From Undaria pinnatifida (taxonomy: Eukaryota; Sar; Phaeophyceae; Laminariales; Alariaceae), in contig JABAKD010000023.1 in the NCBI GenBank assembly GCA_012845835.1, positions 14,620,202-14,684,201 on the forward strand: a stretch of 64,000 nt of DNA. The letters run 5' to 3'. The position numbers were made by a program, and so were the translations under genes. Positions 1-64,000 of the stretch are shown here, piece after piece. The stretch's first letter is position 1, and each line of letters begins with the position of its first letter. The notes below the pieces were generated by a model that was not told the origin of the DNA, ran no database searches, and was given only the letters and a program-made list of their open reading frames with translations.

Positions 1-544
1 CTGTTTCATCTCTGGGGGAGGGGGTCACCAGCGATATTGCCACCGTTGTCGACACAATTGTGGTCCCTTTTTGTTTAGTTTTCCCTTTCCCATGTTTTCC
101 TTTTTATCCATCCCTGGGGAGAGGGAAAGAAGAACGGGGGGGGGGGGGTTACATGATCCCTACTCGTAGCTATCCCCCACCCCCCTGATATTTCTCTTCC
201 TTCGCCTGTCATGATGGGGGTGCTGGATGTCGCCGGGCGGCAAGAACGATTCAGTGCCAAGACATACACCACACAAAAGTGTCTGCATTGGAAGAAAAAA
301 GAAAAATTCCAGAAGCATCGCCAGTCATTTGGTTGCACTAGAGTTACGTGGGTCCTGTTGTTTGTGGTGTTCGTGTCGTCTATTTTGGCGGAACCACCCG
401 CATCGCTTCCCAGTCGAATATTGTCACCGAAAGCCCTACTTCATCCATTCGATACACACCAATGAGTTTAGCGCACAAAGAAACGCATTGTATAGCAACG
501 ACAACATTTGTATCACAAACGCATGAAAAAAACATCGTGTTGCC

Positions 545-901
545 GCTGGTTGGTGATGCTTGCCGTTGTACATATTATGGGATACAGCACTACACTACTT
601 GTAGTAGTAGTAGCAGTAGTGCACAATAGTGCACGACATAAATGTAAAAAAAAAACAGGGGTATAAATAGGAATGCAAGGCTCATACTTGTACCTTACCA
701 GGAAAGGAAGATAATTATGAGGCGCTGGTTGGTGATGCTTGCCGTTGTACATATTATGGGATACAGCACTACACTACTTGTAGTAGTAGTGCACAATAGT
801 GCACGACATAAATGTAAAAAAACACCCAGGGATACAAATGGGAAAGCAAGGCTCATACTTGTACCTTACCAGGAAAGGAAGATAATTGAGAGGCGCTGTG
901 C
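545..901. repeat. Two-copy tandem duplication, ~179-bp unit
   Basis: The block beginning GCTGGTTGGTGATGCTTGCC at 545 recurs at 724, and both copies run through a GTGCACAATAGTGCAC palindrome to an AGGAAAGGAAGATAATT end. They differ by a few substitutions and by a shorter TAG-repeat tract in copy two. A few bases resembling the start of a third unit follow. No coding role is evident. Confidence 0.85.
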
Positions 902-1159
902 TGAAGATAGTGTGTAGAACTCACCCTGTCTCAAATAAGAAATTTAGCCTCGGCCAGAATTATTCCGGTTTCTTCTTTTTTTTCCTAGTAATACGGAGTA
1001 TTTAATTTCTGCTACTACTGCGGTATGAATAGCATTGTGCCTACGAAGAATAATCTATCTGCACTACACCTACTTGTACAAGTATCAGGTACTCGTTTGA
1101 TAGCGAGAAACAGGAATCCTGGCTGGGGCTGCGGGTTTCTTATTTGGGAGAGGGTGTCA

Positions 1160-1800
1160 TCTGCACTGCCTTGAGCTCCCGGATTTCTTTTCTTTCTAGA
1201 AGTATCAGCTTGCCATTTTTACGTCGTACTACTTTAAAGCATGGATGTACATAACTTCAGATTGAACACATTACGCACCCGTAATTACGGCAAATCGGGG
1301 ATTGACATTACGCACGCGTAGTTACGGCTACCGTGCGGGGACAAAAGCCCCCCATCCCCGGGGGTTCCGTGTATAGCTGTGTTACCCTGTACCCAGGGGT
1401 TCCGTACGTAGCATTTGCTCTCTTGCTTCGCGTTCTCGCCGAGATGTGGTGTCTGGTAGTATGTTTGTGTGTTTGATGTATGATACCCTACCGCCACAGC
1501 TGCAGCCCTGCAGCAACCGTTGGAGAGCACGTTGTATGTTGTACAAGGGCTTCACTCGCGGGCGGATGGACGCCGCCCGCTACGCTCGCGGAAGGAGGAA
1601 TGGACATTCAGTAGAAGGGCGGAAAAGAAGCACAAATGGCGCAACTGGCGACTTGAAAATGCCAAGAGTTCATATACAGTGCAATGGTTAACGATGGAGA
1701 CGATTATGATTATGAGTTTGTTATTATCATTCATTCGCCCAGTCCATGATGGGCACGTCGGAGGACTTGCTTGGCATACCCTTCCACCTCTCAGGTAGCA
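1160..1800. repeat. Dispersed repeat, inverted partner of 10,930-12,058
   Basis: At least three segments here match, in reverse complement, segments between 10,930 and 12,058. They are a CGGAGGACTTGCTTGGCATA-like stretch near 1,757, the stretch with TTTAAAGCATGGATGTACAT and CCGTAATTACGG near 1,232-1,290, and the AAATCC/TCTAGAAGTATCAGC stretch near 1,175-1,215. The far copy is interrupted by a TIR element. The family is not recognised. The exact ends were judged by eye. Confidence 0.55.
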
Positions 1801-2095
1801 CCTGTACACTTATTAGTAGCTCTCTCTAAGTCGATCATCAATAATAAATTATCCCAGTGCATAAACACCAGGCACGCGCTTGTCAAGGATAGAGACACAG
1901 GAAAACTACAACTTGAGATGTAAAGGAGCGCAGTGCCAAAAAAAACATGCTGGAAGCAGGAACTTGAACGCACACACCGCAAACATGTGAAGTACATTTG
2001 TATTCCGAAGGACGAAGAGCATGCATTTAGGCATAGTGCTCAAAAAACGATGCTGGTATATAGAAACCACAACTTAACGTTCTATAAAGAATGTG

Positions 2096-2100
2096 CTGTC
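2096..2100. repeat. Target site duplication of the Copia element (left)
   Basis: CTGTC immediately precedes the TG of the left LTR and recurs directly after the CA of the right LTR at 8,298-8,302. Confidence 0.9.
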
Positions 2101-2506
2101 TGCTGGTAAACTCGTGGCTTCTGGGGAAAAGATGTTGTATTATTGAGCAATTGCCCTTCTGAGACAGGTAGGCAAGGTGGAGTGAACAGGGTGGGGGCGC
2201 TCGTGGGCGCGCACAACCTCACCCTCAGGATCACGCTATGCAACTACCCGATAGTCCGACCTACAGCAACAATGCCTGAACCTTCCTACTGGATAAGTGT
2301 CCAATGTACCACATACCAATGTACCGACACACACACCTACGGTCCATTGTATAGCTCGTACTTGTGTACAACCTACCGAAGTACCACAAAGAGTATTCCC
2401 AGAATATCCAGCATCAACTTACTACAATTGACAATTCAATATTCAAACTATCCAATCAGATGATCTACAGCAGGTCGGCCGATACACACTGCCGCTATCA
2501 CCAACA
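2101..2506 (-). repeat. Copia 3' LTR
   Basis: 406 bp, plus-strand ends TGCTGGTAAACTCG...ATCACCAACA. For the minus-strand element this is the 3' LTR. It differs from the 7,892-8,297 LTR at about six positions. Confidence 0.93.
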
Positions 2507-2520
2507 CCCTCCCTAGGGGC
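2507..2520 (-). promoter_or_regulatory. Copia polypurine tract
   Basis: On the minus strand GCCCCTAGGGAGGG lies directly against the 3' LTR, the position of the plus-strand primer for reverse transcription. It is assigned by position and purine content only. Confidence 0.6.
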
Positions 2521-2577
2521 TGTTGTATCTACCAGACCCACAACATGCAGTATGACAAACAAAAATAATTCAGACTC

Positions 2578-3023
2578 CTACTTCCTAGAGCCCAATGCAA
2601 AGTCACGGTGAACTTCAAAAATACTTCTCGGCAGAGCCTTCGTGAGAATGTCCGCATGTTGTTTTTCGCTGGGAACATGCGCGATCTCGATCACACCCTC
2701 CTCGGTCAGATTTCTAAGAAAGTGGTGCCTCACGTCGATGTGCTTACTCCTGCTCGAGCTAAGCGGATTCTCTGCAAGCGCAATCGCTCCCTCGTTGTCC
2801 TCAAGGACGTCAATTTTACGAGGCTCTATACTAGGCCTCAAGAACTGAAGCATTCCGTTCACAAACAGAGACTCCTTCACACCATCGCCCATCGCAAGAT
2901 ACTCTGCCTCAGAAGTCGACTGCGAAACGCATTTCTGCGTCCAAGAAAGCCAAGCTACAAGACAGGCAGCCACAATAACTAGTGCTCCCGAAACTGATCT
3001 ACGGTCAGTGGCCTTGCTGGCAA
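2578..3023 (-). pseudogene. Copia RNase H domain, C-terminal part of Pol
   Basis: This is the RNase H that removes RNA from the RNA:DNA hybrid during reverse transcription. The acidic residues of the family are visible: YVDAD just upstream in another frame, SEAEY near residue 22 of the open stretch from 2,973, and EDNEGA near residue 60. The typical KHIDVRHHF and ADILTKALP motifs follow, as in Copia C-termini. A one-base loss near 3,023, in what should be a TTT codon after YVDAD, separates it from the upstream reverse transcriptase frame. The stop at 2,578 lies 70 bp before the polypurine tract. Confidence 0.9.
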
Positions 3024-4690
3024 GTCTGCATCTACGTACACCAACGTGCCTACGTCATCGACCGTACTGTCTCTCTTGTACTTCAGAGTTAAATGTGCCG
3101 TTTCCAGAAGATAGTTCAGAATCTTCTGAGCTGCCTTCCAATATCTCTTCTTTGGCTCATGAGAGTGCCTCGCCACCGCCCGCACAGCATTCGAGATGTC
3201 GGGCCTCGTCCCATTGGCGACCCACATCAGGCACCCCACCACCTCTCGGAACGGCACATCTCCTGCCTCCTCATCCTCCATCACGGACCTGTTATCGTTA
3301 GCAGGGGAAGCAGGGGTTGGGCTGGTGCGACAAATTTTGAATCTCTCAAGCACACTCCTGATGTAACTCTCTTGAGAAATCTCAATCGTGCCAGCCTCGC
3401 GGTCGCGAATAAATGCGCAACCAAGAAAGAACTTGACCTCACCCAATTCTTCGTAGGAAGAGAATTGCCTAGAGCTTCTACAACCACCTTGGCAAGACTC
3501 TTAGTTCCTGCATACAGAATGTCATCCACGTGAATCGCGACCATCTCTATCACCTCGTCTCCCATCATGAAACGCAGCACACAGGGGTCACACAGAGACT
3601 GCTCGAAACCAATCCTCTTTAGATCCGATACTAGCCTCTTGTAAAATGTTCTAGATGCCTGCTTCAATCCGTACAAACTCTTGTTCAGACGGACAACCTT
3701 TCCTGACATCGAACCACAGCCAGGAGGCAACTTCATGAACACCTCGTGATCCAACTTTGACTGAACAAACGCCTGCTCAATGTCCCAGTGGAGTAATTCC
3801 AAATCATACTTGCACGCCAATGCTACCAACAGTCGAATTGATGCAGGATTTGCAGTAGGCGAGAAAGTTTCAAGATAGTCTACACCATTCTTCTGCCTGA
3901 AGCCCTTCGCGACAAGCCTACCCTTGGCCTTCACTATCTTTCCTGTTTCGTCTGCTTTCCATTTGAAAACCCATCTAGCATCTATCACGTTACAGCCTAT
4001 TGGAATCTTTACCGCTAACGTGAACGTTCCTGCCCTTATCAAGCCTGCAACTTCTGCAGACATAGCTCCATCCCAAATCGTGGCGTACTTCGATTGCCGG
4101 ACTTCTTGATAGCTATCAGGCTCAGACTCTACGTCCTGCACTAGTTATTTCGGCAATCCCACTGCGTCACCTGCTCTCTGCTCCGCCAACAGCGCATATA
4201 TTATCTCTGTTGCGCAGACGGGCCCTAGAGTGGCCACAAGGCCAGATACATTCTGCTGGTTAACTGCACGGGTTTGCGCGCGAGTTCTACCTTCTCTTAC
4301 TTCATCATTCTCACGCGCAGGGTTGTTGAAATCAGCTAGCTCAGCTACATGCCGCGGACGACGAGCAGCTGGAGGAGATGCCTCTGCCTCTGCCTCCTGC
4401 CCTCCCGGCCCTACATACTCTGCATCCTGCTCTTCAGGACCCACCGACTCTAGTTCCCCCACATCTTGCCCTCCCTGCCCCTCACCATCGGTGAACTCAG
4501 GTGCTGGAGACGACACAGAGGGAACGGGCCAAGATGGCACAGAGGGGGCAAACGGCGATCGACCTACACTCTCTGCGTCAACACTTTCAACCACATCGAC
4601 TGCTTCACCAGGGGGGACCACTACCTCGTTCACCAGAGGGGACCACTGCCGCGTTATTTCGCAACAGTGTGTGGGCAACTCCCCTCCCTA
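3023..4690 (-). pseudogene. Copia linker and reverse transcriptase
   Basis: Reading from 4,690, a low-complexity acidic Pro/Glu/Ser-rich linker (4,150-4,678) is followed by the reverse transcriptase. Familiar blocks appear in order: NVIDARWVFKWK, KGRLVAKGF, the first catalytic Asp in LHWDIEQAF (residue ~120 counted from 4,141), KSLYGLKQA, and the active-site box HVDDIL with VDD at 3,521-3,529. A TAA stop at 4,145-4,147 lies in frame just before the RT block. A one-base frameshift near 3,450 splits RT from the connection domain, and another near 4,690 separates the linker from integrase. The catalytic residues themselves are intact. Confidence 0.93.
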
Positions 4691-5276
4691 CAAACGGCCA
4701 TACCTCGGCTTCTACATCGTTGTCACTTTGCTCCCCTCCCTCCTCCGCGATCTCTATCGGCAACGGAGGTTGCGGTGGAGGGAGTTGTGACGGCAACGCC
4801 TCCCACGCTACATCCCTCGTTTCCTGAATAGTCCCAACCCTCGTAAGTACTCTATGGCAATCACGCTGGTGGCCTCTCGAAGGACCGACATAAAAGCAAC
4901 TCTCACTCTTCGGAAACAGCTTCGACGGTCGCTGCCACTTGCAGTACGCCGGTTTCAAAAATTGATAAGGTTTAGCAGGACGAGCTTCCCCATACCACAT
5001 TTCATACGGCGACTTGGAATCGGGGTTAGCAGAACAAGTTGTGTGATTAAGTGCCTCGCAAGCCCAGTGCATTGCCTCAGTCCAGAGTCTGTCAGTCTTA
5101 GGTAACTGTACATGCCCAAAAAGAACTTTCGCCTGAACACGAGCCGCCATTGCGGCCTCCTCTATCAATCCCAAGCCACGCTCTGCAACACCGTTGTATT
5201 GAGGACTGTAAGATGGGGTGATGTCTTGCTTAATCAAGAGCTCATTGCACACAGATGCAAATTCTCCACCGAAAAA
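4605..5276 (-). pseudogene. Copia integrase, C-terminal half
   Basis: This continues the integrase after a one-base deletion in the A-run at 5,272-5,276 (plus strand). It contains the third catalytic residue, Glu of YNGVAERGLG, followed by the conserved SPYEMWYG region and the Copia C-terminal CFYVG block typical of polyproteins in this order. The frame runs out at 4,605 because of a further one-base shift near 4,690, after which the linker continues in another frame. It would catalyse strand transfer of the cDNA in the nucleus. Confidence 0.9.
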
Positions 5277-7110
5277 CTCACCTCATTGTCAGATCTAACA
5301 ATCTCAACCAATGATGGGATTCCATCAGCACGCACACTAGCAAGAAAACTCCGGAAAGCACTCGCAGCGTCTGATTTACTTCTCAGGAAATAGATCCATG
5401 CACGCCTTGTGAAATCATCCTTCACAATCATGGGGTAACACTTTCCCCCTATGGACACAACGGCCTTCTTCCCTCCCAGGTCAACATAAACTCTCCCTAA
5501 CTTTTTATCTAATCTACATCTAGTTTCACGAGCAATCCCTTTTCTAATTGCCTTCGACATCGAACATCCCGCACAAGCATCTAGGCTACCAGTCAACTTG
5601 ATACCCAATCGCTTTGCAGTAGTACGAAGCAACCCTTCATGTGAGTGAGCATAAATGTTATGAAAGTCATTCACATCCATACTCGTTTCGTGCTTGGGGT
5701 TTGAAGGAGTGAGGGCAGCCGACACGGGTCCAATAGAGTCATCACCCACACGATACGAAGTCGCAACAAGCATGCCATCGAAATTCTCAAAAGTCACATG
5801 TCCGTGGAAAGCAGTCATCACACCACGAGGACCACCAAGACCATTCCATGACTCGCCATCAAATTCTGCGCTGGGGGAAAAAAGGTTGTACCCCAATTTG
5901 GGACAGTACAGCACATTCTTCAACTCTACCAAAAACTCGTTGTCAGCAGACACGAACACCAATTCCAGAATTCCTGAAAGAGCTACCTCACAAGTCACGC
6001 CACCAATTCCCTTTACATTCTTGTGGCAAGGCTTCACATCTTTCATACACGAGAGAGAATCTGTCATGTGAAAAGCGGTACCTGTGTCTGCATACCAATC
6101 TTCGAAACACCTCTTCTTGGTGAGAGTGGCATATTCACGAATAGAATCACGAATAACACGATCACTACCGACATAGTTCCTTATCCTGTCCGCCACTTCA
6201 CTATACAGCGTTGGAATATCAGCACCATAAGAATTCACCCAATTCACCAGTACAGAGTCATACCACGATGCAAGATACGTGTCATCACTCCAATCGTTTG
6301 AGATATTTTGGGACAGAAACACCATGGTATCATTCCAGGTATCCCTCAGGTCCGAGTCAGTTTGGGACAGAAGCACTAACAACTCAGGTATCTCACCGTT
6401 TTCATCCTTGGCGTCCTTGGATGATCCGGTCTGGGAGGGATGAGCGATCACACGAGCCAGGCAATCCTTCTTCACGTTACCGACCTCCCCACACTTGAAA
6501 CACTTCCCTTGAAACGCCGTTTTCTTAGATGAATCAGACTCGGAGTTAGACCTTGACTTGTAGTTCTTCTTCTTCGCACTCTTCTTCTCAGGCCTAGACG
6601 TCAGAGCAACACTGTGTTTCTTCGGACCACCTTGAGTCTGCAAGTCGAGGTACCGTTCACGCACTTTAGTCTCTATGAACGACGGGTCATTCGGGCAGAA
6701 CACCACCAGAGTTTCACGCAGAGTCTTATATTCATGCGACAGCCCCTCGAGCATCAGGTTGCACACCTCTTTGTCATCTTTCTTGACTTCCAGCATTTGA
6801 AGCACACCAAGCGTCTCTCTCACAGATGCAAAGAAGATCGAGGGATTCTCATTCGAACGCATGCGCAGTGATTTGAGTTTCTCCTCCTGCACACGAATCT
6901 GACTCTGGCTCAACGGCAGAAAATGATCTTTCAGCACTCGAAAACCCTTGCTGGAAGAACCAGCGTGGCGAACCATAGTTTTCAGACTATCCTTCTTCAA
7001 GCAGTCAAACAGAAACCGCCATGCCATCTCAGCCTGACGCAGCACACCTACACTGAATCCTTTCTCTACCCAGGGGGTCAAGTCGAAACCAATGTCAGCA
7101 ATCGGAATCT
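5272..7110 (-). pseudogene. Copia Gag C-terminus, protease and integrase N-terminus
   Basis: The largest open stretch (5,234-7,081, residues counted from 7,081) carries the UBN2-like Gag core. A basic segment near 165-180 and a zinc knuckle at 194-207 follow. Protease has DTG at 332-334. The GAG-pre-integrase H..H..C..C motif includes H474 and C503/C506. The first two integrase aspartates are at 534 (VYVDLGG) and 598 (VRSDNE). The zinc knuckle reads C-x2-C-x4-N-x4-C: the expected His is Asn (AAC at 6,476-6,478). A one-base loss near 7,110 separates it from the Gag N-terminus, and the A-run deletion at 5,272-5,276 ends the frame. Confidence 0.93.
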
Positions 7111-7734
7111 CAGCTCGGAAACAAACGCCTCATACAGATTGTTGTGCCGGGCATTTAGCAGAAAATTCTGCGACCATGAGGTGTAAGACACGTCTGTCCC
7201 ATCGAAAACAGGAGCCTTGGGAACTTTGAAAGGACCCCCACCCAACTTCTCTCCTGTATCAGTAATGCCGGCCCCAGGAATCAGATTGTTTCCACTGGCG
7301 ACACTTTCCCACCACCTGCTCGACGGAGTAGGTTCGGGAGGAACAGAGGACTGGCTTCCGAGAGCCCTACCTACAGTCCCGGGAACGAAAGACTGGCTAC
7401 CTACAGCCCCACTTCCAATCCCAATCGAACCAGCGCTTGCAGCACCAGCAGAGGAACGATTAACAGCGAATACATTAGGGTTCAAGCCTGAGTCAGCAAG
7501 GCTACTACTCCCAACCCCCATGCTGGACACGCCAAGGCCTTGGGCATCGCCGCCCGTACCTCCCGCGGTCCTGCCAGTAGCATCATCGGTAGAATGCGTA
7601 CCACCAGCATACTCTGTTCCGCCGCCTCCCGGCGCGACAGCAGACACAGAGGACTCCACTTGCTCCTTCTGTTGATCAACAAGCGACGTGACTAGAGTCG
7701 TAAGTTGGGACAACTGCGTCTCTAGGGAAACCAT
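7078..7734 (-). pseudogene. Copia Gag N-terminal region
   Basis: An ATG at 7,732-7,734 opens a short Leu-heptad, coiled-coil-like start (ETQLSQLTTLVTSLVDQQ). A long Gly/Ser/Ala-rich stretch and then a VFDGTDVSYTSW segment follow; the latter is typical of the start of the Copia Gag core. Near 7,110 the frame slips, and the natural continuation (ADIGFDLTPWVEK) lies in the frame of the next piece. Gag forms the virus-like particle in the cytoplasm. The start is chosen as the first ATG downstream of the 5' LTR that leads into this frame. Confidence 0.85.
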
Positions 7735-7891
7735 CCTCTCACCAACATCCTGTGGATTACTCTGAACTCGGCCACCCGCAGGTGTCCCCGGTTCAGCAAT
7801 GATGAGACAGGTTGATCAGGCCTCTCTCGTACAGCAGTCTAGTGTAGTCCAAGGGGACGACGGAGCAGTAGACACCTTTGACGCTATAGCG

Positions 7892-8297
7892 TGCCAGTAA
7901 ACTCGTGGCTTCTGGGGAAAAGATGTTGTGTTATTGAGCAATTGCCCTTCTGAGACAGGTAGGCAAGGTGGAGTGAACAGGGTGGGGGCGCTCGTGGGCG
8001 CGCACAACCTCACCCTCAGGATCACGCTATGCAACTACCCGATAGTCCGACCTACAGCAACAATGCCTGAACCTTCCTACTGGATAAGTGTCCAATGTAC
8101 CACATACCAATGTACCGACACACACACCTACGGTCCATTGTATAGCTCGTACTTGTGTACAACCTACCGAAGTACCACAAAGAGTATTCCCAGAATATCC
8201 AGCATCAACTTACTACAATTGACAATTCAATATTAGAACTATCCAATCAGATGATCTACAGCAGCTCGGCCGATACACACTGCCGCTATCACCAACA
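7892..8297 (-). repeat. Copia 5' LTR
   Basis: 406 bp, plus-strand ends TGCCAGTAAACTCG...ATCACCAACA. As the 5' LTR of the minus-strand element it should carry the element promoter. The sequence just inside it (CGCTATAGCG) is palindromic. I cannot assign a tRNA primer site with confidence. Confidence 0.93.
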
Positions 8298-8302
8298 CTG
8301 TC
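8298..8302. repeat. Target site duplication of the Copia element (right)
   Basis: CTGTC is identical to 2,096-2,100. It overlaps the stop codon (8,301-8,303) of the minus-strand gene described next. Confidence 0.9.
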
Positions 8303-8847
8303 AACATTGCTTCCGAAGGAGCATGCAGGCTTGCTTGGACTCTTCCTCAGCGGAGGTACCCAGCACCTTGCACTCTTGTTTTTTGTCGATGATCTTGTGA
8401 ATCTGTCCACAAACGTTGAAGCACAGCGGGAGGGCGTCGATAAGTAGGTGTAAAAAAGTATTCGTACTTCTCTCCAGCAGACATCGTAACCATTCAAACT
8501 ATTGGAGCTCCTTCTTTCGTTGTTAGTAATTGTTGTGGTCTTGTTGTACTTGCTCTTGGTACTTGGAAGAAGAGCCGCACTTCATAGACTATATCCGCAC
8601 GCTATCCCCTAGTCTTGAGCAAGAGACATGGATGTCTCGACTCGTGACACACAGAACGCAAGATAAGAGAAGAACGTACCTCGATGTCGAACGCCCTCTT
8701 GGCACCGTGGGAATGGAATGCGGGATGTATATCAAGCACGTGGTAGTCTGCCTTCTTCAGGAGGTCACCGACCTTGATGTCGCCGGTGCACTTCGTGTTT
8801 ATGTCCTCGCCGACTTGGCGGCCCTCGGCGACTGCTTCGCAGGGCTT
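8301..8847 (-). CDS. Last two exons of an unrecognised spliced gene
   Basis: The exon at 8,680-8,847 is preceded on the minus strand by a TTGCAG acceptor after a pyrimidine-rich tract. It ends at a GTACGT donor after exactly 56 codons (KPCEAVAEGRQVGED...GAKRAFDIE). A ~208-bp intron leads to an exon at 8,301-8,471 (57 codons including TGA), which begins after GGAG and keeps phase 0. It ends ...EEESKQACMLLRKQC. Mixed charged and hydrophobic composition and clean splice phases support a real gene. Upstream exons are not resolved; an open stretch at 8,884-9,066 is a candidate. I recognise no family. An alternative acceptor two bases downstream would give a different, shorter tail. The TGA overlaps the Copia target site. 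Confidence 0.5.
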
Positions 8848-9299
8848 CTGCAAACGACAACAACGGATGCGAATACCTAGCGTTCAGTGAATGTTCAAAA
8901 TAGTAAGGCCACGTAGCTGTCGTCGGTTTCCAAAGTTTAAAAGGAAGTCGTACAATTTAACACTGTTGTAATAAAAGCGGTCGTTTATGGGCAAAGCCCT
9001 GCCTGGTACCACAACGTTGCTAACACCTATGAAACCACCACTGGGACAGGTACGAACGGGATTCACAGTCGCAACTGGTAAGCGTAAGCCCCGGTATACT
9101 GCTATATAAAGCCTACCGGCGGAATACCGACAACGAAGGGTAAGAGTCAGTACCTGCTGTATATATTGTTCCGTACTACTCTATTACTGCTGCTATCAAT
9201 ACTATCACGACCGACGTGTATTGCGATTCCTGAAGAGGTTGCGCACCCTACTTGTACTCGTTAATACAAAGAGTTTATGTGGTTGTATGAAAAATGAGT

Positions 9300-9870
9300 A
9301 ACAGTAGTAGTACACCGCGTCACTACATGAACAACTCGCTAACCCCAATCACGGGACTGCTCTCCAGCACCACCCAGGTTAACTTCAGCTTCTGTTTACT
9401 GCTATATATCAACCTCCAGTGTGTACTGCGACTGGTGCTGATGGTATCATGCTGCTGTGTTATTTATCACTGCATGGACCATTTTTACAACCCTGGCTGA
9501 CCCCCGTGATGGGACTTGCCCGTTTTCATTGCGTCTTACATGTATAGATACCACGTAGTCGTAGTCGTACATCCAAAAAGTGTGTTTATATCACAGCACA
9601 AAGCGTCACTGCATGGACCACTTGTTCAACCCCTGCTTACCCCGATGACGGGACTGCCCTGTACTCGTAGTCGTACATACATGAAATGTGTTTGGTTGTA
9701 CGTTGTACAACCCCCGCTTACACCCCGATGACGGGACTGCCCCGTACACGTACTCGTACATACAAAAAGTGTGTTAGGTTGTACGCATGAAAAAGAAATC
9801 ACAGCACGCAGCGTCACTGCGTAGACAACTAGTACAACATGCTTACCCCGACGACGGGACTGCCCTCCGT
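9300..9870. repeat. Degenerate tandem repeats with a CCCCGATGACGGGACTGCC core
   Basis: The core recurs in variant form near 9,345, 9,501, 9,640, 9,723 and 9,846, each time with CACTGCATGGACCA-like and GTACATACA-like sequence nearby. Spacing is irregular (83-157 bp). It probably lies within introns or the flank of the minus-strand genes. No gene is seen in 9,070-10,278. Confidence 0.7.
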
Positions 9871-10278
9871 GACCACCAAGGCGAACTTGAGTTTGTTCAG
9901 GCTACGCGTCCCCAAGCACAGCTTCCACACCGTGCAGTAGTTCGACCACGCTGGTGTAGCATACACATGCTACAGCAAACGTTGCAGACAGGCACACAAG
10001 GTCAAACAATGTAAATTTCAATGTGCATCATTATTGGAAACAGGATTCGCTAGAGTTCACCAACACCCAAAACTACATAGTCTATTGCGCACAACTTGCA
10101 GCACACTCAGCCAACACTCAACGCAGCACTACCGAAAATACAGGGTGTTGACATCTAGTGTCTTACCTATGTCGCACGGCGCTGAACACACTGACAACGG
10201 GAACAAACTCTCAGCATCAGTAGTATAGTAGCTGACAGCAAACATCACATTCCAACAACACGAAGAAAGGAAACTCAC

Positions 10279-10738
10279 GTTTCGTCAAGCTCTCAGCTCC
10301 TTCGTTAGGGACGCCGATCGAAGGTGAATCACAGGTGCCCGCGTCACACCAGTCACATACACGAGGGTTGTCGCTGCTTCCCCAGTGCTTCTTGTTAAGG
10401 TTATGAAAAGCTTGGCACGTGGAAGGGTCGTCACTCCTGCCGGTGTCGCAGACAGCGTACTGGGAACCCCTGTTTTTTCTATTTCGTGCGATGAGGAAGC
10501 CGTCACAACCCTTGCTAGGGCACGGCCAATCAGGATTGCCAGAAGAAGCTGAGTCCCGTTCTTGCCCGACCAGCGTCCACACGCCTGATCCTGAACCTCC
10601 ACCACCCCCACTGTTGGCGGAGCCTCCTCCCGTACTAGCCTTGGTCCGCTTCGCCAATTTCAACTTCAAATTGTTATTGCCGATCCGGCAAATTTCAAAT
10701 TCAATTTGTTTGCAGCCGTCAACGGCAATTCCCTCTCA
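10279..10738 (-). CDS. Cysteine-rich exon of an unrecognised gene
   Basis: An open stretch on the minus strand runs from just after an in-frame TGA near 10,740 to a GTGAGT donor at 10,278. It encodes a Lys-rich start, a Gly/Ser linker, and then a region with paired cysteines (PCPSKGC, AVC, STC, RVCDWC, GTC) and the string GFLIARNRKN. The spacing recalls small zinc-binding folds of the topoisomerase-type C4 or GRF kind, but I cannot assign one. There is no ATG, so an upstream exon is expected. Its phase at the donor does not fit the exon at 8,680-8,847 directly, so the two may belong to different genes or need an exon between them. Confidence 0.4.
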
Positions 10739-10929
10739 ACAGCCAGCAATTGGGCAACTTCAAATGTAAAAAGTACAAAAAAGAATTTGCTGAAAAAGCA
10801 AAATAAAAATATCAGAGAGCAAGCAGTAAAAATGTCAGAGAATGAGAGCTAAGAATTAGACTATAGGGAAAGCAAGGAAGGCAAGGAACTTCGGGACGGT
10901 TCTTTTCCCCAGCAACTAATTTTCTTTTC

Positions 10930-12058
10930 GGCAATTACGGGCTGAGAAGGGCTGAGAGGGGGGAGGATATGCCGAGCGAGACCTCCGAGGGGGTCGAGGA
11001 CTAAGTAATTAAGTTTATGTTGTATTGTACATAGCGCAGAGTACATACTTCAGAAAAGTCAAAAAGAAAAAAGATCATGCTCATTCTCCATTCTTCATAT
11101 CCTTACTCGGAGCGATCAAACCTCAACTCAGCTGCTTCAAACTTCAACCTTCTAAACCAAGTAGCACAAGAGACGCACCGTAGAAATACGAAACATTACC
11201 GCGGAATATCCCCATTACGCACGGCCCATCCACATTACCCGTAATTACCCGTAATGCGTAATGTACATCCCTGCTTTAAAGAGTATCGTGCCGCCGGCCC
11301 TCTGATAAGCGGCACCGGGGAATCTGCAACCGTCTTGCTGCTGAGTTGTCGTTGAAATAAGCTGCCTGGTCATCTACCACCATAGGCTCCTCGTTACTCC
11401 ACGTCAAGTCTAGCGAGGTCGTGGGTGCATGTCTTTCATCCGAGACTGCACTCCACGCCGTGCCTAGCGAGGAGTTCACCGGTGCACCACTTTCGTCTGT
11501 CTCGCATGGCGGCAAGGAAAAGCCGAGCTCGCAAGACTGGCAGCAGCACTTGCAGCAGCCTCCATGCTGCTGGCGGTTCTCAGCCCCGTAGATACCTTGG
11601 GGTTAACCACTGCGGGTCCGCCGCTAAGTGCTGCTACGCGTGTTAGCTCTGTGGGCAGAGTTTGCGGGCAGGTGTACTTCGTGGCACGGATCCCATACAT
11701 AGGGACACTTTCGGAAGGCACTAAAATAATCGCGCGAAGCGCGAAAAAAAAATGGAGGCGTTTTGGACCATGGTAAAACATCATGAAAAAAATCGCGCAT
11801 GCCTCCCTCTCATTAGAATGGGGCTCACGCAAGGTTGTTGCGGAGAAATAAGAACTTCGGTCATTTTTATACCGAAGTTAGTGTGAGGTTGCCCACATCA
11901 TTTTGCAATTATCATAAAAATGCAAAATTTAGCCTAAAACCAAAACCTCGGTTTCTTAACTGAGGGCCGGCGGCACAATAATACTCGTAAAGTAGTACAG
12001 GACGTACGAATGGCAGGCTGATACTTCCAGAAAGACAAGAAATCCGGAAGCTGAAGTT
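10930..12058. repeat. Dispersed repeat, split by a TIR element
   Basis: This is the inverted partner of 1,160-1,800. The matching parts are 10,950-10,995, 11,200-11,281 and, beyond the insertion, 11,988-12,058. It contains several CCGTAATTAC/GCGTAATG motifs. It abuts the LTR-like repeat that begins at 12,061. Confidence 0.55.
11282..11987. mobile_element. Small TIR DNA transposon, probably non-autonomous (~0.7 kb)
   Basis: The left end AGTAT..GTGCCGCCGGCCCTC matches the right end GAGGGCCGGCGGCAC..ATACT in inverted orientation, with 15 consecutive GC-rich bases. TAAAG flanks both sides (11,277-11,281 and 11,988-11,992), although the exact junction on the right is ambiguous by two bases. The related copy at ~1,230 reads straight through this point, so it supplies an empty site. 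No transposase is encoded. Inside lies a hairpin, AACTTCGGT (11,853-11,861) with ACCGAAGTT (11,871-11,879). The superfamily is not identified. Confidence 0.65.
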
Positions 12059-12060
12059 AG

Positions 12061-12329
12061 TGTTAAGATACGGCCTCGAAAGGCCTGTCATTATCCGAAT
12101 TTGAGATCATTTGGATGGGTTTCGTATGATAAGGTTGGCGGTTTATATTCGGGGAAGTTAGGAATTAGATCGGAGGCACGTGCCTCCGATCTCAGAAGCT
12201 ATCCCGGGCTCTGGTGGAAACGAATAAAGCTACATCTCTACGAAGGAGCGAAAGTGAGTACTCTCCGAGGACCTGCTCAATTGGCAGACCTGCAGGGGGC
12301 ACTCTGTGTCCCCCACCTTTAATTCAACA
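12061..12329 (+). repeat. 269-bp LTR-like repeat with a 26-bp perfect palindrome
   Basis: It starts TGTTAAGATACGG and ends TTCAACA, the TG...CA ends of an LTR. A second copy of the same length lies inverted at 47,931-48,199. It holds a TATATT-like box and, at 12,167-12,192, a perfect palindrome centred on GGCACGTGCC. No target duplication and no internal domain are seen next to it. It is probably a solo LTR, but a MITE or another dispersed repeat is possible. Confidence 0.6.
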
Positions 12330-13300
12330 TGTGGCGTCGACGAGCTTGATATGCTATTGTGGCAGCGTTCCTCAAATCTCTCCGATTTTTTTTTCGTAGC
12401 GATTTTGCTTTTGCTTTCCATCGAGCCCACAACCCCTGTTCCTTCTCGGGTGGCTTATCAATGGAGGGAGCGCCCTTCCTCCTACAACGGCGACCACAAC
12501 AGCAGTGAGATGGCAGGGGCCCCTCCTGTTGGTCGCCGGGCACGTACCCCATGGACGACACCTTCCAAGTACGTGCGGACGACACTGCTCTGCGGAGCAC
12601 TCTCCTCGTCTCGAATTTTGGTCCCTCCTGTTGGTTGCTGGGCACGCACAACACAGAGGACACCTTTCGAGTACGTGCGGACGACACTGCTCTTCGGAGC
12701 ACACTCCTCGTCCCGACCTTTGGTCGCATCAGTTCACCGCCAGCTGGTCATAGACCACTCCGCAGTGAAACTGCCCGAGCCCCACCCATCAGACTTGTTT
12801 GCTCCGCGCTCTGCCAGCATGTTGCACAGCACATCTCCGCGAGTTGCCAGCACAAGCCCCAAGATCGACCATATACTTGTACTCTTTTTTTGGCGCTTTG
12901 GGGCTCGGAGGCATATGCACGACACGCCACGGACAAGCATACTGGAATCAACCCTTCGAATGACCTTCGACGGGGACTTTGCTTGCTGAGAGAGCCCATC
13001 GACCAGCATACACCTTTACTGTCGGAGCCAGACCGCCCTTCGCGGGACCCCCTTGGACTACGGGCACCGTGCTCTAGGAGCTCATGTCGGGGCTCCTTCC
13101 TTGTGATCTACCTGGGAAGGAACAGGCGGTGCTCGTGGAATGTTTGGGCTTTTTCGTTTGGCGAATTTTCCAGTACACGCGTTATCGTATGGGTTTCAGT
13201 ACATACGTCGATCCGTCTTGTGCGTCGAACAAACAGCTGCTCCCTTTCTGCCGAAATTAGTACTGCTACTAATTTGACGCACCTCGGACCCCTCTCCGAT
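12330..13300. repeat. Noncoding interval with a 102-bp direct duplication
   Basis: 12,522-12,623 and 12,624-12,725 are two copies of a unit beginning CCTCCTGTTGG and containing AGTACGTGCGGACGACACTG. Long open frames cross this interval in several registers, but their composition is erratic and no domain is recognisable. I do not call a gene. Confidence 0.7.
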
Positions 13301-14407
13301 CTTTCTCGATGAACAGCGTCCCACTACTGCTGTGCGTCGCGTAGCTTCAACCACCATCATTTTTGCAGAGGTACCAACAACAGTGCAGCACAATGGGCTC
13401 GCTGCCAATGCCTGCCATATACCGCCGGATTCTCTGCTGTAGAAGTCACTGTACAGCAGCCAAGCCGCCTACTTTGCTCCTGCCCATCCACCACATAGCT
13501 CGACCCTTCACTGCCCCAGCGTCCACAGTTACAGCACCGCAGCTCTGACACCCTCCACTGCTGTGCGAGTGCTCCTTGCAAGTTCGATTCGAGAGTTTTT
13601 TTTTTTCTCGTCCTGGCCCCCCCGTGACTAGAACTTGAGCCTAGTGAACGCTGAAACTCTGTGCTGGCTTTTTTGGGCAAGGCTGTTGGTGTTTGCGATG
13701 CCCTATATTCCACCATTCATGGGTACGCGGGGACTATAATACCACTTTCTGTGTATGCACAGCTGTGACAGTGCGGCACTCTGCACTGCTGTCAACGTAA
13801 CTGTCCCTTTATCGGTGGGAGTGGGTACGGATTTTTTTTTCAGCTGTCCGGGAGTTAGGCCGTCTTCCTGCCGGTACCTGTGCTGCCCCTCCACAAAGCC
13901 GCTAGGATAAATGCTGCAATTTTTTTTTTGCAGCTGTCACGACGGGTATTGCCAGTTGAAATGCGGTTTATAGTTGGCGGAGATGCTGAGCACTATACTA
14001 CTGTGGGCGCAAACGCTGCCTTTCTGCTGCTGTTGGTACATGTGCTGCCCTTCACGATAATGCTAGGGTCTACGCTGGGATTTTTTTGCTTCTTCTCTGC
14101 ACATGTTCGGACAGCTACTGCCCGTTACAGAGCGCTTACTACACAGTTCGCGGAGATACTGCGCTTCACAGCTTTTAATAGTGCAGTGGAGATCAGCCCG
14201 TTTGATGCGGTACCTTTGGGGGCAAACAGCCTTTCTATTCGGCTGTGGGCGTACACAATTTTCTACAGCTGGTGTTGGTACTACACTACCCATCTTGGTG
14301 CGGTTGAAATTGCCGTTACCTGTTAACACAGCAGTGATACTGCAGCAATCAGCACTACTGTAGGCGCGACCGTCCCTCTTTAGTGCGGTCGGGGGAAACT
14401 ACCTTGT
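13300..14407. repeat. Diverged shoulder of the 84-bp satellite
   Basis: Degenerate echoes of the satellite unit (AAATGCTGC, TGTTGGTAC, CACTACTGTGGGCGC) recur without a fixed period, interrupted by poly-T tracts near 13,594, 13,832 and 13,920. There is no supported gene. Confidence 0.5.
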
Positions 14408-15727
14408 TTGGGGGGTTATACTGCCCGTTTTTTATACGGTTGGTGCGCGAACCTTTACTGTCCTACCCCCCCCCTACACCACTGTGGGGGCAGATGCTGC
14501 CCGTTTTTATACGGTTGGCGGCGTGACCTTTCACTGTGCTTCAACCCCTACACTACACCTAGGGTAAATGCTGCCTGTTTTGGTGCGATGAGTGTCGGCG
14601 TGTTGGGCGACCTTTCACTGTGCTACCCCCGACACTACACCTAGGTTAAATGCTGCCTGTTTTGGTGCGATGAGTGTCGGCGTGTTGGGCGACCCTTCAC
14701 TGTGCTTCCACCCCTACACTACACCTAGGGTAAATGCTGCCTATTTTGGTGCGATGACTGTCAGCGTGTTGGGTGACCTTTCACTGTGCTTCCACCCCTA
14801 CACTACACCTAGGGTAAATGCTGCCTGTTTTGGTGCGATGAGTGTCGGCGTGTTGGGCGAACCTTCACTGTGCTTCCACCCCTACACTACACCTAGGGTA
14901 AATGCTGCCTATTTTGGTGCGATGACTGTCAGCGTGTTGGGTGACCTTTCAGTGCTTCCACCCCTACACTACACCTAGGGTAAATGCTGCCTGTTTTGGT
15001 ACGATGGGTGTCGGCGTGTTGGGCGACTCTTCACTGTGCTTCCACCCCTACACTACACCTACTAATAGGTTAAATGCTGCCTGTTTTGGTGCGATGAGTG
15101 TCGGCGTGTTGGGCGACCCTTCACGGCGCCACCCCCTACACTACACCTAGGTTAAATGCTGCCTATTTTGTTGCGATGAGTGTCAGCGTGTTGGGTGACC
15201 TTCCACTGCGCTTCCACCCCTACTCTACACCTAGGGTAAATGCTGCCTGTTTTGGTGCGATGAGTGTCAGCGTGTTGGGCGACTCTCCACTGTGCTTCCA
15301 CCCCTACACTACACCTAGGTTAAATGCTGCCTGTTTTGGTACGATGAGTGTCAGCGTGTTGAGTGACCTTTCACTGTGCTAACCCCCTACACTACACCTA
15401 GGGTAAATGCTGCCTGTTTTGGTGCGATGAGTGTCGGCGTGTTGGGCGACCCTTCACTGTGCTACCCCCGACACTACATCTAGGTTAAATGCTGCCTGTT
15501 TTGGTGCGATGAGTGTCAGCGTGTTGGGCGACCTTCCACTGTGCTTCCACCCCTACACTAGGTTAAATGCTGCCTGTTTTGGTGCGATGAGTGTCAGCGT
15601 GTTGGGCGACTCTTCACTGTGCTTCCACCCCTACACTACACCTAGGGTAAATGCTGCCTGTTTTGGTACGATGAGCGTCGGCGTTTTGGGCGACGCTTTC
15701 CTGTGCTACCCCCCCGGCCTAGGTTGA
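14408..15727 (+). repeat. Satellite array, ~84-bp unit, about 15 copies
   Basis: The unit contains CACTACACCTAGGGTAAATG followed by CTGCCTGTTTTGGTGCGATG and GGCGTGTTGGGCGAC. Successive AAATGCTG positions are 14,566, 14,648, 14,732, 14,816 and 14,900, giving 84 bp with occasional 82-bp units. Because 84 is divisible by three, open frames of a 28-residue repeat run through parts of it. The 82-bp and other irregular units break the frame, so coding is doubtful. Confidence 0.95.
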
Positions 15728-15795
15728 ATGATGCCTGTTCAAGTCCGATGGCTGCGGATGAACCTTTGCTGTGTTGCACCCCCTGCACCGCGGTT

Positions 15796-15960
15796 AAGGT
15801 CAGTGCTGCCCAGTTTTGGCTGCTTTTACTGCGGTTCGTGCGGGCGTTACCTGTATACCCTACGGTCAGACTGGGCGCTGCTCTTATGTTGCGGTTTTGG
15901 TGGATGGTACCCTTCTTACTGCTATACTCCTTTTATACGGCTAGTTGGCGTGGCTGCTAC
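15796..15960 (+). repeat. Terminal satellite-related segment, inverted copy at 57,601
   Basis: About 165 bp match the reverse complement of 57,601-57,769 at roughly 90% by eye. Both copies end at the same point, GGCGTGGCTGCTAC. That end coincides with the outer limit of the left inverted-repeat arm. The inner part resembles a diverged 84-bp unit (GTGCTGCCCAGTTTTGG). Confidence 0.85.
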
Positions 15961-16360
15961 TGCCTAAAAGAACATCAGAGTCCGCTACGTTGGACATGAA
16001 CAGCTGACGTGGGGCCATCGGTTGGACGGTGAAAGAGAAACAACCAAGACGCGAAGAAATACGCAAGCGTCGGGCCATTAATCGAAAGGCAGAAGAGAAA
16101 GAGCCTGAAACAAGAGAAAACAAAGAACAGTGCCTAAAATAATGTCAGGGTCCGCAAGGTTGGACCTGGAAGGCTGACGTGGGACCATTGGTCGAAAGGC
16201 AAAACTATAAAAAAAAACAGTGCGCTGAGGTGTAACGGAAGCACATGGGCCGTAATGTGGGACCTAGGAAGCTAGCATAAGGCCCTTGGTCGAACTGTAG
16301 AACGGAAAACCGAGGCTACCAAAACAAATCGCGAAAACGCAGTGAAAGACAACACCTAAA
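15961..16360 (+). repeat. ~170-bp degenerate repeats at the outer arm end
   Basis: Units begin TGCCTAAAAGAACATCAG at 15,961 and TGCCTAAAATAATGTCAG at 16,131, with a weaker third near 16,219. Each runs through TGACGTGGGRCCATNGGT. In the right arm the array (43,700-44,130) continues one partial unit beyond the point where the left arm stops. Confidence 0.75.
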
Positions 16361-18970
16361 CAGTGGCACAGACAACACCAAAATGGTGGTAGTGGAGGCG
16401 TGTGTGATACGCCAGAAAGCTGAACCGGGGGCAACAGTGGAGTACCTTTAGAAGCTATCAGGGTACAGTACCATGAAAGCGGGAAGAAATAAGTGGTGAG
16501 GTCACCTAGCCAAAGCTATACGCAAACAAGGACGAAACTGAAACGTAGACACCAGAAAGACGGAAGGTACTATCGGAAGCCGGAACGAGAGTCGGCATGT
16601 GACACCTTGAGAGGCTAACAAATAACGGGAACAATGCCAGCAAACGTAGCAAGGCTATTCAACCATAACAAAGCAAGCCAAAAACGGGGTCAACACGAAG
16701 ATACTCGTTCAGTTCAAAGCAGCGCTGGAAATGTCTAGCTCCAGAAAAAACGTAGGGAACAGAGAAGACAATATGAAGAAAGCCGCAGCTAGGTACTATA
16801 CGTCGGGAACACGGAGTCGCTAAAGTGGAGCAACCCTAAAAAGGCAACCGTGAAAAATGCACGGAAAGACAGGAAATAGGCAAATCGTGTCAGAGCAACG
16901 TACTGCAGCCTGACAAAAAGAAGGAGCGTCCATAGAAAGGGACCTTGAAAGGCTACTTTAAGAAAACGAGCAACACTAGGTACGTAGCGAAGGAATTTCT
17001 CAGAAAACGATTTCGCCGAAAACACAACACGAAAAGGGGTCAACTTGGAAAGCCTAAATGGGCTGCAAGGCCAAACAGGGGTCAAAACATGGGACCGATG
17101 CGACAAGTATGCCAACAAGCCAAGAGCTAAACGGGGGCCAAGAGGGAGCGGCCTGTGAACGGTGTAGTTAAGCCCTATGGGCGGGTATGCCGAAAAAAAA
17201 ACAAGAAAAAGTGGTCGAGAGAAACAAGACCTGCTGGCTGCAAAGCCAGGACGGCGGTCAGTGTCGTTGGACCGTAGGGGAAGGGGTGCCGAGAAAAAGG
17301 TAAGAAATAGTGGTCCAGGGCAGTAGATCCGCTGGCTACAAAGTTAGAACGGAGCCCGACAGCAAGGGGCTCTTGGGGGCAGGTACAACCAAACAAGAAT
17401 GTAGAAGCCAAAGAGAAACGACAGATGGGCTGGAGAGTCAGCACGGGACCGCTAACGTGGAACCTAAGTGGGGCTCTCAATGTGAAGCCAGTGGTCGACA
17501 ACATGGGACCATAGACGGTAGCAATAGCTGGAATGCCGTAATACCAAGTGGTTGGAGCTAAAATGCAGTGACGTCAGTGGTGGGAAGAAGTACGCGAAGA
17601 ATCGAGAAAGGTCCAACAACAAAAGTGAAGTATGCCAAGGGGCAAGGAAAGTCCAACAGCAACAACAAGAGAGGAGGTAATGCCTCAGGAAAAACGAAGA
17701 GAGATAACGCGGGAAGCATCTATGTTGTCGCCAATCTCATAAGGCGAGGTGAAATCGAGACGATGGAAAACCACGATATGGTTCGGAAACGCCATGGTTC
17801 GTCGGTATGCACGAAACGTGGGCAGGCTACATCGGCGGTAGAAGGCGGAAGCAAAAGCACAAAGGCGAACACTCGTCGTACTGTAAAAAAGTAGAACAAC
17901 TTGGGCACAAATTCAAGGTCAAGGCGCCCATGAAGATCACCGCAAAACGAACAAATGCCATACTTTGAATGCGGCAAATAAGACAGAAGGCATACTACTA
18001 CGGCAAAACGATTTTGGAGCCTCAACGATAGTCAGACTTCAAGAGGGTACTTTGGGGAGCCGCGAGGCGATGCCACTGACGATACTGGTAACTACCAGGT
18101 AGGATTGTGCTGAGACAGTAGGATCCAAAGCTAATACGCGCACTAAGCGTTCACGAACAAATTCTTCAAGAAGAAAGGAGAGAAGGCTACTACGGTCGGT
18201 CGCTAGCTGCGCACAGCGATAACCACTAAGGAGCAAGCGCGTCCAAAAATAACAAGAAAGAGAAACTAGTAATACCCGCGTTGCATGGATGCGAAAGCGG
18301 AAGGTAGAGTTTCCGAAAAAAAACGAATGCCAGAGTCGGGAGGAAATACGTTCCGAAAATGCACACACTGCAGAGGGGAGGGAGTGTACGTTCCCATCCG
18401 GCACATAGTGCAGGAGGGAGGAAAAACCAAGATAGAAAAACCATGCTCACACGATATTTATTTTCAAACTCATACCGTGAGAGCGGTAAAAACGGGGTCT
18501 TAACGCAACGGAGGGCTCAGAAACTCTGCGAACGAGCACGCACATGGTGCAGACGATATCTCCGCTGAGAAGGAATCAGACGAAACTGTTACGATGTCGC
18601 GGGCTGATACCGTAAGCCTGACAGAGGGAGGGGGAAAATCACGTACAACTATAATAAAGCTAGCGGGGCGCATGCACAGCGTGCAAGCGAAGTTCAGGCT
18701 AATGGGGATCAATCGAAACTACCATGGTTTCGCGGGTTGATACTATAAAGAAGCCTAGAGGGGGGGGGTCGTCAACAAACGACGGACACGAAAATACTAG
18801 CAAAACGTTGATGTCGTGAAACTCTGAAAATGTGGCCTACTATAGAGCCAATCCTGTTGAAAGCTAAGCGACGAAACATCGGGGGAGACATACGCGAAAG
18901 CACTTGGATGTCCAATCGAGAAAAGGGGACTTGTGCAGGGCAATATGACGCAAACAAGGGGGACGGCACG

Positions 18971-19330
18971 CCTCAATAAGCACCTGCAGCGTGCGTAGTG
19001 CAGAAAACAGAGGAAGGGCCAGAGCACATACCAGGTATACCACAGTGGTAAGATAAAAAAAAGTACCTCGCCTCAAGAAGCACCTATGACGTACGTAGTG
19101 CAAAGAGTTGGGGAAGGGCTAAGACGTATATGCCACAGCGGTAAGAATCCAAATACGACGCCTCAATAAGCACCTATGACGTACGTAGTGCAAAACGCAG
19201 AAGAATAGCCAAGATAGGCATACCACAGAGGTTTTGGAGACATATACGATGCCCAAATATGCACATATTTCGTACGTAGTGCAGAAAGCAAGAGAAAGGC
19301 CAACAAAAAACATTCCACAGCGGGTTCGCG
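18971..19330 (+). repeat. ~90-100-bp tandem repeats with GTACGTAGTGCA
   Basis: Copies begin CCTCAATAAGCACCT near 18,971, 19,071 and 19,162, with a diverged copy near 19,251, each followed by a GTACGTAGTGC motif. The right-arm counterpart is ~40,780-41,080. Confidence 0.8.
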
Positions 19331-19489
19331 GACGGCGAAACAAGGGTACGCTACACCGACGAGAAGAAACGAAAACACGGCAGGTTTGGGCCAAGTTACG
19401 AAAACGGGGCAGGCTGAACCGGCACAACAGAAAAACGGAACCATCATAATTTTTTTGCATGGTTACGAAAATGGAGCCAGCTAAATCGG

Positions 19490-19640
19490 TGGCTGGAAGG
19501 CCAGGATAGCACACCGACGCAAGCACGCAAACATATGTGCTCGTCAAAAGTGGGACAACCCGAAAAGTCAGGGTAGCACACCGACACAAGCTCACGAACA
19601 TGCGTGCTGTTCAAAAGTGTGACAGCCCGAAGAGTCAAGG
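19490..19640 (+). repeat. ~72-bp two-copy tandem repeat
   Basis: A unit containing AGCACACCGACGCAAGC and GTGGGACAACCCGAAAAGTC occurs near 19,508 and again near 19,576. The right-arm counterpart is ~40,030-40,170. Confidence 0.75.
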
Positions 19641-20749
19641 CAAAGAAGAGGCACCTTGAAACTAACTGAACAACAAAGTCAAACCGGAAAGAGAAAATCA
19701 AGAAGCCAATGCGCACAAAACAAATCCCATGAAAAAAAACTCGAGAAGTAACTCAAGAATCATGGTTAGGGGGAGAGACAAGGCAAAAGGGTAAGTGCGA
19801 CTCAACGCGATAATACCCTGGCTGAAGATGTCCCTGTCGCGTGGCGTTGTAGACACGCCGGTCCGTAGATGGTGCTCCGCGAAGATATGCAGTAGACACG
19901 CCGTAGGTTGATCCTGGAACCGGGTGGTGTAGGGTTTGAAGAAAAATCCGATGAAACGCCGCTGGTGGTCGTACTAGGGTGCGCTGCAGCGCTCCGATCG
20001 CGAGACAGTGACGTCGTGGTGTTCGCGGAAGATGTGGTAGGAGCGCTGGAGACGGATGATGTTCCAGTAAAACGCGTTGAAGAGCTCCGAGCACGAACCA
20101 GTGAGGGTGGGGTGTTCGCGGACGATACGGTAGGGGCTCTGGGACGGAAGAAGACGAGGCTGTAGTAGCTCAATATGATAGGTTGAAGAAGGTGGCGGAT
20201 AGCGTACGCGGCGGTGGAATGTTCGTGTTCCGCAGCGTACATGTCGGTGTAAGCGTTGACGCCGTAGTAGTCCTTTAAAGTGGGCCAGCAGAGATGCCTG
20301 CGGTGCTCGTGGTATTGGTGTTAGCATTTTACACAGCGAGGATGGCGGCGTGGTTGCTGGAATCGGCTGTACAGAAGGCCCAAAGTTGCCGACGATGACG
20401 ATGACGCCGGGGCGGTTAGTAGCGGACTGAAGGAAAAGACCTACCGGCGCGGTGGCTGCAGCAGTCGGCGAAATATGTCCCAGCTGGTCGGTGCTGACGG
20501 TGCGATGACGCAGGAGTCGGTGGTAGTGGCCAGGGAGAGGGCGCTTCGCCGCTGGTAGCGGTTTGAAGCGGCAGACCCATCGGTGCATGGCTGCAGAAGT
20601 CGGTGAAATAATTCCCAGATTGTCGGAGTAGATGGTGGCGACGACGCCGGGGCCGGTGGTAGTGGCAAAAAAATAAAAGGCTGCCTTGACGTTGGTAGTG
20701 GCTTGAAGGAGAAAGACATCGCATGAAGAAGTCGCGGAAGACGGCGGTG

Positions 20750-21070
20750 GAGCTCAGTTGAAAGGTGAAGCTCTGACAAAGGTGGAGCTCTGGTCGCGAA
20801 GCGCAGGTGACGATAGGTGACGACGGAGCTCTGTCGAAGATGGAGCTCTGAAAAAGGTGGATCTCTGGTCTTGAAGCTCGGGTGACGACGAAGCTCTGGT
20901 GAAAGGTGGAACTCCGGTGAACGTGGAGCTCTGGTCGCGAAGCACAGGTGACGGCAAAGCTCAGGTGACGACGGGGCTCTGGTGGCGAAGCTCAAGTGAC
21001 GATGGAGCTCTGGTGGCAAAGCTCAGGTGACGACGAAGCTCAGGTGACGATGGAGCTCTGGTCGCGGTGT
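20750..21070 (+). repeat. GAGCTC-rich short-period repeats
   Basis: Variants of GGTGGAGCTCTGGTCGCGAA and GCTCAGGTGACGACG recur about every 20-25 bases. The right-arm counterpart is 38,575-38,925. Apparent Ser/Pro/Leu/Arg-rich reading frames here come from this periodicity. Confidence 0.85.
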
Positions 21071-21469
21071 TCGCGCGGCGGTGGGGGGGGGTCGATGATC
21101 TTGGAAGTGTAGCCACAGGTACTGGCCGGAAATACCGTAGTCGGAAGGACAGTCCGCAGTTTCCAGCGGCGGCTGTGGAGCGATGACGGCTCCGGGAAAA
21201 AAACGGTCCGACGAAGGATGAGGAGGGCCAAAAGGGATGCGCCAATGGTGGGCGCTGGGGACAACGAAGGACGGCCTGAAAGCCGATCCAGGAGGAGCGC
21301 CCGCGCCCTCGGCGCCTTTCTCGGAGCTGGCTAGCGAACCGGAGGCGATGTCGTGGGCCGAAATAGACCCGACCGAGGTTTTTGGGCGGAGAAGGGGTCG
21401 ACGGATTGTTTTGGTATGGTCCGCAGCGGTGAGTTGCCGAAAGTATTTCCAGCGAAACGTGGTGCATGG

Positions 21470-21930
21470 GGCAGGAGGGAGGGGGTTTGAGCCCACCCAA
21501 GTCAATGCATAATAGGAAGGGTGCACGGTTTGCGCGTCGCCGGTGGATGGGGCGGATGGTGATGGTGGGTCGAAGAAGAGGGGAAACTAGCCCACCCAAA
21601 ACGATATCCGGGATGAAATGCTCACATATTTCGACGAGGGCAACGAAGAGGCCGTGGAAGAGCCCGATTTCCATCTTAAAAGGTCCCATACGTGCCAGGC
21701 TCGGGAGGTTCAAGAGCCCGAGGAAAAAAAAACAAACGAGGAAAAAGAGGGCGGTGGAATGGTAGAGGTGGGTCTTAGAGGAGAGATAGCGAGCCCACCC
21801 AAACCGATAGTCGGTTCGAAACGCTCATACCCGCAAAAAAAAAATTAACTCCAACTCAGAAAATGGGAGCGGCATGATGTGGTGGTGGGTTGGGAGGGAC
21901 GGGGGAACGAGGCCACCCAAGCCGACGCCC
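21470..21930 (+). repeat. Spaced AGCCCACCCAA repeats
   Basis: A motif (A/G)GCCCACCCAA(A/G) recurs near 21,492, 21,590, 21,793 and 21,912, each followed by CGATA/CGACG and TCGG. The right-arm counterpart is 37,700-38,150. Confidence 0.7.
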
Positions 21931-24900
21931 GGCTCGGAGAGGTCCAAACCGGAAAGGAACAAAACCACAGGTTCAGATGGTAAACCTATAGGAATGTTAG
22001 GGTAGGGGGGGGTGGCGACAGTGGTGTCACAGAGGTGCTTTCAGCAACGGGTAGGGGTTGCCCAGGTTCAGGTGGTGAACCCACAGGGTTGTTGAGGCAA
22101 AAGGGGGGTGGCGGTATTGGTGTCGGATGGGGATTCGCGACCGTTGGGTTGAAGGGGGACTGTTCGGTGTTCACTGGCAACGGAAGCAGAATCAGTCGGG
22201 GTCCTACGTGGTTGTGTCGTCGAGGAAAGCTGAAGGGCCGTTGGTGGCAAGGATCCGGTTAATGGGGGGGTAGCTAAAGAGCTGGGTCGTGAGCGATAAA
22301 CCGTGGGTGTGTTGTGGTTGGGGGAAACCAGGGCACGCTGGTGGGTAAACGGAAAAGTTGGCCGGAAGGTACCGTTGTAGGCCTGGTATAGGCGGGATGG
22401 TTTGGGCCAGGGTAGCCGTGAAAAGGGGGCGGTAGGGGGTCCAACGTTTGTCGAAATGAGAACTAACCAGACCGTGAGGAGGAGGGCGGTTGCTTCCTCC
22501 AGATGGTCGGCGGAGACTGGAGCAAGGCGGCTCTGTGGTAACACGTCGGGGTGGAGAACGGCATGGGGGATTCGGCAGGTGCGCCTCGGTGGCAATGGAG
22601 AGGGCCGGGACAGAGGTCCTCCGTGTAAACCGGTCGCGTTGAAGGAGTGGGGCGCGGCAGAGTTGTTCTGTCGCGTTGGAAAGGGTCGGAACGAGGTCGG
22701 TAGTAGGAGGGTTCGGTGAGAAATGCCGAAACCGAGAGGGGATGACTCGTTTGCAACGGGGCGGGTTAGGGGAAGAGGCGGCTGCCAACCGAATAAAGCT
22801 GTTGTTGCTTCTGCCTATGGATGGGATTGCCAGTCTCGGGTGTACCGTTGCCGAAGCTAGAGATACGAACTGGGAGGGCGGTGGTAGATGTCGAGGGTCG
22901 TTGGGTGGTGGTACGGGAATAGTTTCCGGCGTTTGTCGGCCTCGGAACCATTATCCCAGGTAGGTAAGAAAGGGGGAGCTCCGGCGTTTGTCGGCCTTGG
23001 AACCAATGTCCATGGCTGGTCGTAGGAACGGTTCCGATACTTGCTCGGAGCCGGGTGAGCTACGGGGTCGTGATGTCGCTCAAAATGTCGGTCTCGGGCG
23101 ATGTCGGAAACTACTCCGTACGGTGATAAGAAAAAACTGTAGAAGAATCCAGAAGGGTGGCACTGCTAAAGGTTGAACATCCCAGAAGAGGCAGTTCAGT
23201 GTAAGCTGGCTGCGGTGAGCCGCCAAGCAGTGGTCAGTTGCGGCTGTCTGTAAGACTGTCGCGTGGCGATGGCGAAGGTGCAGCTGGCTGATCTAGAGAG
23301 CAGGGGCGGCTGGGTCCACGTGATCGCAAAGGGAGTCTCGGTATTGTATCACCGAGGCTCTGGGAGGATCTCCGTGGGTTGCGTTTAAAGGAGCGGGGCG
23401 AAGATACCCTGGGGGTCCTGTCTCCAAGCGGCGTTGGATGATCAGGACATAACTCGCTAGGGAATGTCGTACATGTGGTCCGTGTCCAAGCAATCCACGA
23501 TAGTTGCGGGGAAGACGGGGCAGGGGGCTCAGGGCATATCCGGGTCAACTATGATCGCGAGTCTTCCGTCGTCATGACGGGACTGTCCCTTGGGCCCAGG
23601 GGCAGTGGTGCTGTCAACACTGTGGCAGCGAGTGGGAATCCGTCGTTCGCGGGCCCAACGTTGCCACTGAAAAACGCGCACGTCCTAGGACGAGCGCGGG
23701 TGTAGCCGCCGGCGAGGCGGGCTCAGGATGCGATGGCCCGGAATTGGAAGCAGAAGTTTCGTGCTGTAGTCCGGAACCGCTGATAGCCGTGGTCTTCGGC
23801 AAGTAGCGTTGCTCATCGGTGGAAGACGTCGTGTTGAGCATCCCAGTAGGACTCGACGTCTTGGCCTCCTCGCACCCACACCTCAAGACCATCGCTAGAA
23901 CAAGGGGATCAGGCTTGGACAAGCGATATCGCATGTATGGGGCTGGGCGGGGGAGGTAGATTGTTGGGGGGCGGGGGCGTTGGTGGAGCTCGTTCTTTTA
24001 AAGTTGAAGCTGGAACCTCGTCCCGCAATTAGATGGCCTGGCGCTGGTAGTGCTGTATCGGTTAATCAGCGTGTAGCGTCCAGAAAGTTTTGCCGCAATG
24101 GGTATCGGCCGGCCACGCTGTTGCTGCCGATGTTGTCGTCGTCGTCGCAGCAATTGCCCGGGGAAGAAAGGCGATCATGGCGCTTTCGACCCAAAAATAG
24201 TTACCGCGGCATTTACAACGAGCGGCACTGGTTGTCGCGGGTTATTGCCGGGTGATGGCGCCGGGTGTATGGTCCGCACGTTTCCGTAAATTCCTAAAGT
24301 AAAAACCAACATCCTGAAGTATGCCCATACCTGGGTTGAGCGCACCAGAGGCGTAGCGGTGTTGCTACAGTGGGAGAGTGCCGCCGGCACGCTGCAGACG
24401 TCAGGGAGAACGCCCGAAAGCCAGCGGAGTGGTACTCGATGGCCAGGTAGTTGACAACGATGCTCGTCGCAGGTTGTGTCCCGTATCGCAATATGTGGTG
24501 GTTGCGAGCCACCACTTTTTTGCGGTTCGTGAGACAGACGCAGGCGTCGTGGGCGTCACAATTCGGGTGGTCGCGGCCGCCGTCGCGGTCACTACGGATA
24601 GGATGGCGTCTGCGTCGTTGGGCGACTTTGCCGTCGCTGTTACTGCGGTCAATATCGATGATGTAGGTGGTAGGCGGAGAAGAATGGTGGTGTAGGTGGT
24701 AGTCGGAGAAGAACGGTGGTCTTGACCCGAGCGGTAGGTGATGCGGGGGGGTGCGTGCGGCGTTTGTTTGGGGGCTGGTGCTTGGGGCATGTAGGGCAAT
24801 GCGGCCATAAAGTTGGTTTGGCGGCTCTGTGGCCGTTTGGACAACTGTAGTAGCGGCGGGAAGGGGTCGGAATTTCAAGGAAAAGGACCGAACCGGCAGA

Positions 24901-26373
24901 TTACCGCAGACCGAGCGTCTAACGATGCCGACATGAGTCGTAGTTGGGTAGGTACGACGTGGCCAATAACCGAAAAAAACATTTTACCGCAGACAGGGGT
25001 GCCTTTGGGTGCCACCCGGTCGAGACCGTGGGCGCGTCGGATGCAGTTGTGAGCAAGTACCAGCAAACAAAAGCAGGGGCGATTGGGCGCAGGGGGTTAA
25101 GCGCGGTGATGGGCGGGCGATTTTGAACCGTTGTGGTGATAGAAGCGGCCGCGTGGGGTGGGCGGGTATGAGAGCCGGGGTTGGGATGTGAGCAGCAACG
25201 TGTCGGTTGGGACGGTAGTCGTGGCTCAGATGGGGGGATGGGGCACAAGTAACACCGCGGCAATGGCCTGATGGGTGTCGTTGCGCCGAAACACTCTGTG
25301 GTAGTTGTCGCTATACTTGCGGCGTTGTTGTTGTGACCCCCCGCGGAAAAACAATTAACCTCTTGCCCTCAGGCACTAAACAAAAAATCGCAGTCGCATA
25401 AGGTGGGCGTCTCTCGTAGAGGGACCCGTCCTCCTAATCTCGGCGCGTAAGGTGGCCGTACCAAACGTCGAGGAATCCGGTTTGACTGGAATCGGTCGGG
25501 GTGAGTGGCGGCGGTGGGAATGCCATTAACGACCACGGCCGCAAAAATGCGCTCCGGGCATTATTTCGATTTTATTGAACAGATTGACAAGGTCCTTCAC
25601 CGTAACTGTACCACCCATGGCTACAGCAGGAGAAGAACGCGAAGCACACTGCTCATTGTGAGGGTTGAGGGATTGGGTCCTGGTTGGTGCGGGATTTACC
25701 GCGAGGGTTGGGGGTGAGGTCCATGTTGGTCCGGAATGGATAGGGAAGGTATCGCACGCACCGGAGTAGAGAAGTAGGATGTAGTACAAGTAGTTTTCGA
25801 ACGTCACCAAGAAGACCGGAGGGTGATGGATGATTGTAGATATTCCTGGGGGAGGAGCGTGGTGCTCGGGAGATGGTTAGAAGCACCGAGTTATCCAGTC
25901 AAAAACAAATCAAAATCAGACCTTACAACACGGAAAATATGTGTACCTCTTGCACCCGTCGATAACCTAAGCTATGTTTGAGGTTTTCCGAAGCAAAGAT
26001 CCGGACCCAAAAATGACGGTATACTTCAGGGGTGCACTGTTTGAAAAAATACCGGGGGGGGGTTCCGTGTAACACGCGTAATATACTCGTGAGAAAGGGA
26101 GAGAAAAATGGCACTCGGAGCGCGACGCACTCGTAGTGCGGTTATTCAACAGTATTTTTGCTCAAGCACGATCCTAATACAGTTCGGGTCAGTCCAACGC
26201 TGCATCAGGTAGGGAGTGCGTAACAGCAAAAACGGAAGCCTCATAAAAATAGTTTAAACACGCGTGGGGTACAAAGCGTATTGACGAGGCTCGCGGCACG
26301 TTGAGTCTTCACCCTCACAGAGTTTTTCCAAATACAACACAGTGCACCGTGAGAGTGTTTTATAAAATACTAC

Positions 26374-26411
26374 ATTTTTTTTTTTTTTTTCATCCTCCGG
26401 CGGATGGGGAA
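26374..26411 (-). mobile_element. 38-bp retroposed fragment with poly-A tail
   Basis: Present only in the left arm. A 17-base T-run followed by CATCCTCCGGCGGATGGGGA is flanked by ACTAC on both sides (26,369-26,373 and 26,412-26,416). The right arm at ~33,199-33,209 has a single uninterrupted GTAGT. A homopolymer tail plus a target duplication is the mark of target-primed reverse transcription. The donor is unknown. Confidence 0.7.
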
Positions 26412-26929
26412 ACTACCGATATGATATTGTGGGATGCTCGACGTGTAATACCGTCCTTCACGCATTCTGGGGTTGAAATCCCCCCAAAAATTGAATGCAC
26501 CGTGACAAAGCAATCATTGTCAGTTGCGTAAGGCAGCATTATGTGCAGCGCGTGTTGATGCTCGTGTCAAGACGATCATGGTTGCACGACCATTTTTGCA
26601 AGCCGAGATGCGCGCCAGCATAATGAAGGCAACACGTGCAGCATAGAAACGGAGGGGGGGCATTTCCCGTGGTTGCTCGCAAAATTATTGTCAAGCAACT
26701 AACAGCAGAAATGAATGCCTTCAAACCATGAAAAAAAAAAAAAAAACAGTTGTTGACTTTCAAGCTTGCGCAGCAACGTTACAATTTTGAGCAGAATAGA
26801 CCCTGCGTTGTCGTAAAATTGAAGCGGAAAATGCGTTGAAATTTGGGCATCATCTACCCTATATCACCAGAAACGGGGAAAAGTAAACTCGGTCGGGTGA
26901 CAAAATGTGGGCAAATCTGAGCAGCGTCT

Positions 26930-27540
26930 ACTCCACTACTTCATACGAGATGGGGCAGATGCGAGGGAACTTTGATGCTTTTTTTTCTTTTTTTTTTTGA
27001 AAAATTTGGTAGCGTAGAGCCTGCTTTTGTTGTGGTGTAAAAGCTGGCCGAACGCGGGGGGGGAGGAAATAATCCAATATTAGACAGGGTAGAGCTCGGG
27101 CACGACAGATAGACTGGCAAAATGCTCTTACAGCAGAAACATATGGGCATGATAGAGCCCATATATGGCTTAAAACTGGTAAGAGGCACGGTTACTGCCG
27201 CATTTCGGACGATGTGAGCAGCATAGGGGGCCGTGCGTGAGACAAAACCGACGGAATTGACATATATGACACTAGTATCCTGACAAATTAAGGCAGCATA
27301 AAGCCTTTGTATGACAGAAGGCTGGCGAGATACACGTACTACAGCAGTATTTTGTCAAATTTAAACAGCGTAGATGCGATGCAATGGCCAAAATGTACGA
27401 AGTGTACGCTAAACAGCAGCATGGTGACAAATGGCAGCATAGAGCTCTGTATGTCATAAGCTGTTAAGAATTGCACACTGGACAACGGTAATTTGGCCAT
27501 AGCAGTGCATGGCCCGTGTATGTCTTATAACTGGAGAGAT
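26930..27540 (+). repeat. Degenerate ~90-bp repeats at the inner arm end
   Basis: Recurring GCAGCATAGAGC / CAGCGTAGA and GTATGTC.TAA blocks with AAATTTGAGCAGC variants. The right-arm counterpart is ~31,960-32,580. Confidence 0.6.
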
Positions 27541-27950
27541 GGTACGTGCGACACCACCAGTGTATAAAAACAAAACGAAAGTTTGCACAAACAAAACAGT
27601 GCAAGTAGTAATTCCCCAAGACAAATTTTAGCAGCAGTTACTCGTACGTGCTTGTTAACCAAGCAAGAAACAAGCAAACAAAGTAGATAATAACAAAGCA
27701 AACAAGGAAAATGCATCAAGACAAAAGAAACAAGCGGGGGGCAAGCCAAAACGACTTTGGGATGTCGGTGGAAACGCGGTACTACTGGGAGTATCAGGAC
27801 AAGACGCAACCATGCATACAAGCCTGAAACCCTGGGAGTCAGACTCGGTACAACTCCGTACCTGGTGGGGAGGTAGGTATGCCACATGACTATGAGGGTG
27901 TGCCACGCCCGTAAGGTTGTGTCAAACTATACGTGTGTACGTACCACTGC

Positions 27951-29859
27951 TGTGCACGCCGATTCGAATACGCTATATTATTCCAACCGTAGCACGCTGT
28001 CTCCGCAGGGGGCTGGCTAATTGGTTGGGTCCCATACGGACATTCCGGATATCGCAGAACGTTCTGATGGTATTGTCATCACGTACGTGTCATATCGATA
28101 TGTACCATAGGACCAAAACCTGCCAACAAGAAAAAGGCACTAAGGACCAGTGTTGTGCCGTATTCGATACAGTGTATGATACGCAGCTACGATACATGAA
28201 GCAAAAGAGTGCATGAGGAAAAACAAAACAGAGACCAGGTAGTACTGGTATCTAGGAGAGCGCGTATGTTATAGCAATGTGAGATAACAACAGCAGCACA
28301 CCACAAGGACGCTTGGTGCTTGGTACTAGTTCCATCTCACACTTACTAGTCTCCATCTCACACACAAGATGCTTCAAAACTTCCAAAAAACGAAAAGTTT
28401 CGAAAGTTTCATCAAGCCAGATAGATTACCAGAACGAACACTAGTAAAAGTAATCGCGACCTGCACTACTGCTCGCTGAAAGAGCCAACATAGTAGTACA
28501 GCTATAGGCTTCGCGCACCGCTGGTGGTGGGCCTATACGAGTAGATGAGCCGTACTCTGTGTGAACACAGATAAAAGTGGCGTGTCTCATAGGTCAGATG
28601 CAATGCTCGAAAGGTTACAGCACTCAGCGTGCTGGTACCTAGTAAAAATATGCCAAGAAACCAAAACTCAAACATGGTTCAGCTACAAAACTAAACCCAA
28701 AAAATAGTCACGCACTCCTGCCAATAATAGATACTTGGCAAAAATGCGACGGGATGACCAAAAGTAGGTGAGAAAACACGGGCGAGTTATTGCATTCATC
28801 CGAAGCGCGCAACTCGTACTCGGGGGGGTGTGGTAGGGCAAACTATTGCATGTACGCCTATTCCTTAGCGACACGCTACAGTTAGTAGTAAGGTGTAGTG
28901 CAACGGAGCCGGCCACTCGTATTAATCGAGTGCAAACATCTCACAGGGGTCCAACTGCAAAATTTCCCACAAGGTTTTATTAACCTGGCGGGGTATTCTT
29001 CTGGACAGGACTCCCAACATGGGCATATACCACTTGAAATTATACTAGGAACGCTTTTTAGAGTGGAAAAAGAGGTGAAGACAAATGAATATAGCACCCA
29101 AACAAAAATAGGGGAGCATTTTCTTCGTTCGATTGTCATAGTAGTGTCCCACGAAGAGAGATCACGGGAAGACAACATAGCGGAAAGCTACTGCACAAAG
29201 CCGTGGTAGTTGCAGACCCAACGGTTCTGACGCAAAGCAGAGGCCCGGAGGGGCACGTGGTTTGCGGATAGGAGACAAGTAGATAACCAAGTTCGCTACT
29301 GGATGGAAGGGAGTATGTTAAAAGACGAGAGGAAAAAAATAAATAAGTAAAGAAAAACTACCTAAAAAAAACGGGAAAAGTAAAATGCAAAGCTGTGCAA
29401 GGCGAAAAGAGCTTGCCTTGGGGAGAGAAGAGCACCAGGAAGAAGGTCACGCAGCCCAAGGTCGACACGTTCACTGCTCCGACGACGCCAATTGTAGTGG
29501 TACTCCGAGTGGGGGATGCGTGGTTGGTCGGTGTTGGGAAGCGTACTCCTCATGGGTTCCGGTGCCCTTGTTTGGTCTCTCCTCATGGCGCGCTGGATAG
29601 ACTCAAAGCTTATACATTACTTCCTCTACATTGAACTCTAAAATACAGACAACACAGGCCCTTGGCATACGGTAGCGCAGGGCAGAGCAAGTAGAGCAGC
29701 TAGAGCAGATAGTGAGATGTGGGGCGTCCTGCTTGTCCCATCATCGTCACCTACATTATCGCCCATCTATGATGGCCTTGACGTGAATGTGACATCTAAT
29801 GTCACGTGGTTTCACCTCAACCATGACATGGTTTCACGTCGAATCTATAAACTATCCCT
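27951..29859. other. Loop between the inverted-repeat arms, first part: no gene seen
   Basis: The sequence is unique to the loop. Scattered GTACT/TAGTAC tracts are present. No frame shows a recognisable domain or convincing splice signals. A palindromic GTGACATCTAATGTCAC and an AACCATGACATGGTT palindrome lie near 29,790-29,830, with a TATAAAC box near 29,846. Confidence 0.5.
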
Positions 29860-30130
29860 CTACGGAGGGCACTCCATTACAGACCGCACCTTTTCTTGAA
29901 TAAAAGATGCTGGGTTTCCCGTATCTAACAGAGCTGTGCAGGCATGCATTCTCAGCGCTTTGGTTCCCGCGAACAGCTGCACTCCTGTCGTATGGCGCTG
30001 TCTATCGAGCATGATATCTCCACCGACCGCTCTCGTAAATTCCGATAAATAGTCAGCGCGCTCCCCTTGGCACAAACGTACACGTTTAGGAGGGAACACG
30101 GAGATAGATATATCAGAAGTATCTTCCCTC
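29860..30130 (-). pseudogene. Retropepsin-like fragment of an LTR retroelement
   Basis: The frame 29,860-30,099 contains ALLDTGNPASFI near its end: the Asp-Thr-Gly of an aspartic protease preceded by hydrophobics. This is the arrangement in retroelement proteases that process Gag-Pol. The frame stops about a dozen residues later, so only the first part of a protease remains. No zinc knuckle or reverse transcriptase adjoins it. An LTR-like repeat lies 140 bp upstream on the same strand's reading direction, which is compatible with an internally deleted element. Confidence 0.6.
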
Positions 30131-30270
30131 GCGGAAGAGTCAAGAGCGTGGATACTGACATGGAGTCTGTCAGGATCAGGAAAAATGTTCCTACTAGTAG
30201 TATTTCTGGTATTATTATCTTTCGGTGCTGAATCCGCGTCAGCATATAAAAAAGCCGAGCTCCTGTTAAA

Positions 30271-30669
30271 TGTAATAGAGTGTCAGTATAGCTGGCAATA
30301 GATTCGGTAAGATAGCCCACGAAGTTATGGTGTATTGGACCACAAGAAGATTCTCTTAAACGGAAAATTCTTAGTGAAGATAACCCGTAGAGTCTAGCTA
30401 GCTCATTCCACAAGGGCGTTCTCGGTAATGGAACGTTCTTCCTCTGGACAAGATAGACAGAAGTAAGCGCGTTAAGCGCTCATGGGAACATAGAACATCC
30501 AGGAAAACGTTCCTTTTTCGTTCCATAGGTAAAGGTCCAGAAGAGAGCACAACATCAATGCTGAGGTGAAGCGAACTCTGTGAGCTTCACGCCACCCCCG
30601 TGCTCTCACTCCTCCCCTTCTCCCTCTCGTACTTTCCCTCCCACCTTCCGGCACCACGACTCCTTCACA
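30271..30669. repeat. LTR-like repeat in the loop (399 bp), direct copy of 44,533-45,039
   Basis: It starts TGTAATAGAGTGTCAG and ends CTTCACA, giving TG...CA ends. It is about 90% identical to the copy at 44,533 over shared parts but lacks a ~110-bp block near its right side. No clear target duplication. Confidence 0.7.
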
Positions 30670-31364
30670 AATGGCGTCGACGAATTGACGACGTGTGAGC
30701 TTCAAGGTTGGAACGACAGCCCCGCCTCTTCTCGGTTTCTATTTACCTTATTATAATGTGAGCCACCACATATATGGCGAGAGACACAGGATATAGACTA
30801 TATCAATAGGGGTCATTTTTTATTTTGTTTTTTTGTGTTCTTTGTCCCTTTTTTTTGCCTCCCTTTCTATATCGAACCTCTGTGTGCCAAACACGTACGA
30901 GCTGCGCCTGACAGCACATAGATAGGCCATATAGTATATATAGACTCGAGTACAAGCAGTTGAGTGCCGAAGGCAGTCGTCTCTTCTCCCTCTCGTACCC
31001 CCCCCCCCCCTCGTAGGTAGGTATAGCACCGGTATTGTGCTACAAACGATCTCCTTCGTTTCCTCTGCTTCGCACCAAGCGTGTAGTACATCGTCAGTAC
31101 ATACAAGTCCTCCGGTACGGGATGTCTCCTGGACGCTTTCGTGTCACCGTACTCCTGCTGTAGTACGTCCGTCACCCCAAAAGCGCTATACCATTCCCAA
31201 AGCACACTTGTATGTACAAGAACGACCCAATCCCTGTGACCCCACAAGGACCACGTAACAAAAGGAGAGCTCTCTATGGTGTCCTCCACTGATTGAGGTA
31301 TAGGTCCTCATTTACAGGAGATAGACACAAGGTGCCAGGGAGGTACCCTGTCCAGTTTTCGAAT

Positions 31365-31396
<32 letters not shown>

Positions 31397-31554
31397 CTGC
31401 CCGCATAGCTGGTGGTGTCAGCATTTACTATACGGCGTGTGATTGGCATCGGATACGACGTATTAGTCATATTTTTGCTTGGGTACCTTTCGTGAGACAG
31501 CGGCTAATAGGCAATTTGCGTACCCCGTACACAGAAGTACCCCGTACACAGAAG
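30670..31554. other. Loop, last part: no gene seen; 30-base T-run
   Basis: An open frame at 30,867-31,289 (minus) has no recognisable domain. An uninterrupted run of 30 T occupies 31,367-31,396. A C-run lies near 30,998. Confidence 0.5.
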
Positions 31555-34500
31555 TAGTGGTACGTACACGAGTAGGGGTTGACACGTACCTTACGGGAGT
31601 GGCACACCCTCATAGCCATGTAGCAGACCTACCTCCCCACCCACCAGGTGTGGTGTTGTACCGAATCCGAATACCAGGGTTTCAGGCCTGCATATAAGGT
31701 TGCGTCTTGTCCTGATACCCCCAGTAGTACCCCGTTTCCACTGCCATCCCAAAGTCGTTTTGGTTTGCCCCTGGTTTGATTGTTCTTTTGTTTTGATGCT
31801 TTTCCCTTGTTTGCTTTATTAATAGCTACTTTGCTTGCTTGTTTCTTGCTTGGTTAACAAGCACGTACGAGTAACTGCTGTGCTGTTTAAACTTGTCTTG
31901 GGGAATTGCTACTGTTTTTGTGCAAACTTTCGTTTTGTTTTTGTACACTGGTGAAGTACATACATCTCTCCAGTTATAAGACATACACGGGCCCTGCACT
32001 GCAATGGCGAAATTACCGTTGTCCGGTGTGCAATGCTTACCAGCTTTATGACATACAGAGCTCTATGTTGCCATTTGTCACCATGCTGCTGTTTAGCGTA
32101 CACTTAGTACATTTTGGTCATTGTTTCGCATCTACGCTGTTTAAATTTGACAAAATACTGCTACATGCATCTCGCCAGCCCTCTGTCATACACAGGCTTT
32201 ATGCTGCCTTAATTTGTCAGGATACTAGTGTCATATATGTCAATTCCGTCGGTTTTGTCTCACGCATGGCCCCCTATGCTGCTCACATCATCCGAAATGC
32301 AGCAGTAGTAATCGTGCCTCTGACTTACCAGTTTTAAGCCACATATGGGCTCTATCATGCCCATATGCTTCTGCTGTAATAGCATTTTGCCAGTTTATTT
32401 GTCGCGACCGAGCTCTACGCTGTCTAATATTGGATTATTTCCTCCCCCCCCGCGTTCGGCCAGCTTTTACACCACAACAAAAGCAGGCTCTACGGTACCA
32501 AACTTTTTTCGACAGGAAGCACCAAAGTTTCCTCGCATCTGCCCCATCTCGTATGAAGTAGTGAAGTAGACGCTGCTCAGATTTGCCCACATTTTGTCAC
32601 CCGACCGAGTTTACTTTCCCCCGTTTCCGGTGATATAGGGTAGATGATGCTCAAATTTCAACGAATTTTCGGCTTCAGTTTTACGATAACGCAGGGTCTA
32701 TTCTGCTCAAAATTGTAACGTTGCTGCGCAAGCTTGAAAGTCAACAACGTTTTTTTTTTTGTTTTTTTTTTTGCTTTGAAGACATTCATTTCTGCTGTTA
32801 GTTGCTTGACAATAATTTTGCGAGCAACTACGGGAAATGCCCCCCTCCGTTTCTCTGCCATATTGACACTTGTTTGGCATGTCTCAATTAATTCTGACGT
32901 GCCCCCCGTGTTTTTGTTTTTGTTGTTCGTGCCGGAAAATCACAATAGTACAGTTATCTATGATGCACGTGTTGCCTTCATTATGCTGGCGCGCATCTCG
33001 TCGTACAAAATACGATCAAAAATGGTCATGCAACCATGATCGCCTTGTCACGAGCATCAACACGCGCTGCAAATAATGCTGACTTAGGCAATTGAAAATG
33101 ATTGCTTTGTCACGGTGCATTTTTTTTTATTCAGGGATTTCAACCCCAGAATGAGCGAACGACGGTATTACACGTCGAGCATCCCACAATATCATATCGG
33201 TAGTATTTTATAAAATCCTCTCACGGTGCACTGTGTTCTATTTGGAAAATCTCTGTGAGGGTGAAGACTCAACGTGCCACGAGCCTTGTCAATACGCTTT
33301 GTACCCCACGCGTGTTTAAACTATTTTTATGAGGCTTCCGTTTTTGCTGTTACGCACCCCCGACCTGATGCAGCGTTGGACTGACCCGAACTGTAATAGG
33401 ATCGTGCTTGAGCAAAAATACTGTTGAGTAAAACCGCACCCCGAGTGCGTCGCGCTCCGAGTGCTATCTCTCTCTTTTTTTTCACGAGTATATTACGCGT
33501 ACACGGAACCCCCCCCCGGTATTTTTTAAAACAGTGCACCCCAGAAGTATACCGTTATTTTTAGGTCCGGATTTCGGCTTCGGAAAACCTCAAACACAGC
33601 TTAGGTTATCGACGGGTACAAGAGGTACACATATTTTCCGTGTTGTAAGGTCTGATTTTGTTTTGTTTTCGACTGGATAACTCGGTGCTTCTAACCATCT
33701 CCCGAGCACCACGCTCCTCCCCCGGGAATATCTACAATCATCCATCACCCTCCGGTCTTCTTGGTGACGTTCGAAAACTACTTGTACTACACTTCTCTAC
33801 TCCGGTGCGTGCGATACCTTCCCTATCCATTCCGGACCAACATGGACCCCACCCCCAACCCTCGCGGTAAATCCCGCACCAACCAGGACCCAACCCCTTA
33901 ACCCTCACAATGAACATTGTGCTTCGCGTTCTTCTCCTGCTGTAGCCATGGGTGGTACAGTTACGGTGAAGGACCTTGCCATTCTGTTCAATAATATCGA
34001 AATGATTCCCGGAGCGCATTTTTGCGGCCGGGGTCGTTGATGACATTTCCACCGGGGCCACTGACCCCGACCCATTTCAGTCAAACCGGATGCCTCGAAG
34101 TTTGGTACAGCCACCTTACGCGCCGAGACTGGGAGGACGGATCCCTCAACGAGAGGCGCCCACCTGATGCGACTGCGATTTTTGTTTAGCGCCTGAGGGC
34201 ACGAGGTTAATTGTTTTTCCATGGGGAATCACAACAACGCCGCAAGTACAGCGACGACTACCACAGAGTGTGTCGGCGCAACGGTACCCATCAGGCCAGT
34301 GCCGCGGCTACGGCCCTTTGTGCCCCATCCCCCCATCTGAGCCACGACTACCGTCCCAACCGACACGTTGCTGCTCACATCCCAACCCCGGCTCCCATAG
34401 CCGCCCACCCCACGCGGCCGCGTCTATCACCACAACGGTTCAAAATCGCCCGCCCATCACCGCGCTTAACCCCCTGCGCCCAATCGCCCCTGATTTTGTT

Positions 34501-37500
34501 GGCTGGTACTTGCTCACAACTGCATCCGGCGCGCCCACGGTCTCGACCGGGCGGCACCCAAAGACACCCCTGTCTGCGGTAAAATGTTTTTTCGGTTGTT
34601 GGCCACGTCGTACCTACCCAACTACGACTCATGTCGGCATCGTTAGACGCTCGGTCTGCGGTAATCTGCCGGTTCGGTCCATTTCCTTGAAATTCCGACC
34701 CCCTCCCGCCGCCACTACAGTGCTCAAAACGGCCACAGAGCCGCCAAACCAACTTTATGGCCGCATTGCCCTACACGCCCAAAGCCCCAGCACCCACCTC
34801 CCGTGCACCCACTGCTTGAAAACGCCGCACACGCCCTCCGCAACCAGCCCCCCCTAAAACGCCGCATGCACCCCCCCACATCACCTACCGCTCGGGTCAA
34901 GACCACCGTTCTTCTCCGACTATCACCTAGACCACCATTCTCCTCCGCCTACCACCTACACCACTGATATTGACCGCAGTAACAGCGACGGCAAAGTCGC
35001 CCAACGACGCAGACGCCATCATATCCGTAGTGGCCGCAACGACGGTCGCGCCCACCCGAATTGTGAAGCCCACGACGCCTGCGTCTGTCTCACGAACCTC
35101 AAAAAGTGGTGGCTCGCGACCACCACATATTGCGATACGGGACACAACCTGCGACGAGCATCATTATTAACCACCTGGCCATCGAGTACCACTCCGCTGG
35201 CTTTCGGGCGTTTTTCCTGACGTCTGCATCGTGCCGGCGGCACTCTCCCACTGTAGCAACACCGCTACGCCTCTGGTGCGCTCAACCCAGGTATGGGCAT
35301 ACTTCAGGATGTTGGTTTTTACTTTAGGTATTTACGGAAACGTGCAGACCATACACCCGGCGCCATCACTCAACAATAACCCGCGGCAACCAGTGCCGCT
35401 CGTTGTAAATGCCGTGGCACCTATTTTTTGGGTTGAAAGCGCCATGATCGCCTTTCTTCCTCGGACAACTGCTGCGACAACGACGGTAACATCGACAGCA
35501 ACAGCGTCGCCGGCCGATAATCATTACGGCGCAAATCCCTGGACCCTACACGCTGATTAATCGATACAGCACTACAAGTGCCAGGCCATCAAAATGTGGG
35601 ACGAGGGTCCAGCTTCAACTTTGAAAGAACTAGCTCCACCCACGCCCCCGCCCCCCAACAATCTACCCCGCCCGCCCAGCCCCATACATGCGATATTGCT
35701 TGTCCAAGCCTGATCCACTTGTCCTATCGATGGTCTTGAGGTGTGGGTGCGAGGAGGCCAAGACGTCGAGCCCTACTGGGATGCTCCACCCGACGCCTTC
35801 CACCGATGAGCAACGCTACCTGCCGAAGACTATGGCTATCAGCGGTTGCGGACTACAGCACGAAACTTCTGCTTCCAATTCCGGGCCATCGCATCCTGAG
35901 CCCGCCTCGCCTATTTATCGGCGGCTACACCCGCGCTCGTCCCAGGACGTGCGCGTTTTTCAGTGGCAACGTTGGGCCCGCGAACGACGGATTCCCACTC
36001 GCTGCCACAGTGTTGACAGCACCACTGCCCCTGGGCCCAAGGGACAGTCCCGTCATGGTGACGGAAGACTCGCGGTCATAGTTGACCCGGATATGCCCTA
36101 ATCCCCCTGCCCCGTCTACCCCGCAACTCTCGTGGATTGCTTGGACACGGACCACAGGTACGACATTCCCTAGCGAGTTATATCCTGATCATCCAACGCC
36201 GCTTGGAGACAGGACCCCCAGGGTATCTTCGCCCCGCTCCTTGAAACGTAACCCACGGAGACCCTCCCAGAGCCTCGGTGATACAATACCGAGACTCCCT
36301 TTGCGATCACGTGGACCCAGACGGCTCTGTTGTCTAGATCAGCCAGCTGCACCTTCGCCATCGCCACGCGACAGTCTTACAGACAGCCGCAACTGACCAC
36401 TGCTTGGCGGCTCACCGCAGCCAGCTTACACCGAACTACCTCTTCTGGGATGTTCAACCTTTAGCAGTGCCACCCTTCTGGGTTCTTCTTCTACAGTTTT
36501 TTCTTATCACCGTACGGAGTAGTTTCCGACATCGCCCGAGACCGACATTTTGAGCGACATCACGACCCCGTAGCTCACCCGGCTTCGAGCAAGTATCGGA
36601 ACCGTTCCTATGATCAGCCATGGACATTGGTTCCGAGGCCGACAAACGCCGGAGCTCCCCCTTTCTTACCTACCTGGGATAATGGTTCCGAGGCCGACAA
36701 ACGCCGGAAACTATTCCCGTACCACCACCCAACGACCCTCGACATCTACCACCGCCCTCCCAGTTCGTATCTCTAGCTTCGGCAACGGTGCACCCGAGAC
36801 TGGCAATCCCATCCATAGGCAGAAGCAACAACAGCTTTATTCGGTTGGCAGCCGCCCCTTCCCCTAACCCGCCCCGTTGCAAACGAGTCATCCCCTTTCG
36901 GTTTCGGCATTTCTCACCGAACCCTCCTACTACCGACCTCGTTCCGACCCTTTCCAACGCGATAGAACAACTCTGCCGCGCCCCACTCCTTCAACGCGAC
37001 CGGTTTACACGGAGGACCTCTGTCCCGGCCCTCTCCATTGCCACCGAGGCGCACCTGCCGAATCCCCCATGCCGTTCTCCACCCCGACGTGTTACCACAG
37101 AGCCGCCTTGCTCCAGTCTCCGCCGACCATCTGGAGGAAGCAACCGCCCTCCTCCTCACGGTCTGGTTAGTTCTCATTTCGACAAACGTTGGACCCCCTA
37201 CCGCCCCCTTTTCACGGCTACCCTGGCCCACACCATCCCGCCTATACCAGGCCTACAACGGTACCTTCCGGCCAACTTTTCCGTTTACCCACCAACGTGC
37301 CCTGGTTTCCCCCAACCACAACAAACCCACGGTTTATCGCTCACGACCCAGCTCTTTAGCTACCCCCCCATTAACCGGATCCTTGCCACCAACGGCCCTT
37401 CAGCTTTCCTCGGCGACACAACCACGGACGACCCCGATTGATTCTGTTTCCGTTGCCAGTGAACACAGAACAGTTCCCCTCCAACCCAACGGTCGCGAAT

Positions 37501-40500
37501 CCCCATCCGACACCAGTACCGCAACCCCCCTCTTTTTGCCTTAACAACCCTGTAGGTTCACCACCTGAACCTAGGCAACCTCTATCCGTCCCTGAAGGCA
37601 TCTCCGAGACGCCACTGTCGCCACACCCCCCTACCCTAACATTCCTATAGGTTTACCATCTGAACCTGTGGTTTTGTTCCTTTCCGGTTTGGACCTCTCC
37701 GAGCCGGGCATCGGCTTGGGTGGGCTCGTTCCCCCGTCCCTCCCAACCCACCACCACATCATGCCGCTCCCATTTTCTGAGTTGGTGTCGATTTCGTTTT
37801 TCCGGGTATGAGCGTTTCGAACCGACTATCGGTTTGGGTGGGCTCGCTATCTCTCCTCTACGACCCACTTTTACCTTTCCACTGCCCCCTTTTCCCGAGT
37901 TTGTTATTGTTTTTCCTCGGGCTCTTGAACATCCCGAGCCTGGTACGTATGGAACCTTTTAAGCCAGAAATCAGGCCCTTCCACGGCCTCTTCGCTGCCC
38001 TCGTCGAAAGATGTCAGCATCCCATCCCGGGTATCGTTCTGGGTGGGCTAGTCCCCCTCTTCTTCGACCCACCATCACCAATCGCCCCCATCCACCTGCG
38101 ACGCGCAAACCGTGCACCCTTCCTGTGAGGCATTGATTGGGGTGTGCTCAACCCCGCCCCCTCCTGCCCCATGCACCACCACATTTCGCGGGAAACACTT
38201 TCGGCAACTCACTGTTGCGGACCATACCAAACATCCGTCGACCCCTTCTCTGCCCCAAAACCTCCGTCGGGCCTATTTCGGCCTATGACATCACCTCCGG
38301 TTCGCTAGCCAGCTCCGAGAAAGGCGCCGAGGACGCGGGCGCTCCTCCTGGATCGGCTTTCAGGCCGTCCTTCGTTCTCCCCAGCGCCCACAATTGGCGC
38401 ATCCCTTTTCGGCCCTCCTCATCCTTCGTCGGACCATTATTTTCCCGGAGCCATCATCGCGCCACAGCCGCCGCTGGAATTTGTGGACTGTCCTTCCGAC
38501 TACGGTTTTTCCGGCCAGTACCTGTGGCTACACTTCCAAGATCATCGACCCCCCCCCACCGCCGCGCGAACACCGCGACCAGAGCTCCATCGTCACCTGA
38601 GCTTTGCCACCAGAGCTCCATCGTCACCTGAGCTTCGTCGTCACCTGAGCTTTGCCACCAGAGCTCCATCGTCACCTGAGCTTCGCGACCAGAGCTCCAC
38701 GTTCACCGGAGTTCCACGTTTCACCAGAGCTTCGTCGTCACCCGAGCTTCGAGGCCAGAGATCCACCTTTTTCAGAGCATCATCTTCGACAGAGCTTCGT
38801 CGTCACCTGCGCTTCGCGACCACAGCTCCTCCTGCGCGAAGATTCGTCGTCACCTGTCGTCATCTGAGCCTCGCGACCAGAGCTCCACCTTCGTCGGAGC
38901 TCCACCTTTCACCTGAGCTCCACCTCCGTCTTCCGCGACTTCTTCATTCGATGCCTTTCTCCTTCAAGCCACTACCAACGTCAAGGCAACCTTTTCTTTT
39001 TTGGCCACTGCCGCCGGCCCCGGCGTCGTCGCCACCATCTACTCCGACAATCTGCAATTATTTCACCGACTTCTGCAGCTATGCATCGATGGGCCTGCCA
39101 CTTCAAACCGCTACCAGCGGCGAGGCGCCCTCTTCCTGGCCACTACCACCAACTCCGGCGTCATCGCACCGTCAGCGCCGACCAGCTGGGACATATTTCG
39201 CCGACTCCTGCAGCCACCGCGCCGGAAGGTCTGCTCCTTCAGTCCGCTACTAACCGCCCCGGCGTCATCGTCATCGTCGGCAACTTCGGGCCTTCTGTAC
39301 AGCCTATTCCAGCAACCACGCCGTCATCCTCGCTGCGTAAAATGCTAACTCCAACACCACGAGCACCGCAGGCATCTCCACTGGCCCACTTTAGGACAAC
39401 TACAACGTCAACGCTTGCGTCTACATGTACGCTGTGGAACACGCACATTTCACCGCCGCGTACGCGATCCGACACCTTCTCCAACCAACCATATTGAGCT
39501 ACTATAGCCTCGTCTTCTTCCGTCACAGAGCTCCTACCGCATCGCCCGCGAAGTCCCCGCCCAACCTGGTTCATGCTCGGAGCTCTTCAACGCGTTTTAC
39601 TAGGCCATCATCCGTCTTCAGCGCTCCTACCACATCTTCCGCGAACACCACGACGTCACTGTCTCGCGATCGGAGCGCTGCAACACACCCTACTACGACC
39701 ACCAGCCGCGTTTCATCGGATTTTTCTTCAGACCCTGCACCACCCGGTTCCAGGATCAACCTACGGCGTGTCTACTGCAAATCTTCGCGGAGCACCATCT
39801 ACGGACCGGCGTGTCTAAACCGCCACGCGACAGGGATATCTGCAGCCAGGGTATTATCGCGTTGAGTCGCACTTGCCCTTTTGTCTTGTCTCTCCCCCTA
39901 ACCATGTTTCTCGAGTTCCTTCTTGAGCTTTTTTAATTCGATTTGTTTTGTGTGCATTGGCTTTTTGATTTTCTCTTTTGGGTTTGATTTTGTTGTGCAG
40001 ATAGTTTCAAGGTGCCTCTTCTTTGCCTTGACCTTTAGGGTTGTCACACTTCTGACCAGCACGTATGTTCGCGTGTTTGCGTCGGCGTGCTACCCTGACG
40101 TTTCGGGTTGTCCCACTTTTGACCAGCACATATGTTTGCGTACTTGCGTCGGTGTGCTACCCTGGCCTTCCAGCCACCGATTTAGCTGGCTCCATATTCG
40201 TAACCAGGCCAAAATATTTGTGGTGGTTCCGTCTTCCTGTTTGTGCCGGTTTCGCCTGCCCCTTTTTCGTAACTTGGCCCAAACCTGTCGTGTTTTCGTT
40301 TCCTCTCGTCTGTTTAGTGTGTTGGTGATAGCGGCAGTGTGTATCGGCCGAGCTGCTGTAGATCATCTGATTGGACAGTTTGAATATTGAATTGTCAATT
40401 GTAGTAAGTTGATGCTGGATATTCTGGGAATACTCTTTGTGGTACTTCGGTAGGTTGTACACAAGTACGAGCTATACAATGGACCGTAGGTGTGTGTGTC

Positions 40501-43500
40501 GGTACATTGGTATGTGGTACATTGGACACTTATCCAGTAGGAAGGCTCAGGCATTGTTGCTGTAGGTCTGACTATCGGGTAGATGCATAGCGTGATCCTG
40601 AGAGTGAGGTTGTGCGCGCCCACGAGCGCCCCCACCCTGCTCACTCCACCTTGCCTACCTGTCTCAGAAGGGCAGTTGCTCAATAATACAACATTTTTCC
40701 CCAGAAGCCACGAGTTTACCAACCTAGTGTACCCTTGTTTCGCAGCCTGCGAACCCGCTGTGTTTTTTTTTGTTGGTCTTTCTCTTGCTTTCTGCACTAC
40801 GTACAAAATAGGTGCATATTTGGGCGTCGTGTATGTCCCCAAACCCGCTGTGGTACGCCCATCTTAGCCCTTTCCCAAGTCTTTGCACTACGTACGTCAT
40901 AGGTGCTTCTTGAGGCATCGTATTTCTTCTGTTACCTCTGTGGTATGCCTGGAATGTGCTCTGGCCCTTCCTCTGTTTTCTGCACTACGCACGCAGGGGT
41001 GTTATTGAGGCGCGTTGTCCACCTTGTTTGCGTCATATCGCCCTGCACAAGTCCCCTCTTCTCGATTGGACATCCAAGTTCGTTTGCGTATGTCTTCCCC
41101 GATTTCTCGTCGCTTAGCTTCCAATAGGAATGGCTTTATAGTAGGCCACATTTTCAGAGTTTCACGACGTCAACTTTTTGCTAGTATTTTCGGGTCCGTC
41201 GTTTGTTCACGACACCCCCCTCTAGGCTTCTTTATAGCATCAACCCCCGAAACCATGGTAGTTTCGCTTGATCCCCATTAGCCTGAACTTCGCTTGCACG
41301 CTGTGCATGCGCGCCGCTAGCATTGTTAGAGTTGAATGTGACTTGCCCCCTCCCTCTGTCCGGCTGACGGTATCAGCCCGCGACATCGTAACAGTTTCGT
41401 CTGATTCCTTCTCAGCGGAGATATCGTCTGCACCATGTGCGTGCTCGTTCGCAGAGTTTCTGAGCCCTCCGTTGTGTTATCACCCCGTTTCCACTGCTCT
41501 TACGAGATGAGTTAAAAAATATATCGTGTTAGCTTGGTTTCTCTATCTTGGTTTCCCTTTCCCCTGCACTATGTGCCGGATGGGAACGTACACTCCCTCC
41601 TCTCTGCAGTGTGTGCGCTTTCGGAACGTATTTCCTCCCGACTCTGGCGCTCGTGAATTTTCGGAACCGATACCTTCCGCTTTCGCGTCCATGCAACGCG
41701 GGTATTATTCGTTTATTTTTCTTGTTATTTCTGGGCACGCTTGCTCCTTAGTGGTTATCGCAGTGCGCAGCTAGCGACCGACCGTAGTAGCCTTCTCTCC
41801 TTTCTTCTGGAAGAATTTGTTCGCGTATTAGCTTTGGACCCTACTGTCTCAGTACAATTCTACCTGGTAGGCTCCAGTAAGTGATATCGCCTCGCGGATC
41901 CCCGAAGTACCCCCTTGAAGTCTGACTATCGTTGAGGCTCAAAAAACGTCTTACCGTAGTAATATGCCCCTTCAGCCTTATTTGCCACGTTCAAAGTATG
42001 GCATTTGTTCGTTTGTTTCAGTGATCTTCATGTGCGCCTTGATCTTGAACTTGTGCCCAAGTTGTTCTACTTTTCTACAGTACGACGAGTGTTCGCCTTT
42101 GTGGTTTTACTTCCGCCTTCTACCGCCGATGTAACCTGCCCACGTTTCGTGCATACCGACGAACCATGGCGTTTCCCAACCATATCGTGGTTTTCCATCG
42201 TCTCGATTTCACCTCGCCTTATGCGATTGGCGACAACATAGATAGATGCTTCCTGCGTTGTTCTCTTCGTTTTTCGCGAGGCATTACCTCCTTTCTTGTT
42301 GCTGTTGGACTTTCCTTGCCCCTTGGCATACTTCCTTTTTGTTGTTCTTGTTGGACTTTCCTTGCCCCTTGGCATACTTCCCTTGTGTTGTTGGACTTAT
42401 CTTGCTTCTTGGCGTACTTCTTCCCACGACTGACGTCGCTGCACTATAGCCCCAGCCACTTGGTATTACGGCATCCCAGCTATTGCTACCGTCTATGGTC
42501 CCATATGGTCGACCACTGGCTTCACATTGAGAGCCCCCCCTTGGGTTCCTTGTTAGCGGTCCCGTGCTGGCTCTCCAGCCCATCTGTCGGTTCTCTTTGG
42601 CCTCTACCTTCTTGTTTAGTTGTGCCTGCCCTCAGGACCCCCTTGCTGTCGGGCTCCGTTCTAGCTTTGTAGTCAGCGGATCCATTCCCCTGGACCACTC
42701 TTTCTTACTTTTTTATTGGTACCCCTACCCCTACGGTCCAACGACACTGACCCCCGTCCTGGCTTTGCAGCCAACAGATCTCCACTTTTTCTTGTTTCTT
42801 TTCGGCATACCTGCCCATAGGGTTCACCTAGACCGGCCTTAATCATGGGTTTACAGCCCGTCCTGACTGTGCAGTCCACAGGCCGTCCCGTCTTGGCCCC
42901 CGTTTTGCTCTTGGCTTGTTGGCATTCTTGTCGCATTGGTCCCATGTTTTGACCCCTGTTTGGCTTCGCAGCCCATTTAGGCTTTCCAAGCTGACCCCCT
43001 TTCGTGTTGTGGTTTCGGCGAAATCGCTTTCGGAGGAATGCCTTCGCTACGTACCTAGCGTTGCTCGTTTTCTTAAAGTAGCCTTTCAAGGTCCCTTGCT
43101 ATGGACCCTCCTTCTTTTTGTCAGGCTGCAGCACGTTCCTATGACACGACTTGCCTACCTCCTGTTTCTCCGTGCATTTTTCTCGGTTACCTTTTTAGGG
43201 TTGCTCCACGTTATCGACCCCGTGTTCCCGACGTCTAGTACCTAGCTGCGGATTTCTTCTTATTGTCTTCTGTGTTCCCTGCATTCTTTCTGGAGCTAGA
43301 CACTTCCAGCGCTGCTTCGAGCTGAACGAGTATCTTCTTCTTAACCCCATTTTTGGCTTGCTTTCTTATGGTTGAATAGCCTCGCTACGTTTGCTGGCAT
43401 TGTTCCCGTTATTAGTTAGCCTCTCGAGGGGTCATATGTCGACTCTCTTTCCGGCTTCCGATAATACCCTCCGTTTTTCTGTGTCTACGTTTCAGTTTCG

Positions 43501-44072
43501 TCCTTGTTTGCGTATTGCTTTGGCTGGGTGAACTCACCACTTATCTCTCCCCGTCTTCCCGGCATTGTACCCAGATAGCTTCTTAGGGTATTCCACTGTT
43601 GCCCCCCGGTTCAGCGTTCCGGCGTATCACACACGCCTCCAGTACCACCAGTTTGGTGTTGTCTGTGTCACTGTTTAGGTGTTGTATTCCTCTGCGTTTT
43701 AGCGATTTGTTTTGGCTTCCTCGGTTTTCCGTTCTACAGTTTGACCAAGGGCCTTATGCTAGCCTCCTAGGTCCCACATTACGGCCCCTGTGCTTCCGTT
43801 ACACCTCAGCGTACTGGTTCTTTATAGTTTTGCCTTTCGACCAATGGCCCCACGTCAGCCTTCCAGGTCCAACTTTGCGGACCCTGGCATTATTTTAGGC
43901 ACTGTTCTTTGTTTTCTCTTGTCTCAGGCTCTTTCTCTTCTGCCTTTCGATTAATGGCCCGACGCTTGTGTACTTGTTCGCGTCTTGGTATTTCTCTTCC
44001 ACCGTCGAACCGATGGCCCCACGTCAGCTGTGCATGTCCAACGTAGCGGACTCTGATGTTCTTTTAGGCAGT
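31555..44072 (-). repeat. Right arm of the giant inverted repeat (~12.5 kb with a solo LTR)
   Basis: Reverse complement of 15,959-27,950. Without the inserted solo LTR and its target duplication the arm is about 12.1 kb, close to the left arm's 12.0 kb. The outer end reads GCGGACTCTGATGTTCTTTT then AGGCAGT. Subrepeat arrays occur in mirrored order. There is no recognisable gene. Confidence 0.95.
40320..40724 (+). mobile_element. Solo LTR of the Copia family, within the right arm
   Basis: 405 bp beginning TGTTGGTGATAGCGG and ending CGAGTTTACCAACC, nearly identical to the LTRs at 2,101 and 7,892 but in the opposite orientation. TAGTG flanks both sides (40,315-40,319 and 40,725-40,729). The left arm at 19,344-19,363 has the uninterrupted site. 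Solo LTRs arise by recombination between the two LTRs of a full element. Confidence 0.95.
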
Positions 44073-44532
44073 GATTCTTGATTTCTCTATTATCTTCCGG
44101 CAAATGGACCGACCGCCCGCCCCTTCGGCACTACGCTTCAAGCCGTAAATTTGTCTGGCCTTCACAGCGTGACACGTGTTCCCTTCTTCTCTTCTGACTT
44201 GGTTTCCGCGTCTATACCTTCTTCTTTGGCCCCCTTCGCATCCATGCGCTCAGTGGCCGCGCCCTTCGTGTTTTCGTAGGCCGATTTCTACTGGTATACC
44301 GTAGGTACATACCCTTTCTCGAGCTCTCACGGTTGTGAGCTCCATCATAGGGTTGTATATCTTGCAATGAGGCGTTTAAGCCTCATTATTACGAGGTGTG
44401 GGGGAATCTATAGCCTCATTTTCGATTGTTTCGAATAGCCGCATCTTCGATTCCCTTTCCCATTCTGGATGTTTTGTTGACATCCTTTGATGGGCAGGTG
44501 ATCTGCGCCTATGACCATTTAGAGTGGGCTAA
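44073..44532. repeat. Residual arm-type repeat and unassigned sequence
   Basis: About 60 bp after the arm end still resemble the next ~170-bp unit (compare 43,898-43,960). Unassigned sequence with a CCTCATT-rich stretch near 44,365-44,460 follows. No gene. Confidence 0.55.
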
Positions 44533-45039
44533 TGTAATAGAGTGTCAGTATAGCTGACAATAGATTCGGTAAGATAGCCCACGGAGTTATGGTATATTGG
44601 ACCACAAGAAGATTCTCTTAAACGGAATATTCTTAGTGGAGAAGATAACCCGTGGAATCTAGCTAGCTTATTCCACAAGAGCGTTCTCGGTAATGGAACG
44701 TTCCTCCTCTGGACAAGATAGGTAGAAGTAAGCGCGTTAAGCGCTCATGGGAACATAGAACATACAGGAGAACGTTCCTTGTACGTTCCATAGGTAAAGT
44801 TCCAGAAGAGAGCACAGCAGCAATGCTGGGGTGAAGCGAACTCTGTGAGCTTCACGCCACCCCTGTGCTCTCACTCCTCCTCTTGCTCCTCCTCCTTCTA
44901 CTTTCCTGTCTCCTCGAGCTTCTCATAGCTCAACGCCAATAATGAGAAATCTATAAAGAAGAACCGGTGCCGTCTCCAAGCGAAGCTGATACCCCTGCGT
45001 CCTTTCCCTCCCACTTTCCGGCACCACGATTCATTCACA
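44533..45039. repeat. LTR-like repeat (507 bp), direct copy of 30,271-30,669
   Basis: Starts TGTAATAGAGTGTCAG and ends ATTCACA. This is the longer copy of the family. It lies 460 bp outside the right arm and in the same orientation as the loop copy. No clear target duplication. Confidence 0.7.
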
Positions 45040-46022
45040 TAGATGCATTAACAGAGTGGTACTGTCCCCTTGTGGGGCTAGCGTGAACTTATCCAGACTT
45101 CGATCTACTCTACTCAACCTCTGTTGAGTGTGTGAAACACGGTCTCCACTTGAACCAAGATCAAAGCTACCCAACCTGTTCACAATCTGTACTTCGTGGT
45201 CTTCTTGCGACCCAAGATTAAAGCTACCCTTCTCGCTTTTGAAATCCTGTATAACATGGTCTACTTGCGACCTAAGATCAATCTTGCCCAAAGAACCGAC
45301 ACACTTCCCTTTTTCATGTGCCAGTGAAACACGAGAGGAACTGAGGATACCTTTGCCGGGGTAACACCTAATAATCCTATGTTTCAATTACCTTGTTCCT
45401 GACACCGCTCGTGCGCTCGAATTTTTCATGGCATGTATCCACTTCGGCTGATCAGCCGAAGGGGGTGCGCAAACCCCTACAGTATAGTCTAGTCTGCTTG
45501 CTCACTGCTATACTCGGTACATCATTACCGCTTCGAAATCGTGCAACAATGAAGGGCCTATTTCGATCGTCACTACGTTTCGGACGGCGAAATCGCGTCG
45601 CATGATTACGAACAACGGGATTTGTGCAGAGAGGATATGTTAAATTTACGCTCGAAGGAGTTTTGGGGTAATTACTTCCGTCGCCACCTGGAAGGCGAAA
45701 AGATACTCTACGACTACTCTTACCGTTCTTAGACAGATCGCGTCCTGCCTCTTGGTACTCAACTGCACCGTATAATGCAGTATCGATCGTATCTTGCCCC
45801 AGAATCTGGGACGCCTCGGGACTACCCCCTCAGACTAAGTTATCTTCTGCGGGACTCCCCCCGCGGACTAAGTTATCTTCCGCGGGACATCCCCCACGGA
45901 CTAAGTTATCTACACGTTTTGTATCTGCTGGCGAGGACGCGGAAAACGACAACAAATAACATGCAACCGACAGGGGGGGCCTACTTATCCTACAAGTACC
46001 TCACACATTTCGACGATGTCGG
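45040..46022. repeat. Noncoding interval with two short tandem arrays
   Basis: At 45,149-45,290 a ~55-60-bp unit (CTTGCGACCCAAGATTAAAG-like) recurs three times, in a minus-strand open frame of 118 codons with no recognised domain. At 45,817-45,915 three copies of a 33-bp unit (CGGGACTCCCCCCGCGGACT...) encode, if read, an 11-residue repeat RDxPxxLSYLx. Confidence 0.8.
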
Positions 46023-46376
46023 TTAGCTCGGTTTTTGAACCGTTGCGAGGTGACCTACTACAGATAGAAGATCACAGCTGGCACCCCCCCAACTTTTACC
46101 TCCCGCACAGCTGCCGACTGACACGCGACGCGGCCAACCCCTAAGCGAAACGCGGGAGACACCCCTAGCGGGCGCCCCCTTCACCACAGCATCAGTTGGG
46201 CGGTCAGAAAAGCTGACAGGCAATCCAGGATCCGTCATCGATTCCAAAGCCCGCGTACGGGCGTGCATACGCCGCAACTGGAATGTGAGGGTGTGCTTAT
46301 CACCCACTCTCATACCCTTACTCAACTCACCCATCAAGGACGCGGGTGGGCCAGAAGAAGCAGACGAAGACGACAT
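46023..46376 (-). CDS. Open frame of 117 codons, unassigned
   Basis: From an ATG at 46,374-46,376 the product starts with a Ser-rich stretch, then a segment with regular Leu/Met and Arg spacing (LMGELSKGMRVGDKHTLTF). It resembles the beginning of a Copia-type Gag only in general style. No zinc finger or enzyme domain follows. It may be a retroelement remnant or chance. Confidence 0.2.
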   Translation of the reverse strand: MSSSSASSGPPASLMGELSKGMRVGDKHTLTFQLRRMHARTRALESMTDPGLPVSFSDRPTDAVVKGAPARGVSRVSLRGWPRRVSVGSCAGGKSWGGASCDLLSVVGHLATVQKPS

Positions 46377-47930
46377 AGTAACGCTGAGCCAAGGAGCAAG
46401 AGAAGAGAGAGGCTGCCGACGACGCCAGTGTGGTGGAAGTGGTTATTGCTGGGCTGATCCTCACTAAATGCGGAGATCTGTGATGCAATTACCGTCACCC
46501 AAATGAACAGATTCCTCTCTCTCTTGCAGTAGTTCACAATTCAAGGCACCAGGTTATTTTTATCGTCCTTTTATTATTACTTCTGGTTGGATGAGATCGG
46601 GGGACGAGGTGCACTGACAGAGGGGGGGGGTGGTAACCCTGCTGCGCGGCGCACTCAGTTGTTCCGATTATACTCTTCCCTAAAGATGGTACTCAACGGG
46701 TGCCTCACCTTGCCTAACAAAGCTGTCCCGTGCGAGCAGTCTAGCTTCCAGACATCCTATACTAGCTTCTCATGTCTCCTGCTGGCAACGACTCTCAGAA
46801 TCAGCTCTATTCTTCAACGGTATCTACGAGAACACTGCTGTTCGATGGCCTACTGCTGTACAAGTTCCCACATACTCCTGGTAGATAATCTCTTTGTTCC
46901 GTGCTTACCGTAGCTCGGACTCCTTTCTACGCTCACTCAGGTTGTTGTACCGCCCCGTTTTACCGCATCTGTTACTCCTGTAATAAGAATTGGACTCCGC
47001 TCACGCAGTCTGGTGAATATCACTCGCGAGACTGCTGTATGCTCGCTAGCTGTCCAAACTCATTCCATACAATATCTGCAGGTTCTTCCATCTGACGAAA
47101 TAAATGCTTGTTCTAGCGTCGAGAACTGGTCAATAAATATGATTGATGGATCGTGTGTAATTGAGCATCCTTTCATCCTTCTTCACTGCTGTTGTCCGCC
47201 TACTAATCCGTCACATACTGACTGCTTTCGCCTGATACTCGCTTACATCAGTCTCACCCGACCCCGGTGGCTTGCCATATCGTGCATCGACTCGAGACGG
47301 GTCCAAACGACACCCAGCGAGCTTCTGACATGAAAGGGCAACCACGACAAAGCCCGGGAAATCTGCTCTCAAAACTTGCCGACCTTACAGCTACTTGTTG
47401 GCAATCAGTTCTGTACCAGGACTTTCATATCCTTCTCAACTTCTTCCTGGAATCCACGGAGTACCCAACGACGACCTTTCCACCTACCAAAAACCCCGTT
47501 ATTATTTCAGCTACCCAGATGGACCCATCTCCTGCTCCAAGATCTACCCACGACTACGAACGAACGTCAACTCCAACACCAGGTACTTGTATACATGTAG
47601 GTGTCTTAACCTTCCTTGGATCTATTCCGAACGTTAATTCTCAACTTACGTTATGATCTTTTGACTTTCTTTATCAAATTATCAATTGGCTTATGACTTA
47701 TTACCACACTCCTAGCCTATGATTGGCCCATTTGAGTATAATAACCGCTATTGGAAGATCCACAGAATTCGTATTGAAACCCTTGGCTCCCCAATATTTA
47801 AACCAAGTAACCTAGATTCCTTACTAAATCCAAGTGATTTCCCAATCTCACCACAACCACGACGGGAGCTTGAATCTTAACCCATGGGTTAAGAAATAGA
47901 ACCACAACCCAAACATCCAAGCCATGGAAA
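46377..47930. other. No supported feature
   Basis: Open frames here (for example 46,587-46,913 and 47,267-47,656, plus) lack recognisable motifs and are interrupted. Nothing RNA-like or repetitive stood out. Confidence 0.5.
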
Positions 47931-48199
47931 TGTGAAGTTAAGGGTGGTGACACAGAGTGCCCCCTGCTGATCTGCCAATTGAGCAGGTCCTCGGAGAGTA
48001 CTCACTTTCTTTTCCTTCGTAGAGACGTAGCTTTAGTCGTTTCCACCAGAGCCCCGGATAGCTTCTGAGATCGGAGGCTCGTGCCTCCGATCTATTTCCT
48101 AACTTTCCCCAATATAAAACGCCGACATTATCATACGAAACCCGTCCAAATGATCTCAAATTCGGATATTTATAGGACTTTCGTGGCCGTATCTTAACA
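47931..48199 (-). repeat. 269-bp LTR-like repeat, inverted copy of 12,061-12,329
   Basis: Same length and ends (minus strand TGTTAAGATACGG...TTCACA). The palindrome at 48,068-48,093 has one central mismatch relative to the other copy. No target duplication is apparent. Confidence 0.65.
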
Positions 48200-49095
48200 C
48201 TAGCCCACCCTGATTAGTCACGTATGCATAAATATGGGAGATTCGAGGAAACTCCGGTTCTACGAACTAGACCATGAGTCGAAGATGCGGCTCCTCAAGA
48301 CCCACTCGCCACACCTCTAACCGTCTGGCTATGGAGCCAGAAGCACGCGAAGAAAAGCAGTAGAAAGGGAAACGCAGACCCTACAACAAGGAAAAAAGCA
48401 CCCATCAAAAACCTGCGGTGTGCCGCCGGTGTGGCGGGGGGGGGCAGATAAGGCTCTAGAACCTGCCGCATGCCGCCGGTGTGGCGGGGGGGGTGGCAGG
48501 AAAGGTTCTACGGTATGCCAGCCACAGAAAAGGTACTATGGCGAGGCGAGCCCTCGTCGATATGGAGGGGAACACAGACGCTAATAGAAGGGAGAAGTCA
48601 TGCGAAAACCCCCCCGCAGGCCATCGGCAAGGAGGGGGTTAGACGAGAAAACGACAAATACCCGGGACGGAAGATGGCAACACTTACAGCCCCGCTAGGG
48701 GGGGTAGTGTTTAGACGAAAAAAAACGAAGTAGAAAAAATACAACACACAAAGATATAAGATGACACACAGACCCGTCAATAGCCCTGCACCACGTTGCG
48801 CGCGAACAGGGTACCCTGGTCGCCCCCCGGCTCTGGGCTGAGGAGGGCGTCGGCAGGGCGAAATTGAACAATGACGAAAAAGCGACAGCCCTGCGCCTCA
48901 GATAGCGGCGTTTTACCCGAACCCTGACCCGGCACTGAGCAGGGGGTTCGGCAGGGCAAAACAAAAAGTTAATGGAAGAACCGCCCCAAAACCCGACGAA
49001 GATCCTCAGGACACTACGAACAACCCAAAGACAAAGACGCAAAACTCATAACCCCAAAATTGAAGAACTATCGAGGAGCGGTGGCGGCTTGGAAG
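48200..49095. other. Noncoding, with a G-rich duplication
   Basis: Two copies of a CCGCCGGTGTGGCGGGGG unit occur at about 48,423 and 48,474. Two GGCAGGGC(A/G)AAA blocks lie near 48,860 and 48,950. This is where the 3' end or LTR of the Ty3-type element should lie, but I could not define one. Confidence 0.5.
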
Positions 49096-49764
49096 TCAAC
49101 TAGCCACGGCCGCGCCTCGAGATTCGTGTACGTTACGTTGGATTCCCCGAGGAAACGCACTGGCGATGTGAACTTGCAAGCACCAAGAGCTCCGTACGGC
49201 TCCCGTCGAAGTCGTGTAGCGCGCCGGGGAAAGAGGAAGTTTAATCGGTCCCGGGTCGTCCAGAAATCAGACCAGGTATACCTTGTCCTCGGTAGCGCTC
49301 GCGCTGATTTTTCCAAGCCACCATAACCCATCGTCTCCCTTGTATCAAAAGTGGGCTCCCTTAGGGAGTGCTGTGTCGTGGTAGGGACGGAGCCAATCGG
49401 CGCGGTGAACACAGGCGTAGCCCGGCGCTTGGAAACGTTCCTCGTTGTTGCGGGAGAGCTCGAGGTGTGCCGCCCCGATCCGCATTCGGCGGTAGAGGCG
49501 GTTGGTTTGGCGGTGCTGGTCCGGAGTTCCGGCCCAATAACGCAAGATGTGGGAGCGGGAGAGGTGAAGGTCCATTTCCGCTCCCAGGAAGATTCGGAGA
49601 GTCCCGCCCAATGCGTCTTGTATAGCACCGCGATGACGCCACGCTCGCCCCCGTACCGACTGATGACCATTGATCTCCTCCACCTCCAGCCGTTGGAGAG
49701 GAGTCGAAACGTCGTCGTGAGTGACGTGGTACGGCGGGGACTTCTTGGAAAATTTGTTGAGCAC
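49096..49764 (-). pseudogene. Chromodomain-like and C-terminal tail of the integrase polyprotein
   Basis: Two frames share this stretch. One gives YKTHWAGLSESSWER, the aromatic and Trp pattern of a chromodomain that would direct integration to modified chromatin. The other continues with YWAGTPDQHRQTNR and later DWLRPYHD. Reading on past 49,345, the same frame gives YKGDDGLWWLGKI and VRFLDDPGPIKL-like text of a Tudor-like tail, interrupted by two TGA codons where Trp and Arg would be expected. At least two frameshifts. Function is lost in this copy. Confidence 0.7.
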
Positions 49765-49767
49765 GTA

Positions 49768-51010
49768 CTATGTCAGCCCCGCCGGTAGATATTTGGGCAT
49801 GTCCTCGCTGTCGTGGGGGTTGGCACAGGGTTTGCAGCGCTCGATGACCACACGCCGACGAGCGTCCGAACCAGGCAGATCGAAAGGGAGATCCAAATAG
49901 AGGAGGTTGCTCCCGAGCGGCGAGCCGTCCGGGGTCTCGGCGGCGGAGCAGGGACCGACGGCCAGGACCTTGTACGGGCCCGTCCAGTTAAGCGCGAGTT
50001 TGGCCTTGAGTACCTTGGCGTCGGTGTTCGCCTTCACACCCTGGTGGATGGTAAAGGCAGAATTGTATACCCATGCCCAACCATCCACAGTGAAGTTAGG
50101 TGCTGGACGCAGCGCGTCGGCGAGGGCGGCGTTTCTGCGGTTAACACGGGAAACGGTGAGGACGCGGTGTGCGCGGACAATGTCGTTCGCGCGCTTTTGC
50201 CGGTCGGCGGCCAAGTCGCAATAGGCCAGGTGATCACGGGCCAGGCTCTGGTGCCTCAAGACACCAGTGCGGCCGAAAACCGTCAGGGGAAGCCGTGAGA
50301 GTCTGCCCATGTGGACCTCGTTGGGCGCCAGACCCGTCGCCGCGCTGACGGAGTTGTTGTAAGCGAATTCAACATGGGGCAGATGCAAGTCCCAATCGTC
50401 TTGTCGCTCGTTGATGGCCATAGCCAGCATTTTTGCCATAGTGTGATTTACCCGCTCAACGCCCCCGTTACAGTTCGGATGATAAGAGCCTGTAGCAAGC
50501 TTGTGCACACCAACAGCTGATATACAGCTTGTGAAAGCTTGGAGCAGAACTGCAGTCGCTTGTCCGAGAGTATGGTGCGCGGGCACCCCCACAAGGGGAT
50601 GTATTGGTTCACCAGGATATTGGCTGTACCCTCCGCGGTGAACTCAGCGGCAGTGACGGGGAACATGTCGGCCCAACGACTGAAGCGATCGGTCAACAGC
50701 AGGATGTAGATGTTGCCTCCTGGTGTGACCGGAAGGGGGCCGAAGTAGTCAACACTGACGGCGACACCTGGACCTTCCGGCAGAGGCATTGTGATGATGG
50801 GCCAGCGGACAGTCAGCCGTGGGGTTTTCCGCGCCTGGCACTTCAAGCAGTGGCGAAGCCACCACCGGGTGCGCACATTCATGCCAATCCACCAATGAAA
50901 CGCTCCAGCATGCGCAACGTGCGCGTGGTGTCAAGGTGACAAGAGGCCGTCGAGTGACAAGCTTGCATGATCCAAGGGCGCATAAGCAAGGGAACGTAGA
51001 TGTGAGCTGG
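49768..51010 (-). pseudogene. Ty3-type integrase
   Basis: From 51,010: an H2C2 zinc-binding domain (ACHSTASCH, then HCLKCQARK), the catalytic core with Asp in VSVDYFGPLP and Asp in RTILSDKRLQF, then Glu in NGGVERVNHTM after a frame change. All three catalytic acids survive. Frameshifts occur near 50,905 and 50,515. The C-terminal SH3-like part follows (DGWAWVYN, LNWTGPYKVL). The enzyme inserts cDNA into the genome. The 274-codon open piece 49,768-50,592 is the longest intact part. Confidence 0.92.
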
Positions 51011-52480
51011 CTCGTCGTTTAGCAGGCAAGCAACTCGCCCCACAGAGTTGGGTTTGTCAGACCTTGTTGGTAGCAGTGTCGGGTTACGGATGAGTAGGAC
51101 GATATCGTCGTCGGTTGTATGTAGTCGACCCTTGCCCGCCAGCTCCTAGATGTCTGAGAGAGATGGACGATTGTGCGAGAGCTAGCACGCCAAAACGTCG
51201 GGCGGCAGGACCGATGGCCGGCGGTAGAAACGTAACGCATCATGGTGTGGCACGTCGGCTCAGCGTGCTGCTCTCGCTTCCAATCGTCATGTGAATAACG
51301 CGCGACGGAATCAGCGAACCGCAATTCAGCAGCGTTGCCGAGGGCGTCCGACCTTGTATATGCAGTCGGCGTGTCACCAGGAGAAGGCGCGAGCCGTAAG
51401 AGAGGAGTTCCCATATAGGCTCTACGTGGTCGCGGTCGAACGGTAGTGGCACCGTGCGGACTGGCGAGTCGGCAAGAGTAGGGCTCGCGGCGGAGGGCGG
51501 AACCGGCCGCGGCCGTGGGACTCGCGACGGAGTTGTACCTCGTCTGGAAGATGGCCGAGGGGCCCCGCCGGGCCCGAATCCATAATCTACAGCGGGGGTG
51601 CATTACCCGTTGTTGTCGCTGTTCGTCGGCGCGTCGTCGACGACGGAGGGGCTGGAGTGCCAAGCATGGCGGAGACGGACACAGTCGAGCCGGTGGTCGC
51701 GGCGGGGGCCGTCTCCTGTGTAGAACTCCGAGATAGATAAGTCGGCTGTGCGCTGGGCGTCGCTGCAGCCAGGGCTTTTGCGGAGCCCGTGCCGCCCTCG
51801 ATGGGTATGGCAAAAACCGAAGCGAAAACGGTGTCAGCGGCAGGCGAAATCGACCCGCGGCCGCTACAGCCTTTGGTAGTGGCAACGGAGGCAGAAACAC
51901 GAGCAACGAATCTCCCCGGGGAAGCAGAAAGGCCGTCAATCCTTATACGTGGCTCGTGTGTGCGCAAATCGTGAAATGCGGTAGAAGTGACAGGGAGCCC
52001 ACCCAAGGCAGCATGTTCAGTGCGGGGCACGAGCCAACCCAAGACAGTGCTTTCGGCGAGGGGTTCAAGTCCACCCAAAGCAGTGCGTTCGGTGTGGGGC
52101 ACGAGCCCACCCAAGACAGTGTTTTCGGCGAGGGGCGCGAGTCCACCCGAAAACGACCCCTGGGATCGGCGAAGAGGGAGAGCGCAGCCCGCGGGTACGT
52201 AGGAGGTAGATACCGCTTTCTCCAACGGGGTTGGGGATTGTCAACCCCACGGGGTTGAAGTTTGTTAAGCCACTGCGGTCGAACTCCGTAGCAGGCTCTG
52301 GAAAACGGGCCGGAAAAATCGACGATGCCGTTGGCGCTGCCTTTGCGGTACTCGAGTGTGCAATCGAACGCGGTGACGAACTCAAGCTACCGCCGGACTC
52401 GTGCATTGAGGGTTCCCACTTTGCCAGTGCTCGCCTGTGTCTTGTGGCCGGAGGATATGCGGAACTTTGTTCTCCACAGT
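51011..52480 (-). pseudogene. Pre-integrase region and repeat-rich spacer of the Ty3-type element
   Basis: Just upstream of integrase the text ELRFADSVARYSHDDWKREQ looks like the connection into the integrase zinc domain. Beyond it lies an Ala/Pro/Thr-rich stretch. At 51,990-52,160 a ~30-60-bp repeat (GAGCCCACCCAAGACAGTG-like) encodes GGLxPLAExTVLGGLVP units. No RT motif (no YxDD-like box) was found. Confidence 0.6.
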
Positions 52481-52869
52481 ACCCTCAGAGGTGTTTGGGA
52501 GCCCAAACAATGCTGCTGGTCCCCAAATCTAGAGGAGTCCAATGCCTCTCCGAGTCGAGCGTTGCTCGACTGATATACGCGATTTTCATTGTGAACGAAA
52601 CGTCGTCAAGCGTTACAGTACCCTCGACAAAACAGGGGCCGTATTCTGACAGTGCAAAGTCAGGGGCGACGCCAGAAGGTATCTCCAAACCTCCACGGCT
52701 TTTAATTGGCCAACGCGCCCGACAAATAGGTCGGAAACGCCGAAGGGGAAGTTTTGCGAGCGCTGGCCGCTGTTAACGGCCCGGTTGCGGCGCGGACGGG
52801 GTTTTTTTGTTCTTGCATGCGCAGTGCAGGTGCGGAACCGACTAGGGGAGGCCGGGTGCCCCGACCCGG

Positions 52870-53390
52870 TCTCATTGTCGGGAATAGCTTCGCGAACGGC
52901 AGAACGTGCCTCATTGAGCAAGTTTTCCCTCTCCCCTGGCATGGGTTATTGGCCCTGGGACCATCCGCCCGGAGAACAATGCCCCACACTGGGTCCAGAG
53001 GACTGGATTAAGCCAGAAGCTTGTTGTCAGAGCTCAAAAGGTGTTTTTTTTACGGCTGGATTCTGCGTGAAATTGGCGTAGGTGCCAGATAACACGGCGT
53101 TTTGCTTCTCCCTGTCCCCAACAGCGGAGTCAAAGTTGCGCACGCCTCGACCGATGCGTTTGCGTGTGCTTGGACGAGGCGACGACATAATGAGCCCCAC
53201 TGCTCGATGGTCTAGGAAAAGCTTGGTATTTTCGGCCATCATGTCCTGCTCCGCGCAAGAATATGGCACGTCGTCCACGGCAAACGACGAAGAGGACCAC
53301 GGTGGAAAATAGGATGGGGGCTGCCAGAATAACACCACTTTGTCTGTGGAGCATTCGAGAGAAGGGTCAAAAGCCGTGTTGGAATTTGGG
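52870..53390 (-). pseudogene. NADAR (DUF1768, YbiA-like) domain, broken
   Basis: On the minus strand from ~53,390: DKVVLFWQPPSYF, then FAVDDVPYSCAEQDMMAE, KRIGRGVRNFD, ANFTQNP, then in the next frame LLSSDNKLLA and SSPLDPVWGI, and after another shift ENLLNEARSAVREAI. These are the NADAR signatures in order and spacing: the Tyr-x-(S/C)-(V/A)-E-(H/Q) block, the Lys-x-x-Gly-Arg block, F-x-Q-N-P, WGI and the final N-x-L-x(6)-R. Length ~150 residues fits. Breaks: frameshift near 53,043, a TAA where Glu is usual before SSPLD, frameshift near 52,935, and Gly replacing the usual Trp after FDSAV. Family members act on ADP-ribose-linked or related nucleosides; its role here is unknown. Confidence 0.8.
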
Positions 53391-53960
53391 TCTGCAATGT
53401 CCCCGTTCGGAAACGCCAGGCCTCGGGAGCACGACGCGAATCCGAACCAGTGGTATCTCGCCTCGGGTCTTTCTTCGCTCGTTGGCGGAAAAGCGCGAGA
53501 ATCCGCTCTAACTGCGCCCGAAAAATGGCAAAAACCGACGGTGCCAGTCCGTCGGTAGCCTCGTTGGACATTTGTGGGTCTGCAATTTCCCCTTTGGGGA
53601 ACACCAGTCCTCGGCTACTTGGGCCTGTAATGTCCCCTTGCGGGAGCACCAGGCCTCGGGAGCAACATGCGAGTCCGAACCTGGGGTTTCTCGCCTCGGG
53701 TCCTCCTCACTCGCTGGCGGAAACTCGTAAGAAGCCGCCCTCATTGCACCCGAAAACGAGTCCAACACCGACGGTGCCAACCCGTCGGTAGTCTCGTTGG
53801 GCATTTGGGTCTGCATTGCCCCCGTCTGGGAACACCAGTCCTCGGCTCTTTGGGCCTGTAGTGCCCCACTCAGGAACACCAGGCCTCGAGAGCACGACGC
53901 GAGTCCGAATCCACGGTTCCTCGCGTCGTGGCCTCTTCGCTTTTTGGCGTACAATCGCAA
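53390..53960 (-). repeat. ~240-bp tandem repeats within the Ty3-type element
   Basis: Two to three imperfect units contain CCAGGCCTCGGGAGCA-type sequence, GAAAA.GG..AAAACCGACGGTGCC and CGTTGG(A/G)CATTTG. They encode, in shifting frames, a repeated module with SRGLVFP and GLAPSVFA. Composition is biased. No domain is recognised. Confidence 0.75.
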
Positions 53961-55296
53961 AAAAACTGCTCTAACTGCGCCCGAAGGGGCAGGGGCTTTG
54001 AGCTGTTTCTGCTTGACAAGGGGCGCGATTCTTCCGTAAAATTACGGGAATAGCGTCCAGCTGATCAGGCTGGAGGCCGTGGAGTCACCACTGGCCCGTC
54101 GCGCAGTGTCGGATCTTCTTCCTGTGCCACTGGAGCAGACGTAGCCTGAAACACGTGGGTTAGCGTGTTAAAAGACGAAGCAGGGTCCGTAAACCCTGTG
54201 GGCGTCTTCTGGAGCGAGGCTCGGGGAAGTGGCAATATTGTTTTTACCCGAGGAGGCTCTTTTCCGTCATGCATCTTGGAGAAGGGAGACGAGGTAGCTA
54301 ATCTTGTCGACTCCTCCTTGATGGAAAAAAGGACAGAGCGCCCGCTGTTATGGCGAGCAAACACCGGATCGAGCCTCGCAAAGATCTCGGTGCTTTAGTG
54401 TTGGCCTTCCCACACCTCAAATCGACCGCCACCTCGTGGTCAGAAAAAGTGTTTCGAGGGTCGACCGTCCCACACGTCAAACCGACCGCCACTGCCTGAT
54501 CAGGGAGAGGGGGGCTGAACACATACGCGTAAAAAGGCGACACGCCGTCACCTCAGCTATATTGTTGCGCGACGCGTGCCTGGGGGGGGAGAGCGCGAAA
54601 CGCAGGCTCCCGTGCCATGGTTGATGGGGGCGGCGTTTGGAGCGCGTACCCCCATTGCTGAGTGCATGCCGCGGCTGAGGCAAACAGCGCTGGAAGCGTG
54701 GTTCACGTCGCTGAACTCAGCCCATGATCGAGGGGAACGTCGCTGGAAGCGCGCGTTCTCGCCGTCGAGAATAAAGAAAGAATAAAAAAAGTACCTGGCT
54801 GGAGGAAACCACGCTTGAAGCGCTAGTTTCCGACGCCGGTACTACGCCGTGAGAATCGTCCGCAGACGGCGTAGGAGCCCGTGGGCTCTTGACAGAGGCA
54901 ATCTGTGCTGCGTTACTGGACAGACTAGCAACAGAACACGAGCATATTCTGAAAGCAAATCGGTACCCCCCGACAGTGTTGTCGTTGGTGCCGTACCGCT
55001 GTCGAGCTGTCGATTGCCGTTACGGAATGTGCCAGGTTGGCACTCGATGGTATTTTCGCCCGGGTTGTGGGCGGCTCCAAAGCACATTCGAGGAGCAGGA
55101 GCGGGGGCAGAAGAGGCGGGCGAGCGCAGGATACCACCATAGTGATCCGACGTGTATGTGGTATCGTTGTGACAGTTTACCTGGCCCTGATCCTGAAAGA
55201 TGGCGACGATTGACCTGAAAGATGGCGACGATTTTTCTTGTGGTTGTTCGGGCAAGAAGATTTGTCGTCTCGGCGGTAGCAGACCATGCGTGTTTG
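53961..55296 (-). pseudogene. Gag-to-NADAR spacer, unassigned
   Basis: Frames at 54,065-54,364, 54,298-54,543 and 54,842-55,300 show low-complexity text and a ~60-bp internal repeat near 54,410-54,500 (CAAATCGACCGCCACC / CAAACCGACCGCCACT). No protease or RT motif is recognised. Confidence 0.45.
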
Positions 55297-55653
55297 TCAA
55301 CGTCGGTGTGCGTCATCGTCGCCAAGTTGGCCAAGTTCAGGGTTCAAGCAGTCACTCGGAGTAATGAAAGGATGCCTACAATGCTTGAAGGAATGGTTGT
55401 CTTTGTGGCAGTTGAGGCAAAGCCCCCGGTTTTCTCGGAGGGCATCAGCGCGAGGTGAAAGGAGGCCGCTCCAAAGGGGAGGGTCGTCTGTCTTAAACGA
55501 GGCCGTAACGGCAAAAACTTCTGCAGAATGATGCTCTTCTAGTGGCAAGCAGTTTGATGTGTGGTCAAGCCAAGGGTCAGATGAATCATCGATGGGCGGG
55601 ACAGTTGAATAATGGCTCGATCCCGTCTGCCACGAAAGCGACTGGGACGGCAC
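55297..55653 (-). pseudogene. Gag zinc-knuckle segment of the Ty3-type element
   Basis: CLNCHKDNHSFKHC at residues 79-92 of this frame (nt 55,378-55,419) is a canonical C-x2-C-x4-H-x4-C nucleocapsid knuckle, which binds element RNA in the particle. The upstream part is Ser/Asp-rich. The frame closes at 55,297. Confidence 0.85.
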
Positions 55654-55773
55654 TCGGCCCTGACCGCGCCCATGATCGGCGGGCCGAGGCCCCGACGGGG
55701 CGGAAGACCGCGCTCCCGTCGAAGAAACAGGGAGAGAGAAAAAAATGTTTCGCCGTTGACGGCAGGTGTCTAA

Positions 55774-57411
55774 TTAGTCACTAAAAGCCCGCCACATAGC
55801 ATCCAACCAGGCGTATGGCCGCGGGTCCGTTGCCTTCGAACCAGGGTACAACGCGGGCAGGAGAGCCGGAAATTGCTCATTCGCCGCCACCCGAACCACC
55901 TCCAACACCACATCCGTCCCCGGAGACAAAACACGCTCACTCCCCGTAGCGGTCGGCACAAGCACGCGAAACTCCTCACTGAATTCAGAAAAAGGCATGC
56001 CGTTACACATTCCAAAAGTATGCAACTTAGTGCAGCCCTCCTCCGTGTCAACCCCGTCGAAACGCAACATCAGCAGACGCAACATGAGGGTGAAAGCCTC
56101 AGGCCCAGATGCTCCTCCTGCCATGTCTCTTGACACCTCTTGTCTGCTACCACGGCCACCTCGCTGTGGTCGTCTGCGCTCGAGAACGAAAACGAGCGGG
56201 AGGAGGTTGACGAGCCGTCCCACGTTGAACGTTCCTCTCGCGCCATTCCTCATCCAGAGCTGCAGCCATTGCCCTGGTCGTTGGACCAAAGTTGCCCCCT
56301 CGGCGGCGCCCTCACGCACACCAGCACCCGATGCGCTGTCACCCCACGCGGCGGTGGTTGTGGTCGCCACCCCCACCATTTTTGCCGCCACCCCCACAGT
56401 TGCGGTCACCGCGGGCGCGACTGTCGCTGCGTCGCTGTTTCCCCCGGTTTCGTTTTGCCAACTCTTCCTCCAGGGTTCGGCCAAACGACAGGGTCGAGGT
56501 CCTCGTCGTGGGCTATCAGCAAGGCCTTGACGAGGGCAAGGGTCGGGGCGGCTCCCGTCTGTCTAGCATAGGGCGTACAATCCACGCGAGTCCAGGCCGC
56601 TTCCACTGAAAGGACGTCCGCTTGCCGCGACACCGGCCTCTCTGACGACAGGAGGTTGCACGCCGTTTCCACCACCGCGGTCGCCAACGCTGAGGAGAAG
56701 TCTACCCTCGGTGCAGACGCCATGCACGCGACGATGCCCTTGATTAAGGCGTCGTTCCCGGGTCGTGGTCGCTGGGATGCGACACCCTGCGGGCGCGACG
56801 AAGGCGAGGGGGCCGCGGTAGCTCCCGCCGCAGCCGACGCAACTGATTGGGCGAGGGCTTGTTGCGCCCTCTTCGCTACCAGGGACGCCTCCCGCGCAGC
56901 GGTCTTAGCCTGCTCGATATCTTCGTCAAACCGACGTCGGCGTGCCATCGTCTGGTTGGCGTCGTCGAGCGCCCGCTGGGCCCGCGCCGCCGCGTATGCC
57001 AAGTCTAAGGGGGCGGCATGGGCGCCCCAGTCCCGGGAGCTCTGGGGGTGGCGCTCTGTCGAGCGCGGAGAGGCCAGGTGGCGGCGGTGGTGCCCTGTCG
57101 AGCGCGGGGGGGGCAGCTGGTGGTGCTTCCCCGGGGCTGGCGAGAGCTGGCGTCGAGACGCCCCCGAGTCTGGTGGGGGTTAGTCCATCTTCTCTGCGCG
57201 AACCGGCGAGTCGACCCACTTGGTTGGTGGGTCCAGGTGGAGGTATGGTGCTCCGTCTTCTGTCTCGTCACCGGAACCCGCCTCCGGTATTTCCCCCCTT
57301 TTCGAGTCGCGGGATCTCGAGCGAGCTCTCCCTGTCTCGTGAGCTTCCAGGTTGGGGTGCGTGGAAGACCTCAGCCTGCCCCGAGTAGCCCGCTTCCTCA
57401 CTGGTAGACAT
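55774..57411 (-). pseudogene. Gag matrix/capsid region of the Ty3-type element
   Basis: A likely start ATG lies at 57,409-57,411 (MSTSEEAGYSGQAEV). Pro-rich text follows (57,220-57,000), then an Ala/Arg/Gln-rich predicted coiled coil (56,995-56,830) and a capsid-like segment near 55,990-55,780 (GMPFSEFSEEFRVLV, VVLEVVRVAANEQFPALLPALYPG). Several frame changes separate these parts. The text fits Gag by position upstream of the zinc knuckle; the capsid fold itself is inferred. Confidence 0.65.
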
Positions 57412-57600
57412 GTTGCTTGTTGTCTGTAGGGAGGGCAGCGGAAGCAGGGGGTGTAGAGGAAGGTGGCGGGATGGGAACGACGCGTAAATAAGCTATGGAG
57501 GCAGATGTATTGTTGTGGTGTCCCTGCTGCAAGTAGCGGTATATCCGTGTTTCAGCAAACAGCAAGACATGGGCCTCGACTCCGTCCAGCATCAGTGATG

Positions 57601-57769
57601 GTAGCAGCCACGCCAACTAGCCGTAAAAAAAAATTAGTACAGCAGTAAGAAGGGTACCATCCACCAAAACCGAAACGTAAGAGCAGCGCCCAGTCTGACC
57701 GTAGGGTATATGGGTAACGCCCCCACGAATCGCAGTAAAAACAGCCAAAAATGGGCAGCACTGACCCTA
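57601..57769 (-). repeat. Satellite-related segment, inverted copy of 15,796-15,960
   Basis: Begins GTAGCAGCCACGCCAACTAG, the exact reverse complement of the end at 15,960, and matches at roughly 90% to about 57,769. It lies 190 bp upstream of the Gag start and may have been inserted into, or joined to, the element's leader. Confidence 0.85.
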
Positions 57770-57790
57770 AAGCGGAATTCATAGCTTTTT

Positions 57791-57820
57791 TTCCAAATTT
57801 CCAAATTTCCAAATTTCCAA
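57791..57820. repeat. TTCCAAAT microsatellite
   Basis: Almost four perfect 8-bp units, directly following the satellite-related segment. Confidence 0.95.
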
Positions 57821-57822
57821 AA

Positions 57823-59661
57823 ACTTCCCTATAACAAACCGCAAGCTGGCGCATGGAAACCCCCGCCAGACAACATCTGCTGTGTACTCGTGTGTCCACT
57901 GAAGCCTGTGCTCCAAGGACAGCCAAGCGAGGAGACCACGCGAGTGGTGACGAAGAGGAGACCTTCTAGTCCGCGAGGTGAGTGATATGCCAAAAGAAGT
58001 GGATGTTGTTGTGACCCGAAGTCGTTGATTACGTGTTCGGCAAGGTCTGCTGTACGTACTCGCAGAAAGTACGCGGCCTTGCATACTCATGTGTTCATGC
58101 TGCGGACCCGCACGCGAAGCCAACAGACAGCACCCTAGCTCAATCAGAACAGGAGGAAGAGACACAGATTGCCAAACACCAGTATCAGCAACCCAGGATA
58201 GCCAGGGTACCTAGCATCAACGCAGGATTTCAAACGTGCCCGGCATGGATTCGGCCGAGTTTTTTCGGTTTTATTTTGAAACAGGTGCGGAAATACTAGT
58301 CTAGTAATTTTGTGTATCATAGGCCGACGCACGAGGCATTAGGCTTGTCTGCTTATTCGTATGCATCTGGCAATGCCCGGAACAGCAGGGTACTGGCACG
58401 CGTCACATGTGGAATAGAAGCCTATCATCCGCCCCCCTCTGTGTTGCTTCATACAAAATATATGCTACCGTGTTGACAGCATGCACTCCGATGCCGTTGA
58501 CATCGACCAGTTACTTACTCTCAACCAAAATCATTAGACTACAGCAGCAGTTGCGAAATTGGCGTTGCTATGCTTGAGAAGGCGAACAGCCCATTAATGC
58601 CGTATGCCGTGTTACGCTCGAACATATCATAGGGATACGGCATGGGTACGGCTCTACCTTTTCCCCCTGCCCCGGATCCTTGAATACTTGGAGAAACGCA
58701 AAAAAATGTGATCATCCTTTGCCCGAGACCGGTCTGTTGGAGATAAAAATTAATCACGTACCAGGTACTATACGGCATCGCAGGCTGTGCTGCAGCGTCA
58801 GTTGGACACAATTAGTCAGAAATGCGCCAGTATAGGGCTACAGGAATTCGATCATGTGTAAGTGAATAAGGAATTATATTCCCTACTGACAGCAAGCAGC
58901 AGGGGGTATAAAATGAGCAATAGCGAAACATGTCTCCTCTGTCGTCGATCGAGCTCCAAAACTCAAATGTGGCAGCATGATACGACTCCACCCCCCTTGC
59001 CCCTGCTTCATCCTGTCTCTTCAAGAATGCCGATGTCTGACACGAGTACCGATCCCGGGATGCAACAAGTAGCAGCATCAGCCGCAGCAGCGTTAGGAGC
59101 AAGCTGCAGAAGCAACCGTACTGAATATTAGCAGGAACAAGCGCAAGCAGCACATTCCCCTCTGTCGTCATTGCGGAACCGGAATACCGCGCCGACTTTG
59201 GTTGAGACGCACACTATGCAATCCTCATACCATACCTTTAGTACCTGGTAGGTGTGTGAGGCTTGTTGCATAACACCGCTACACAATGAACCACGAAACT
59301 GGTCATGGTACAAAAGCCACGTGTGACACCATCCGCACTAGCCATGTGCTGCCACATTAGTTGATACACGAAAGCTGCTGATGGGGTTGATGATCGAAGG
59401 CTTGCACGCGGTCACGCAGCACCAAGTACGTACTTTGAAGTACGCACGACTAGGCGTTGGATCCTACTGCTTTAACGCTTTCTGCACTATGGACGCATTT
59501 GTACAATTCCGTGCTGCCCACGTGTTGCGACCATGCCGCCACCGTTGTGTGGAGACACATCATTTTTGAAAATCTTGATATGCGGCCGCCTCACTATCAT
59601 AAATATGCGTGCTTCGTGGCTGCGATGCATGTTGTAGGCAGGATGGGACACAAGACATGGG
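57823..59661. other. No supported feature
   Basis: Short open frames only. Some GTACGTAC-rich tracts near 58,050 and 59,425. No gene, RNA or clear repeat was recognised. Confidence 0.45.
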
Positions 59662-59897
59662 ATGTCCACGCAAGCGCAGCGTTTACAGCTTATTGTTTGT
59701 GCTGGCTGGCTGTTCCTGGATGAAGAAGAAGAGTCTCTGCTGCTGCGTACCCTCTCAAGGATCCCCTATAACCACGCGGCGGACCTCTTGGACGGAACTC
59801 GGAGGAGGAGGAGGTCAACACCGCACTATAGACGTTGGTGGGAAAGAACAGCACGACACATAAGCACCGAGCAATTCACGAATTCGTTCCGCATGAG
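59662..59897 (+). CDS. Harbinger transposase, exon 1
   Basis: ATG at 59,662, then an acidic EEEES start, an Arg-rich run, WWERTARHISTEQF and the end FRM. In this family FRM(S/T)R.TF is the conserved entry to the helix-turn-helix region. A GTATGT donor at 59,898 interrupts after ATG AG. The next exon supplies C AGG, giving FRM-S-R-K with phase maintained. The start codon is the first ATG of the frame; an upstream exon cannot be excluded. Confidence 0.7.
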
Positions 59898-60561
59898 GTA
59901 TGTGCCATTTACGTTTCCTGCCGTTTGCACGCTCAAGGCACGCGCACTAGACGGAGTATGGGATTTGTCGGTGATCGGCATTTGCAATGCTAGCATTTGT
60001 CGAACAGCCTAAACTTGTTTTCAGACAGAGGTATAATATACGAAGTATTCGATTACCCTTGTCGTTTGAAAAGAACAGGCGTGCTACCTCTATGGAACTC
60101 CGTACTAATACTGTGCTGATGAGGCAGTCTGTTACGCCCCTCTAACGAAACATATTTGACGATGGGCCATTACCGCCACTTTGTAAATGTGCAGAATAAC
60201 GGGTGTCAGAATCGATTCCTGCACGGTGAAGGTGTGCTCATGTACACCAATTCATATACTGGCGGGACGGGCGCGATTAACAGGTCAACGCCTAAGAATC
60301 ATTGTGCTCAACCCCTGTCTCTGTACGCGCTGACTCGATTTCACGGAGCGTAGTGTCGTCTTGAAATATGACGACCTCCACTTGGGGAAAACTCCCTGGA
60401 TTTTGCAGTACTGCCGCGTCCTACATTTGTTCGGCACGTTGGCACTAACCTGCTCTTGTTGATGGCCGAGTCTCAATTTTTGAAGGCAGCGTTGGTGTTG
60501 GTACTAAATTACCGTGACGTGTTCGTTTCGTTCGTTTCGTGTCTTTGTACGATGATCTAAG

Positions 60562-60870
60562 CAGGAAGACGACTTTTGCTAAGTTGGTGAAGATGCTGTA
60601 CGGGACGACCGGAATGTGCAGGAAGGGCTCCAGAGGGCCGTACTTCGACCCCTGCGAACGTGTTGGGGTATTCTTATTCCGGTTAGGTGGGGACGTGGGG
60701 GTGAAACGAGTGGCTCTCCAGTTCGAGTTATCCGAGGGGTTCGTCTCCGAAGTCACGTTGGAGGTCGCCAAGCTAATAATGGAACGCCTTTATTCGAAGT
60801 TCGTCCGGTGGCCAAGCCCTGAGGAGCAGCGAGAAATGTCCGCAGACTGGGAACTCGAGAAGGCCCTGCG
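60562..60870 (+). CDS. Harbinger transposase, exon 2 (DNA-binding region)
   Basis: Follows an ATCTAAG acceptor. Contains RKTTFAKLVKMLYG, ERVGVFLFRLGG and VKRVALQFELSEGFVSEVT. This is the helix-turn-helix pattern in which the superfamily recognises its own ends. It ends at CTGCG with a GTAAGG donor at 60,871. Without splicing the frame stops at once (TAA at 60,872). Confidence 0.8.
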
Positions 60871-60921
60871 GTAAGGAACGACTGAAAGACAACGCGGTCA
60901 TTTTTTTAAAATATTTCAACG

Positions 60922-61187
60922 ACGTCAGCCGTGAGTTCGACGAATTTCGGGTCAATACTACTTATTGCAAGCTGCGTTGTTGGTACTTGTAATATACTAT
61001 GGGGATGAGTTTTATCGTAATGGGAGGGGTCACATTGTCCTGTTGAATAACAAACACACATATGTATACGAGTAGTCTATATACATATTTTATAACAAAT
61101 AGTTCAAGGACGTCAGCCGTAAGTTCGACGAATTTCAGGTCAATACTCATATTTGTGAGCTGCGTTGTTCGTGCTTGTAACATACTA
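60922..61187 (+). repeat. Duplicated ~78-bp segment containing a candidate mini-exon
   Basis: 60,922-60,999 and 61,109-61,187 are diverged direct copies spaced ~187 bp apart. Each has an acceptor-like GACGTCAG followed by CCGTGAGTTCGACGAATTT. Read in phase with exon 2 it gives RxFDEF, plausible for the link to the catalytic domain. The phase into the next exon does not close cleanly, so the mini-exon is tentative. Confidence 0.5.
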
Positions 61188-62326
61188 TATGGGTGAGTTT
61201 TTCTTAGGAGGGGTCCTATTTCTTGTTAACTATAATTGTAAGTGTTGGTATTTTTACTTTAGGTGGGGAATTTTGAGCTGGATCTAACATCACATCTATT
61301 TCATAAATTCAGTACTGTAGTTCCCAGGTCATTCTTTGTCTGGGGGTCTGAGACTGTGTCTTCACAGTGCGGCGGAAGCAACACGTAGCCGATGCTGTAC
61401 ATAATGCTCCACACTAGCAAGCAGACCATGGCGACGGTGGGGGGAGTACCCTTTTTTCACGAAGTATTCATATGGCGATGTTTTTATGCAATGTAGCTTT
61501 CTGTTCCCCGGCGAATTCACATCGCCAAATTGGGACACCACGAAATATATACCCGGCAAACAAACACAGGGGTCACTCGCGAGAATGACCCCGAGTCAAC
61601 GCAAAAAAATGCTAACCCTAACCCCAACCCTTGAACATTAAGCTATTTTTTAAATGAAATGTTGAGGCGTGAGTCAACGCGCGCCGTATGACATTGCGGA
61701 CAGTGTTATACAATCCCAGAAACCCTTCAACCTTTGTATTGAGCAAGCTCGTTGTGTACGCCTGCTCTCCGGGAGGAGACACCGGCGATCATTTACAGCT
61801 TTATAGCCGGCAAATAACTAACCGTTTGTAGGGTGCACCTGCTTGCAAAACAGATGGCAAAATGAAGGATTAATTCGCTCCGGGAGTTATCCCACCATAA
61901 TTACACCGACGGAAAAATTATCCGCGGCGCTAAACGTTAGGTTTCCATCCCATAGGGTAGCGGTTCCAGGGTAGCCCCCCCAACTATTTCTTAACGAAAA
62001 CGCCGGTTTGAAACCAGCTCCCGGCCGTATCTCCTGAGATACCGCGCCCCTTGCTTTCCGGACGTCATCGTTTGGTAGTCCTTTGCAACAAGAAGATGTA
62101 CGAAAGCAGTTTTGTTATGGCATCGTTCCTCGTGTCGTGCGGCCAAGAAACGTTCGATAAAGAACGACGCTGGTTGATTTGGGGGGGGGGGGCGGGGGGG
62201 GCTTCGTAGAATCAGTCAGGGTTTAGGGTCGAATACCATGGACTACACCTCAGGCTGACGAACATACCCGCGCACTCCTTACGTCCGTTCACCCGACCCG
62301 AACACGCGCGCCGGTTAATATGACAG
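61188..62326. other. Intron-like interval of the Harbinger element
   Basis: No coding block is recognised. It contains a short CTAACCCTAACCCCAACCCT run near 61,614 and a G-run near 62,181-62,201. Confidence 0.5.
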
Positions 62327-63077
62327 GAACGTGATCGGCGCCATCGACGGCAGTCACATCAAAATCCTAGCCCCCCCGGAATAGCAAAAGCTTGCACACT
62401 ACAACTACAAGCACTTCTACTCCATCGTTCATCTTGCCATCGTCGACATCGACGGCGTGTTCAGGTGGTTTTGCTGCGGCGCTCCAGGGTCGTGCAGCGA
62501 CAGCGGCACTCTTGAAGGCACCACCTTCTACAAACTGGTGGAAAAGGAACAAGCGGAGCCCGTCGAGAGTCGGCGCCTAATAGCCGATGGCGCCTGCATA
62601 CTAGGGGACTCCGCTTTCGCCGAGGGGCCGTGGATGCGCACGCCAATAGTTCTGCCCTCCACGAGAGCGGAACGCTTCCTCAACTACAAGCATTCGAGCA
62701 TGCGGTTCAGGGTTGAGCACGCGTTTGGGAGGTTGAAGATGAGGTTTGTGTCCCTTCGGAAAGGTCTGGACTGCAACCTGCAGAACTGCGCACTCCTCGT
62801 CAACGCCTGCGTGGTGCTGCACAACTTCATATTCATGCAGGAGGGCGACTCGCCCTGGGAAGACCGTACCGATAACGCCCCCACGAGGAACGGAACGGGC
62901 CGGTCGTGGACCGCGGGGGCAGGATCAGCGGGTTCGGCTAGGGCAGCAGAGGTTGCGAACCTCGCACGGGCAGGGTTCCTCCGGCGGGAGTGGGGAGCTC
63001 CAGGATCGCGCGCCGAGCTAGCGCGGGAGGCCGATCAGCGGCGCATGAGAGAATTTCAGAGACTGGGGGATGAATAA
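62327..63077 (+). pseudogene. Harbinger transposase, catalytic DDE domain
   Basis: Preceded by a GACAG acceptor. NVIGAIDGSHIKI gives the first Asp (62,346-62,348). An FCCGAPGSCSDS block follows. LGDSAF gives the second Asp (62,607-62,609), and RVEHAFGRLK gives the Glu (62,715-62,717). ALLVNACVVLHNF near the end is also typical. A TAG at 62,382-62,384 interrupts the frame just after APPE, a Gln-to-stop type change. The C-terminal tail is Arg/Ala-rich and stops at 63,075-63,077. The DDE triad is otherwise intact. Confidence 0.88.
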
Positions 63078-64000
63078 TAATCCTACGCAACACCGACCGC
63101 ATGCACGAGCCGCGGGGACATCAGCACACCACTAGCATGCAAAATGAACGACGGTCACCTGTTGCGGTACTCGTAGAGCAGACGTTTTTATTTGGTTGAA
63201 CACAATCTATACCATCCAGTAATATTGAATGCTTAACGTTGACTGGCCTAAGCCGGAGGCCTATGATGGCATGTGTCGATCAGTATATACTGCATATAGC
63301 CTATCCGACTTCAGTGTCACATCAATTGTTTTTTCTACGTGGCTGTGCGTGTCAGGAGTTGTTGATCCTGACTAGATTTCGGTTACCGTAGCACTGGGGT
63401 CTTGACTACGCGTTCGTATAGTGTGGGTTGTGGGTGTCAAATGTGGGGGCGGGGGTGGGGGAAGCTGCTCTTGTCTTAGGTTCTGCAAAGATAGGCACAT
63501 TATAGTCGGAGGACAAACTGGTATCGTGCGTTCCGGTCAAGTTCGTTATGTAGAGATAGACAAGTAAGGTGAACTGGAAGTGTTCATCGTGATGCGTGTA
63601 CTATGATAGTAGCCGGAAACTCTGGACGAAGGCACGCCAGGGCGGCGTGCACTTGTGTAATTGTTGCCACAGAGTGGGCAGCTGAGGCCACGGCTGTTAC
63701 TGTTAACGAAATGAATTAATGAATGAACTCGTATAGGGAATCAATGATTTCAGGAGATAATGAAGGGTCAACCTGTCGAAGCTGACTGTCAAGGCCTTTC
63801 TACCTCTGATTGGTAGTAGCACGGGGAAAATAATGCGAGACAGTTTAGCAAAAATGTTTTCTATTACTCGGTCCGAAGCATGTTATCGTGTCCCCGGCAC
63901 TTCTCTGCCAAGACCGTTAAAGGTGTCAAAGTGTCGTCTCTTGATGGCTTGGATGACAGAAGCGTTCATAACATGAATGAATATTTTATTCGCATAATTT
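63078..64000. other. No supported feature
   Basis: No open frame, repeat or RNA gene is recognised downstream of the transposase. Tail-like AATAA and TGAATGAATATTTTATT tracts near the window end may be untranslated sequence. Confidence 0.4.

Follow-up and report, generated by a model that had tools for sequence, protein, structure and literature searches.

A candidate fold-back duplication of a dispersed non-coding repeat in the genome of the brown alga Undaria pinnatifida

Background

At 21 sequenced junctions of human fold-back inverted duplications, the spacer between the two inverted copies ranged from 766 to 70,466 bp with a median of 3,428 bp (PMC3907307). Mobile elements of the foldback type present a second class of long inverted repeats. 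For the foldback-like element Galileo, inverted ends of up to ~1.26 kb were described in D. mojavensis (PMC3573991), and ectopic recombination between copies has been reported (PMC2775673). A target duplication of 8-10 bp was present in 45 of 53 Tm1 elements, 9 bp being the commonest length (PMC3169594). Ectocarpus has been described to contain giant DNA transposons, 10 to over 30 kb in length and in some families presumably non-autonomous; according to the same study, brown algae control transposons by small RNAs and chromatin marks, without a silencing machinery comparable to that of animals or plants (PMC12477816). Artificial palindromes are a known amplification artefact (PMC6218980).

The DNA analysed here, referred to as the window, is a stretch of 64,000 nucleotides of U. 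pinnatifida (contig JABAKD010000023.1, positions 14,620,202 to 14,684,201, forward strand). A sequence-only reading had proposed two inverted arms around a 3.6-kb loop and had left undecided whether they constitute a mobile element or a one-off inverted duplication. This doubt was fair; the evidence favours a local inverted duplication with later conversion. With a probability of about one half, the locus goes back to an old inverted duplication in which a 12-kb stretch of a dispersed, non-coding and strand-asymmetric repeat was copied by chromosomal fold-back repair, without the action of a foldback transposase. The titles and abstracts surveyed yielded no report of this locus; subscription papers were mostly beyond this search, and absence from print is not established by it.

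Results

Inverted arms and loop

Self-BLAST of the window returned collinear minus-strand blocks between 15,959-27,951 and 44,072-31,553, with identities of 85.8-93.0% and E values of 0 to 2e-55. In the global alignment the arms were 92.3% identical, with 904 differences in 11,737 compared columns, a figure that excludes about 400 columns around a solo LTR, and a ti/tv ratio of 1.41. The alignment contained 73 indels, a count that includes about 50-70 bases of flank per end. The inverted similarity is genuine and greatly exceeds chance, and the proposed arms, their coordinates and the 3.6-kb loop were confirmed by the BLAST chain and the alignment:

15,959-27,951, plus strand: left arm (self-BLAST and global alignment)
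27,952-31,552, no strand: loop (spacer) of 3.6 kb, halves without inverted similarity beyond shuffles
31,553-44,072, minus strand: right arm, the reverse complement of the left arm (self-BLAST and global alignment)

The biggest length difference between the arms is the solo LTR of ~0.4 kb, present in the right arm only. A loop that is a decayed continuation of the palindrome was not supported: its halves scored like shuffled sequences in inverted comparison (z 1.7; z 0.8 for the 440-bp edge).

Ends and flanks

At its outer end the left arm starts at 15,959, directly after a T-rich repeat:

15,794-15,960, plus strand: T-rich repeat that abuts the left arm at its outer end; inverted copy at 57,601-57,770

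The similarity of the inverted copy stops within a base or two of the start of the left arm. The T-rich left flank was rejected as another arm copy, since its similarity to the arm was no better than that of 10 shuffles (z 0.2; z 0.9 on the other strand). An 84-bp minisatellite of ~14 copies occupies 14,525-15,715, within the T-rich stretch of ~13.0-15.96 kb that adjoins the left arm. The right arm continues at its outer end into a different sequence, and the outer flanks of the two arms differ. Both observations of the sequence-only reading on this subject, outer ends that are not preserved on both sides and no visible target duplication, were thus borne out, the latter for the whole unit: the longest word common to both outer flanks has 3 bases. 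An old target duplication around the unit could have decayed.

Considered alone, the right arm is without a flanking word of 4 or more in common. The left arm has CTGCT at 15,954-15,958, before its outer start, and again at 27,947-27,951, at its inner end; this could be a 5-bp target duplication if the left arm ends at 27,946, and words of 5 or more were common to 911 of 5000 random pairs. Microhomology was not resolved at the inner spacer edge, which is too diverged, and inspection of the shared arm ends by eye revealed no terminal motif. Beyond the shared ends the flanks differ, as they would for any element, and the arm ends alone do not place the true ends of the family. In one database protein, P0140, arm-core sequence precedes a segment that matches the minus strand at 44,208-44,134 with 88% over 25 residues. 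This position lies just beyond the right arm, a hint that the family extends further than 44,072 or has been inserted into itself.

Outside the arms lies an inverted pair of 270 bp (12,058-12,326 and 47,933-48,202) that is 90.4% identical and contains a 26-bp palindrome. Its centre at 30,130 is close to that of the outer arm ends at ~30,016, making the arrangement nearly symmetrical. This position would fit a palindrome that formerly extended further, or a dispersed repeat so placed by chance.

Composition of the arms

The arms had been described as built from many minisatellites. Small arrays are present, mostly two to four copies of ~31, 48, 67, 90-100, 136 or 170 bp, as is a diverged 17-bp array of 10-12 copies, but the description was overstated. 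Arrays detected by TRF covered 665 of 11,993 bases in the left arm and 675 of 12,520 in the right arm, ~5.5% of each. Local tandem similarity, scored by Smith-Waterman comparison against 20 shuffles per test window, exceeded a z of 5 in 25 of 163 test windows (13 of 80 in the left arm, 12 of 83 in the right arm). As the left flank at 9-13 kb gave a comparable count (5 of 27), the arms are no richer in tandem repeats than ordinary left flank. The same test was positive in 2 of 24 test windows of the loop, 8 of 91 of the right flank and 13 of 20 of the left flank at 13.0-15.96 kb. A profile search for the inner-arm repeat unit retrieved only 4 units per arm.

Purines account for 60.3% of the plus strand in the left arm and 40.1% in the right arm. 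This bias peaks at the outer arm ends, and each half of the loop leans like its neighbouring arm. Transitions were in excess on the purine strand in arm-relative orientation, with a context-matched odds ratio of 1.56 (p 0.003), or 1.50 with CpG kept (p 0.001) and 1.48 with the core kept (p 0.006). Taken singly, the three sub-regions all fell short of significance (p 0.14, 0.33 and 0.056), for which reason strand-asymmetric transitions were set aside as an argument.

Coding content and RNA

Eight ORFs of the arms and two of the loop were compared with Pfam. None matched a family at the curated cut-off, one weak match to a DUF had an E value of 0.09, and a transposase was not found among these ten ORFs. 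Codon periodicity in the differences between the arms was no stronger than chance: a mod-3 chi-square above 6 was reached in 1 of 40 blocks of 300 bp. Coding arms were not supported on these two grounds, the absent periodicity and the lack of Pfam matches at cut-off in the eight arm ORFs. The arms look non-coding, a judgement that covers the eight ORFs and the periodicity; the earlier statement that they hold no recognisable gene stands for the ORFs scanned. RNA families were absent from the window at Rfam gathering scores.

A dispersed repeat family

Protein searches with translated arm sequence matched four regions of the arms:

17,470-18,025, minus strand (partner 41,932-42,567, plus strand): outer arm, matched by 4 database proteins
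21,752-23,083, minus strand (partner 36,550-37,914, plus strand): arm core, to which 22 database proteins align in different frames
24,857-25,544, minus strand (partner 34,022-34,708, plus strand): middle of the arm, matched by 6 database proteins
27,015-27,500, minus strand (partner 32,047-32,502, plus strand): inner arm, matched by 1 database protein, P0152

The 22 proteins found with the arm-core ORF match both arms in several frames when mapped back, as expected of non-coding DNA that is open by chance. A joined probe of the middle, outer and inner regions found 12 proteins, one of them the window's own and 11 others. The 33 matched proteins carry the label 'ena' and lie on contigs of up to 34,493 bases. 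By these matches, arm pieces distributed across 10 kb (17,470-27,500) are therefore multi-copy, which speaks against arms of ordinary single-copy sequence. The other copies may be arranged as one long element. Relatives of the arms were absent from the viral contigs and prokaryote genomes searched, a collection that possibly leaves out records near the source genome.

The relation of the two arms to these copies was determined at codons alignable with both arms, in rows of at least 25 codons and after removal of P0143, the window's own protein. In all 34 rows (22 core, 12 outside; 33 proteins) the arm-arm distance was smaller than the distance from either arm to the other copy, where one codon may count in several proteins and the copies sampled may include other species. 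In the core, the arm-arm distance was 0.043, compared with 0.280 and 0.285 to the other copy; outside the core the values were 0.122 against 0.300 and 0.295, a comparison resting on 12 rows only. Conversion adds to the closeness of the arms. The narrowest margin was that of P0152 (0.09 versus 0.13 and 0.18). Arms that are nearer to each other than to any sampled copy favour one local inverse duplication over independent insertions.

Gene conversion between the arms

One part of the arms is much less diverged than the remainder:

22,221-23,720 on the left-arm side, no strand: gene-conversion tract, located by difference counts; partner in the right arm at ~36.0-37.4 kb from the alignment and the arm-core protein matches

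The best 1000-bp segment (22,221-23,220) holds 14 differences, a value reached in 0 of 2000 block permutations, and the whole 1500 bp (22,221-23,720) holds 32, so that a tract of 1-1.5 kb is 1.4-2.1% diverged. By zone, divergence amounted to 3.2% at 21.9-23.8 kb versus 6.6-10.1% in the other four zones. Other copies were ~0.28 distant in the core and ~0.30 outside, measured on different protein sets; with similar values inside and outside, constraint on the family is an unlikely cause of the low divergence. We regard the tract as a sign of arm-to-arm gene conversion.

LTRs and neighbouring elements

Two LTR-related features lie in the locus:

40,316-40,721, no strand: solo LTR belonging to the Copia family of the window, confined to the right arm; duplication of 5 bp at its flanks and empty site in the left arm, both by eye
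30,269-30,637, plus strand: LTR-like dispersed repeat in the loop; direct copy at 44,531-44,906, 92%

The presence of the LTR in the right arm and of an empty site in the left arm means that the arms existed before the insertion. The minus strand carries a Copia-type retrotransposon at 2,104-8,298 with RVT_2 and Pol_BBD domains; its two LTRs are 99% identical, and a duplication of 5 bp was seen by eye at its flanks.

The LTR-like direct repeats at 30,269-30,637 and 44,531-44,906 bracket the right arm. A LARD-like arrangement, in which the right arm is the interior of an LTR-bounded non-coding element, needs paired LTRs and an in-register target duplication. The flanks of the pair have either the 6-base word TCCTGT in common, out of register, or a 4-base word, depending on the end taken; a word of 6 or more was common to 234 of 5000 random pairs. 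The loop repeat has a possible duplication of its own, AAATG, which suits a separate insertion.

Two further traces of mobile elements were observed in the right flank. The ORF at 62,457-63,077 carries DDE_Tnp_4 and Plant_tran domains; we take it to be perhaps a fragment of a Harbinger-like transposase. A Gypsy-type integrase fragment at 49,768-50,592 had no Pfam match of its own, while several of the proteins it matched carry an integrase domain. This ORF obtained 825 protein matches, with close ones on many contigs; of the 120 listed, two bear a species label, both of them Ectocarpus sp. (62 and 64% identity), which by itself makes a brown-algal source of the window probable.

Discussion

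Origin of the locus

Fold-back repair is the preferred origin of the duplication: it accounts for the spacer, for the abrupt ends and for the similarity between the arms. In its favour are also the lack of a target duplication, both for the unit and for the right arm by itself, the differing flanks, the absent codon periodicity, the conversion tract and the solo LTR that the left arm lacks. The unduplicated spacer of 3.6 kb falls within the range of the human junctions, near their median. The duplication would have begun with a break to the left of the present loop and resection, whereupon the free 3' end would have folded back onto its own strand and paired there a few kilobases further in. 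Outward synthesis with the right arm as template would then have produced the left arm, and the end of the copying would have been joined to T-rich repeat DNA at ~15,959. Later the arms would have drifted to ~8% divergence, a solo LTR would have entered the right arm, and conversion would have homogenised at least one tract of 1-1.5 kb. The left arm is probably the derived, inverted copy and the right arm the template. We infer the break and the fold-back themselves, which at 8% divergence are no longer readable. Three observations are less well accommodated: the left end coincides with the end of the second T-rich copy, unexpected for a random joint; CTGCT is a possible target duplication of the left arm; and the near-symmetrical 270-bp pair suggests that the duplication may once have been longer.

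Separate insertions present another route to the same geometry: two copies of one non-autonomous element, e.g., a giant DNA transposon or a large retrotransposon derivative, would have integrated 3.6 kb apart in opposite orientation and been converted afterwards. The dispersal of the arm pieces, the size and presumed non-autonomy of some Ectocarpus families, the low-divergence tract with its indication of conversion, the possible CTGCT duplication and the LTR-like pair around the right arm, with TCCTGT out of register in its flanks, are all consistent with it. We nevertheless consider this origin rather unlikely. Every row, including those from outside the converted tract, places the arms nearer to each other than to the sampled copy, and the flanks of the right arm lack a common word of 4 or more. 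In addition, the shared ends displayed no terminal motif by eye, and the loop repeat with its possible AAATG suits an insertion of its own. An assembly or amplification artefact that placed arms of different molecules together is very improbable: artificial palindromes do arise in amplification, but neither a chimeric read nor a recent amplification product would be expected to show ~8% divergence, 73 indels and an LTR confined to a single arm.

A true foldback-type mobile element, with the 12-kb arms as giant terminal inverted repeats that move as one unit, is improbable. It would account for the great length of the inverted ends, for the occasional tandem repeats inside them and for the multi-copy nature of the arm sequence, and the ectopic recombination reported for Galileo offers a parallel. 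However, the arms are mostly not tandem arrays, the unit is without a target duplication, its outer flanks differ, the eight arm and two loop ORFs scanned contain no transposase, and the inverted ends of Galileo in D. mojavensis are far shorter. The comparison with foldback elements made by the sequence-only reading is for these reasons not supported. Also improbable is a giant brown-algal family of foldback mobile elements with gene-free, purine-asymmetric arms of at least 12 kb, kept alike by conversion and transcribed into a long hairpin RNA from which small RNAs that silence its relatives would be made; such a family is compatible with the surplus of purine-strand transitions and with the near-symmetrical 270-bp pair. 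If the small-RNA reading were true, the locus would offer a source of long double-stranded RNA that is open to testing. For a duplication by fold-back repair as well, transcription of the whole locus could yield an RNA that forms a long imperfect duplex. The arms present a natural record of an inverted duplication that is old enough for a drift of ~8% and yet still converting, in DNA without a recognised gene.

Comparison with known systems

With the foldback-type transposons Galileo and Tm1 the locus has long inverted ends and some internal tandem repeats in common, but its arms exceed the greatest length of Galileo ends given in the source about tenfold (PMC3573991). Moreover, they are not mainly tandem, and neither a target duplication of the unit nor a transposase was found. 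The giant or non-autonomous DNA transposons of Ectocarpus (KDZ, EnSpm, Sola-1) come from what is probably the same group of algae and are likewise very long and dispersed, and several families carry only genes without transposase homology; they are described with genes, and with terminal motifs in a figure legend, whereas the arm displays neither (PMC12477816). Mammalian sex-chromosome palindromes resemble the locus in their large inverted arms and arm-to-arm gene conversion. They differ from it in that no gene was recognised in the arms described here, and that conversion is visible in one tract and not over the whole arm (PMC6790999). Human fold-back inverted duplications are patient rearrangements of entire chromosome segments, with megabase-scale duplications in the tabulated cases considered, whereas the duplication in U. 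pinnatifida comprises 12 kb of a repeat family and is ~8% diverged. In both, inverted copies surround a spacer of a few kilobases, and one side is joined abruptly to other DNA (PMC3907307).
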